Below are positions 1-64,000 of a stretch of 64,000 nt of DNA, one piece after another. Each line of letters begins with the position of its first letter. Position 1 is the first letter of the stretch. The notes under the pieces are model-generated. The model was not told the origin of the DNA. It saw only the letters and a list, made by a program, of their open reading frames with translations, and searched no databases. The stretch comes from Pictodentalium vernedei (Eukaryota; Mollusca; Scaphopoda; Dentaliida; Dentaliidae), in contig CM062294.1 in assembly GCA_031216915.1 (NCBI GenBank), forward strand, positions 391,893,217-391,957,216, read 5' to 3'. The translations under genes were made by a program, and so were the position numbers.

Positions 1-870
1 GTGGATGTCATTTCTCCCCTGCTGATCTCTCACCATACCAAAAGACTCAAAATTGGACAACTGATACATGAATTATAATGCAAAACGTTTGTATGGAAAG
101 TTTTGTAAGTGTAACAAGGGCTATAACTCTTGAGAAATATGCGTTGACGAAACATGCCACAGACAATATCCTTTCTCCAATGCTGGTCTCCCACCATACC
201 AAAGGACATCAAAATCTGACAATTTGTGAAGGAGTTGAGCCAAACGTTCATACGGACAGTTTAATAAGTTTGTATTAAGGCCATAACTCTGGGACATTTA
301 TTTATTTACTGTGGTTTAACTTTCGACGGCCAAGATCACCTTGTGTCAGATTGTAAGTGTAAAAAGTGTCATAAATCTGGTATGTATGCATGATATGACA
401 AAACATACAATGGTTGATATCCTTTCCCCACAGTGGTCTCTAAGCATATCCAAGGACAGTGAATTCTGCCTACCAATGATTCTGTTGTAATGTAAAACGT
501 TTCTATGGAAGCAAAACAAGGACCATAACTTTTGTATGTATACATCAAACCCACAATATATGGATATCCTTTCCCCCAGCTGGTCTCACTACATAAATTT
601 CTTTATTTATTGGCGGTTAAATCAACTTTCTACAGACATGGTCACCTTGTGTCAGAGAGTTTTACAGGTGGAGGAAGTCGGAGTACTTTCCCTATGCAGG
701 TAAAGTCAGCACTGGTTGAAGACAAGAGCACTACACAAATGGGTATCAAAAACTGACAACCATTGCTTGAGTTATAATGCAACATGTTTGTATGGAAGTA
801 CAGAATTATGGATGGACAGCGACCTCAACTATATGCCCACAGAAACTTCCTACTGAGGTATAATAATAGT
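1..870. repeat. Degenerate tandem array, units about 150-160 bp
   Basis: Units recur near 2, 164, 416 and 559, each opening with a version of ATATCCTTTCYCC and followed by CCATACCAAAGGAC and a CCATAACTC-type phrase. A tail near 735 repeats the GTATGGAAG part. Two short T/A-rich inserts (about 296-345 and 590-725) break the array. The units are strongly diverged, so this is an old member of the tandem-repeat elements seen elsewhere in the window. I see no 3' hairpin end here. It lies in the coronin intron. Confidence 0.7.
590..725 (+). repeat. SINE-like short interspersed repeat, fragment
   Basis: TTTATTTATTGGYGKTTAA at the left, then a GGTCACcttgtgt phrase and GGTGGAGGAAGTCGGAGTA. The same order occurs in the fuller copy at 45072-45372. 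A shorter piece of the same kind lies at 296-345. I cannot name the family and see no tRNA-like promoter. Confidence 0.55.
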
Positions 871-1306
871 TCAGTTTTAACTTTTCATGTTCAGTTTTAT
901 TGACTTTTCATGGGTGACAATCAGAATAATTTGGCATGACATTCTGAAGTTAAATGCTGCACTGCTAAGAAACTGATTTTCTGTATCTCCCACTGTGGAG
1001 ATATTGAGTTCTACATCTTTAATATTTTCTCAAAGATTTAATGCTGAGTATATAAAAAAAAAAAAATATACACCCTAAAATAAAACCCAGATAACTATTA
1101 CTGTCAAAGCAAATAGCCCACACCACTCATTTTCGGAGGTCTAACAGTTGATTACTATTCTAGACACAAGGACTGGATAGTCTACAAGTTTACCCAAAGG
1201 CTGCCAAAAGGCTGCATGCAGGAGGACCTTTTCAAGGGGAGTAAATTTGATCTATAATATGGCACTTAAAAGTTAAATGTATCTGATAAAACAAATAACA
1301 ACATAC
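871..1306. other. Intron sequence without recognised features
   Basis: AT-rich, with a short A-run near 1055. The minus strand downstream of the coronin exon was read for the next expected coronin segment (acidic, following TVPRK), and nothing convincing was found. The next exon is probably to the left of the window. Confidence 0.5.
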
Positions 1307-1373
1307 CTTCCTAGGTACTGTAAATGGTAGAACTTCACACAAACCTTGATGACCAGTATGTAATTTATATATC
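1307..1373 (-). CDS. coro: Coronin, internal exon (C-terminal extension)
   Basis: This 67-bp exon lies between an acceptor reading TATTTTGCAG and a donor GTATGT on the minus strand. After one leading base it reads IYKLHTGHQG then LCEVLPFTVPRK, which matches the coronin stretch after the last propeller blade (family pattern ARFYKLH...VPRKS). The leading G completes an AGG arginine codon with the AG that ends the exon at 33035-33180, giving CEIAR-IYKLH as in the family. Coronins bind F-actin and tune Arp2/3 and cofilin at the cell cortex. This part packs against the propeller. The exon is too short to show as an open reading frame. It looks like a short (class I/II) coronin, not coronin-7, though the class is inferred from a small sample. 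Confidence 0.9.
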
Positions 1374-1750
1374 CTGCAAAATAAACAAAAATACTTTTTA
1401 TTATATGCTAGCCTGTGAATTATTGCAAAATTATCTAAACGATATTTCTCGATATGCATCGACTCAATGGATATCAAGAAATATTCATCAGTAGCTTCCT
1501 AAATGACATCACACTTCGGCACATGACTTCACTTTTAATGCCGCAATGAAGGATTGATCAGCTGATCTTTGTTACTGTCTTGAAACTGTTTGCAGTCGGA
1601 ATGGGCTGCATATTGTGCAGTAAAATGTCATATAGCACATAATAAAAAGAAAATCTATGCTATTTTAGTGAATATCTGGAATTATCTCAGGAGTGTGGAC
1701 CTGAAAGTTTTATTTTTCACAAGCGCTTGTGTGAGTGAAAAATGATAAAT
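1374..1750. other. Intron sequence with a small palindromic repeat
   Basis: Left end of the 31.7-kb coronin intron. Around 1664-1740 there is GTGAATATCTGG and, further on, a short palindrome around ACAAGCGCTTGT flanked by TTTTCAC/GTGAAAA. The GTGAATATCTGG motif recurs in the hairpin at 63178-63212. No coding signal seen. Confidence 0.5.
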
Positions 1751-2064
1751 TTTAAGTAATTTGTATATTTTTTATACTTACCAATGGCCCAGACTAGCTG
1801 GTGCAAACTCAATACTATCAATGGCCAAACACAAATTTTGAACCCCCTCAATCACCCAAATTTGCATACAAAACCTAAAATTAAAAGTCCTATCTGGCCC
1901 TCCATACTTTTACCCTCTGCGCATGTGCAGTGGTCAGGAAGAGACTGGAATTGGCGCGAACATCATTCTTTGTAGATGAGCCTACTAATAAGAACTCATC
2001 AGGGAGGTATGATTGCCCACTCAAGGGAGGGCCATCTCCGTCTGGGCCATTGGTAAGTATAAAA
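1751..2064 (-). mobile_element. DIRS copy 2 (older), left terminal repeat
   Basis: Begins TTTAAGTAATTTGTATATTT and runs through TACTTACCAATGGCCCAGACTAGCTGG to CCGTCTGGGCCATTGGTAAGTATAAAAA. It is a diverged version of the same segment in copies 1 and 3. The sequence resumes at about 6725 after the inserted copy 1. This is the oldest of the three DIRS copies and a broken fossil; other parts lie at 6725-7095, 8253-11010, 13240-16051 and 16680-16934. Confidence 0.8.
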
Positions 2065-2295
2065 AGTTAAAAAATTTATAGTAATTTATATATTTTTTAT
2101 ACTTACCAATGACCCAGACATAGCTGGTGCTAACTCTTAAAATTCTAGGGCCAAACACAAATTTTGCCCCCCAATCCCCAAAATTTGCATCTAAAACCAA
2201 AAGAAATCATGTCCTGAAGGTCCTCTATACTTTGCCCTCACTGCGCATGCGCAGTGTCAAGGACGTCCCGAAATTGGCGCCAATTATCATTCTTA
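2065..2295 (+). repeat. Left inverted terminal repeat of DIRS copy 1
   Basis: Reverse complement of 6520-6724. A 63-base comparison around GGCGCCAATT...GGACC shows two differences by eye. It carries a palindromic CTGCGCATGCGCAG. The element is preceded by GTT at its left edge, matching the trinucleotide in the internal complementary region. Confidence 0.88.
2241..2254. promoter_or_regulatory. NRF-1-like palindrome in DIRS terminal repeat
   Basis: CTGCGCATGCGCAG contains GCGCATGCGC, the consensus for the transcription factor NRF-1. It is present in the left repeats of copies 1 and 3 (near 52500). The right repeats carry a one-base variant (6559-6572, and near 59105-59120). A promoter role is inferred. 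Confidence 0.4.
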
Positions 2296-2365
2296 CAAGC
2301 AGTGCCTGGTCAGCGCTATGTACTCAGCGGGGAGGTATGAGTTCCCAACTTCTGGGAGGGCCATC

Positions 2366-2457
2366 CCCGTCTGGGTCACTGGTAAGTATAAAAAATATAT
2401 AAATTACTATAAATTTTTTAACATTTTTATACTGTACCAATGACCCAGACATAGCTG
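2366..2457. repeat. Internal complementary region of DIRS copy 1
   Basis: The left half is the reverse complement of the element's left end (GTCTGGGTCAyTGGTAAGTA and onward to AAATTTTTT). The right half is the reverse complement of the right end (ATTTTTATACTGTACCAATG...). They are joined by AAC. In the DIRS model this region guides circle formation. Copy 3 has the same structure at 52626-52716 joined by CAG. Confidence 0.88.
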
Positions 2458-3032
2458 AATAGTAAAAAGGCTGGAGGGCCTAGGACATAGAGGAAAATCC
2501 AATAAGCTCAACTATATAAACAGTCAACCCCTCAAGGAGAAAAGGAGTATTAGGCTTTACATGTATCTTTCTTATTTTATGATAAATTAGAAAGATACAA
2601 CACCCTCCATAACTGAGCATAATAACATTCATGTTCTCTATTAACATCCAGTATAACCCCTTATACTAATTATTTTTAAAGTAAGCCAATAAATAAAGTT
2701 AGTCCAGAGAATTGAGACTCTTTATATTCTTTTAAAAGTGTCCGAGGATTGTATATTAATGCCCGTTTGACACTTGACATATACAAATGCTTCACACCGA
2801 GCTACACTTTAAAAATATGACATGAATGACTTTAAAACCATCCCGGTAACGACTCAGAATTACTGACTCCAGAGGAGGAATCCCCTTGCTTTTCACTATA
2901 AAGCAGGTGACCTAAGGGAACACCCTCCCCCCCCCCTCCCCTTGCCCTGGGTCAAATAGGCCAGAGTGAAGAGGGCAGCAGGACGGAGTCACTGCCGGAA
3001 CAGAAAGCCTGCATAACTATAGTTGCAACTGT

Positions 3033-4130
3033 TTAGTGGACGACATTCTGAGCAACAGATAACGGACCTAAACAATGCAGGTCTCCAGAAATGGACTCAA
3101 TATTTCTGAGATAAAAATTTGTGAATGTGGATGGCTGAGACCAATAAGCAGCCTTCATTAAATCTGTAATAGCAACACTATTTGCGTAAGCCCAAGATGT
3201 AGAAAGAGGTCTTACTTCATGAGCCAAAATCTTAAGCACAGACTGCTGAGTAGAAGATAGATTATCATAAGTAGTACGGATAGTTAATTGAATCCATCTA
3301 GCAATAGAATGGACTGAAATGTCCTTTCTATTAGGCATCAGAGACAGAAAGAAGCGTTTTTGTCCCTTTCTGATAAACTGAGATCTTTGTTTATAAATAC
3401 GTAAAGCTCTAACAGGACAGAGTAAAGACCTACGCCCGTCTGAAGACGGAAGAGCCTTAATAACAATAGGTTCCGGGTATTTATTAGGAGCCTGATTCTT
3501 AGCTAAAAATCCAACATTAGTAGTAAAGGTAATAGTGTTCCCGACACTACGATAGTGAGAATCGTCCACCGATAGTGCATGAAGCTCACTGACTCTTCTA
3601 GCAGAAGAGAAAGCTAAGAGAAATGCTGTCTTTTAAGACAAGAATTTGAAATCTCCTGTCCCAAGAGGCTCAAATGGCTTTTCTTTCAGTTTAAGAAGAA
3701 CCCAAGCTAAATTCCACTTAGGAATTAATCTAAGAGTTCTGGGTCTATTTATCGAGAAGTTTCTAACTAATTTAGATAAAGAGACATTAGATCCAATTTG
3801 TAAACTATCATGGTGTGCATAGGTATCAGATAACATAGACCTATAACCTTTAATAGTAACAGGCTGCAGTTGATCTCGTCAAACAAGTATACTAGAAAGT
3901 TTGCAATGTCTGGTATGGAGGGATCAAAAATATCAACAGAATGATCCCTACACCAATGACGAAAGACCTTCCACTTAGCCGCATAGTTTAGCGAAGAGGA
4001 GGTCCTCCTACAGTTAGAAATCGCGTCCACTGCTCGTCCTGTAAAATGCTTGCCGTGCAAGAAGGACCGCACAACGGAAATACATGAAGGTTGAGACCTT
4101 GCGGGTTGTGATGAAGTTGAAGCGATTTCC
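3033..4130 (-). pseudogene. DIRS tyrosine recombinase, fossil
   Basis: The minus strand carries, in order, a core-binding-like N-terminal part (KWKVFRHWCRDHSVDIF, then DIANFLVYLFDE), a CPVRALRIY box, AHEVRPLSTSWAY with the H-x-x-R of tyrosine recombinases, and SQPSTFTNFYLRNIES with the expected tyrosine. This order and wording match DIRS recombinases, which insert the circular DNA intermediate. It is broken, with a few breaks. It lies directly after the gag-like frame and before the internal complementary region. Confidence 0.85.
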
Positions 4131-4248
4131 CCTGCGAAAGAAGATCCTCTCGTGGAGGAAGCTTCCGCGGTAGGTCCCACAGCAGACACCTGAGTAGATT
4201 TATCCACGGTCTCTGTGGAGACAGAGATGCTACCAACAGAATTTTGCA

Positions 4249-5682
4249 TTAAGATTGTTTTATCTTTAGCAATACTTGCTGAATTAACGGCGCTGGAGGA
4301 TACGCATATCCTATCATTCCGTCCCACGAGATCGACAGAGCGTCCACTGCATATGCTCGGGGATCCGGACATGTCGGAAACTCAGGGATGATGTCTCTGA
4401 ACCGCTCAAAGAATTCTGTGTCCAATGACGCTATCAGTCTCTTATCCGGCATCGCAGCAGTCTGGCCCGATGGAAGGCAATGCCTGATGAAATCTACGGC
4501 AGCTTTATGTTGTTCCGAAAGGGATAGCTCCAAATCCTCGGTATCCCTTTCGCCATCCTGTCGGACCTCATGATGTTCTCGGTCGTCCGCACCCGATGCT
4601 TCGGCGGAGCGTACCGACCCAGTGTCGTCGGATAATTCTTGATCCGATATAGATTCTGTCGTTTGCTGGGATGCTGCGATAATTTGTGCTATCTGGGCTA
4701 GCACGTCCGTCACCGAGGCCTGCGGAGTAGTGGTCTTACGCTGCTTAGCTGCTGGAAGCTCTGTGTAAACTGACTCCTGCATACTTCTCTTATGTGAACG
4801 TCCGGAGTCTACAGGCCTCTTGTCCCTGGCTACCGGATGGCGTGACCTAGTCGCCGTGGAATCCCTGATTGGCGAAGCTGGCTGGATATCCGCGGTCACG
4901 TAGCCAAGGTGCGGTCGTGTGCACTGCTGAGAGGATAAGGAAGCCTTTTGGACAGTCTCTCCGGACTGCCTATATAACGGAGCGTCCCGAGCAGCGGACG
5001 TATGCTCCGATTGCGACACATTTGTACCACAACATCTGGTCCCAGATGTTGTTGTACGAGAGAGGGGCCAGATGGACCTGGAGGAGCTAGGAACCGGACT
5101 ACTAGGCTTCCTCCGATCTCTCCTCTTATCCGCCGTCACTGGATGTGCACCTTGAATATTTATAGTGCTCGCATCACCCAAATCTCCTTCCTGGACCGCA
5201 ACGGACGAACCCGGCTGCCGAACCATTCGATGAATGAATGCTACACCGGGCGAGCTAGCGGGTGTCAACGCCGTCGATCCTACTAGGGACCTCTTAGGCA
5301 ATTGGCGTATCTCCATGAGCACTTTTGCCGCTAGCTCTTCATTTAATTGTGACGACAGAGGCGCACCTTTGGAAGATATCACGGAAACATCACCCTGTTC
5401 TTGTTCCTCTGAAATAGAGACTGATAAACTAGAGTGACCCTGCGGAGAAAGGACCGGCATAGCCCTTTCCCCGCTAACAACATACAGTGACACATGTTTC
5501 CAATGTTTGTCATCCCAAAATTCACATACTGAACAGGAGTTAGTGCGAGTACACTGACTACATTTAATACAATGATCATGAAAGTCAGGGGAAGATTTCC
5601 TCTCATTACAATTTGAACAATATCCTTTCATAGTGAAAAGAATACAATAAGTCCTAGTACTCGTACGAACCCCTGAAAGCAA
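4249..5682 (-). CDS. DIRS gag-like protein (477 codons, open)
   Basis: The N-terminal part is cysteine-rich: CSNCNERKSSPDFHDHCIKC followed by further C-x2-C pairs, zinc-binding in appearance. A long Ser/Thr/Arg-rich low-complexity middle follows, then TPQASVTDVLAQIAQIIAAS, a glutamate/serine-rich stretch, and a C-terminal segment with DALSISWDGMIGYAYPP, which resembles the end of the DIRS RNase H region. Homologous pieces occur in copy 2 (about 13690-15534) and copy 3 (about 55660-58200). An internal start near 5630 (MKGYCSNC) is as likely as the first ATG. Presumed capsid-like role is inferred from position. It is part of a fossil element. Confidence 0.65.
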   Translation of the reverse strand: MLSGVRTSTRTYCILFTMKGYCSNCNERKSSPDFHDHCIKCSQCTRTNSCSVCEFWDDKHWKHVSLYVVSGERAMPVLSPQGHSSLSVSISEEQEQGDVSVISSKGAPLSSQLNEELAAKVLMEIRQLPKRSLVGSTALTPASSPGVAFIHRMVRQPGSSVAVQEGDLGDASTINIQGAHPVTADKRRDRRKPSSPVPSSSRSIWPLSRTTTSGTRCCGTNVSQSEHTSAARDAPLYRQSGETVQKASLSSQQCTRPHLGYVTADIQPASPIRDSTATRSRHPVARDKRPVDSGRSHKRSMQESVYTELPAAKQRKTTTPQASVTDVLAQIAQIIAASQQTTESISDQELSDDTGSVRSAEASGADDREHHEVRQDGERDTEDLELSLSEQHKAAVDFIRHCLPSGQTAAMPDKRLIASLDTEFFERFRDIIPEFPTCPDPRAYAVDALSISWDGMIGYAYPPAPLIQQVLLKIKQS

Positions 5683-6519
5683 AGATACATAATAACATGA
5701 TCCATTAACACAGAAAAAATAATTAAAATCAAAAAGAAATTTTGAAAAAATATTTTTTCAGCAAAGCCCAAGTTTCTGAAAAGTACTGTTCAGCCCCAAT
5801 GGATCCCAAGCCTAAGTGTGGACAAAAATTTCAAAAATATTTAAAAAAATTAATGCAACACTTACGAATAATAATAATGTATCTTGTAATGAAATAAACT
5901 AGTACAAAGACAAAAAATCCCCCTCAACAGAGACTGTTGCCAATGTAAACAAGAAGTGTGTAAACACCAGAAACATGACTCCAGGCACTGATAATCCTGG
6001 CCCGAAATCAGTTACCAATAATACACTATCTGATGCAAAACAGAGACTCCCAGGGAAGAATCTGCAGAACATCAGATGGTAGATGCAGAACACTACACCT
6101 AAACACCCATGGGTGAGAACGTAAACATGGGGAAAAGAACAGAATTCATTCTGTTACCCAGCTAAATCTCCCAAGAAATTTTAGTAATAATATTACTCCA
6201 AAATATGCCAAAAGCATGGGAGAATAGCAAGGGGGGACTTAAAGGAAAAGGAGAGAGGAAACACTGAACAAGCAGTGAAACTAAATAGCAAGAATGACAA
6301 CAACAGGCCCATGCCTCGAAAATAGGCAACTTAACATAATTTCATTAAAAATTTTTAAGTTACAGCCCTGAATATTTTCGGTCACTCATTTTTCCTCTCC
6401 TCCTTCTATATCCACTTTAGATCCACCATTTCTCTAATATTTATGTGTCTGGCATCATTTACACTGAGATTTACAAGCACAAATATCAGTCAGATGTGAA
6501 CTGATGAAGGGCCAAACAA

Positions 6520-6724
6520 AGAATGATAATTGGCGCCAATTTCGGGACGTCCTTGACACTGCACATGCGCAGTGAGGGCAAAGTATGGAGGACCTTCAGG
6601 ACATGATTTCTTTTGGTTTTAGATGCAAATTTTGGGGATTGAGGGGCAGAATGTGTTTGGCCCTAGAATTTTAAGAGTTAGCACCAGCTATGTCTGGGTC
6701 ATTGGTACAGTATAAAAATATATG
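6520..6724 (-). repeat. Right inverted terminal repeat of DIRS copy 1
   Basis: Reverse complement of the left repeat, ending GGTACAGTATAAAAAT. It is followed at once by the continuation of copy 2 (ATATGCAAATTACTTAAAA). Confidence 0.86.
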
Positions 6725-7095
6725 CAAATTACTTAAAATTTAACATATTTTTATACGACAACCAATGGCCCAGACTAGCTGAATTGTAAAAAGGCAGAGG
6801 GGGTAGGACTTAAGAATTAGCAGACCAAAGAAAGCTCCTAAACCAGCCTGCATTCGAAGGTGAAAGGAAAATAAATTTAAAAGGAATTACATGTATGTCT
6901 CTCTATACAATAATGGAGAAGACATATTATAAATAAGGAGCCATATCGAAGTAATTCCATATTCTTAGCATGAATGACTATGCTAAATGGGTGTAATGAG
7001 GCCCCAAGTTTAAGGCTAGTCCTGACTAAGCCCCATAAATTAGGATGGCATATTTGAGAGTAAGAGACTAACCCCCTCAAACATACGCCATATAT
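6725..7095 (-). mobile_element. DIRS copy 2, remainder of its internal complementary region and flank
   Basis: Continues the sequence cut at 2064: ATGCAAATTACTTAAAATTT, then AAC, then ATTTTTATAC and CCAATGGCCCAGACTAGCTG, the same order as 2393-2457 of copy 1. The following sequence aligns loosely with 2457-2600. It is cut at about 7095 by a tandem-repeat element. Confidence 0.75.
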
Positions 7096-8252
7096 AAAGT
7101 AGAAAAATTGTGAACACTGCTCACTAAATGATACCACCCACTCCCACCAGGAAACATTTTACAACAGTAAAAGTGTGTTTAATGTAGAGAGCACAAACAC
7201 TGACACCAATGTTTGAAGGTTTCATTGAAATCCATTCACTAGTTTAAAAGAGGTCGTGGATAGCAAATGTCCCCCACCCCCCTCCCCCCATGCAAGGTTG
7301 AATTGACAAAGCCCATTTTTAAATATGGGAAACCCTACAAATGAAAATATCTGAAAAGGTGTACATGTTCAATATGTGTAAAAGAATGTCTGAAAGTTTC
7401 AATGAAATCTGTTCAATGGTTTAAGAGGAGTTGCAGATAGCAGATCTGTACAGAATGTCAATTCAATTTGACAAAGTTTATTTTTCAATATGAGAAACTG
7501 TAAAAAAGAAAATATCTGAAAACAAAATAGGAGGTGCACATCTTCAATGTATGTAAAAGAATGTCCGAGAGTTTCAATGAAATCCGTTCACTGGTTTAAG
7601 AGGAGTTGTGATAGCAGATATGTACCCCCCCTCCCTCCACCCCCCCCCCCCCCCCCAAAGCATAACACCCCTATAGCATAACGGATGGACGGACGTATGT
7701 CGGAATATGAAAATATCTGAAATAAAAATAGGAGGTGCACATCTTCAGTGTATGTAAAAGAATGTCTGAAAGTTCCAATAGAGTTTGTTCAATGAATTAA
7801 GAGGAGTAGCGGATAGCAGAGCTATACCCCTCCCTACTAAAACCTGAATTGACAAAGACCATTTTTGAATATGGGGAACTGTAAATATGAAAATATCTGA
7901 TAAGAAAATAGGAGGTGCACATCTGCAATGTATTTTTTAAAAGAATGTCTGAAAGTTTCAATGAAATCTGTTCAATGGTTTAAGAGTTGTGGATAGCAGA
8001 TTTGTACAGAATGTCAATTGAATTTGACAAAGCTCATTTTTCAAAATGGGAAACCGTAAAAAAGAAAATATCTGAAATGAAAATAAGAGGTACACATCGT
8101 CAATGTATGTAAAAGAATGTCTGAGAGTTTCAATGGAATCTGTTCACTGGTTTAAGAGGAGTTGCAAATAGCAGATGAGTACCCCCCTAAAGTGTAATGG
8201 ACGGACCAAGTGAAAACTATATACCTCCCACTTTTCAAGTGGGTGGTATAAT
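7096..8252 (+). mobile_element. Tandem-repeat element, family A, copy 1
   Basis: The 5' end carries a hairpin-like GTGAACACTGCTCAC then ATACCACCCACT. The body has units of about 170-180 bp containing AAAATATCTGAAA, GGAGGTGCACATC and TTTCAATGAAATC. The 3' end has a hairpin CCCACTTTTCAAGTGGG running into GTGGTATA, complementary to the 5' ATACCACCCACT. Inserted in DIRS copy 2. No protein. A second copy is at 39323-39922. Confidence 0.75.
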
Positions 8253-11010
8253 AATAAACAAGCTGTATCTAGGATCAGATATGATCTACAGACAAAAACA
8301 GCTTCACTCATAGTTACACACTTATCAAGCCGGAGGAGATTTCACAAGAAAAATCCCCCCTCCTATTTTTTGAAGGAATATTCTTCAAAACAAAGAAGGG
8401 AGAGCTCTGGAATCAGTGCAAAGCAATACTAAATAATCCAAATATATTCGCCCAATAAGCATCCTGTTATTAATTATTATTAATTACTGGTGCTTAATGC
8501 CACTTCAGAAGCTAAGGCTATTGTGGTGATTCCGGAAATTAACAGAGCATGTTTCTCAAGTATACCGGAGTCGGAATACGTAGATAGGATGAAAACCGGT
8601 AATATAAAGTGTACACTTGTCCAATTTAATACCAACTAAACAGTAGCTGAAGGATAACATGTTTCTAAGGCAACCTACAGGCGGCCCTGTTCATGTGAAG
8701 AATTGATTCCAATAATAACACTCCAATGAACTGTTTGAATATACAAGAATGTGTACTGTATCTTCATAGAAACCTGGATAAGAACGTGGAACGAGCTATG
8801 ATTAACAGACCCATCACGGACCGTCCATGAAATAATTCATAGTTTTCTAGGTCCGTAACAACCAATGAGTGTTTGGAGAATATATTACTCCGAATAATGA
8901 TCCAAAAAAATGAGAACATATACACAGAATGCCTAGTGGCAGTTCCATAACTGATCCAAATAGCCCAAAAATTCTCATGAGCTCTATAAGCAGAGCATGA
9001 ATTTATATAGTCTGTCAACAATGCATCTGCCTAATAATAGACATATTATGCATGCCAGCAATGAAATCCCGCATTTACTCATCTGAATACAGCTTGTAAC
9101 CAAGGTATGACCAAGTGATACAAGTGTAACCAGGAAACTGAATGAATAATACAACGTTAATATGCAGTTAACTGAGTAATAAACTCATACGTTGTAAGAA
9201 AGGCCAGAGCGTTCTGAGCGAGACTTTTCAGAGTGGACTAATTGCCACATTGGAGAATGTCGCCCAGATAAACGACATGTCAACCATACAGGTACACTAA
9301 GGCTAGCAATAAAGAATCATATGCTCGTATATCACTTATAAACGAACAACCACAGGAAACAAAACAACTAAAAAGTGGATGTGCCCATGGGGACGCCGTT
9401 AGAACACGACCCAGCCGCCAATCGAGAAGCCATGAAAGGCATGTATATACTAAATTCATACAAGGCTTACAGGAGGAAAACTATGTCCTGCCCTGTAATC
9501 GCCTCTTAACACATTGGCGGGAGGGCGTTCGATGAAAAATTCATATCAAACCCCACTCACCTGCATTACTTGAATCGCTCTTGTGTTAGTCATCAAATGG
9601 AATAGGAATCGCAGGGCTCCCTCATGTCTGACCGACTCCATAATGCCACTAAAGACGAAGAGGGACGTGATGAACAAATACACCGTATCGACATAATTAC
9701 ACTAGGTAAATATGGCGTCATTAATAGAGCTTATCGCCTCATATGACTAACACCAAACCATACCGGTAGGAAGAGAATAACCTCCTCTAACATGTGGTAT
9801 CATGCCCGATAGGACAACAAACTCAGCCTATACCTGAAGACAATAAAAGGCTGATAACTGCAGCCTTAGAAGCTCACCAAGGAGACTTACAACGCTACTC
9901 GTAGCTTACATGTCTTCATCTCCGTGAAGACAGATATATTGGTGTAAGTTGCGACCTTGAAGGCTCACTGAACAGAGACTTACAACTATCGTCACGCAAG
10001 GTAGGGAATGAAGACAGCAGTCCCAAGAGAAAATAAATTCAGTTATGTCACTGCATAATTTCTGAAACAATCTCACTTATGATTCTAGCCAGCTAGACTA
10101 CTATGGTGTAAACAATAAGACTCAAGTCTATGACACCTGTGGAAACAAACCAAAAAGCACTGTACCTGATCGGTTTTAATCCCAAAAGACAGCGGTCATA
10201 GCCTGGATAACATAGCTAGAAGTCTTCCTCTACATGAAGACAGATATCTCAGTGTAACTAGTGACTTGAAAGCTCACTAATTGGAGACTTACAACCATCG
10301 TTGCGCAAGATAGGGAATGACAAGCCACTATTCTAACAGCTGTAATTCACAAAGAGACTGTAATCTCAAGGTAGCTATGCAGTTATGTGTCTTCATCTAC
10401 CTGAAGACATAGCTGTGTCACTTGCAGCCTTGAAAGCTCACTAAATGGAGACTTACAACACTAGACACAAGAAAAAAATGCTGTATCAGTACATAAGGCG
10501 ACTATGACGTCCACAATGACATTAAATGTTTTGATGCCAAGAACACCGAGAGGAAAAAGACGTACTTATTCCCTCTAACGGCTGTATTCCAAACAAGACA
10601 GCTGTCTCAGCCTATTTATGCACTATTCGTCTGATTTCAGGATGAAAAACAGGTGATTTGAAATAACCTGGAGAATATTTTGACAACCTCTACTGCTTTT
10701 CTTCAATAGGAGAGCCTATACCTCCGCAAGGAGAGACTCTCTTGGAAGAATTTGCCAGAAGATTTTACCAACACGTACTTGTAGTAAGTACTATATTATC
10801 ATCCACTTTTTTGCGAGGTTGATAACCTTCCGCTAAGTGGAAAGCAACAGAAGTCTATTCTCGATGATCTCTATTGCTTCCTTCAATAAGAGAGCCTGTA
10901 CCTCCACTAAGAGCGACTCTCTTTTGAAAGGATCCGCCAAAAGAATTGTCCAGTGTGGACATCTTGTTAGTGGGGAATATGTTTGGAATCGTAGCCGTAG
11001 GCCTTCCGAG
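8253..11010 (-). mobile_element. DIRS copy 2, decayed pol region
   Basis: Heavily decayed. On the minus strand near 10830-11000 is ILLADPFKRESLLVEVQALL followed by LKEAIEII, the start of a DIRS reverse-transcriptase domain. A second, similar segment lies near 10660-10760. Traces near 8700-9020 may be the end of that domain. This is the only place in the window where I see reverse-transcriptase sequence of the family. Broken in many places. Confidence 0.6.
9836..10480. repeat. Four degenerate repeat units with a conserved hairpin
   Basis: Units share GGAGACTTACAAC and AAGCTCACT. Three contain a short hairpin (GTCTTCATCTCCGTGAAGAC near 9912, variants near 10221 and 10389) whose arms are kept while the loop changes. 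Inside DIRS copy 2. Function unknown. Confidence 0.6.
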
Positions 11011-13239
11011 CAGGCCTGGAAATAATTTTTTTGGGTGCATCGGTCATAATGACTGGCTCCATAATGATCGGATCGGTCATACAGTAACCCGGGTCGGTCA
11101 TATTTTTTGGCTTCCAAATCAAACATTAACTAGGGCATACTGCCCCATGTCTAAGCCCAGGGGGTGCTTGCAGTGGGTTGAGAACAAATCGAGTGGTGGG
11201 CTTGAACACGAAGACTTGAGTCTGTGACTGGGTTTTTCTTGATAAACGATACTGATAAAATGACGATCTCACATCATTCATTTTATGAACGAAATACAAA
11301 ATCAACATTGGTTTTCAGCACCATCTGTCAAATCACAAATTAGTATGTAACATGTTTAACTTTCAGTGTTCAATTATTTTAATATATTTACTCATATTTC
11401 AGTTGCTTTGTGAATAAAATTTTATTAAATCCACGTGTGTTGTTCGCATTTTTTTCAGTAAACATTGTTGTTTTTGGTAACTGCATCACGTGCAAACAAG
11501 GACGAAAACCAGCAAATTAAACACTAATTACTCAATAAAACATCAAATGAATAATGCAAATATAAAATAAAACGCGGGATTAAAAAAGCGCCCATAATAG
11601 CACATACCACAAAGATGTACGTGCGTGAACTCGCCCCTCAGGTGACATCCAAAGAAACAAAAAATTCTCATTTTATGCGAATTCAGTTCGTTCACAGGAA
11701 TTGAGATTTTTTTTTTTCTTTCTATGTCACCTGAGAGACTCACTCATTTCATATTCATTACAATACTTAGTCTCTCCAATTTACACCCACTCTTGACTCA
11801 ATACTAATCCCCCCCCCCCCCCCCCCCCCCCCACATCATGAATGTCCCGGTTGGAAATTTCAAGTAGATCTGTGACTTTCACAACATTCTAGAGCGGGCA
11901 GTGCTCTAATAGCCAGTTGGAATATATTCGCGCTTGAATTTTGTAAAAATTACATCAACAGATCAACTTCTGCTTGGACCGCTCCTATCCCCTCCCCCCT
12001 CCTCTTGTCGGGTTGCACAGAGTCTCCTGGCTTCGGACCGGCCAGGGGTACTTTGGTAAACTACTATAGAAAATGTATTGATATTGATAACAATACACTT
12101 TTAATAGTAGTTTCCTGTAGTACTCCAGGGTGCCATCCTTATAGTACGCTTATGGGAAAAACTGAAGTCAATACACTTTTCATGATAGTTTTTCTTAGTA
12201 CTCGAGAGTTCCATCACTGTGGCACACTTATGGGGATTGACTATTGGGGAAAATTCACATAATGCCTACCCCTATGGTGGTACCCTGGAGTACTCAGGAA
12301 ATTTACTATAGAAAATGTATTGACGCTAATACTTCTATAGGAAATTACCAATTAACGTGTTCAAATGCCCGATTTATTATTAGATTCCATTGCGATGACT
12401 GATTCATACATATTGTGGGAAAAGCCATACAAATATCATCGGCAGACTTTAAAGACATTTATTGTGTGTGTGACTGACCGTGTTGCAACAAAGCCACATG
12501 CGATTATTATAATAAAGAAAACAAACAGAACCTCTGATCGATCGAGTGGTTGTTTCTGATTGTGTACACAATAATTTGTAATTTCTGCATCTTGTATAGA
12601 TTCTTGTATGGATTCACCCCCCCACCCCCCAAGCTGTCTTCAAAAATAACCCGACACAATAGAAAGCAATTACAATTCAGCTGATAAAAATATACATTTA
12701 ACACGCCCTGGTTCATGTATAAATTATTCAGTATATTATGGGCATGTTTTGGGAATAATTGACAAGTAAGGTGCATGTTGTCAAGTTTGTGGATATTATT
12801 CAGCAAAGTGAATTCGTGAAAATAAAAACATCATTTTTGCTTCGGAATGAATTTTATTTCAATTACCTCATTTTGACATATCAAGGCAATCAACGATCAA
12901 TTTCTTGAATGTTAGATGGAAAAGGAAATCTGCACTGTTTTCCAGCCTCCAGATAACATTGTTACTCACCTAATTTCGTTTCAAATTCACTTGCAAACTG
13001 GCAGACTTTTACAGTTTTCGAAATTGGAGGAGTGGGCTTAAACATGGAAAGGGCACCTTGTTTTCGAAATGAAGAAAGTTAGGGGGTGGGCTTAATCACG
13101 AATATAGGCTTCGACACGGGTCAGTATGATACTTGGGAGAAAAATGCGCTGGTCATTCATGACCAGTTAGATACAGATAGCGCCGGTCAACGTTTTGTGG
13201 CGGTCACTATCCGTTACCGATCACTTATTTCCAGACCTG
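11011..13239. mobile_element. Non-autonomous hAT-type DNA transposon
   Basis: Terminal inverted repeats CAGGCCTGGAAATAA at the left and the complement of CAGGTCTGGAAATAA at the right. The element is flanked by an 8-bp direct repeat, CTTCCGAG (11003-11010) and CTTCTGAG (13240-13247), one mismatch. An 8-bp duplication and CAG-starting ends are typical of hAT. The 2.2-kb inside has no transposase that I recognise. It holds a 24-base C tract (11809-11832) and a loosely repeated stretch at 12030-12340. Inserted in DIRS copy 2. Confidence 0.82.
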
Positions 13240-16051
13240 CTTCTGAGACAACACTCTTCCCACTAATCTTCCATGACATAAATCCAGTTTCTCGCCAAGA
13301 TAATAACCTTCCCTCAACTGATGAGCAATAGAGGTCTTATTCATCACCTGTACGACTAACGAGGCTTGGGGAAGGAGAAACTGCATCCTCCCCATGAAGA
13401 ACCTTGTCCCAGTGTCTTACTGGGATCTGACTTATAGTCTGGATCAGACCTGCACCCCTTTTTTGAGTCGCTATACTGACAACCTCCGGAGTAAGTATAA
13501 GAGGATTTATTGTATCCTCGCGAGGAGTTCCTTTAGCCGATTAAGTGGAACGACCTCACTTACCCCGGTCTGTTGAAGCATGTTGAGGCACAGACTTCTG
13601 TAGCAGTGTACTAGAAGCTTTCTTGTAGCCTGTTCATAGACTAACAAAGTTTGTCATCAAATAGAGTATATCCAGAGACCTGAGCGACTCAGAGAGAGCT
13701 TTTCACCTTGTCATCTATAAGTGATGACGACGCAAGGGCAGCATCACGTCTGATCAACTCCCAATTTGCAACGGTCAGGGCGTAGTTGAACGTGACATAC
13801 ATGACTGACCTGGAAAGAACTCTAAGCGAGGAACAAACGTCCTCAAATTCCTTCCCATTAAGACGTTGTGCCATAGCTCTGGTGAGGTGATCTGCATAGG
13901 ACATCACGTCCAGATTCTCTCTATTGGATGAAATACCACATTCCATCACTTCCGAGCGTGTATTGAATGATGCAGGTAGGGACATGTTTTCATCCCTGGC
14001 CTGCTCATCTAAACGCAGAGGAGCTCTCTAAACATCTTCTTCAACTGTTTTAAATGAACGTAGTCCAAGGAACGGTATATTTATTGAAAATGATAAGCAA
14101 CCGCCTTCCTCTTAACACTAGAGATGTGAATATGGTGTCGATAACATGGCTGAGGGCCTCCGACATCTGTCGAGACTGTTTTGAGAATGAAAGAACATCC
14201 TCTTTCCTCCACACGAAATCTGCTTCAGAGAAGACAGCGGTTTCTCTACAGTAGTTGCAGCTTGCTGATCAGGTGGGACAAAGTCAGTATAATCCTCTTC
14301 CTTGTCCCTTTAACCATCCGACTGATTCAGCTGTGACATTCTGTCATTTGCATTGGCGTGAACAGATGGTTGGACCGACCCAGCACCGTCGGACAACTCC
14401 CCACCGGAGACTGCTCTTGTACTTGCTGGGATGCCGCGATCAGCTGCGCAATCTGTGACAGCAAGTCCATTACCAAGGCTTGAGGAGTAGCGGTTTTGTT
14501 TTTTTTGCCGCTTGCTACTCCAGGGACTAAGATCCAGAGATAGATGCCTTCTCCGAACGTCCCAATGAACAAAGCCTCGGATCGCTAGCTACTGGATGGT
14601 CCGACTTCACAGGCGAAGACTGGCTCCGTATTCGTCCAACTGGCTGGATATCTGAAGATGGGTAACGAGCATGCGGTCTTTTGTGCTCTTATAACATTGC
14701 AGAGGAAGTCGTAACTGAAACCGACCTGGGCTGCAGACTAGACGGAGTGTCCCGAGCGACGGGCGGACATATGCTCCGACACGTGCAAGTTTCTCAAAAC
14801 AACATTTGGCCCCAAATGTTGTTGGGTTAGAGAGGGACCTCTCCTGCTCGCAGTCTTATCAGACCTCACCAAGCCTCCCGAAAAGAAAACTTGGTTCCAG
14901 CTTGTGCAAGTTTCTCACCCCAGAAGTTGTTAGGCTGGAGAGAGGCCTCTCCTGCTTGCGACCTTGTCAGACCTTGCCGAGCCTCCCTTAAAGAAACTTG
15001 CTGACTTCCTCCCTATTTCCATCATCGCTGGGTGAGCTATTGTTTTTAAGGTGCTTGCTCTACCCAAATCTACACTTCCTTTGACCGCAATGGATATACC
15101 TGGTGTCATGGCTCCCACGGATGAAGTAACCGCTTCACCGGTCGAGCTAACTGCTTGCAAGAGATTAGGAACACTAACTAGAGACCTTATCCCTTGCTTA
15201 ATATTCATGAGCACCTTGCAGCTAGCTCTATTTGCTCAGCAGAGAGCGACGACGGTAGCACACTTTGGATGGGTGCCACAATACCATCACCATGTTCATG
15301 TTCCTCTGAAATAGAAACGGAAAAACTTGAATTTTATTATGGTGAGAGATCCGGCATAGGAACCTCACTGCCAACAACGCGACACCCGTCTCCAATGTCT
15401 GTCATGCCAATGTACACAGTAGGACAAGAAGCTGCAGGAGTGCATCGACTACAGACAAGGCAACCAGCATGTAAATCTGAGGAAGACTACCACGCCTTGC
15501 ATTTAGAGCAGTAAGCTTTCATAATTACAATCAAAAGACAAAGTCGATAGCACTCCTACAAACTCCACAACAAAATATATGATAAACATACATGAATAAT
15601 CGCAATCAAAATAAAATACAAAAATTTTTGAAAAAAAGCTTGAAAAAAATGGAACATAATGAGCCCAAGAGCATCCGGATAGAGCCTAAGTGTAGACAAA
15701 ATCCAAATATTATGAGCAACACTACCGGAATAATAATCAAAGTATCCTAAAGTAATTCTACAGTAACATAATATGAAATACTACATATAATTGACGATGT
15801 TGCCAATGTAAACAACATCAAGGAAAAAACCGGAAACAAGACATCAAGCATAAAAGACCCTAAGTCAGAAACCAATTTAAATGCTACCAGATGCAAGCTA
15901 GATCTTCACTCGAAGAAAAATCGATACATCGGATATAAGATGCAAGACTAAAACGACCTAACACCCCTAGGGTGAGGACGTAACCATGGGAATAAACAGA
16001 ATAAATATTCTGTAATACACGTTAAACTCCCAAGAAATTTAATAAAAAATA
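13240..16051 (-). mobile_element. DIRS copy 2, gag-like region
   Basis: Minus-strand similarity to the gag-like frames of copies 1 and 3: ELIRRDAALASSSLIDDKVK near 13700-13780, ATPQALVMDLLSQIAQLIAA near 14400-14490, and a Cys-rich start near 15470-15520. A duplication of roughly 115 bp lies at about 14812-15000. Broken in many places. The MITE at 16052 interrupts its 5' leader. Confidence 0.75.
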
Positions 16052-16668
16052 ATCCTTTTTTGAAACTACCATCTTGGGACTTTAATCTATGCAAGGTCAC
16101 GGGGTGTAAACAAAGTGATTTCCATGTTCATCGCGTTGAGTTCTGTGCCAGCCAAATCTATTAGTTTTGTGAAATATCAAGTTTAAATTTGTAAAACCAA
16201 TGTCGTCATTCGAATAAAATGAAAGGGCAACCCGAGACGATGTCAAACGATGGAATATTGCAGGTTTACAGAGTTTTTTTTACAGAGGCTGGGACTTGTT
16301 TTGAATGGCAACAAGGATACGTGTGTTGCGCAGAGTTTCTCGGCTTGGGAAATCACTGGAAGTTGTTGAAAACAGTGCCCATGGCCACTGAGTAATGACA
16401 GAGTGTGCATTGAAACACCATTTTTGTCGATAGAAATTCAATTAAAAATAATGAAAGTTCTCATACAATATTGCTTTTGCCTTAAACAAATGGTAACCTT
16501 GGCTAAATGTTTTTTGAATTGTCACTGATGAACGTAATAGGGTCCGAAGCACTTCACCTGCTCTCTTCTCCCATTGCTCACGTGTTTTCCTGAAATGTTT
16601 ACACCTCGTGATCTGTGACCTTGCATAGATTAAAGTTCAAGATGGCAGTTTCGAAAAAGGCTTATTTC
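16052..16668. mobile_element. MITE with about 60-bp terminal inverted repeats
   Basis: The left end reads CTTTTTTGAAACTACCATCTTG then GACTTTAATCTATGCAAGG. The right end is its reverse complement with few changes. An 11-base direct repeat AATAAAAAATA flanks it (16041-16051 and 16669-16679). The empty version of the site can be read in DIRS copy 1 near 6175-6205. Superfamily not assigned; no protein. Confidence 0.75.
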
Positions 16669-16679
16669 AATAAAAAATA

Positions 16680-16934
16680 GCCAAAAAGCTTAGAAGTTTA
16701 ACAGGAAGGGTTCATGGAAGGATAGGGAAGGAATACTGAACAAAACAGAGGAATAATCATTAGCAAGAATGATGAAATCAGGTGTATGTCTTGAAAATGG
16801 GAAACATGAAATAATTTTTATAATTATTATAAAGTTACAGCCCTGAACATCTAAAACGACCGTAGTTCACTTCCATCATTCATTAACAGCCTTGGATCCA
16901 CTAATTCTTGCACTGATTTGTGTCTGGCATCCTC
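16680..16934 (-). mobile_element. DIRS copy 2, 5' leader end
   Basis: Aligns with about 6205-6465 of copy 1 (shared AGTTACAGCCCTGAA and TGTGTCTGGCATC). It stops where a family B element begins. I did not find the right terminal repeat of this copy. Confidence 0.7.
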
Positions 16935-18555
16935 AAATGAAAGTGTCAATGACACTGTAGCTCAACTTGTCAAGACATGTACATGTATAGTATGTGACAC
17001 AGCAATGACAAACATCTGGGTAATGACCTGATAACAAAGGTACATATAAAGTATTGTAACGGTCTGTACATAAATACTGGCCGTAGCCTGTAACAAATGT
17101 ATAGGTAAAGTATTGTAAAGGTGGGTGACAGTCAGATGCTAAACTAGAAAAGAAATCTTTGAGTCCCAGAGTGGGTCTGACTGAACCGCAAAATATTTGT
17201 TCTTGTAGCACAGTGATAACAAAGGCACCCCAAAAAACACTCATTCCTGTCCCAAGGTGAAAACAAAGGTACCCAAGAAGTTTCGTGAAGATCAGTTCAT
17301 AAATACGAGCTGTATAGAAGTTGTGACAAAAAACTGATTGGCCCTAATTTCAGTACACTGGCAGCCATCTTGAATTTTGGACCGCACTCAGAAACACTCG
17401 TTCTCGTCCCAAGGTGATATCAAAGGTACCCAAGAAGTTTCGTGACGATCGGTTGATAAATACAACCTCTAGCCCAAGCCGTATTGACATGTGCACTTAC
17501 AGTGTTAAAGTAGCCCTAAACTAGAGGTACTGTGAGCAAACTCACAAAGTGATACCCCCCCGCCTGAAATGTATAAGTTAGATTATCTTCCCCTGGAAAT
17601 GTCAGAACGGAATTATATTGCTTCATGCACATCTTCATATGGAGTTCTTCCATTGTGTAAAGTTTCATGAAAATTCTTCAAACGGTTTAGGAGGAGTTAC
17701 GCTTACAAGGATGGACAGACGGTATAGATTATCTTCCCTTGGAAATGTCAGAACGGAATTATATTGCTTCATGCACATCTGCATATAAAGTTCTTCCACT
17801 GTGTAAAGTTTCATGAAAATTCTTCAAACGGTTTAGGAGGAGTTGTGCTTACAAGGATGGACAGATGGTATAAGTTAGATTATCTCCCCTTGGAAATGTC
17901 TGAACGGAATTATATTGCTTCATGCACATCTTCATATGGAGTTCTTCCATTGTGTAAAGTTTCATGAAAATTCTTCAAACGGTTTAGGAGGAGTTGCGCT
18001 TACAAGGATGGACAGACGGTATAAGTTAGATTATCTCCCCTTGGAAATGTCAGAACAGAATTATATTGCTTCATGCACATCTTCATATGGCGTTCTTCCA
18101 TTGTGTAAAGTTTCATGAAAATTCTTCAAACGGTTTAGGAGTTGCGCTTACAAGGATGGACAGACGGACAGACGGACGGACGGACAGGGTGATCCCTATA
18201 TACCCCCCAAACTTTGTTTGCAGGGGGGGGGGAGGGGGGTATAATAAATCAAAATTCATCTAATTTGCATAATTTCTGCACGAGAAAAAACCCCGTACTA
18301 TATGTGATGTATTCTATGTTACTAAACATTCATACAAAAATTTATTCAAATCAGAACTTTCATACAGAAGTTCTGTACAAAAGACTGATTGCACTAATTT
18401 GGGTACAAAATGGCTGCTGGTGGCCATCTTGAATTTCGGACCACACCCAAAAACACTCGTTCTCATCTCACGGTGATAACAAAGGTACCCAAAAAGTTTC
18501 GTAAAGATCGGTTCATAAATACGGCCTCTAGCCTGAGCCGTATAGAAGTTGTGTA
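16935..18555 (+). mobile_element. Tandem-repeat element, family B, copy 1 (3' end missing)
   Basis: 5' end TGAAAGTGTCAATGACACTG with the hairpin AGTGTCA-A-TGACACT, then GTAGCTCAACTTG. The body has about 150-bp units with CCATCTTGAATTT, AACACTCGTTCTC and GGTACCCAAGAAGTTTCGT. It is interrupted at 17518 by family H and cut at 18555 by family I, so its 3' hairpin is not seen. Confidence 0.78.
17518..18246 (+). mobile_element. Tandem-repeat element, family H, inside family B
   Basis: 5' end CTAGAGGTACTGTGAG, hairpin GTGAG-CAAA-CTCAC, then GATACCCCCC. Four units of about 150 bp follow (TTATATTGCTTCATGCACATC, TTCTTCAAACGGTTTAGGAG split over each unit), then (GGAC)-rich repeats at 18155-18188. The 3' end has ATACCCCCC...GGGGGGTAT. 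The empty site is readable at about 34430 in another B copy (AGTAGCACTGAATAAATC). Confidence 0.8.
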
Positions 18556-21500
18556 CAATGAAAGTGTCAATGACACTGTAGCTTAACTTGTGTGTTGTGT
18601 TTGATGAAAAGGATAATGTTCAATGTTTATGAAAGGATTATGAAATAAGACAAGAATTGTGATAATTGGGAATATGTTCATCTCTGTTATCTGTATGCTA
18701 TGTTTATGATAAAAATAATGAGGTGTACACTGTACTAAAGAGCTGAGGGGTGGGTTAATATGACCTCACAGTTAATGTATGTGGCCCTCACAGTTAACGT
18801 ATATCAACAAAAGTTACCAAGTTACAGTGAAATTATTTCAAAACGAGTCATCCTATCAAGTTACATTAAAATCCCTTCATAAATATGGCCTGTAGACTGT
18901 GCTAAAGGTTTTCGGGCTTCGGGCCCCTGTAGTCGTCAGTTTCCCAATTGCGTCCAAAGGGGACGTTCTCATCCAGACATTATATGAAGTCAACCTACCA
19001 AGTTACAATGAAATCCCTTAATAAATATGACCTGTAGACTGTGCTAAAGGTTTTTGGGCTTTGGGCTCTGGCAGCCATCATGGTTGAATGATCGCAACCA
19101 AAAGGGGACATTCTCATCTGGGCATCATCTGGAGTGATCCTACAAAGTTACAATGAAATCCCTTCATAAATATGACCTGCAGACTGTGCTCAAGGTTTTT
19201 GGGCTTCAGGCCCCTGAAGCCGTCACAGTCGACCAATCATGACCAAAAGGGGATGTCATCATCTAGGCATTATATGGAGTCAAACTTACGGGTTACAACA
19301 AAGTCCTTCCATAAATATGACCAATAGACTATGCTAAAGGTTTTGGGGTTTTGGGTTCGGGCAGCCATCGAATGATCGTGACCAAAAGGGGACGTTCTCA
19401 TCTAGACATTATTTAGAGTCATCCTACCAAGGTACAATGAAATCCCTTCATAAATATCACCTGTAGACTGTGCTAAAGATTTTTGGGCTTTGGGCCCCTA
19501 TAGCCAACACAGTTGCCTAATGGTGTCCAAAAGGGGCTGTTCTCATCTAGACATTACATGAAGTCTACCTACCAAGTTACAATGAAATCCCTTCATAAAT
19601 ATGATCTGAAGACTGTGCTAAAGGTTTTCGGGCTTTAGGCTTGGGCAGCCATCATGGTTGAATGATCGAAACCAAAAGGGGGCATTCTCATCTGGACATC
19701 ATCTGGAGTGATCCTATGAAGTTACAATGGAATTCCTTTATCAATATGACCTGTAGACTGTGCTCAAGATTTTTGGGTTTCAGGCACCTGTAGCCATCAC
19801 AGTTGACCAACCATGACCAAAAGGGGATGACAACCTACAGACATGCTAAACGTTTTTGGGCTCGGGCAGCCATCAAGGCTGAATGCTCGTGACCAAAAGG
19901 GGACGTTCTCATCTGGACACTATTTGGAGTCATCCTACCAAGCTACAAGGAAATCCCTTCATAATTATGACCTGTAGACTGTTCTAAAGGTTTTCGGGCT
20001 TTGGGCCCCTGAAGCCGTCACAGTTGCCCAATCGTGTCCAAAAGGGAACGTTCTCATCTAGACATTATATGAAGTCAATCTACCAAGTTATAATGAAATC
20101 CCTTCATAAATATGACCTATAGACTGTGCTAAAGGTTTTTGGGCTTCGGGCTCGGGCAGCCATCAGGGTTGAATGATCGCAACCAAAGGGGACAATCTCA
20201 TCTGGGCATCATCTGGAGTGATCATGCAAAGTTACAATGAAATCCCTTCATACATATGACCTGTAGACTGTGCTCAAGGTTTTTGGGCTTCGGGCACCTG
20301 TAGCCATCAGAGTTGACCAATCACGATCAAAAGGGGATGTCATCATCTAGGCATTATATGGAGTCAACCTAACAGGTTACTATGAAATCCTTCTGTAAAT
20401 ATAACCTTTTGCCTATGCTAAAGGTTTTTGGGCTCGGGCACCCAACAAGGCTGAATGATCACGGCCAAAATGGGACGTTCTCATCTAGATATTATTTGGA
20501 GTCATCCTACCAAGTCACAATGAAATCCCTTCATAAATATGACCTGTAGACAGTGCTAAAGGTTTTTGGGCTTCGGGCCCCTGTAGCTGTCACAGTTGTC
20601 CAATCATGTCTAAAAGGGGACGTTCTCATCTAGACATTATATGAAGTCAACCTACCAAGTTACAATGAAATCCCTTCATAAATATGACCTGTAGACTGTG
20701 CTTAAGGTTTTCGGGCTTCGGGCTCGGGCAGCCATCATGGCTGAATGATCACAACCATAGGGGACAATCTCATCTGGGTATCATCTGGAGTGATCCTAAG
20801 AAGTTACAATGAAATCCCTTCATAAATACGACCTGTAGACTGGGCTAAAGGTTTTCGGGCTTCGGGCTTGGGCAGCCATCATGGGTGAATGATCGCAACC
20901 ATAGGGGACAATCTCATCTGGGCATCATCTGGAGTGATCCTAAGAAGTTACAATGAAATCCCTTCATAAATATGACCTGTAGACTGTGCTCAAGGTTTTC
21001 GGGCTTCGGGCACTTGAGCCATCACAACTGACCAATCACGACCAAAAGGAGATGTCATCATCTAGGCATTATATGGAGTCAACCTAACATTTTACAATGA
21101 AATCCTTCCATAAATATGACCTTTTGCCTATTCTAAAGGTTTTTGGGCTCGGGCACCCATCAAGGCTGAATGATCGCGATCAAAATGGGACGTTCTCATC
21201 TAGACATTATTTGGAGTCATCCTACCAAGTTACAATGAAATACCTTCATAAATATGACCTGTAGACTGTGCTAAAGGTTTTCGGGCCCCTGTAGCCGTCA
21301 CAGTTGCCCAATCACGTCCAAAAGGGGACTTTTTCATCTAGCCATTGTATGACCTGTAGACTGTGCTGAAGGTTTTCGGGTTTTGGGCTCGGGCAGTCGT
21401 CACGGTTGGCAGATCATGCCCAAATGGGGAAATTCTCATCTAGACATCATAAGGAGTCATCCTACCAAGTTACAATGAAATCCCTCCACATTAAACATGA

Positions 21501-21690
21501 CCTGCAGACTGTGCTAAAAGGTTTTGGGTTTCAGGCTTGGGCAGCCATCATGGTTGATAGATCATGCCCAAAAGGGGACGTTCTCATCTAGGCATTATAC
21601 ATAGGCATCCTACCAAGTTACAATGAAATCCCTTCATAAATACGACCTGTAGACTGTGCTAATGGTTTTTGGGATTTGGGCTCGGGCAGC
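18556..21690 (+). mobile_element. Tandem-repeat element, family I, copy 1, with higher-order array
   Basis: 5' end as in family B, but with GTAGCTTAACTTG. A 270-bp leader is followed from 18827 by about 20 units of 140-145 bp (TAGACTGTGCTAAAGG, CCAAAAGGGGA). The units fall into four types in a recurring order. The 3' end is absent; the array runs into family J. Inserted in family B. Confidence 0.8.
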
Positions 21691-22330
21691 CATATCTGTT
21701 CTCAAAGATGGACAGACAGACAGATGGATGGATGGGCGGACAGATGGATGGAGCTCTAAGCTCTATCCTTCCCGTGTGTGTGTGTGGGGGGGGGGGGGGG
21801 GGGGGGGGGGGAGATAAAACAAAGGCCAATAACTCCAATAATTTTTATCAGATATTGGTGGTCATCGAACTTGATGTTGACATTGTTGCTACAGAGACAT
21901 TTGCCAAAAAGAATTAAAATTTGTCAACTACTGTTGAAGTTATACCATAAACAAGCATTACACTATATTTTTTATTAAACAAAGGGCAATTACTCCAATA
22001 CTTTTCATCAGATGTCATGGTGATTGTTGCTAGAGAAACATATACCAAAAAGAATTGAAATCCGTTAACTATTGTTCAAGTTATGCCATAAACAAGATTT
22101 ACAGATTATTTTTATAACAAAGGGCAATAACTCCCATAATTTTCAAGAGATATTGGTGGTCATCGAACTTAATGTAGACATTGTTGCTATAGATATAACA
22201 AAAAGAACTGAAATCCTTTAACTATTGTTCAAGTTATGCCAGAAACAAAGTTCGGATGGATGGACAGATGGATGGATGGACAGACAGACAGTTCTACGTT
22301 ATATCCCTAACTGGCGGGGGGATAAAAATA
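21691..22330 (+). mobile_element. Tandem-repeat element, family J
   Basis: A GGAC/GGAT tract (21707-21750) and a 26-base G tract (21786-21811) are followed by three units of about 150 bp (CAAAGGGCAATAACTCC, TTGTTCAAGTTATGCC), a second GGAT/GGAC tract (22256-22290) and an end GGCGGGGGGATAAAAA. Two 3'-like ends bracket one array. No 5' end identified. Confidence 0.6.
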
Positions 22331-22359
22331 CAAGCAAAGGACACATAACTCTGAAGGTA

Positions 22360-22501
22360 CAGGGGACCCCAGTTAATTGAATAGTCACTTTGTCAGTGAA
22401 AATTTGTACTGAAGCTATGGAATGTGGTTTTGTGTATGGAAATTATATTCAATTAATGAGGTTATTCAATTGAGGGTTATCCTATTAAGTGGGATGCACT
22501 G
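22360..22501. mobile_element. pogo/Tigger-like MITE, 142 bp
   Basis: Ends CAGGGGACCCCAGTTAATTG and the complement of CAGTGCATCCCACTTAATAG, flanked by TA on each side (22358-22359 and 22502-22503). A longer relative with matching ends is at 47478-49802. Pogo-like assignment rests on the TA duplication and end sequence only. Confidence 0.6.
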
Positions 22502-22839
22502 TATTTGCACAAAATTCTGAAAACAAACTTGACCTTCAAGTACATCAGTAGCGTATGGTATTTGATCTTTCAATATAGAGCACGGTACAAAATAAAATAC
22601 CGCATCACGACTAGATACAATGAGTCTTACTGCCAAGGTATAAGTTTTGCTGCTATCTTGTCATTAAGAATACATGTTTTTTTTTCTTGTTTTTCATTGA
22701 ACATTTTACAGGCATAGTATTTGTAACTATTTGCTGATCTGAAGCCCACACCCAATTAATTGTTTTAAAAACAATTGTCGATAAAAGCTCATTACAAAGA
22801 AAAATGCGTTCTTGACGATACCTAAGGGTATAGTCAGAA

Positions 22840-23260
22840 ACTTATAGCGAACAAAATATTAAGTTACTTATCTCAGGCAACACTACGTTTCGTGCACAAC
22901 AGTCATCTCCAAATACCATAAATGTGATTAAGCATGTGATAGATTGGATTGTATCCCTTGACACCCCCCCTATGCCCAGATCGACTAAAGAGTCTTCGGG
23001 TAATACACTTGTGGTACAAATCCATAACGATCTCTTTGCACAACTTGCAAGTGTGGGAAAGGGGTTTTTATGGACCTTCCACCAATCCAAGGCATTTGAT
23101 TTGCTCTATGTGAAAGAAGTGGCAATATAACTTGCAATCTCGGCTGAAATGTCAGCTTCACATTTGTCCATTTTGTCTGCATTATTGGGTGATAATTTGA
23201 AGAGATGGCCAACTATTTTTTAATGCTTTGCTGCTGGTGGTTCATTCTCTTTATTTTCAG
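22840..23260 (-). pseudogene. hAT transposase relic, C-terminal dimerisation region
   Basis: The minus strand reads MDKCEADISAEIASYIATSF, one in-frame stop, then SKSNALDWWKVHKNPFPTLA and SCAKRSLWICTTSVLPEDSL. This is the hAT C-terminal block, where the family has EWWK...FP.LA.LAKKYL.IPATSVPSER.FS. Here CTTSVLPED stands for the usual ATSVPSER. No upstream catalytic part was found, so it is a truncated, dead gene. hAT transposases cut and paste DNA transposons. It is not obviously the source for the hAT element at 11011-13239. Confidence 0.78.
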
Positions 23261-23374
23261 TTTTAAAGCAGTCTAACACATGCCCGTTCTTTTCACCTAC
23301 AACATGCATTTCTATTTTTTTCCACAGATAAAGAATGTCCAGTACAATGTTCAGATTCACTAAAAGTTAAAGAT

Positions 23375-24050
23375 CTGTTTCTTAGGCCCTCCCACATGAT
23401 CCTTTTGGCTGCAACATGCTCTCATTTTAAAAAAAATGCAAAATTAAATGGTTTAGGCCACACAAAGTAGATCTTCTGTTTCTCGGGCCATTATTTGTGA
23501 AATTGCATGCGGGCGAGCGGTTTTTTATTTTATTTTTTATTTCAGTAATTACTTCTTTGCCATCAAAAGTTCATGTTCTTGGTTCAAGTTTTAGGCCTCA
23601 TAAGCTACAGAATAGCATGGGTGGTGGAGTATTTCATCCCTTGAGTGCAAGAAGGCTTTGCAATGCTAAAGCATTGCAAAGCCTTCTTGCACTCAAGGGA
23701 CAAATTCATCAATTTTTTTAACTTGGGTAAAATATCAGACATAACCCATTTAATTTTAATTTTTTTAAAGTTTAAATTGGTTATAAAAAGAGAGCATGCG
23801 GCAGCCAAAAGGACCACACTGGAGGGCCTGAGAAACAGATTTTTTTATTTTTTTAGGCCTCATGTCTGATATTTTACCCAAGTTGATAACATTGATAAAT
23901 TTGTCCATTGAGTGAAAAAAGGCTTTGGAATGCAAAACACTACCATCCATGCTATTCTGTAGATTATGAGGCCTAAAACATTAAACAAACCAAGAACATG
24001 AGATTTTTGTGGCAAAGAAATAATTACAAAAATAAAAAATAAAACAAAAG
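23375..24050. mobile_element. Cluster of foldback elements with central hairpin
   Basis: A plus-oriented copy (about 23440-23840) with ends CTGTTTCTCGGGCC and GGGCCTGAGAAACAG and the hairpin at 23637-23700 is followed by a partial copy in the opposite direction (to 24050) and preceded by a short inverted fragment (23375-23460). Shared phrases are GCATGCGGGCGAGCG, CTACAGAATAGCATGG and GAGAGCATGCGGCAGCC. Other copies are at 44162-44545 and 63497-63885. No protein. Confidence 0.75.
23637..23700. repeat. Perfect 30-bp-arm hairpin
   Basis: Left arm from TCCCTTGAGTGC to TTGCAATGC, loop TAAA, right arm the exact complement. It is the centre of the foldback element. Confidence 0.95.
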
Positions 24051-26441
24051 GCCCCAAGGAGCCTTAATCACTCACCAGCCAAAGTGGTGGTTCATCAACA
24101 CTACAAAGGAATGAAGTCATGAGACAAACTTTATGGAACTAGGGCCATGGCTTGAACAAACTTGAATCTTACCCCCCTAAGGATGTTGCGTACCAAATAT
24201 CAAAAGCATTCATCAGCTGGATCTTAAGAAGAAGACTTTAAAAGAAAATTCCTCATTTTGAACAAAGTTATCATTCAGGCTCCCACAGTGAGCCCAAATA
24301 TGAACCCAGGGACTTGGCTTGAACAGACTTGAATCTCACCCCCTAAGGATGCTGCATGCCAAATATCAAAACATTCTGACAGCTGAATCTGAAGATGTTT
24401 AAAGAAAAATTCCTCAAATTGACTAAGTTATAATTCGGGCTTCCACAGGGAGCCCAAATATGGACCCAGGGACTTGGCTTTAAGTTGAATCTCAACCCCC
24501 CTAAGGATGCTACACACCACATATCAAAATATTCAGACTGCTGGATCTGAAGAAGATGATTTTTTAAGAAAATTCCTCATTTCGAACTAAGTTAAATTTC
24601 AAGCTCCCCCCCCCCCCCCCCCCCCCCCTGCCCAAAGAGGCTGCATACCAAATATCAAAACATTCTGACTCCTGGATCTGAAGAAGAAGATTTTTAAAGA
24701 AAATTCCTCATTTTGAACTAAGTTATAATTCCGGCTACCACAGTGAGCCCAAATATGAACCCAAGGAACTTGGCTTGAACAAACTTGAATCTCACTCCTC
24801 TAAGCATGCTGCATACCCAATATCAAAAGATTCTGCCTGCTGGATCTTGAGAAGAAGATTTTTAAAGAAATCTGCCTGAAAGGCACTAAGTTCAAATTGG
24901 GCTCCTATACTGAGCCCAAATATGAACCCAGGGGGCCGATTTGAACAAACTTGAATCAGATCCACCCCACAATGTTACATACCAAATATCAAAAGATTCT
25001 GCTTGCTAGATCTGCAGAAGAAGATTTTTTAAGACATTTGCCTGAAATGCTCTAAGTTCGAATTCGGGCTTCTATACTGAGCCCAAATGTGAATTCAGGG
25101 GGCCGATTTGAACAAACTTGAATCAGATCCACCCCACAATGTTGCATACCAAATATCAAAAGATTCAGCCTGCTGGATCTGGAGAAGAAGATTTTTTAAG
25201 AAATTTGCCTGAAATGCACGAAGTTTGAATTCAAGCTTTTATAGTAAGCCCAAATATAAATCCAGGGGGCTGATTTGAACAAACTTGAATCAGATCTACC
25301 CCACAATGTTGCATACCAAATATCAAAAGATTCTGCCTGCTGGATCTTGAGAAGAAGATTTTTTTAAAAATTTGCCTGAAATGCACTAAGTTCAAATTCG
25401 GGCTTCTATACTGAACCCAAATATAAATCCAGGGGCTGATTTGAACAAACTTGAATTAGATCCACCCCACAATGTTGCATACCAAATATCAAAAGATTCT
25501 GCCTGCTGGATCTGGAGAAGAGTTTTTAAGAAATTTGCCTGAAATGCACTAAGTTCGAATTTGGGCTTCTATACTGAGCCCAAATATGAATCCAGGGGGC
25601 CAATTTGAACAAACTTGAATCAGATCCACCCCACAATGTTGCATACCAAATACTAAAAGATTCTGCCTGCTGGATATGGAGAAGAAGATTTTTTAAGAAA
25701 TTTGCCTGAAATGCACTAAGTTCTAATTCGGTCTTATATACTGAGCCCAAATGTGAATCCAGGGGACCGATTTGAACAAACTTGAATCAGATCCACCCCA
25801 CAATGTTACATACCAAATATCAAAAGATTCTGCTTGCTGGATCTGCAGAAGAAGATTTTTTAAGACATTTGCCTGAAATGCACTAAGTTCGAATTCGGGC
25901 TTCTATACTGAGCCCAAATGAGAATTCAGGGGGCCGATTTGAACAAACTTGAATCAGATCCACCCCACAATGTTGCATACCGAATATCAAAAGATTCTGC
26001 CTGCTGGATCTGGAGAAGAAGATTTTTTAAGAAATTTGCCTGAAATGCACTAAGTTCGAATTCAGGCTTCTATAGTGAGCCCAAATATGAATCCAGGGAG
26101 CCGATTTGAACAAACTTGAATCAGACCCATACCAAGATGCTGCATACCAAGTATCAAAAGATTCTGCTCACTGCTTCTGGTGAAGAAGATTTTTTAATAA
26201 TTTTTCTATAATTCATATGGTGCTATCAAGAGTTATGCCCCATACAAAGCCCCCAAGGGACTTTTCCATTTCAAGTGAACAAACTTGAATTGACATACGG
26301 TAATGAACATCCATACCACAGTTTCGAGCAAATCGACCTAGCGGTTTCAGAGCAGAAGTCGTTTGAAAAATGTTTACGACGCCGGACGACGACGCCGGAT
26401 GGCAAGTGATAAGTTTAGCTCCCCTCGGTGAGCTAATAAAA
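24051..26441 (+). mobile_element. Tandem-repeat element, family C, copy 1
   Basis: 5' end AAAAGGCCCCAAGGAGCCTT (hairpin) followed by CACTCACC. About 13-14 units of 160-170 bp follow (GAGCCCAAATATGAA, TTTGAACAAACTTGAATC, CATACCAAATATCAAAAGAT, GAAGAAGATTTTT). A 23-base C tract lies at 24606-24628. A CGACGCCGGACGACGACG stretch near the end is followed by CCCCTCGGTGAGCTAATAA. Non-coding. Confidence 0.8.
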
Positions 26442-26471
26442 AAAACGCCCACACACCACATGCAATTTTAC

Positions 26472-27713
26472 AAATGAAAGTGTCCATGACACTGTAGCTT
26501 AACTTGACTATGTGTTGAGTTTAAAGAAAAGGATAATGTTCAATGTTTATGAAAGGATTATGAAATACGGCGAGAATTGTGATAATTGAGAATATGTTTA
26601 TTTCTGTTCCCTGTATGCTATGATTTCAATAAAAATAATTTGAGGTGTAGACTGTACTAAAGAATTGAGGGGTGGGTTAATGTGGCCCTCACAGTTAATG
26701 TATGTCAGCCAAAGTTACCAAGTTACAGTGAAATTATTCCAAAATGACTCAACCTACCAAGTTACAATGAAATTCCTTGCAAAGGTTTTGGGGCTTCGGG
26801 CCTGTGTATCCATCATGGTTGACCCATCACAACCAAAAGGGGGCGTCCTCATCTAGACATTATACCGAGTCATCCTACAAAGTTACAATAAAATCCCTTC
26901 ATAAATACAGCCTGTAGTGTGTGCTAAAGGTTTTCGGGTTTTGGGCTCAGGCAGCCATCACAGCTGAACAATCACAACCAAAAGGGGACATTCTTATCTA
27001 GACATTATCTGGAGTGTGATCCTACCAAGTTACAATGAAATCCCTTCATAAATATGACCTATAGACTGTGCTAAGGGTTTTCGGGCTTCGGGTCCCTGTA
27101 GCCATCACAGATGACAAATCAACATTATATGGAGCCATCCAACTAAGTTACAATGAAATCTGTCCACAAATAGGACCTGTAGACTGTGCTAAAGGTTTTT
27201 GGGTTTTGGGCCCGGACAGCCATCACGGTTGACATCTGATTGGTACCAAATGGGGAAGTTCTCATCTAGACACCATACAGAGTCATCCTACCAAGTTAAA
27301 ATGAAATCCCTCCATATTAAATACAACCTGCAGACTGTGCTAAAAGTTTTGGGGTTTCGGGCTTGGGCAGCCGTCACAGTTGACAGATCATGACCAAAAG
27401 GGGATGTTCTCATCTAGACATTATACAGTGTCATCCTACTAAGATACAATGAAATTCCTTCATAAATACGACCTGTAGACTGTGCTAAAGGTTTTTTTGG
27501 TTTTGGGCTCGGGCAGCCATCACGGTTGACCGATCGTGACCAATAGGGGACATTCTCATCCAGACATAACTTCAAACCTGCATATGAAATTTCGTGACAA
27601 TCAGACTAGAACTACAGGGTGTAGCCTCTGCGAAATGAAAATGTGAACAGACTCACAGACTTCTGCATACGTGATGGCAATAGCTTACCTTGATGTCAAG
27701 TTAAGCTAAAAAT
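26472..27713 (+). mobile_element. Tandem-repeat element, family I, copy 2 (complete)
   Basis: 5' end TGAAAGTGTCcATGACACTG then GTAGCTTAACTTGAC. The leader matches 18556-18826. About six units follow, then GTGATGGCAATAGCTTACC and the hairpin CTTGATGTCAAG leading to GTCAAGTTAAGCTAAAAA. The 3' arm is the complement of the 5' arm, including the T/A that differs from family B. Confidence 0.82.
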
Positions 27714-28944
27714 GACCTGATAAACAGAAAATCCACTTTGTGGGGCCTTAAATTTTGTGTCCTAAAATCTAGTGTCCAGAAATGTTGCTACAGATATAAG
27801 TCCATTTGTTTCACAATCTATATACTTGTCAGATAATGTGTTTTTATCACATAATCGCCACCAAATAGCTCATTACAAAAAATATCATTCACAACACGTC
27901 TAACATGGGAATGATGTCAGAAATCAGATCAACATACCACCAAAGCATGTGTCACAAACATTTTGTCTTTGATGGATTTATTTATAATTAAATTTAAATT
28001 GTCGCCAAAACAAGATAACCATCATCAATTCCACTTGTCAAGAGCACTCATAATTGTGCTGAAATGGTTGGCCCATTTTTGTAACTGGCTAACCGTTGGG
28101 CATAACCGGATTTCAACCGAATATCTGTTGATTTCAACTGCGGGTATTATTGTATTGTCTATGATGCAAAATCGGTAAGGAATGGCGAAAAAACAGTTTG
28201 AAACACTGCCACTTGACTTCCGCAAATAGTAAACAAACAAAAACCATCGAGTGCCAATGTCTATGTGCAAATGATCTTTAACACATTGTAACTGGGGTCA
28301 CCCTGCATTGCCCAGTCACAAAACCAGGCCTTGCCATTTGAAAATCACAGGCACGCGACATGCTGTGCACCTGAAACAAAGTTTACAAGTGCGATTTATT
28401 TCCACGTGGGTGCATTAAAGTGAGGGATGATTGTCATTGATATTACTTAACTGTATTAGCAAAGAGCCTTTTACCTTGACTGGCTTGAATTTCATGTGAT
28501 CATATCATCATAGGGTGAATATGTACTCCTAAGTTTTGGAGTATCTTTTTCTGTTCAATGCTAAGACAAATGCCACAAACAGTTCTGAGTTTACATTTAC
28601 ATATTTTACATATTCATCGCAATGAAACTTCTGGTGGGAATATGTTGCAAGTCATGAAAAAGGTGTGGTAAGAAATTATTATATGCATCATTGACCAAGA
28701 GCCCCTCATTGTCTGACATTGATCACTGAAAAACGAATTTTAAAATGCAAGATTTTAAAATAGTTTTTTTATGACTTTCGTTCATACAAAATTTTAAACA
28801 GTTCAATAAAATCAAAATATGTTTTTTCTGAAACTTGATAGTAAAGTACCAAACAGTCAATTTATTTTGAAAGCACCATTACTCACACTGAGGGATTTTT
28901 TTAGCATTATAATCTGCAATTAACAACACCTCATAATAAGCTCT
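27714..28944. other. Intron sequence, nothing recognised
   Basis: AT-rich and apparently single-copy within this window. Both strands were read for coronin-like segments, splice-bounded frames and repeat ends; none were convincing. Confidence 0.5.
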
Positions 28945-29100
28945 GTTCACAGGTAAAATAGGACCCAGTTACTAATGCTTGGGTGCAAGTCCTCTAAAAT
29001 AGGCAACATGGGATATAAACGATTGAATGACCTTGACTTTATCAGAATGTTGCAGGTCATGGTTAGCCATTGTGCAGAAGCATATGACCTTAAACACCAA

Positions 29101-29151
<51 letters not shown>

Positions 29152-29152
29152 C
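28945..29152 (-). repeat. SINE-like repeat with (AAAT)n tail side
   Basis: On the minus strand: TTTATT repeats (29098-29150, about 13 tetramers), GGTGTTTAAGGTCATATG, GCACAATGGCTAACCATGACC, then GGGTCCTATTTTACC and AACAGAGCTTATTA. Same order as 45466-45690 and 61945-62165. Confidence 0.7.
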
Positions 29153-29995
29153 TCCTCATCAAAGAGAAGATTGTCAAATTTTCTGCAGAAGATTATGTTA
29201 TATTGACGGGCACATGCTCACTGCTGCCCACGCAGAAAACAACCTCCAGTGCACTTGACTTTTGGCAGTTTGTTACAAACATTTATCCATGACTTGACAG
29301 CTCAAGTGACTGAAATAACTGTTCATTCAGAATTCCAACACCTTAACCCTTTCATGTTACATCGAGTAAACATCATTGTAAATCAACAAATGTTTGATAG
29401 CTTTGACAATGACTGCGTCAGCAAAGGAATTCTAACGTCTCGCGGTCAAATACTATTTATTTTCCTGAAGCTATCCCGTAAACTATAGGTACAGCGGTTA
29501 TCTGGTTGGTGGCTTTTCCAACTGGTTATGCCAATAACCTGTTGCAGGCTGGTTATCCAGCTGACCGTTTCAGCACTAACTCATAATGTTAGATCCGTTA
29601 TCAGTTGGTATTCACATTAGTCTATTGGGATCTAACTTTCATGTTAGCAGAGTTTCAAATAAAATGTGTGCTATATTCTCCCCGGTATGACTTTCTGGAA
29701 AGTTTAATGTCTCTAACACTAGTGACTGCAAGTACCATTCACTGATAATAAAGCTCTCACTCACACCAATATATGGAACCATGCCCACAGATGACCAAAT
29801 ACCTGTGCAGGAAAATTGCTGACAGAACTAACTTTTCAGGCAACATTCTTATGCACTCCCTTGAAAAGCTTACATCTGTAATCTTTTTAAACATTCTGGC
29901 AAAGGAAAGTAAAAAAATGTAGAATATGTATGGGTGTATGTATGGATGGACATATGTACACTTAATTCCCACTTTGCAAAAAATAGGCTGATGAA
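29153..29995. other. Intron sequence, nothing recognised
   Basis: No repeat ends, hairpins or coding signal that I could support. Confidence 0.45.
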
Positions 29996-31066
29996 ATCGT
30001 CAGATGTGTACCCATACGTGCAACTAGTAGAAACTGTATGACAGAGGGCCACCACGGATGCCGACATTATGTACACCATACATGGTATGGGTACACACAG
30101 AAATGGATTGGATGAGTGTCCAATTTGACGGATAAAGGGTTAATATCTCCAGATCAAATTATCATATTTACATAAAAAACTATACAGCACAGCACATCAG
30201 TAACTTGAATACATATAAAAAGTAACATGACAATCGGATTGATATTTTTTTGTTATCTCATGCCAAAGGGATTGAAGAAATTTTCAATTTGAAGGATAAA
30301 GGGTTAATATCTCCGTATAAAATTATCAGATTTACACCAAAAACTATACAGCTTGGTACATCAGTAACCTGAACACAAATATAAAGTAACTTGACAATCC
30401 AAGCAATATTTTTCAAGTTATCGAATGCCTAAGGGATTGGAGGAATTTTCAGTTTGAAGGATAAAGAGTTAATATCTCAGGATTAAATAATCAGATTTAC
30501 ACCAAAAACTATACAGCTCGGCACATCAGTAACCTAAACAAATCTAAAGTAACTTGACAATCCAAGTAATATTTTTCAAGTTGTCGAATGCCAAAGGGAT
30601 TGGAGGAATTTTCAATTTGAAGGATAAAGGGTTTATATCTCGGGATCAAATCATCAGATTTACATCAAAAACTATACAGCTCGGCAAAGCAGTGACCTGA
30701 ACACAAATATAATATAAAGTAACTAGACAATCCAAGCAATATTTTTCAAGTTATCGAATGCCAAAGGGATAGGAGGAATTTTCAATTTGAAGGATAAAGG
30801 GTTAAAATCTCAGGACCAAATTATCAGATTTACACCAAAAACTATATAGCTTGCCACATCAGTAACCTGAATACAAATATAAAGTAACTTGACAATCCAC
30901 GCAATATTTTTCAAGTTATCGAATGCCAAAGAAATGGATATGGATGCCGGACAGATGGACAGACAGACAGCCAGATGGACGGATGGACAAAGGATGGACA
31001 AATGACGGATGGCCACCCCGGATGCCGGCATTATGTGTACCATACATAGTATGGGTACACATAAAA
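29996..31066 (+). mobile_element. Tandem-repeat element, family F, copy 1
   Basis: 5' arm GTGTACCCATAC. A module near 30040-30095 (GGATGCCGACATTATGTACA, CCATACATGGTATGGGTACA) copies the element's own 3' end. About five units of 160-165 bp follow (AATTTGAAGGATAAAGGGTT, AACTATACAGCTCGGCACAT), then a GGACAGAC tract (30945-31000) and the 3' hairpin GTGTACCATAC-ATA-GTATGGGTACAC followed by ATAAAAA. The second copy is at 50507-51708. Confidence 0.82.
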
Positions 31067-33180
<2,114 letters not shown>

Positions 33181-33836
33181 CTAAAATGAAAAAAACGAAT
33201 GTCAATCAATATTTAAAACAAGAGGGGTGCCATGGCCGAGAGCATACCACCAAACAATGACAAGAGGAGAAATAAACCATGATACAGAGAAAGCCTTCCC
33301 CATAAACAATCATTTCAAATTTCATGGAGATTCGATAACCAAAACTAGAGATACCACCCAATTCAGAGATACAAGGCAAACAGACAAATGAAAGTGTCAA
33401 TGACACTGTAGCTCAACTTGACAAACTTGAAATGGTAAATTTGAAGATCATTGGTTCCAATGTCATTTGGTGAAACTTCAACATAACTGCACCAGCTGTG
33501 CTAATGTCAGAGAAATCCATGCATTTTAAATGTGAACTGTAAGGCTGGCTAAAGGAAGAATGCGGATACACAAATCAGTAAATTCGGAGTAAACGGCAAC
33601 TTTTTTCACAAGAATGAATCTACATGTAGAGGTTTCGCCTACTAAGCACGCAGAGTCCACAAACAATCCTATGATAAATGTGCCCTGTAGGCCATGTCAA
33701 AAAAGAATGTAAATGCACAAATGCAATAGATTCAAAGATTGTTGCTGACAGCCACAGTTTTTGATAGAAATGAAAAGATCGATAGCTCCTATCTCTGTCA
33801 CCCCGAATAAGCATATGAAGTTTCAAAACAACCCAA

Positions 33837-36002
33837 AAATGAAAGTGTCAATGACACTGTAGCTCAACTTGTCAAGACAAAGACATGTACATGTATAGTA
33901 TGCGACACAGCAATGACAAACATCTAGGTAATGACCTGATAACAAAGGTACATATAAAGTATTGTAACGGTCTGTACCTAAATACAGACCATTGCCTGTA
34001 ACAAATGTATAGGTAAAGTATTGTAAAGGTGGGGGACAGTCAGATGCTAAACTAGAAAAAAATCTTGGAGTCCCAGAGTGGGTCTGACTGAACCCCAAAA
34101 TATTTGTTCTCATAGCACAGTGATAACAAAGGCACCCCAAAACACACTCGTTCCTGTCCCAAGGTGAAAACAAAGGTACCCAAGAAGTTTTGTGAAGATC
34201 AGTTCATAAATACGAGCTGTATAGAACTTGTGACAAAAAACAGATTGGACCAAATTTTGGTACAAAATGGCCACTGGCAGCCATCTTGAATTTTGGACCG
34301 TACCCAGAAATACTCATTCTCGTCCCAAGGTGATAACAAAGGTACCCAAGAAGTTTTGTGAAGATCGGTTCATAAATACAGCCTCTACCCTGAGCCGTAT
34401 TGACATGTGTGCTTACATTGTGTAAGTAGCACTGAATAAATCAAAGTTCATCTAATTTGCATAATTTCTACACGAAAAAAAAAACCCTTACAATATGTGA
34501 TGTATTCCATGTTACTAAACATTCATACAAAAATTTATTCAAATCAGAAATTTCATACAGAAGTTCTGTACAAAAGACTGATTGCACTAATTTTGGTACA
34601 AAATGGCTGATGGTGGCCATCTTGAATTTCGGACCACACCCCCAAAACACTCGCTCTCATCCCACGGTGAGAACAAAGGTACCCAAGAAGTTTCGTAAAG
34701 ACTGGTTCATAAATATGGTCTCTAGTCTGAGCATATAGAAGTTGTGTACAAAAAACTGATTAGACCTAATTTCGGTACAAAATGGCCACTGGTGGCCATC
34801 TTGAATTTTAGACCGCACCCAGAAACACTCGTTCTCATCCCAAGGTGATAATAAAGGTGCCCAACACATTTCATGAAGATCAGTTCAAAAATAGACTCTA
34901 GTCTGAGCCGTATTGACATGTGTACTTATTGTGTGTAAGTCGCACTGAAAAAAAATCAAAGTTCATCTAATTTGCATAATTTCTGCACGAGAAAAAACCC
35001 CGTATTATATGTGATGTATCCCATGGTACTAAACATTCACACAAAAAATTATTCAAATGAGCGCTTTCATATGGAAGTTCTGTGCAAAAATCTGACTGCA
35101 CCTAATTATGTACAAAATGGCTGCCATCGGCCATTTTGAATTTTGGAATGGACCCAAAAACACTTGTTCTCGTCCCACGGTGATACTAAAGGTACCCAAG
35201 AAGTTTCGTAAAGATCGGTTCATAAATACGGCCTCTAGCCCGAGCTGTATTGGCATTTGCACTTACAGTGCTGAAAGTAACACCAAAAAACATAAAAATT
35301 AGTCTAATTTGCACAATTTACGCACGAGAAAAAAAACAGTATTATATGTGATGTATCCCATGGTACTAAACATTCATACAAAAAATTATTCAAATGAGCG
35401 CTTTCATATGGAAGTTCTGTGCAAAAATCTGACTGCACCTAATTATGTACAAAATGGCTGCCATCGGCCATTTTGAATTTTGGAATGGACCCAAAAACAC
35501 TTGTTCTCGTCCCACGGTGATACTAAAGGTACCCAAGAAGTTTCGTAAAGATCGGTTCATAAATACGGCCTCTAGCCCGAGCTGTATTGGCATTTGCACT
35601 TACAGTGCTGAAAGTAACACCAAAAAACATAAAAATTAGTCTAATTTGCACAATTTACGCACGAGAAAAAAAACAGTATTATATGTGATGTATCCCATGG
35701 TACTAAACATTCATACAAAAAATTATTCAAATCAGATCTTTCATATGGAAGTTCTGTACAAAAAACATATTTCTGCATCGTCGGTCCAAAATGGCGGCTG
35801 GCAACCATCTTGAATTTCGGACCGCACCCAAAAACACTCGTTCTCATCCCATGGTCATAACAAAGGTGCCCAAGAAGTTTTGTAAAGATCGGTTCATAAA
35901 TACAGCCTCTAGCCTGAGCCGTATCCAATCGTTGACGTACGGACAGACGGACGACTGGCCATGACAAAAGCTCAAATTTGGCTTCGCCAAAGTTGAGCTA
36001 AT
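33837..36002 (+). mobile_element. Tandem-repeat element, family B, copy 2 (complete)
   Basis: 5' TGAAAGTGTCAATGACACTG, GTAGCTCAACTTGTC. Alternating units contain CCATCTTGAATTT and CATCTAATTTGCATAATTT. A GGACAGACGGACGA tract precedes the 3' hairpin CTTTGGCGAAGCCAAA-type and AAAGTTGAGCTAATG. It carries an exact direct duplication (see 35041-35731). Confidence 0.8.
35041..35731. repeat. Exact 337-bp tandem duplication
   Basis: The sequence from 35041 repeats from 35378 with no difference that I can see over about 350 bases. It breaks down only where the third unit changes ATGAGCGCTTTC to ATCAGATCTTTC. Very recent, or an assembly artefact. Confidence 0.85.
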
Positions 36003-37382
36003 GAATACGCACTCTGAGGCATGCCAAAGGAATATGTTAATGCACAAATGCACTAAGTTTGACGGTCCTGGCTGGTGGCAAGGGTCTTTTTATCTTTTTT
36101 ATGGAAATTCATAAATATACCCTGTAGAGAGTGCAAAAGAGAAAAGTTGCTACAAAAATGCACTAAGTCCATTATGTCCAACAATAATTTTTTATGGAAA
36201 TGAAAAGAAATCAACAACTAACACCCAAAAGCCACCCAGAACATGCATACCAAGTTTCAAGCGATCCTATCATAAATGTGCTGTGTATGGCATGCCAGAG
36301 GAATATACTGATGCCTGACTATACGAAGTTCAAAGGTTGTTGCCAATGGCAACTATTTCTGAACGGAAATGGAAGAAAATTGACAATTCCCATCTAGAGG
36401 TCACCCTGAACAAGCATACCAAGTTTCAAAGCAATCTGATCATAAATGTGTCCTGCAGGGTGTGCCAAAGGGAAATATTGATGCATAACAGCACTAAGTT
36501 CATTGAAGGTCATTGTCAGCGGCAACATTTTTTGATGGAAATGGAAGATCGATGGAAGATCGATAGCTCCCATCTAGAGGTAATCCCAAATAAGCATACA
36601 AGGTTTCTAACCCATCTGATCATAAATGTGCCCTGAAGGGTGTGCCAAAGGAATATATTGATACCTAACTAAACTAAGTTCAAAGTTCATTGCTAGCGGC
36701 AACACTTTTTGCAGGAAATGGAAGAAAAATCGATAATTCCCATCTAGATGTCACCCCAAACAAGTATACCAAGTTTCAAAATGATCCAATTATAAATGTG
36801 CCCTGTAGGGTGTGCCAAAGGCAAATATTGAGGTCTGACTAAACTAAGTTCAAAGGCAACTGAACCGGCAATATTTTTTGACGGAAATGGAAGAAAAATG
36901 ATAACTCCCATCTGGAATTCACCCCAAACAAGCATACCAACTTTCAAATTGATCTGATTATAAACATGCCCTGCAGTGTGTGCCAAAGGGAAATATTGTT
37001 TCATAAGTGCACTAAGTTCATCAAAGGGCATTGCCAGTGGCAACACTTTTTGACGAAATGGAAGATAGCTCCCATCTAGAGATAACACCAAACAACCATA
37101 CCAAGTTTCAAACTGATCTGATCATAAATGTGTCCTGTAGCATTTGCCAAAGGAATATAGAGATGCTTGACTAAACTAAGTTCCAAGCTCATTGCCAGCA
37201 GTAACATATTTTGCCGGTATGGAAGAAAATCAATAGCTTCCATCTAGAGATCACCCCAAATAAGCAGACCAGGTTTCAAAGAAATCCTATTATAAATTTA
37301 CCCTGTAGGGTGTGACAAAGGGAAATATTGAGGTCTGACTAAACAAGTTCAAAGGCTGTTGCCTGCGGCAACATTTTTTGAC

Positions 37383-37992
37383 AATGAAAGTGTCAATGAC
37401 ACTGTAGCTCAACTTGAACTTGGTAAGTTATAAATGAAATGGCAAAATTGAAGATCATTGGTACCAATGATAGCGCCCATCTAGAGGTCTCCCCAAACAA
37501 GCATACCAAGTTTCAAAGCAATCTGATCATAAATGTGCCCTGTAGGGTGTGCCAAAGGGAAATATTGAGGTCTGACTAAACTAAGTTCTACGAACGTTGG
37601 CCGTGGCAACATTTTTTGCCGGAAATTGAAGAAAATCGATAGCTCCCATCTAGAGGTCACCCTAAATAAGCATACCAGGTTTCAAAGCAATCAAATCATA
37701 AATGTGCCCTGTAGGGTGTGCCAAAGGGAAATATTGTGGTTTGACTAAACTAAGTTCTAAGAACGTTGGCCGCGGCAACATTTTTTGACGGAAATTGAAG
37801 AAAATCGATAGCTCCCATCTAGAGGTCACCCCAAACAAGCATGCCAAGTTTCAAAGTAATCTGATCATAAATGCGACCTGTGAGGTGTGCCAAAGGAAAT
37901 TGTGGACGTACGTACTAACGTACGTACGTACGCCGACGGACGAGAAGTGATGGCAATAGCTCAGCTTGACTTTGTCAAGTTGAGCTAAAAAT
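37383..37992 (+). mobile_element. Tandem-repeat element, family L, copy 2, inside L copy 1
   Basis: 5' AATGAAAGTGTCAATGACAC, then GTAGCTCAACTTGAAC. Three units follow, then a CGTACGTACGCCGACGGACG tract, GTGATGGCAATAGCTCAGC, hairpin CTTGAC-TTT-GTCAAG and GTTGAGCTAAAAA. The flanking L unit resumes at once (ATGGAAGAAAATCGATAGC). Confidence 0.82.
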
Positions 37993-38640
37993 GGAAGAAA
38001 ATCGATAGCTCCCATGTAGAGGTCACCCCAAACAAGCATACCAAGTCTCAAATTGATACGATTATAAATGTGCCCTGCAGGGTGTGACAAAAGGAAATAC
38101 TAATGCATAAGTGCACTTAGTTCATCAAAGGTCATTGCCAGCAGCAACATTTATTGATGGAAATGGAAGATAATCGATAGCTCCCATCTAGAGGTAACCT
38201 CAAACAAGCATACCAAGTTTCAAACCGATCTGATCATAAATGTATCTTGTAGGGTGTGCCAAAGGAATATATTGTTGCCTGACTAAAGTTCAAAGGTTGC
38301 CAGCTGCAACATTTTTTGCCGTAAATGGAAAAAAATCGATAGCTCACATCTAGAGGTCACCCCAAATAAACATACATTTGAAAGTCTTTCCCACAAACAA
38401 TCTTCATTCCAAATTTCATTGAAATCTGATAACCCAAACCTGAGATATGAGGCGAACAGACAGGAAATTGGCTATGTTGTATATTCAAAGAGTCATAACT
38501 CAGAGAAACAATATTCCAACAGCAAAATCTAAGCAGTAATGTTCAAGTTATAAAGCGAACAGACATCTGAGTGTGGATGGACAGAAGGATGCATGCATGG
38601 ATAGATGGACAGGGGTAATCTGGTATACCACACTTTTTTA

Positions 38641-39322
38641 AATTAGAGGTAGCAGCTAAGAGTAGCAAACCCCATGAAAAATTGCCCTGATACAATAACC
38701 TTGGTAATATATTACATTAAATTAACACAGCCACCGTTGGTAATATGTAATCAAACAATGCAGATAAGATTACATTTGGGACCAATAAAATTTCAAGTTC
38801 AAGGTCACTCTGCCCTTGACCTTTGGCACAATAGGGTTTTTCCTCTAGTCATGCTCAACCCACATGACAAGTTGGGTTCTTCGATCAGGAATGTGTAATT
38901 TTAATAATTAAGAGAGCCAAAACCAGCTCTGATTGATAAAATTTTAATTTCAAGGTCACTATGACCTTGACCTTTGGCATAATGACCTAAAAAATAAATA
39001 GGGTTCTTCCTTTAATCATGCTCTACCACAGGCCAAATTTAGTATCGACTGGGCAAGCAAAATTTCAATTAGAGAAGCCAACTCTGGTAAATGTTTAAGG
39101 TCAAGGTCACTGTGACTTTCACCTTTGGCAGAATGACCTCAAAATAAATAGGGTTCTTCCTATCACCATGCCTAACCCACATGCCAAATTTGGTTTCAGT
39201 CGGCCAAGCTGAATTTTAGTTAAAGAGCAGAAACCAACTCTGTCTGCAGACGGACATATGGATTGATGGACAGCGCCGTTTTTTTTACCAAAAAGTCTGA
39301 CATTGCAACAACACTCTAATAA
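38641..39322 (+). repeat. Tandem repeat, AAGGTCAC family
   Basis: Three units of about 150-160 bp with AAGGTCACTATGACCTTGAC, TAGGGTTCTTCCT and AGCCAACTCTG. Each unit has an inverted AAGGTCA/TGACCTT. A short GACGGACATATGG tract sits near 39250. Ends not determined. Confidence 0.65.
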
Positions 39323-39922
39323 TAAAACTAGAAAAACTGTGAGCACTGCTCACTAAATGATACCACCCACTCCCACCAAGAAACAACGGTAAAAGTGTGT
39401 TTAATGTAGAGAGCACGAACACTGACCCCCCCCCCCCCCCCCCCCCAACCCCCACACCTCCACCCCAAAGCTTGAACTGACAAAGACCATTTTTGATTAT
39501 GGGGAACTGTAAATATGAAAATATCTGAAGAGAAAATAGGAGGTGCACATCTGCAATGTATATAAAAGAATGTCTGAGAGTTTCAATGAAATTCGCCCAC
39601 TGGTATAAGAGGAGTAGCGGATAGCAGGAGTGTACCCCCCTAAAGCATCACAACAATTTGGCTAAGTTCATTTCGCCCTTTGGGAGAGAGTAAAAAATAA
39701 AAATACCTGAAAGCAAAATAGGAGGTGCACATCTATAATGTATAGAAAAGAATGCCTGTAAGTTTCAATGAAATCCACCCACTGGTTTAAGAGGAGTAGC
39801 GGATAGCAGATGTGTACCCCCAAAGCGTCACGGACGTACGGATGTATGGAAGTACGTAAGTACGGAAGTACGGACACCATGAATGCTATATACCGCCCAC
39901 TTTTCAAGTGGGTGGTATAACT
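39323..39922 (+). mobile_element. Tandem-repeat element, family A, copy 2 (complete)
   Basis: 5' hairpin GTGAGC-ACT-GCTCAC, then ATACCACCCACT. A 21-base C tract lies at 39426-39446. Two units follow, then a CGGACGTACGGATG tract and 3' hairpin CCCACTTTTCAAGTGGG with GTGGTATAA. Confidence 0.8.
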
Positions 39923-40079
39923 AGAGTGATGTCACGCATGCAGCCCGACTTTCCCAGGAATGGCAATGCTTAGACGCAAAATAGTCGGAGCCATTTTTTG
40001 TTAACAGTTTACCTAACGAATCTGCCATATCTGCACACGTGATATACAAAATTTGCTATTCAAATTTTATTTTTTCATT

Positions 40080-40155
40080 TCTCTACTTCAAAACATACCT
40101 CATGACCTATTAATGGAACAAATTTGATGAGCTTGTTCCAATAAGGAGTAATAAG
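40080..40155. repeat. Diverged member of the GAGCTCGTTCCAAT palindrome family
   Basis: CATACCTCATGACC, then GGAACAA, then GATGAGCTTGTTCCAATAAG: an imperfect inverted repeat related to the nearly perfect one at 46927-47034. Confidence 0.6.
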
Positions 40156-40169
40156 CCACGGTTAGAAGT

Positions 40170-41347
40170 AAATGAAAGAGTCAATGACACTGTAGCTCAA
40201 CTTGGATATGACAGGAATTAGTACTTGCTGTGACCAAGACAACTGAATAATGAATATGACAGGAATTAGTATTTGTTTTGGCCCAGTCAACAATAATAAA
40301 AGAATTACAAGGTGACTGTAATGGACTACAGATTAAGACCAATCATTGTAGATTATTATTTTTGTGTGGAAATTTTCAGTCCCAAACAAAATATGTTCAG
40401 ACTAAAATTTTTTCTTCTTCTTCTTCTTAAAATTGACCAAAATGCATCAAAACACAAAAAACTAATTTCTGGATTTTGGTCCAAAATTTTCTAAGTCCCA
40501 CCCGGACCCCAAATTTTCAGTGTAAAAAAATTTTTTTTTTTTTTGTCTTAAAATTGACCAAAACGCATAAAAAACCAAAAAACTAATTTCCGGATTTTGG
40601 TCCAAAATTTTCTAAGTCCCACCCGGACCCCTAATTTGCATAATTTATTCACGAGAAAAACTCTGTATTATATGTAATGTATCCCATGGTACTAAACATT
40701 CATACAAAAATTTATTCAAATCAGATCTTTCATTTGGAAGTTCTGCGCAAAAATCTGATTGCACTTAATTTTGAACAAAATGTCTGCTAGCGGCCATCTT
40801 GAATCTCAGACTGGACCCAAAAACACTCCTTCTCGTCCCACAGTGATAACAAAGGTACCCAAGAAGTTTCGTGAAGATCGGTTCATAAATACGGCCTCTA
40901 GCCCGAACCGTATTGGGATTTGCACTCACAGTGCTGACAGTAACACTAAATAAATCAAAGTTAGCCTAATTTACATAATTTACACACAAGAAAAAAAACT
41001 GTAATATATGTAATGTATCCCATGGTACTAAACATTCATACAAAAAATTATTCAAATCAGAGCTTTCATATGGAAGTTCTGTACAAAAAACAGATTTCTG
41101 CATCGTTGGTACAAAATGGCGGCTGGCGGCCAACTTGAATTTCGGATCGGACCCCAAAACACTCGTTCTCGTCCCACAGTCATAACAAAGGTACCCAAGA
41201 AGTTTCGTAAAGATTGGTTCATAAATACCGCCTCTAGCTCGAGCCGTATTGAATTGTTGACGGACAGATGGACAGACTGACAGACGGACAGATGGACAAC
41301 TGGCCATGGCATAAGCTCAAATTTGGCTTTGCCAAAGTTGAGCTAAA
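40170..41347 (+). mobile_element. Tandem-repeat element, family B, copy 3 (complete)
   Basis: 5' TGAAAGAGTCAATGACACTG, GTAGCTCAACTTGG. A leader differs from the other B copies and includes two CCGGACCCC-containing repeats at 40490 and 40620. Two units follow, then a GGACAGATGGACAGACTGAC tract, ATGGCATAAGCTCAAATTTG, hairpin TTTGGC-TTT-GCCAAA and GTTGAGCTAAAAA. Confidence 0.8.
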
Positions 41348-42155
41348 AATATAAAGATTTTTCTGCACTAGCCCAAATATTAACCGACAAATTTTCTTTG
41401 AAGTCAGGTGAACTAAAAATGAAAGTTTTTCGCCCCCCCCCCCCCCCCCCCCCCCCCTACAGATGTTGTATACCAAACATGAAAGGATTCTGACTGGTGG
41501 ATCTGAAGATTTTAAAAGAAATTTCCTCAAATTGCACCAAGTTAAACTTTTGGCTCCAATAGAAAGCCCAAATCTTAACCCAGGGACTAGCTTTGCACAA
41601 ACTTGAATCTGACCACCCTAGAGATGTTGTATAACAAATATGAAAAGATTGTGAATGGTGGACCTGAAGAAGAAGATTTTTTTGAATTTTTAAAAAAATT
41701 TATGGGTGCTATCAGATTTATGCCCCTTCTGGTGCCCCCTGTGGGCACGTCAAGTTTATTTGTAAAAACTTGAACTGACATATGATAAGGAACATGCACA
41801 GAAAATTTGGTTCAATTTGGTAGAGTAATTTCTGAGAAGTCGATAATGTAAAGTTCACGACGTACGAAGATGACGAGGGACGGCAAATGATAAATTAAGC
41901 TCCCTTCGGTGAGCTAAAAATGGATTGCACTAACTAAGGTACAAAATGGCTGCTAATAGCCATCTTGAATTTTGGACCGCACCCAAAAACACTCGTTCTC
42001 GTCCCACAGTGATAACAAAGGTACTCAAGAAGTTTTGTGAAGATCGGTTCGTAAATACGGCCTCTAGCCCAAGCCGTATTGAATTGTTGATGGACAGATG
42101 GACAGACAGGCCATGGCATAACCTCAAATTTGACTTATGTCAAAGTTGATCTAAA
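41348..42155 (+). mobile_element. Partial family C element followed by a family B 3' end
   Basis: 41348-41919 holds a stray GTCAGGTGAACTAAAAA end, a 25-base C tract (41433-41457), two C units and a C-type end CCCTTCGGTGAGCTAAAAA. 41920-42155 is one B unit with its GGACAGATGGACAGAC tract and AAGTTGATCTAAAAA. The two probably form a C-in-B nest whose left part is lost. Confidence 0.6.
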
Positions 42156-42669
42156 AATAAAAATTTTGGATGATTTTAAGAAAAACTTCAACTATTAATT
42201 TCACTTGTTTTGGGTAGAAGTACAAATGCATTAAACCATGTCAGTTAACATCTTATAACAGATTAAGAGAGAAATTTGGCAGCAGAGGCTTGAAAACAGG
42301 ATCTCTAGATCAAAAAGTGACCGTCTGGCCATCAGGATGATGAGAGGCCTTTATACCTTAAACACTACACACATTTCAATTCTTTTTGTGATTTATCAAC
42401 TGTGAATTTCACATGACCTTCCTCCTAATATCAGTCAAAATACTCACAATGCCACCAACTGATGAGGATTGGAAATGTAAGAGATCAAAACAAGTGCTCC
42501 CCCCCCCCCCCCCCCCCCCCCCCCCCCACTGCCAAACATAAGTTTCCAATCATTTAACTTTGTTGATATTGAATTAATAAATGTCTTATCTTATCTCCAT
42601 TAAACCATAGCACCAATACAGCAGGCCACCAAATGTGCCCATGGAACACTGATGCCACTTGATGCTAAA
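42156..42669. other. Intron sequence with a 29-base C tract
   Basis: C tract at 42499-42527. Nothing else recognised. Confidence 0.5.
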
Positions 42670-43085
42670 CTATATTTAGTGGTTAACTAAGTCTAAAAAG
42701 GGGCTTTTGCTCAAATTAAAAATTATCGCACCACTCAAAATCAAACCTGTCTGGTATATTGTCAACAATATGCTATATTCCAAGTTTGATTAAAATTGGA
42801 CACTTATAATTCAAGTTACTATCCAGAAACCAATATCAACATGTTTTCTAAGCTGGAAAAGGGCAATAACTCTGCCCCAAAATATCAGACCACGCCCACT
42901 ATCAATCCCAACCTGTATTATGTGGTTATAAACCTATGTGTAAAATTTTGTTTAATTTCCTTCAGTCAAACTGAAGTTACCATCCAGAAACCATATTGAG
43001 GACAGACGTACAGTATGTATGTACGGCAGACAGACAAGGGTAGGTAACACTTAATGCCCCTACCAAAATTGGCAGGGGCATAAAC
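42670..43085 (+). mobile_element. Tandem-repeat element, family G
   Basis: Two units of about 130 bp (GTTACTATCCAGAAACCA / GTTACCATCCAGAAACCA), a GGACAGACGTAC tract, then the 3' hairpin GCCCCTACC-AAAATT-GGCAGGGGC and ATAAACA. Same architecture as the other families. The 5' end is not clear. Confidence 0.6.
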
Positions 43086-43490
43086 AGTGTGAGAGCCAAG
43101 GCTTGATCTTACAATCCCTATCACATTGGATGACCAATTTACCATGATATCCAGACCTGGCTGCTCAGTAAGTCGTCTCTAAAACCTCAACTGCAACAGT
43201 CTTCAATTATAACAGCCAAATATATACTATAAATCATAAGTGAGTAACCAATTAAATTTTATTTCATATATGTGTTAAGACATGAGAAAACCCCTTTGTG
43301 GTAAAAATATACATGTTCTATGACAGTTCGAAAATGATAGGGATTTTAAAAGAAATTAGAAATCTTTAGAAGACCTGTTAAAATCTTAATTGATTTTCAT
43401 AAATTAGAAACTTGCAAAGCATTCTACAACTTTTTACAGTTGGTGTTTTCTACTGCAAAAATTATTCTCTTCTTAAACAGTAAGACTGAC
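43086..43490. other. Intron sequence beside the coronin exon
   Basis: No repeat or coding signal recognised. The intron donor GTCAGT occupies 43485-43490 on the minus strand. Confidence 0.5.
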
Positions 43491-43595
43491 CTTTCCACAT
43501 AAATAAATCATATTTGTATCAGAATCATAAAATGGAAATAAAACTGCATTGTTATTGTCTATTTCTTCCATGCAGACAGGTTTATCTAAGTCCTT
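43491..43595 (-). CDS. coro: Coronin, internal exon (late propeller blade)
   Basis: The 105-bp exon, exactly 35 codons, lies between acceptor TTTTTCTTTTTCAG and donor GTCAGT on the minus strand. It reads KDLDKPVCMEEIDNNNA then VLFPFYDSDTNMIYLCGK. The coronin family has the pattern (E)EPV...E.DTS.GVL.PFYDPDTN..YLCGK at this place, about residues 255-290 of the usual 460-residue protein. It joins the next exon (33035-33180) in phase 0 to give [14 protein letters not shown] looked for the preceding exon (expected to end ..SERQ.ALWD) to the right of here and did not find it, so the upstream intron is at least 20 kb. Neighbouring DNA is all repeats. Confidence 0.95.
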
Positions 43596-44161
43596 CTGAA
43601 AAAGAAAAAAACAGAAGTAAATTAACTTAAATTTCCTACACTTGATAATTTGGGACCAATCTGTCAAAATGGGCTGTAGAAAAAAGATGGGCTTGTTTTT
43701 TCCATTTCTGACCCACCTCCACCCCCAAAATCTGAATTCCTTCATCTAAATGGTATATAGAAAAGAAATACATTCAAACACAAAATATTTACAGTGCATA
43801 TAGGGGACATAAGAGACTCTTGATTATAAAGTATAGGGGATATAAGGGACTATTTTGTGTGTCCAAAATCGGACTCTTTCCCAATGGCATTTGGGCATAC
43901 TTTTCCTAATTCCAACCTAAAATATTTCAATTTCATTCTCCACTCAAAAGAAAAATTTAATTCACAATTGGCGCCCTGAACTGGGCATTCAAAAAGCCCT
44001 TAGAAAACCAATACTTGCCTATCTAAATAGGCGTAGGCAATGTCTGAATACAGAAGGTTATGGAAACACATGGATCACAGGATGTAACTGCCACTTTTGT
44101 AAAAGGAGGGATAATTCTAACTTGACAATGAAATGCTGTGTTATGGTTTAGATGAGTGCCA
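43596..44161. other. Intron sequence, nothing recognised
   Basis: A small direct repeat (ATAGGGGACATAAGAG / ATAGGGGATATAAGGG, about 43801 and 43837) is the only structure noted. Confidence 0.5.
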
Positions 44162-44545
44162 TTAGGCCCCACAAAGTAGATCTTGTTTCTCAGGCCATTA
44201 TTTGTAAAATTGCATGCGGGCGAGCGTTTTTTTAATTTTATTTTTTATTTCCGTAATTATTTCTTTGCCATCAAAAGCTCATGTTCTTGGTTTATGTTTT
44301 AGGCCTCATAATCTACAGAATAGCATTGGTAGTAGTGTATTTTGTCCCTTGAGAGCAAGAAGGCTTTGCTAAAGCCATCTTGCACTCAATGGACAAATTT
44401 ATCAATTTTAAATATCAGACATAAACCATTTAAGTTTTATTTTTTTTAAGTTTACATTGGTTATAAAAAGTGAGCATGCGGCTGCCAAAAGAACCATGTG
44501 AAGGGCCTGAGAAACAAATTTTTAATTTTTGTAGGCCTTATAAAA
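44162..44545 (+). mobile_element. Foldback element with central hairpin, copy 2
   Basis: Ends TTGTTTCTCAGGCC and GGGCCTGAGAAACAA. The central hairpin around 44345-44393 is less perfect than at 23637-23700 but its stem is kept (GCAAGAAGGCTTT / AAAGCCATCTTGC). Confidence 0.75.
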
Positions 44546-44689
44546 CTTACTTCTATATTAATGTTCCAGGTTCAGTTTGAAGGTAATTCTGCTGACCAAG
44601 CATCAAACAAAACGAAATATATACTCAAAAGTAATTTTGCAAACTATCTGTACTTAAAAATATCAAATTTTCCAAATGGAAAGGGTAGA

Positions 44690-44890
44690 TTTATTTATTT
44701 GTGTTTAAGGCCACTTTTAGCTATATCCTGACTGCAACACAAGTATAACATCATTTATACCAGTGCTGCCCACATTAGAGGAATTCCACCCCAGGTACTG
44801 ATGACCGGGTCCTATTTTACCAGTTAGAACAAAACTTGTTTACAACAATAAATAAGCACACATCCACTTCCAGGATTCCCACAGGAAAAA
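44690..44890 (+). repeat. SINE-like repeat, copy
   Basis: TTATTTATTTGTGTTTAAGG, then GAGGAATTCCACC, GGGTCCTATTTTACCAG and AAACTTGTTTAC. Same order as 45466-45690. Confidence 0.65.
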
Positions 44891-45071
44891 AGGGTGTTTA
44901 GAATCCTCACAGTGATGTATATATTCAAGGAATGCCCAAAACAATATTACTCATTTCAGTTTTCAAATGTCTGCAAAACCAAAATTTAAGTTCTTATATT
45001 TATTCAAGTTGTTCCCTAGGTTTTGCAAAGACCAAATAAAGTAATTTGCTCAGGTCAAAAACTTATGGGCC

Positions 45072-45372
45072 ACTATATTTATTTATTTATTGGTGTTTAA
45101 GGTCACATATTTATGCACAATGGCTAAACATGACCGTGACAGTTTTACGGGTGGAGGAAGCCGGAGTACCCGGAGAGAACCACCGAGCAACGACGAGCAG
45201 CTGCCAGCTCCCCAACATCGTAACTCCGCACTGCAGCACAGGCAGGGTTAGATTGGTTGAAGACATGCGCACCATCGACGTGCAGTACGCCTTAGTACAC
45301 AGCGTCATCGTGCCCCCACGCGGGTAATGGGGATGAAGTGTCTTGCCCAAGGACACAACGCGGTTGCCGCAG
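45072..45372 (+). repeat. SINE-like repeat, long variant
   Basis: TTTATTTATTGGTGTTTAAG, GCACAATGGCTAAACATGACC, GGTGGAGGAAGCCGGAGTAC, then a GC-richer stretch ending GGGGATGAAGTGTCTTGCCC and AAGGACACAACGCGG. The right part is unlike the shorter copies. It reads open in one frame, but this is a repeat, not a gene. Confidence 0.65.
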
Positions 45373-45465
45373 GTTTATGGGCCACTAAATTCCCCATGTT
45401 AGCAATATTGACCACTGTGCCAAAATTATATAATTGTTCCAAATCATGTGCAGTTTAGACTTGTA

Positions 45466-45690
45466 TTATTATTTACTGGTGTTTAGGGTCACATATTTCT
45501 GCACAATAGCTAATCGTGACCACAACATGGAGACAAAGACAAGTTTAGTCAATTGTTTATATCCATGTTGCCCATTTTAGAGGAATTCCATCCCAAGTAC
45601 TGGTGAGAGGGTCCTATTTTATCAGTAAAACAGAGCTTATTTACCACAGTTAACAAGCACTGACTACACTTCCCAGGGCCGCCATGGGTT
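45466..45690 (+). repeat. SINE-like repeat, short variant
   Basis: TTATTTACTGGTGTTTAGGG, GCACAATAGCTAATCGTGACC, CCATTTTAGAGGAATTCCA, GGGTCCTATTTTATCAG and AAACAGAGCTTATTTACC. Confidence 0.65.
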
Positions 45691-45861
45691 TACATTTGCG
45701 GTTCAATCACAGTTCTCAAAACAGCACATAGTTACATGTTAACCGGTAGCATGCAAACTTATTTTTAAATGTTATTTGTAACACAAGTATTTTTTTTTTA
45801 AAAGTACCTTCTACCAGCAAGGGGAGGCTTAGTTCATAATATTTTCTTGACATCTAATTGT

Positions 45862-45914
45862 TTGTTATAATTTATTGGAGTGCGCCATCAGACACTCTCC
45901 AATAAATTGTAACA
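45862..45914. repeat. Hairpin, about 21-bp arms
   Basis: TTGTTATAATTTATTGGAG and its complement CTCCAATAAATTGTAACAA, with a spacer of about 10 bases. Confidence 0.85.
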
Positions 45915-46659
45915 AAATTTTATATAAACATATTTTTTTCTACTTCCGAGAATACAACACAAGCAAATGCATACTCTCAACTGCCTAATAATAGTGTCAA
46001 TAGCATAATTAATTTTGCAAAAAAATTTCAGCGATCAGTATTATTCAGCAGTGAGGAAAAGAGGAGAAATCCCATTGCTATTCTCTATTTCAATCAAATA
46101 CCCTGACCATCGCTTCACTATTATTCAGCCATTAATATTACTAGGCAGGTAAGGATACAGTGTAAAGCCACTAAAGAGGCTGTCAGCACTTTTCAATAGA
46201 GCCATGATAGTGTCTTTTAGAATTCAACCCGTCAAATCACGAGAAAACAACCCCAAAATAAGTGCACAATTGTCAACGGACTGCTCACCTTTGGTGAGTA
46301 TGGTACCAAAAGTTGAGATCCAATCTATTTATAACAGACACATTTTCTTAATCCTATACAAATTTCTTGCAGCAAATGTTTCCCATATTGCAACTAGGAA
46401 ATTTAATGAACTGAATCTTTTTTTTTTTTGGACAGAACTCATTGAGCTCAGTAAAACACGACTTAATTGGTTGAATTCCTACTTGCATTATGGGAATAAA
46501 TAGCAGGTGAAAATTTTCATATTTTGTCATCCAGGGGGTAAAATGTTTGTGAATTATAGTATCTGAATTTATCTTATGACTCGTCTGGTTTGTTTTTCAC
46601 TTTAAAACATTTGATATTTTACTATCATATTAATCAAAGATAAATACAGCCTTCCGTCA

Positions 46660-46840
46660 ATTTCATTGGTCAATTTCAAAACTAGACAATTTGATTGGCT
46701 GAACAGAATAAAACTGGGCCACATTTTCATAATTTACATAATTAGAGTTGGGAGCTTTCATTGGTCAATTTCAAAACTGGACAGTTTGATTGGCTAAACA
46801 AAATACAACTGGGTCACATCTGCATAATTTCAGTAGGGAG
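46660..46840. repeat. Two direct repeats of about 80 bp, with ATTGG motifs
   Basis: Each unit reads TTTCATTGGTCAATTTCAAA, ACTRGACARTTTGATTGGCT, then AACTGGG(C/T)CACAT. Two ATTGG (inverted CCAAT) motifs occur per unit. A promoter role is possible but unsupported. Confidence 0.7.
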
Positions 46841-46926
46841 AATTTTCGTTATCTGTCGTATTTAGGGTAGGTTATATTGTATTAATCTTTCACCTACAAG
46901 AAAAAAGCCATTCATTTTTTTTATAT

Positions 46927-47034
46927 TTTCACTTTTTGCTTCCAAAACATAGGTTATGACCCTCATTGGAACGAGCTCAATGAGCTCGTTCCAATGAGGG
47001 GTCATAACCTATGTTTTGGAAGCAAAAAGTGAAA
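46927..47034. repeat. Near-perfect palindrome, about 53-bp arms
   Basis: TTTTCACTTTTTGCTTCC through AACATAGGTTATGACC to ATTGGAACGAGCTCA, one central A, then the complement. One base missing in the left arm is the only difference I see. Related pieces at 40080-40155 and 63946-64000. Confidence 0.93.
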
Positions 47035-47152
47035 AGTTTTAGTTATACGAGGATGTTTTTTCCAAGTGCCGTCTGCAACTCAAGTTAGATGATGGGTTAA
47101 AAAGTCATACTAAGTGGCTAATTTGTGCGTGTGTGTGTCATATGATAAATAG

Positions 47153-47294
47153 AATATGAAATGAGTGTTTTTCTCATATAATATTTATGAAACTCGTCCA
47201 AATTTTCCGTCTGGGCTCACCTGAGGCTTGCCAAAACGGAAAATTCTTACACTCATTTCATAAATATTATATGAGAAAAACACTCATTCCATAT
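47153..47294. repeat. Palindrome, about 58-bp arms and 25-base spacer
   Basis: Left arm includes AATGAGTGTTTTTCTCATAT and AATATTTATGAAA. The right arm is its complement, ending AAACACTCATTCCATATCC. The inner part is less exact around the AAATTTTCCGT/ACGGAAAATT ends. Confidence 0.9.
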
Positions 47295-47628
47295 CCTCTA
47301 TATATCTTTTGTTTTCTGTGACATATAACCAGAAATATCTGAAATGGATTTTTTGTGCGACACAGGGAAAGTAATGAAACTTCTAACTAGTACAGTACAA
47401 GAGGCCATAATGAGGATTTACTTAATAGTACCAGTGCCACAATTAAAAGGTTTCATATTTTGTGGATGTGCTTCATACAGGGGAGCCCACTTAATTGGAT
47501 ATCTCTTGACTGAATAACCCTGTTAATTGAATATAATTTCCCAACAAAAAAAACATTTACCATACCACCAGAACATATTTGACCTGTTGAGTATAGGTAT
47601 AGAGTAAAATCCTGTTAACTGAATAAAC

Positions 47629-49537
47629 AAGAGGCCCCATGGGGTCTGAAGCTCTCATCTTGAACAGAACACAATATAAACAGAGTCCAAGAATGAGTCT
47701 ACATTAAGCAATCCATCTCCATAGGCTACACTGCCAATCCTTGAGTCCCTCAGGAGTGACAAAAATAATCCGGGAATCATGCCTTTTCTTCAGTTGATCA
47801 TAGTGTAAAATGAAGAGCTCCCCTATGAAGCCCCTTGATACAACCTATGTGGATTAATCTTAGTTACACCTCTAGAGGGTACTGAATACAAAATTTTTAA
47901 TTTTTCAGCAAAATGGCTAATTCCGGCTTCCATTGGAAGCCCAAATATTAACCCAGTGACTCAATTTGAACACAGTTGAATCTGACTTCCCTAGAGATGT
48001 TGTGTACCAAAAATGAAAGCATTCTGACTGTTGGATCTGAAGAGAAATTTAAAAAAAATTTCTTCATATTGCACTAAGTTAAAATTTTGGGCTACCATAG
48101 CGAGCCTAAATATTAACCGATTTGAATAAACTTTAATCTGACCCCCTAGAGATGCTTATACCAAATATGAAAGCGTTCTGAATAGTGGATCTGAAGAAGA
48201 AGATTTTTGAAGAAATTCCCTCATATTGTACTAAGTTAAATTTCAGGTTTCCACATGGAGCCCAAATATTAACCCAGGCACTTGAATTGAACAACTGGAA
48301 TCTGACCCCCTTAGAGGTGTTGTATACCAAATATGAAAGCATTCCGACTGGTGGATCTGAAGAAGATTTTCAAAGAAATTTCCTCATATCGCACTAAGTA
48401 CAAATTTGGGCTACCATAGCGAGTCTAAAAATAAACCTAGGGATCTGATTTGAACAAACTTGAATCTGATCCCCCTAGAGATATTGCATACCAAATATGA
48501 AAGCAATCTGACTGGTGGATCTGAAGAAGATTTTTTAAAATTATTCCCCATATTGAACAAAGTTAAAATTTGGGCTTCTGTAGGAAGCCCAAATATTAAC
48601 CTAGGGACTTGGTTTGAACAATCTTGAATCTGACCCTCATAACAATGATATACACCAAACATTAAAAGATTCTGACTCGTGGTTCTGAAGAAGATTTTTA
48701 AAGAATATTCCCCATATTAACCTATGTACAAAATTTGGGCTCTTGTATTGATCTCAAATATGAACGAATGGGCTTTATTTTAACAAACTTGTATCTGACC
48801 CCCCTATGAATGCTGTTTACCGAATATCCAAAGATTATGAGGAGTGATTCTGGAGAAAAGATTTTTTAAAATTTTTGCAAATATGCTGACTCAGCATTTT
48901 TTCGATGTCCGTTACAGAACACCCTAACATAACCGATGGCAAATTTTTTTTACCACTCAATTCTACTGGTCCTAAGGATACTTCATACCAAATAACAGCT
49001 CTCTGTTCTGTGAAGTTTGGGAAATATGGGTGTTTGAAAATATTTCTATTTTTAGCTCCCAGGGTCCCCATAGGGATGCGGGAATTTTTTTTTTGCTTGG
49101 GTCAAATACTTATGACACAATAATATTACATACCAAATTTGGTTCAAACCAGACCATCGCTCAGAAAATAGAAATTTGGGGCGGAGCCAAAAATCTTTCC
49201 CCCTCCCATTACAAAGCCAAATATTGCTTCAAGAACGTCCTTTGAACAAACTTGATTCTACACCTCAAAAGGAAGCTCCATAGCAAATATCAAGACATTG
49301 TTCATGAGAAGAAGATTTTAAAAATATTTTGGAGCTTTTTCCCCCACTCCCTCCCTATGGGCCTGGGCCTGTTGAGTTGAACAAAAATGCAATGCCCCTT
49401 TGGAACCATCACTCACACAAACTTTCACTTGAATTGGCCCAGTGTGTTTGGAGAAGACCAAAACATAGTGTTGATGGTCGCTGGATGGAGAGCGATGAGA
49501 TTAGCTCAGCATGACTTTGTCAAGATGAGCTAAAAAT
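47629..49537 (+). mobile_element. Tandem-repeat element, family C, copy 2 (with B-like terminal arms)
   Basis: 5' AACAAGAGGCCCCATGGGGTC (hairpin GGCCCC-AT-GGGGTC), then AGCTCTCATCTTGA. About seven C units follow, then a unique 3' part (48895-49480) shared with 61280-61600, GTCGCTGGATGGAGAGCGATG, and the 3' hairpin CATGACTTTGTCAAGATG with GATGAGCTAAAAA. The arms CATCTTGA / TCAAGATG pair. Confidence 0.78.
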
Positions 49538-49624
49538 CTTGTAACCTGTCGAAAAATTACACTGACTCTCCCCAGCAGTTTTCCTTTGTTTATAAACCTA
49601 TTTGGCCTCAGTACATCGAATACA

Positions 49625-49690
49625 GGCATTTAATCTATTATATCTTGTTTGACAGAGCTCTGTCAAACAAGATATAATAGAATAAATGCC
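49625..49690. repeat. Palindrome without spacer, about 33-bp arms
   Basis: GGCATTTAATCTATTATATC, TTGTTTGACAGAG, then the complement. The inner 23 bp are perfect. Centre AGAGCTCT. Confidence 0.93.
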
Positions 49691-49867
49691 AAATTTATCT
49701 CTCGAATACAGGAAAGTAACACAATCCCTGTTAATTGAATACTCCTGTTAACTGAATAATTTTCAATGGTAAAGTGGTTATTCAATTAACTGGGTTCCAC
49801 TTTACTAACACAGAAGTAAATATTTTTGTTTATGTGGATTTGTTTTGTCACATTTTATTGGAAACTG

Positions 49868-52243
49868 AAACAAGAGGCCCCAGGGGTCTTAAGGCGCTCA
49901 CCGAATGTTCCATACTGTTAAGACACAAATTTTTTCAAAAGCTATTCTTAAGGTTCTACAGAGTAAATCTATACTCTCTGTGGAGATAAAACATCAACAG
50001 GACTGAATGGGACAATGCTGCTGATCAAATATCAAAAGATTCTGCATGATGGTTCTGAAGAAGATTTTTAAAGAATTTTCTTTGAATTGCACAAAGTAAA
50101 CATTCATGCCCCAAAGTGAGCCCCAATATTAATCAAAAGACTCAATTTGAACAAACGTGAATCCAACCCATACCAAGATGCTGCATACCAAATATCTAAA
50201 GATTCTGCCCACTGGTTCTGGTGAAGAAGATTGTTAAAGATTTTTTCTTAAATTGCACTAAGTAAAAATTCACACCCCCATAGTGATCCCCAATACTGAA
50301 CGGGGGATTCAATTTGAACAAACTTGAATCAGACTCATACCAAGATGCTGTATACCAAATATCAAAAGATCCTGCCCACTGGTTCTGGAGAAGAAGATTT
50401 TATATTTTTTTTTCTTAAATTGCACTAAGTAAAAATTCAGGTCCCCATAGTGAGCCCCAAAATTGATCAAGGGACTCCATTTGTACCCAAGTTTCAGACC
50501 CAAAAATCATCAGATGTGTACCCATACGAGCAACTAGTAGAAAGCTGTATGATGGAGGGCCACCACGGATGCCGACATTATGTACACCACACAAGGTATG
50601 GGTACATATAGAAATGGATTGGAGGAGTGTCTAATTTGATGGATAAAGGGTTAATATCTCCAGAGCAAATTATCAGATTTACATAAAAAACTATACAGCA
50701 CAGCACATCAGTAACCTGAATAAATATATAAAGTAATATGACAATCGGATTAATATTTTTTGAGTTATCTCATGCCAAAGGGATTGGAGGAATTTTCAAT
50801 TTGAAGGATAAAGGGGGTTAATATCTCCGGATCAAATTATCAGATTTACACCAAAAACTATACAGCTCAGCACATCAGTAACCTGAACACAATTATAAAG
50901 TAACTTGACAATCCAAGCAATATTTTTCAAGTTATTAAATGCCAAAGGGATTGAAGGAATTTTCAATTTGAAGGATAAAGGGTTAATATCTCAGGATCAA
51001 AATAACAGATTTACACCAAAAACTATACAGCTCGGTACATTAGTAACCTGAACAAAAATATAAAGTAACTTGACAATCCAAGCAATATTTTTCAAGTTAT
51101 CTCATGCCAAAGGGATTGGAGGAAATTTCAATTTGAAGGATAAAGGGTTAATATCTCAGGATTAAATTATCAGATTTACACTAAAAACTATACAGCTCGG
51201 CACATCAGTAACCTGAACACAAATATAAAGTAACTTGACAATCCAAGCAATATTTTTCAAGTTATCGAATGCCAAAGGGATTGGAGGAATTTTCAATTTG
51301 AAGGATAAAGGGTTAATATCTCAGGATCAAAATAACAGATTTACACAAAAATCTATACAGCTCGGCACATCAGTAACCTGAACACAAATATAAAGTAACT
51401 TGACAATCCAAGTAATATTTTTCAAGTTATCGAATGCCAAAGGGATTGGAGGAATTTTCAATTTGAAGGATAAAGGGTTAATATCTCAGGGTCAAATCAT
51501 CAGATTTACACCAAAAACTATACAGCTCGGCACATCAGTAACCTGAACACAAATATAAAGTAACTAGATAATCCAAGCAATATTTTTCAAGTTATCGAAT
51601 GCCAAAGAAATGGATACGGACGCCGGATGGACAAAGGATGGACGAACGACGGATGGTCACCCCGGATGCCGGCATTATGTGTACCATACATAGTATGGGT
51701 ACACATAAAAATTCATTCCCCTACAGCAAGCCCCAATATTGATTAGGGGACTCGATTTAAACAAACTTGAATCAGACCCATACCAATATGCTGCATACCA
51801 AATATCAAAAGATTCTGCCCATTGTTTCTGGAGAAGAAGATTTTTAAAGAATTTTTCTTAAATTGCACTAAGTAAAAATTCACGCCCCCATAGTGAGCTC
51901 CAATATTGGTTGAGGGACTCGATTTGAACAAATTTGAATCAGTCCTATACCCAGATGCTGCATACCAAATATCAAAAGATTCTGCCCACTGGTTCTGGAA
52001 AAGAAGATTTTTTAATAATTTTTCGATAATTTATACGGTGCTATCAGAGTTATGCCCCATAAAGAGCCCCCAAGGGACGTGGCCATTTCATTTGAACAAA
52101 CATGAATTGCCATATAGTAATGAACATCCACATGAAGTTTCATGAAAATTGGACCAGTGATTTCAGAGGAGAAGTCGTTTGAAAAATGTTCATGACGACG
52201 GACGGCAAGTGATAAGTTAAGCTCCCTTCGGTGAGCTAAGAAA
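49868..52243 (+). mobile_element. Tandem-repeat element, family C, copy 3
   Basis: 5' AAACAAGAGGCCCCAGGGGTC (hairpin), then GCGCTCACCGAAT. C units follow, interrupted at 50507-51708 by family F, then a CATGACGACGGACGGCAAG stretch and CCCTTCGGTGAGCTAAG. 5' CTCACCGAA pairs with 3' TTCGGTGAG. Confidence 0.8.
50507..51708 (+). mobile_element. Tandem-repeat element, family F, copy 2, inside family C
   Basis: 5' arm GTGTACCCATAC, internal copy of the 3' end near 50560-50615, six units, a GGACAAAGGATGGACGAACG tract, and 3' hairpin GTGTACCATAC-ATA-GTATGGGTACAC then ATAAAA. The C unit resumes directly. Confidence 0.85.
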
Positions 52244-52625
52244 TTGTTGAAAAGTAAAAAGGTATGAACCTACTTAAATAACCAAAATATATCTAGCAGT
52301 ACCACATGAGTTAAAATGTCTGAACCTGAAAAAATTTATAGTAATTTATATATTTTTTATACTTAACAATGACCCAGACATAGCTGGTGCTAACTCTTAA
52401 AACATAGGGCCAAACACAAATTTTGCCCCCCAATCCCCAAAATTTGCATCTAAAACCAAAGAAAACATGTCCTGAATGGCCCTCCATACTTCACCTCCAC
52501 TGCGCATGCGCAGTGTCAAGGACGTCCTGAAATTGGCGCCATTAATCATTCTTACCATCAGTGCCTGGTAAGCGCTATGTCCTCAGCGGGGAGGTATGAG
52601 TTCCCAACTCCTGGGAGGGCCATCC

Positions 52626-52716
52626 CCGTCTGGGTCATTGGTAAGTATAAAAAATATATAAATTACTATAAATTTTTTCAGATTTTTATACTGTACCAAT
52701 GACCCAGACATAGCTG
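52626..52716. repeat. Internal complementary region of DIRS copy 3
   Basis: Same two-part complement of the element's ends as in copy 1, but joined by CAG. The trinucleotide before the element's left end is CTG, its complement. Confidence 0.85.
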
Positions 52717-55011
52717 AATAGAAAAAAGGCTGGAGGGCCCAGGACATAGAGGAAAATCCAATAAGCTCAACTATATAAAATAGAGTCCTCTCCTGTAGGA
52801 GAAAAGGAGAAATAGGCTTCACGTGTATCTTTCTTATTTATGACAAATTAGAAAGACACAATACCTTCTATAATTGAGCATCATAACATCCATGTTCTCT
52901 ATTAATATCCAGTATAATTCGTATACAAATTATATTTAAAGTAAGCCAATAAATAAAGTTAGTCCAAAGAATTGAGACTCTTTATACTCTTTTAAAAGTG
53001 TCCGAGGATAGTATAATAACATCCGTTTGACACATGACATATTCAAATGCTATACTTTAAAACTATGACATGAATGAATTAAAAACATAACTACACTTAA
53101 GAAACCATCCCAGTAACAGCTCAGAATTACTAACTCCAGAGGAGATATCCCCTTGTTTTCATAATAAAAACAGGAGACCCAAGGGAACACCCTCCCCCCC
53201 CTTTTTCTTGCCCTGGGTCAAATAGCCCAGAGCGAAGAGGGCAGCAGGACGGAGTCACTGCCGGAACATAAAGCCTACATAGCTATAGTTGCAATTGTTA
53301 AGTGATCGACTTTCTAAGCAGCTGATAATGGACCTAAACAATGCAGATCTCCAGAAATGGATACAATATTTCTGAGATAAAAATTCGTGAATGTGGATGG
53401 TTGAGACCAATATGCAGCCTACTTAATCTATAATAGCAAAACTATATGTCAGCCCAAGATGTAGAAGAGCTCTTACTTCATGAGCTGAAATCTTAAGCAC
53501 AGACTGCTGAGTTAAGGATAGATTATCCTAAGCAGTACCGATAGTTAACTGAATGCATTAAGTAATAGAACGGACCGTAATGACCTTTCTATTAGGCATC
53601 AGAGCCAGAAGAAGCTTTACGTCCTACTGATAAACTGAGATCTGTTAATGAATACATAAAGGTCTGTCCGGACAGAGTAAAGGCCTATGCCTGCTCGAAG
53701 ATGGAAGGACCTTAAAAACAATAGGTTCCGGATATCATTAGGAGCCTGATTCTTAACCAAAAATACAACAATAGTAGTAAAGGTAATAGAGTTCCTGATA
53801 CTACGAAAGTGAGAATCGTCCACCGATAGTGCATGAAGCTCACTGACTCTTCAGCAGAAGAGAAGGCTAAGAGAATCGCTGCCTTAAAAGACCAGAGTTT
53901 GAAACTGCTGTCCCAAGGATGCAAATGGTTGCTTTAGTTAATAAGAACCCAAGCTAAATTCCGAATAGGAATTAATCTAACGATTCTAGGTCTCTTATCG
54001 AAAAGTTTCAACTAACTTAGATAAAGAGACATTAGGCTCCATTGTAAACTATCAAGGTGTGCATAGGTATCAGATAACATAGACCTATAACCTATAAAAG
54101 TAACTGGCTGCAGATGATTTCGTTAAACAAGTATACTAGAAAGTTTGCAATGTCTGGTATGGAGGAATCAAAAATATCAACATAAAGATCCCTACACCAA
54201 CGACTGAAGACCCTCCACTTTAGCCGCATAGTATAGCGAAGAGGAGGTCCTTCTACAGTAAGAAATCGTGTCCACTGCTGGTCCTATACAGTGCTTGCTA
54301 TGCAAGAAGGACCGCACAACGGAATACGTGAAGGTTGAGACCTTGCGGGTTGTGAAAAAGTTGACACGATTTCCCCAGCGAAAAAAGATCCTCTCGTGGA
54401 GGAAGTTTCCGCGGTAAGTCCCACAGTAGACATCTAAGTAAATTTATCCACCGTCTCTGTGGGACAGAGATGCTACCAACAGAATTGTATTGTGAAGGAA
54501 TAATCCTAGCAATACTTGCTGAATCAACAGCGCTGGAGGATACGTATATCCTATCATCGTGCCCTACTAGATCGATAGAGCGTTAACTACACATGCTCAG
54601 AGATCCGGACACGGTGACACATACGTCTACAATTGATTGGAAAGTTGTGTCGCAAATAAATTTATCACTGGGTGCTCCCATTGATAGCAAATCTGATTGA
54701 ATACTTGTTAGTTGATAGTCCATTCCGACGGCAACAACGACCCTTACGTGAAAGGGAGTCTGCTAATACGATCCGACGACCGAGAATATGACGACCCGAA
54801 ACCGAACTTGGTGTTCTATAACAAACAGAAGGATTCTTTCCGTTAAAATCAATAACGGAACCGAATGAGTGCCTCCCTGGTTCCGGATATACGCAACTAC
54901 TGTCGTATTATCAGACAGGATTGAACATGCGTTTCTGAATAAAATTCATTCAATGACGTAGTGCAAGCCAACATAATATTCTTCCTTGGAAGTAAAGAGC
55001 TTGCCTAAAAA

Positions 55012-55620
55012 CTACGGAACCCAAAGACCCCGGCACTTCGAATCCGTTGGGATCAAAATGTGTCCCAACCTGTTTGACTGGCATACGTCATAATCGAAAA
55101 ACTCGGATCCGGCAACTACAGTGGAACTCACTGAGTCAACCACCGAAAGTTTGCCCACGTCTGAATCTCTTGTTACACTTGATAGACAAGAGAACGTGTA
55201 TATCGAGCAATTCAAGATTGCTGAAAGGTTACCATCGAAGAGAAGCTTCTCGGGCACCGAAGCGACTCTGAGAGAGTTCTTCACTTTACTATCCACGCGC
55301 GTGGATGTAGCTAGGGCTGCGCCACGTCTAACCAACTCCAGGTTGCCACTGAAGGGCGGAGTTATACGTGGAAAACTACTGTCCCTGAAAGAAATCCCAT
55401 TGAGGATCATATCCTGGAATTCTTTCTCTTGAAGGCGTAATGATAACGTCTCAGTAAGGTGGTGTACGTATGATAAAGCATCTAAGTTAAGTCTATTATA
55501 CATCATTGTCATTTCCAACATCGTGGTTGGAATTGACATAGACGGCGAAAAAGACAATAGCAGTCTTGAGTCTCGCCGTCTTAGACGCAAAGGAACTCTC
55601 GGTGAGCCCAGTTCTGCCAA
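55012..55620 (-). pseudogene. DIRS gag-like central block, copy 3
   Basis: Contains LDALSYVHHLTETLSLRLQE, KEFQDMI, ELVRRGAALATSTRVDSKVK and VPEKLLFDGNLSAI. Copy 2 has the same block near 13690-13985 (MSYADHLTRAMAQRL...KEFEDV). Position and sequence fit the gag part of DIRS elements. Fossil. Confidence 0.7.
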
Positions 55621-58600
55621 TAAACAATTATTTCCTAAAATTCACGAAAGGCAGAATAGAGCATTGCGGACAAGAAACTATACTAGCATGTTGATAGCAA
55701 GCTATATATATATAGCGTCGTTTAATAATTCGAATGTTCTAAAGACATTATTGGACTGCGTCGGCAACTCAGGGACAATGTCCCTGAACCGATCCAAAAC
55801 TCCGTGTCCAATGACGCTATTAGTCTCTTATCCAGCATCGCAGCAATGTAGTCCGACGGAACAACCTCTGGAAGATAATGCCGGAAGAAATGTATGGCAG
55901 CTTCTGTTGTTCCGAAAGGGAAAGCTCGAAATCATCCGAATCCCTTTCGCCATCCTGTCGGACCCTATGAAATATTCGGTCGTCCGTACCTGATGCAACA
56001 GCGGAGCGTACCGACTCAGCACTGTCAGATTATTCCTGATCCGACCGAGAATCTGTTGTTTGCTGGGATGCTACAATAAGCTGTGCTATTTTGGATAGCA
56101 CGTCCGTCACTGAGGCCTGTTGAGAAGCGGTCTTTCGATGCATTGCCGCTGGAAGCTCCGTGTTCGTTACCCTGTGCATACTTCTATTATGCGAGCGACC
56201 GGAGTGTGCAGGCCTCGTGTCCCTTGGCTACCGGATGGCGTGACCTGTTCGCCATGGAATCACTAAATGCCGAAGCTGGCCGGATATTCAAGGTCACGTA
56301 GCCAATGTGCGGTCGTGTGCGCTGCTGTGAAGATGAGGAAGCATTATCGACAGTCACTCGGACTGTCTATATAACGGAGCGTCCAGAGTGGCGGACATAC
56401 GCTCCGAAGGTGAAATGTCTGTACCACAACAACCGGTCCCATATGTTGTTGCACGAGAGAGGGACCTCTCTCACTCGCCGCCCGGACGGACCGGACGAGC
56501 TAGGAACCGGACTAACAGGCTTCCTCCGATCTCTCCTCTAATCCGTCGTCACTGGGTGTGTACTAAAGTCTATTATAGTGCTCGCATCACCCAAATCTCC
56601 ATCCTAGACCGCAACGGACAAACCCGACTGCCGAACCATTCGATGAATGGACGCTACACCGGGTGAGCTAGCGAATGTCAACTCCGTCGATCCTACTAGG
56701 GACCTCTTAGGAGATTGACGTAATCCATGAGCACTAATTGCCGCTAGCTCTTCCTTAACTATGACGACAGAGGCACACTTTTGAAAGACATCTCAGTAAT
56801 TTTGCGAACAAGAAACCAGATATGCTTGTACATAGCAAGCATATAAAAAATATATATAGCGTCGTTCAATAAATCGAACGTATCTGAGACATAATTGGAC
56901 TGTGTCGGAACTGAGGGACGATGTCCCTGAACCGAACCAAAAATTTCGAAGTCCACCGACGCTATCAGTTTCTTATCCGGTATCGCAGCATTCTGGTCCG
57001 ACAAAGAACCTCTAGAAGATGAAGTGGGATGACATATTCAGCAGCTTATGTTGTTCCGAAAGGGAAAGCTCAAAAACCTCCGAATCCCTTTCGGCATCCC
57101 GTCGGACCGTATGAAATTTTCGGACGTCCGCACCTGATGCTTCCGCGGAGCATCCCGACCCAGCGTCGTCGGATATTATATTATGCGACAGAGATTCTGT
57201 CGCTGCTGGGATGCTACGATAAGTTGTGCTATTTGGGATAGCACATCCGTCACCGAGGCCTGTGCAGAAGCGGTCTTACGATGCTTTGCCGCTGGAAGCT
57301 CCGTATACGTTGACTCCCGCATACTTTCTTATGCGAACGTCCGGAGTCTGCAGGCCTTGTGTCCCTGGCTATCGGATGGCGTGACCTGGTCGCCGAGGAT
57401 TCTCTGATTGGCGAAGTTGACTGGATATCGGAGGTCACGTAGCCAAGGTACGGTCGTGTGCGCTGCCATGAGAATGAGGAAGCCTTATTGACAGTCTCTC
57501 CGGACTGACAATATAACGGAGCGTCCCGAGCCGCGGACGTATGCTCCGAATGCGAGACATTTTGTACCACAACATCTGGGGCCAGATGTTGATGTACGAG
57601 AGAGGGGCCTCTCTCGCTCGCAGCCCGGAGGGCCTGGACGAGCTATGAACCGGACTAAAAGGCTTCCTCCGTTCTCCCCTCTAATCCGCCGTCACTGGGT
57701 GTGCACATGGATGTTTATAGTGCTCGCATCACCCAAAACTCCTTCTAAACCGCAACGGACGAACCCGGCTGCCGAACCATTCGATGAATGGACGCTACAC
57801 CGGGCGAGCTAGCGGACGTCAAAGACCGTCGAACCTACTAGGGTCATCTTAGGCAATTGGCGTATTACCTGAGCACTTTTCCGCTAGTTCTTCATTAATT
57901 GTGACGACGGGGGCACACTTTTTTGGAAGACATCACGGATACATCACCCTGATCATGATCGTCTGAAATAGAGATTGATAAAGTAGAGTGACCCTGCGGG
58001 GAAAGGACCGGAATGGCCAATTCCCCACTAACATACCGTGACACACGCTTCCCATGTTGTCATCATAATCAACACATACAGAACAGGAGTTAGTGCGAGT
58101 ACACTGACTACATTATACAACGATTATGAAAGTCAGAGGAAGATTTCCTCTTATTACAATTGAACAATATCCTTTCAATGTGAAAAGAAAACAAAGTCCT
58201 AGTACTCGCACCAACCCCTGACAATCAAAATACATAATAACAAGATCCATTAACATAGAAAAAATAATTGAATCAAAAACTTTTGAAAAAATATTTTTTC
58301 AGAACAGCCCAAGTTTCTGAAAAGTAACGTTGAGCCCCAATGGATCCCAAGTCTAAGTGTGGACAAAAATTCTAAAAATATTTTAAACAATTTATGCAAC
58401 ACTTACGAACAATAATAATATGTCTAGTTATGATTAAATTAACATCAAGATATTATTTTCAAGAAATCCCCCCTCACACAGAGGGCTGTTGGAAATGTAA
58501 ACAATAAGTGTAAAAACACTAGATCAAGACTCCAGGCACCCTGGCCTGAAATCAGTTACCAATAAAACACTATCTGATGCAAAACAGAGACTTCCAGGGA

Positions 58601-59274
58601 AGAAACTGCAGAACATCAGATGGTAAATGCAGAACACTACGCCTAACCACCCATAGGTGAAGACGTAAACATGGGGAAAAGAACAGAATACATTCTGTTA
58701 TCAAGCTAAAACTCCCAAGAAATTTTAGTAATAAAATTACAGAAAATATACCAAAAGCATGGGAGAATAGCAAGAGGGGACTTAAAGGAAAGGGAGAGAG
58801 GAAAACACTGAATAAGCAGTGTAATCTTGATAACAAGAATGACCACAACAGGCAGTTGCCTCGAAAATAGGTAACTTAACATAATTTCATAAAAAAAAAT
58901 TTTAAGTTACAGCCCTGATTATTTTCTGTCACTCATTTTTCCTCTCCTCCTTCTATATCCTCCTTAGAATCACCATTTCACTAATATTTATGTGTCTGGC
59001 ATCATTTAAACTGAGATTTACAAGCACAAAGATCAGTCAGATGTTAACTGATGAAGGGCCAAACTAAGAATGATTAATGGTGCCAATTTCGGGACGTCCT
59101 TGACACTGCACATGCGCAGTAGAGGTGAAGTATGGAGGGCCATTCAGGACATGTTTTCTTTGGTTTTAGATGCAAATTTGGGGGATTGGGGGGCAAAATT
59201 TGTGTTTGGCCCTATGTTTTAAGAGTTAGCACCAGCTATGTCTGGGTCATTGGTACAGTATAAAAATATATAAC

Positions 59275-59640
59275 ATGAAATATTCAACAGGATTTTTGTA
59301 GGACAGAAAGAAAGTGGGGAAAGTTATTTAGTATGCATGAGCTTGAAGGAAAGAACAACAGAAAAGTCTCAAGCTTAGAATGCTGAAGTTGTGAGGAATA
59401 ATGAGAATGTCAGAAACATATATCAAGATCAGGAAATTAACTCTTGATGACAATCTGATCCATCTAATTTTTCAATGTCTGCCCTGCTGTTCCCATGTTA
59501 TGCCAATCGATAGCCTATTTTTTTGGCACTGTTCCAGTAAGACAAAACTCGAAACATCCTCAATTGCAATTCAAAGGGCATTAACTCTAGACTCTTAAGA
59601 CAGAGCTAAAAAGTATACAGCTCAAGCACTCATATATATA
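59275..59640. other. Sequence between DIRS copy 3 and the next element
   Basis: Contains AAAGGGCATTAACTCTAGAC and GACAGAGCTAAAAAG, possibly the tail of an old tandem-repeat element. No gene seen. Confidence 0.45.
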
Positions 59641-61920
59641 TGCACCTGCAATCGGAAAATAAAACCATAGGCTCAAGTGAGCCTAAAATACTCACCTGGC
59701 TCAAATTGTCAAAACAGATGAGTGTATCAGCATGTGATCAGCAGCAAGAGCAATTTTTTTGATTTTCTATGACACAACCAAAAGCAACTTTTTTGGCCAT
59801 TCATTTCTGCTGGTCCTAGGAAAGCTTCCTTGCAAACTCTGTTCTGTGAAGTATTAAAAAACAACAACCGAAAGAAATTTTTGTTTTGTTTTAAACTACT
59901 GTGGTTCTCTCTAATGCCACCCCCCCCCCCCCAAAAAAAAATAAAATTAAAAAAAAACAAAAAAAAACAAAACAAGCAAATTGATTTGAACAAACTTGAA
60001 TTTGACATCCCTAGAGATGTTACATACCAAATATGAAAGGATTATCACTGGTGGATCTGAAGAAGAAGAATTTTCAAGAAATTTTCTCATATTGCTAAAG
60101 TTAAACTTTGGGCTTCAATAAAAAGCCCAAATATTAAGACAGGGACCTGATTTGAACAACCTTCAATCTAACCCTCCCAGAGGTGTTGTACACCAAAAAT
60201 CAAAAGAACCTGACTGCTGGATCTGAAGGAGATGAATTTAAACGATAATTCCCCATATTGCACTAAGTAAATATTTGGGCTTCCTTGGGGAACCCAAATA
60301 TTAACCCAGGAAATCGATTTGAACAAATTTGAACCTTACACCTCTTGAGATGTCACATACTAAATATGAAAGGATTCTCACTAGTGGGTCTGAAAAAGAA
60401 GATTTTTAAAGAAATTTTCTCATATTGCACTACGTTAAAATTTGGGTTCCAATAAAGAGCCCAAATATTCATCCAGGGATCCCATTTGAACAAACTTGAA
60501 TCTAACCCTCCAACCCCCCCCCCCCCCTTCCACCCCCAGAGATGCTGCATACCAAATATCAAAAGAATCTGAGTGGTGGATCTGAAGAAGAAGATTTTTA
60601 AAGATTATTACCCATATTGCACAAAGTTAATATTCAGGTTCCCACTGGAAGCCCAAATATTAACCCAGGGACTCGATTTGAAATTTGAATCTTACACCTT
60701 GAGAGATGTCATATACCAAATATGAAAGGATTCTCAATAGCAGGTCTGAAAAGGAAGATTTTTTAAGAAATTTTCTCATTTTGCACTAAGTTAAAATTTG
60801 GGCTCCAATAAAGAGCCCAAATATTCATCCAGGGATCCCATTTGAACAAACTTGAATCTAACCCCCCTAGAAAAGCTGCATATCAAATATCAAAAGACTC
60901 TGACTGGTGGATCTGAAGAAGATTTTTAAAGATTATTCCCCATATTGCACCAAGTTAATGTTTGGGCTTCCATAGGAAGCCCAAATATTAACCCAGGGAC
61001 TCAATTTGAACAAACTTCAATCTGACCCCTGTAGAGATGCTGTATACCAAGTATCAAAAGAATCTACTGTATGATCTGAAGAAGAAGATTTTTAAAGCTT
61101 ATTCCCCATAGCACCCTAAGTTATTTGGGCTCCTCTGTTGAGCCCAAATATGAACCGAGGGGGTCGATTTGAACACACTTGTATTTGACCATCCTATGGA
61201 TGCTGTATACCAAATACCAAAGGATTTTGATCAGTGGTTCTGAAGAAAATGTTTTTTTCAATTTTTGCAAATAAGCTGACTCAGCATTTTTTCAAACGCC
61301 CCTACAGAACACCCTTACACAACCGATGGTCATTTTTTTTAATCCATTCTACCGGTGAAAATGATGCTTCATACCAAATAACAGTTCTCTGTTCCGTGTA
61401 GTTTGGAAACTATGGGCATTTGAATTTTTTCTATTTTTAGTCCCTAGGGTACCCACGGGGCAACAAAAAAAAAATATTTCGGGCATCAATCAAGGACTTT
61501 GGACCCACTTATGCTACATGCCAAATTTGGTTCAAATCGGCCCATCGGTTCTTGAAATAGAAATTTTGAGCGCAGCCCAAAAAGGATATGTGCCCACAGA
61601 GAGCCCAAATATTGATCTACCAACTTCTCTTGAACAAACTTTAATCTTCAACACCAAAGAGTGTTACATACCATATATCAAGGCAGTCTCTCTGGTGGTT
61701 CATGAGAAGAAGATTTTTAAAGATTTCTAGGCTTTGGCATCATTGCCCAAAGCCCGGAGAAGGCAGCCGCTCCATTTGAACAAAACAGAAAGGGTATACC
61801 CCAGGGATGGTTTGTGCAATATATGTTTGAATTTGGCTGAATGGCTGTGGGTTAACAGATGACGGATGCCAAGTGATGGCAATACCTCACACTGACTTGC
61901 AGTCAGGTGAGTTAAAAAAT
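59641..61920 (+). mobile_element. Tandem-repeat element, family C, copy 4
   Basis: The left edge has AGGCTCAAGTGAGCCT (hairpin) then ACTCACCTGG. About seven C units follow from 59985, then the same unique 3' part as copy 2 (61280-61600). The 3' hairpin is CTGAC-TTGCA-GTCAG with GTCAGGTGAGTTAAAAA. CTCACCTG pairs with CAGGTGAG. It includes an A/C-rich low-complexity stretch at 59920-59975 and a C tract near 60511. Confidence 0.72.
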
Positions 61921-61944
61921 CATGGTTGATAAGAAATGCTGATA

Positions 61945-62165
61945 TTTATTTATTTATTTGTCTTTAAAGTCACATAATTCAACACAATGACTAAGTGTGA
62001 CCACAACATAGATAGAAAGTCAAGTCCAGCCAAATATTTATACCCATGTTCCCCATTTTAATGGACTTCCACTGCAGGCATTGGTTACCTATTTTACCAG
62101 TAAAACAGAGCTTGTTTACCACAGTAAATAAGCACTGCTTCACTTCCCGGGGTTCCCACGGGAGA
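61945..62165 (+). repeat. SINE-like repeat, short variant
   Basis: TTTATTTATTTGTCTTTAAA, AACACAATGACTAAGTGTGACC, CCATTTTAATGGACTTCCA, CTATTTTACCAGTAAAACAG and GAGCTTGTTTACCACAG. Confidence 0.7.
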
Positions 62166-62366
62166 TACTGACTTTGAAATTCTTGAAAAACGAATGGCAA
62201 GAAGCATAAAAGTAGGGTTAAGTTGGGCCCTGAAAATCTGCAATTTCCCGTGTGAAATCAAATCTCTAATCCAATCAGCCAAGGTATTCAAAATCGAATC
62301 AAATCGAAGGAAGAAAATGAGAAATCTGTTTTTTAGTGCTAGGCAGAAAGAGGAGGAATTGAACTG

Positions 62367-62472
62367 GCATTTATTATTTTGCTGTAGGCCAACGCTCCAG
62401 TTTTTGCATCTCATGGGAATTCCAGAAAGATGCAAAAGTTGGAGTGTAGGCCAACAATGAAATAATAAATAC
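62367..62472. repeat. Palindrome, about 45-bp arms
   Basis: GCATTTATTATTTTGCTG, AGGCCAACGCTCCAG, TTTTTGCATCT, a spacer of about 15 bases, then the complement with several mismatches. Confidence 0.85.
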
Positions 62473-63291
62473 CATTCGGTTCCTCCAATGCACTGTCTAT
62501 TTCACACTCCAATTTATCTGTTAACCTTTCTGGTTATGCTTGAAGTGAAAGTTGCAGTCACATTGTTTCTTGGGATGGAATTTATGTGAGATTCACAAAA
62601 TATTCTGTTGTACATGTGCATAATTTAGCCTACCATTCTTTGTGCACTCCTCCTGAGAAAATATTTGCTGTCTCAGATGAGGTAAGAGAATGGAGACGTG
62701 TATAATAATTTTAAAAAAGTTAACTCTTTATCTACTTTATACGTAAAAACAGTAACGTTTTATCTTTTATCGTTATCGAAAACTCGCCGTCAATAAAAAA
62801 TCTTTTATCGTTACTGCAGTAAGAATAAAAGTCACGTGATATCGCAAGAATACAACGTTCACGCCCATCTCATTTGCATGACGTACTATTTCATTCAACA
62901 CTTTGAATAACTAATTATCGCTGCCACGGATCGAAACAAATAAAACGGGGCGTATTTATCGAAATGTATTGAATAAAAAAGAAGGCCATTAATTAAACTT
63001 ACTGAATTGTAAAAATAAAATTTGACGGAAAAGAGTAAAAATTAGTAACTTACACTTTTTCAAATGAGATTATTTCACCCTTTGAGACTTTAATTATCCT
63101 GACGTTCAAACGTCACTGGGAATTCAGTTTCTTCAACATTTTTCAAAATGTGACGTCAAACGTCGGAAAGTACAAATAACCAGATATTTTTCACATTAGT
63201 GAATATCTGGTTGAAGGCTAGATTATTTTTAGTGGTCTGCATTTGTTAATCAAAACTTGTTTTTTTACGGGAGTGGGGGAGGTGGGGGTGT
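62473..63291. other. AT-rich sequence with short inverted motifs
   Basis: Repeated CTTTTATCG phrases (62760-62815), GACGT motifs with AACGTC complements (63100-63165) and a hairpin AACCAGATATTTTTCAC / GTGAATATCTGGTT (63178-63212). Probably decayed foldback elements. No coding signal. Confidence 0.5.
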
Positions 63292-63450
63292 AGATAAAAG
63301 GGTTATATACACATGGTGTTGGTAAAAAAATCTTTTATCGCGACTCGAGCGTTTTCGGGGGCTACATAGGCTATATATGCCCCCGAAAACGCTCTCATCG
63401 CGATAAAAGATTTTTTACAAACACCTTGTGTATATAACCCATATTTATCT
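63292..63450. repeat. Long palindrome, about 70-bp arms
   Basis: AGATAAAAGGGTTATATACA, TCTTTTATCGCGACTCGAGC, GTTTTCGGGGG, an 18-base spacer, then the complement ending ATATTTATCT with a few mismatches. Confidence 0.92.
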
Positions 63451-63496
63451 AACATGATTTGTAGACAACACGTGCAAAAAAATTTCTTAAATAAGG

Positions 63497-63885
63497 CCTA
63501 AAAAAGTTAAAAATCTGTTTTTAGGTTTTCCTGATGGTCCTTTTGACTGCCACATGCTCTCTTTTTATAACCAATGCAAACTTAAAAAAATAAAAATGAA
63601 ATGATTTAAGTTTGGTATTTTACTCAAGTTAATAAAATTGCTAAATTTGTCCCTTGAGTGCAACAAAGCTTTGCAATGCTTCAGCATTGCAAACACTTCT
63701 TGCATTCAAGGGACGAAATACACCACTATCCATGCTATTCTGTAGATTATGTGGCCTAACACATAAAACAGACCAAGAACATAAACTTTTGCTGGCAAAG
63801 AAGTAATTACAAAAATAAAATAAAAAACCACCTGCCCAAATGCAATTTTAAAAAACACGGCCTGAGAAACAGAAGATCTACTTTG
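63497..63885 (-). mobile_element. Foldback element with central hairpin, copy 3
   Basis: Opposite direction to 44162-44545. CTACAGAATAGCATGG, GCCACATGCTCTC and the central hairpin (63655-63715, CCCTTGAGTGCAA / TTGCATTCAAGGG) are kept. Confidence 0.75.
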
Positions 63886-63945
63886 TGTGTGTGCGAGTGG
63901 GTGGGTGAGGGGGAGGGGGGGAAGCTATCTAAAAATTTTCATTTT

Positions 63946-64000
63946 TTGCCTGAAAAACAGCAAGCTCATTCCAATGAGAGGTCATAAGCTATGTTTTTGA
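63946..64000. repeat. Start of a GAGCTCGTTCCAAT-family palindrome, cut by the window end
   Basis: AGCTCATTCCAATGAGAGGT and CATAAGCTATGTTTT match the right arm of 46927-47034. Confidence 0.7.

Follow-up and report, generated by a model that had tools for sequence, protein, structure and literature searches.

Nested HINE-like elements with matched, lineage-specific ends in a short stretch of scaphopod DNA

The window, meaning the whole stretch of 64,000 nucleotides analysed here, is repeat-rich and eukaryotic in type, with many small non-coding elements; about 21 elements or fragments built on a common plan lie between about 7 kb and 62 kb. They are very probably non-autonomous rolling-circle HINEs of the Helentron superfamily on the minus strand, and are labelled as such below, in window coordinates.

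7096..8253, minus strand: HINE A1, subTIR pair ATACCACCCACT (12/12); outside the 16935-61920 interval
16937..18557, minus strand: HINE B1, 3' part only, 3' arm at 16959; interrupted by H
17520..18243, minus strand: HINE H, in B1, subTIR pair ATACCCCCC (9 nt, low complexity)
18558..21815 (end approximate), minus strand: HINE I1, I-type 3' end AGCTTAACTTG at 18580, unrelated 5' end ATCTCCCCCC
24043..26437 (approximate), minus strand: HINE C1, arms unmatched (5' AGCTCACCGAGG vs 3' ACTCACCAGCC), hybrid array
26473..27711, minus strand: HINE I2, subTIR pair TAGCTTAACTTGAC (14 nt)
29983..31066, minus strand: HINE F1, subTIR pair ATGTGTACCCATAC (14 nt)
33218..38645 (approximate), minus strand: HINE-like K, outermost of a nest, arms sharing ATACCA only
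33386..38370, minus strand: HINE L1, in K, 3' arm at 33410, 5' end not found
33838..36004, minus strand: HINE B2, in L1, arms matching over TAGCTCAACTT (11 nt), then diverging
37383..37990, minus strand: HINE L2, in a tandem unit of L1, subTIR pair TAGCTCAACTTGA (13 nt)
39326..39921, minus strand: HINE A2, subTIR pair ATACCACCCACT (12/12)
40171..41348, minus strand: HINE B3, arms matching over TAGCTCAACTT (11 nt), then one indel
41432..42158, minus strand: C5 and B4, 5' ends only, C5 AGCTCACCGAA (5' end about 41917) and B4 AGATCAACTTTGAC (5' end about 42155)
47622..49537, minus strand: HINE C2, subTIR pair CTCATCTTGA (10 nt)
49868..52240, minus strand: HINE C3, subTIR pair GCTCACCGAA (10 nt); interrupted by F2
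50500..51708, minus strand: HINE F2, in C3, subTIR pair ATGTGTACCCATAC (14 nt), 3' palindrome degraded
59660..61918, minus strand: HINE C4, subTIR pair ACTCACCTG (9 nt)

All of the elements and fragments (7096-8253 and 16937-61918) lie on the minus strand, and tract and BLAST searches of the window found none on the plus strand. One shared orientation would arise by chance with a probability of about 1e-6 if the elements were independent, which nested insertions into A-rich arrays are not. The remainder of B1 was not found past the I1 insertion. The stretch 21786-22331 has more 5' ends of HINE-like form, whose subTIRs are C-rich (TATCCCCCCGCC...GGGATA), and an array of three units that has no recognisable 3' end. 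At 38650-39300, past an array of 'tcaaggtcac' units, stands a further microsatellite and T-tract 5' end (GACAGCGCCGTTTTTTTTACC) whose 3' end was not found. Coding remnants are also present on the minus strand, at 3033-5757 and, as similar sequence near 52-58 kb, at about 52300-58000; long inverted repeats near 2061-2457 and 6519-6756 flank the first of these. One of them gave a weak tyrosine-recombinase-like match below the cut-off (Phage_integrase, E = 0.16), and these remnants are possibly DIRS- or Crypton-like.

Read on the minus strand, the elements run from a T-tract (for example TTTTTAGCTCAACTTG, TTATTATACCACCC or TTTTTATGTGTACC) through the 5' subTIR, a complementary inverted repeat (IR), a GTCC/GTCY-like microsatellite, a tandem array and the 3' subTIR to a palindrome. 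This order is the same as the published plan of DINE-1, HINE and Cg_HINE, which supports the identification as HINEs, as do the GTCY-type microsatellite and the tandem array that separate the ends, both expected of a HINE. They are not canonical Helitrons (5' TC, 3' CTRR, insertion at A^T, no subTIRs), since their ends are a T-tract with a subTIR and a palindrome, and subTIRs are present. An earlier, sequence-only reading of the plus strand had recognised non-autonomous Helentron-type elements (HINE, pearl-like) with subterminal inverted repeats, and in this it was right. Every arm it quoted occurs in the window, and its layout holds for that strand, with one arm beside a palindrome at the left and the right arm within a hairpin past a GGAC/GGAY-type tract. 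The polarity was inverted: the hairpin it called 5' is the 3' terminal palindrome, and the TAAAAA-like end it took for the 3' terminus corresponds, on the minus strand, to the T-rich 5' end.

The supposed terminal position of the arms is supported by two nested copies, H in B1 and L2 in L1, which put the ends just outside the arms and the palindrome. The best uninterrupted B copies read across the H site with 1-2 bases between the matching flanks, and most uninterrupted L1 units read across the L2 site with 2-4 bases between flanks. Both insertion points are A-rich (T-rich on the element strand) and lack a target duplication, which would fit the HINE habit of inserting at TT in T-rich DNA, though a few host bases are unaccounted for. 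No clean empty site was found for B2 or F2. In the nest, K holds L1, and L1 holds B2 and also L2, which sits within a tandem unit of its own family.

Arm matching was scored in fixed segments beside the T-tract and beside the palindrome, with own partners set against permuted ones; the segments were placed by inspection round elements already recognised, so that pairing was tested and not discovery. Exact matches of 9-14 nt join the arms in 12 of the 15 elements with both ends, and reach at least 11 nt in eight of these (I2, F1 and F2, 14; L2, 13; A1 and A2, 12; B2 and B3, 11; C2 and C3, 10; C4 and H, 9). Matching subTIRs, sought as repeats of about 11-15 bp at both ends, are thus present except in C1, K and I1. 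The own-partner score sum was 156.5 vs 86.9 +/- 10.1 for permuted partners across the 15 elements; with each class represented once it was 119.5 vs 68.5 +/- 8.2, and p was 5e-6 in both comparisons, which is the floor of a test with 200,000 permutations. The own partner scored highest, ties allowed, in 11 of 15 elements; K counts here only by a tie without meaning, and for L2 and C2 the 3' arm of B2 gives a slightly higher score than their own. A free architecture scan with 8-nt arms was rejected as unspecific (7-22 matches per shuffled-sequence replicate), and the evidence for matching comes from the curated elements. Arm pairs are specific to lineage, as the sequence-only reading had said. 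Its claim that the arms co-vary stands in so far as own pairs beat reshuffled ones, but family B and copy C1 break perfect covariation.

In family B, the 5' arm AGCTCAACTTTGGC and the 3' arm AGCTCAACTTG match only over TAGCTCAACTT (11 nt). The inner bases pair with the local IR instead (TTTGGC/GCCAAA; in B4, TTTGAC/GTCAAA), and the arm had been misquoted, since near 36001 and 41344 it ends in CAAAGTTGAGCT, not CAAGTTGAGCT. C1, the clearest unmatched element and one absent from the earlier list, has arms with only CTCACC (6 nt) in common. With C3 it shares 90% identity in the terminal array unit but 73-80% in the remaining units, which reach 74-82% against C2 and C4, and its 5' module belongs to the C3/C5 type; judged by these features, C1 is probably a recombinant. 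A C3-like origin for the whole right half of its array was considered and rejected, the likeness to C3 being confined to the final unit and the 5' module. In I1, an I-type 3' end is joined to an unrelated C-run 5' end. That unrelated end, and the failure of the host B1 to resume afterwards, point to a rearrangement at the junction. Since the 5' end probably does not belong to I1, the element is not counted against arm matching. The arms of K share 6 nt, and its 5' arm is palindromic with an ill-defined boundary. The H pair is of low complexity.

The ends and the arrays recombine, as related ends accompany unrelated arrays. BLAST detects homology among the 5' modules of I, L, B, C2 and C4: that of C2 is 87% identical to L2 over 47 nt, though their arrays are unrelated, and that of C4 is 78% identical to L2 over 59 nt. 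The 5' modules of C1, C3 and C5 form one group with a weak link to C2, and those of A and H form another. The 3' modules fall into the classes I/L/B, C1-C4, A/H and F. The arrays are unrelated, with at most short stretches in common among B, L, I and C. Thus B, L and I carry common ends on unrelated arrays, and C2, C3 and C4 carry different matched ends on related arrays.

The end structures were examined by DNA folding of 18 5' ends and of the 3' ends. The IR complementary to the 5' subTIR forms a hairpin in 16 of the 18, weak in C1, C3, C5 and X, and with no convincing hairpin in K and I1. In 14 of the 16 folded cases a 1x1 mismatch or one-base bulge at the centre separates the outer stem from an inner stem capped by a short loop. 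This interruption is found singly in A1, A2, I2, L2, B2, B3, B4, F1, F2, C1, C3, C5 and C4 and as two mismatches in C2, while the long-range arm match is usually exact. A mismatch in every 5' hairpin was ruled out, the H and X hairpins being uninterrupted. Copies are related within families, and the 14 cases represent at least three independent end types. The position of the interruption differs between B (C8) and L (A7), which have the same subTIR core, and the interrupting base differs between A1 and A2 and between I2 and L2, never becoming complementary. Palindromes at the 3' end are clear in A2, H, I, L, B1, B2, C1 and C4, and these are mostly uninterrupted; they are weak or degraded in A1, B3, C2, C3 and F1, and none folded in F2 or K. 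Yang and Barbash termed the Drosophila IR 'partial and/or interrupted' (PMC2374699), and an interrupted 5' hairpin is only partly new as a feature. The interruption could be either selected or incidental. It is doubtful, but conceivable, that it is selected as a switch, imperfect local pairing and exact distant pairing giving in turn a structure for the start and one for joining the ends. Its recurrence in at least three end types and its shifts of position and base would favour this.

For this class, the established proposal is that an autonomous Helentron recognises the two subTIRs in trans and that rolling-circle transfer follows. Here too, an autonomous Helentron Rep/helicase/endonuclease probably recognises both subTIRs in trans. 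The T-rich 5' end would serve as the start and the 3' palindrome as the stop of rolling-circle transfer. Each lineage would inherit its own subTIR pair, with the tandem array between the ends as replaceable cargo, and selection may act on the match between the arms.

It had been argued that compensating changes mean that the pairing of the ends is selected. Differences between unrelated families do not establish this; they are uninformative on compensation because each family simply inherits its own repeat pair. The informative evidence lies within homologous end modules (I vs L, A vs H, C1-C4), and is small and suggestive. I and L differ at one base, and do so in all three copies (5' arm, IR and 3' arm). 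Permutation within sets has low power and gave p = 0.041 for the four copies C1-C4 and p = 0.17 for C2-C4, and the I/L/B (p = 0.33) and A/H (p = 0.5) sets are too small to test. The silence of the between-family differences and these tiny sets (even C1-C4, at p = 0.04) would suit an absence of ongoing selection, with matched arms reflecting the identity of a founder copy and decaying after insertion. We consider this improbable. In C2, C3 and C4 the 3' modules are related and the 5' modules are of one general type, yet each copy carries a different matched pair, which requires some co-change of both ends in the history of the lineages, and a like pattern occurs across Drosophila species (PMC2374699).

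Selection could also act on pairing itself, if the 5' and 3' subTIRs pair in single-stranded DNA in alternation with the local hairpin. Such pairing is compatible with HINE identity and differs only in the role given to the arms. Predicted long-range duplexes reach -11.5 to -16.3 kcal/mol in well-matched elements, and exceed the local hairpin in 13 of 13 elements tested, before the energy cost of closing a loop of 0.5-5 kb. The interrupted hairpins beside mostly identical long-range arms, and the I/L difference repeated in every copy, point the same way, but the same identity is expected from protein recognition of two like sites, and the inner bases of family B keep their local complementarity and lose the long-range match. 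We regard selected strand pairing as rather unlikely. That these are ordinary MITEs, or cut-and-paste transposons that carry terminal inverted repeats and duplicate their target sites, is very improbable indeed. They do have inverted repeats at each end and no coding capacity, and pearl and DINE-1 were originally called MITEs (PMC7492417, PMC2374699), but the 3' repeat is subterminal with the palindrome outside it, the ends are asymmetric, and two clean nested sites lack a target duplication.

Matched lineage-specific ends are a known anatomy of the element class and not new, although the elements themselves are new members. Such subTIRs around unrelated central repeats appear in a 2008 table of 12 Drosophila species (PMC2374699) and in the 2020 description of oyster HINEs (PMC7492417). 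Cg_HINE of Crassostrea gigas (PMC7492417), compared here by description and not by sequence, has the 5' subTIR, complementary IR, GTCY/GTCC microsatellite, satDNA-like array, 3' subTIR and palindrome, with subTIRs of 11-12 bp, related ends on unrelated arrays, and changes in subTIR, IR and stem that are specific to the element; unlike it, the present elements nest as several lineages within 45 kb. DINE-1 of Drosophila (PMC2374699) is likewise similar in its 13-bp subTIRs, species-specific yet matched within an element, its partial or interrupted IR, GTCY microsatellite, non-homologous central repeats, TT insertion, and 3' stem-loop with compensatory changes, but comes from an insect and has a core sequence of its own. 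The likeness of its ATACC-type subTIRs to those of families A and H may be chance. HINE-Mo and the Helentrons of mite, Culex and Drosophila (PMC4067079) share subTIRs near both ends, a 3' palindrome, a T-rich target and optional tandem repeats; their autonomous partners have been identified, in contrast to the present window, where none was found among 20 frames tested. To propose several matched end-recognition classes was fair, but Helentron families are already defined in print by at least 11 bp of identical subTIR (PMC4067079). Less documented are the central interruption of the hairpin and the single orientation of about 21 elements.

An autonomous Rep-helicase element with the same termini, which the sequence-only reading had proposed to look for, did not turn up within the window, where stop-free frames reach at most 502 aa and none of the 20 frames tested matched Rep, helicase or endonuclease. 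No related elements were found in the searched viral and genome contig collections (viral_contigs, genome_contigs), where the few matches were GC-rich or coding-like and lacked arrays. The arm sequences matched literature text only in papers on unrelated subjects.

Within a short piece of mollusc DNA, several subTIR lineages are nested and exchange modules by recombination. A link from HINEs to autonomous Helentrons was not achievable in oyster for Vojvoda Zeljko et al. (PMC7492417), and subTIR lineages such as these may aid that matching. The recurrent mismatch in the 5' hairpin is a simple clue, open to testing, to the way in which Helentron ends are read.
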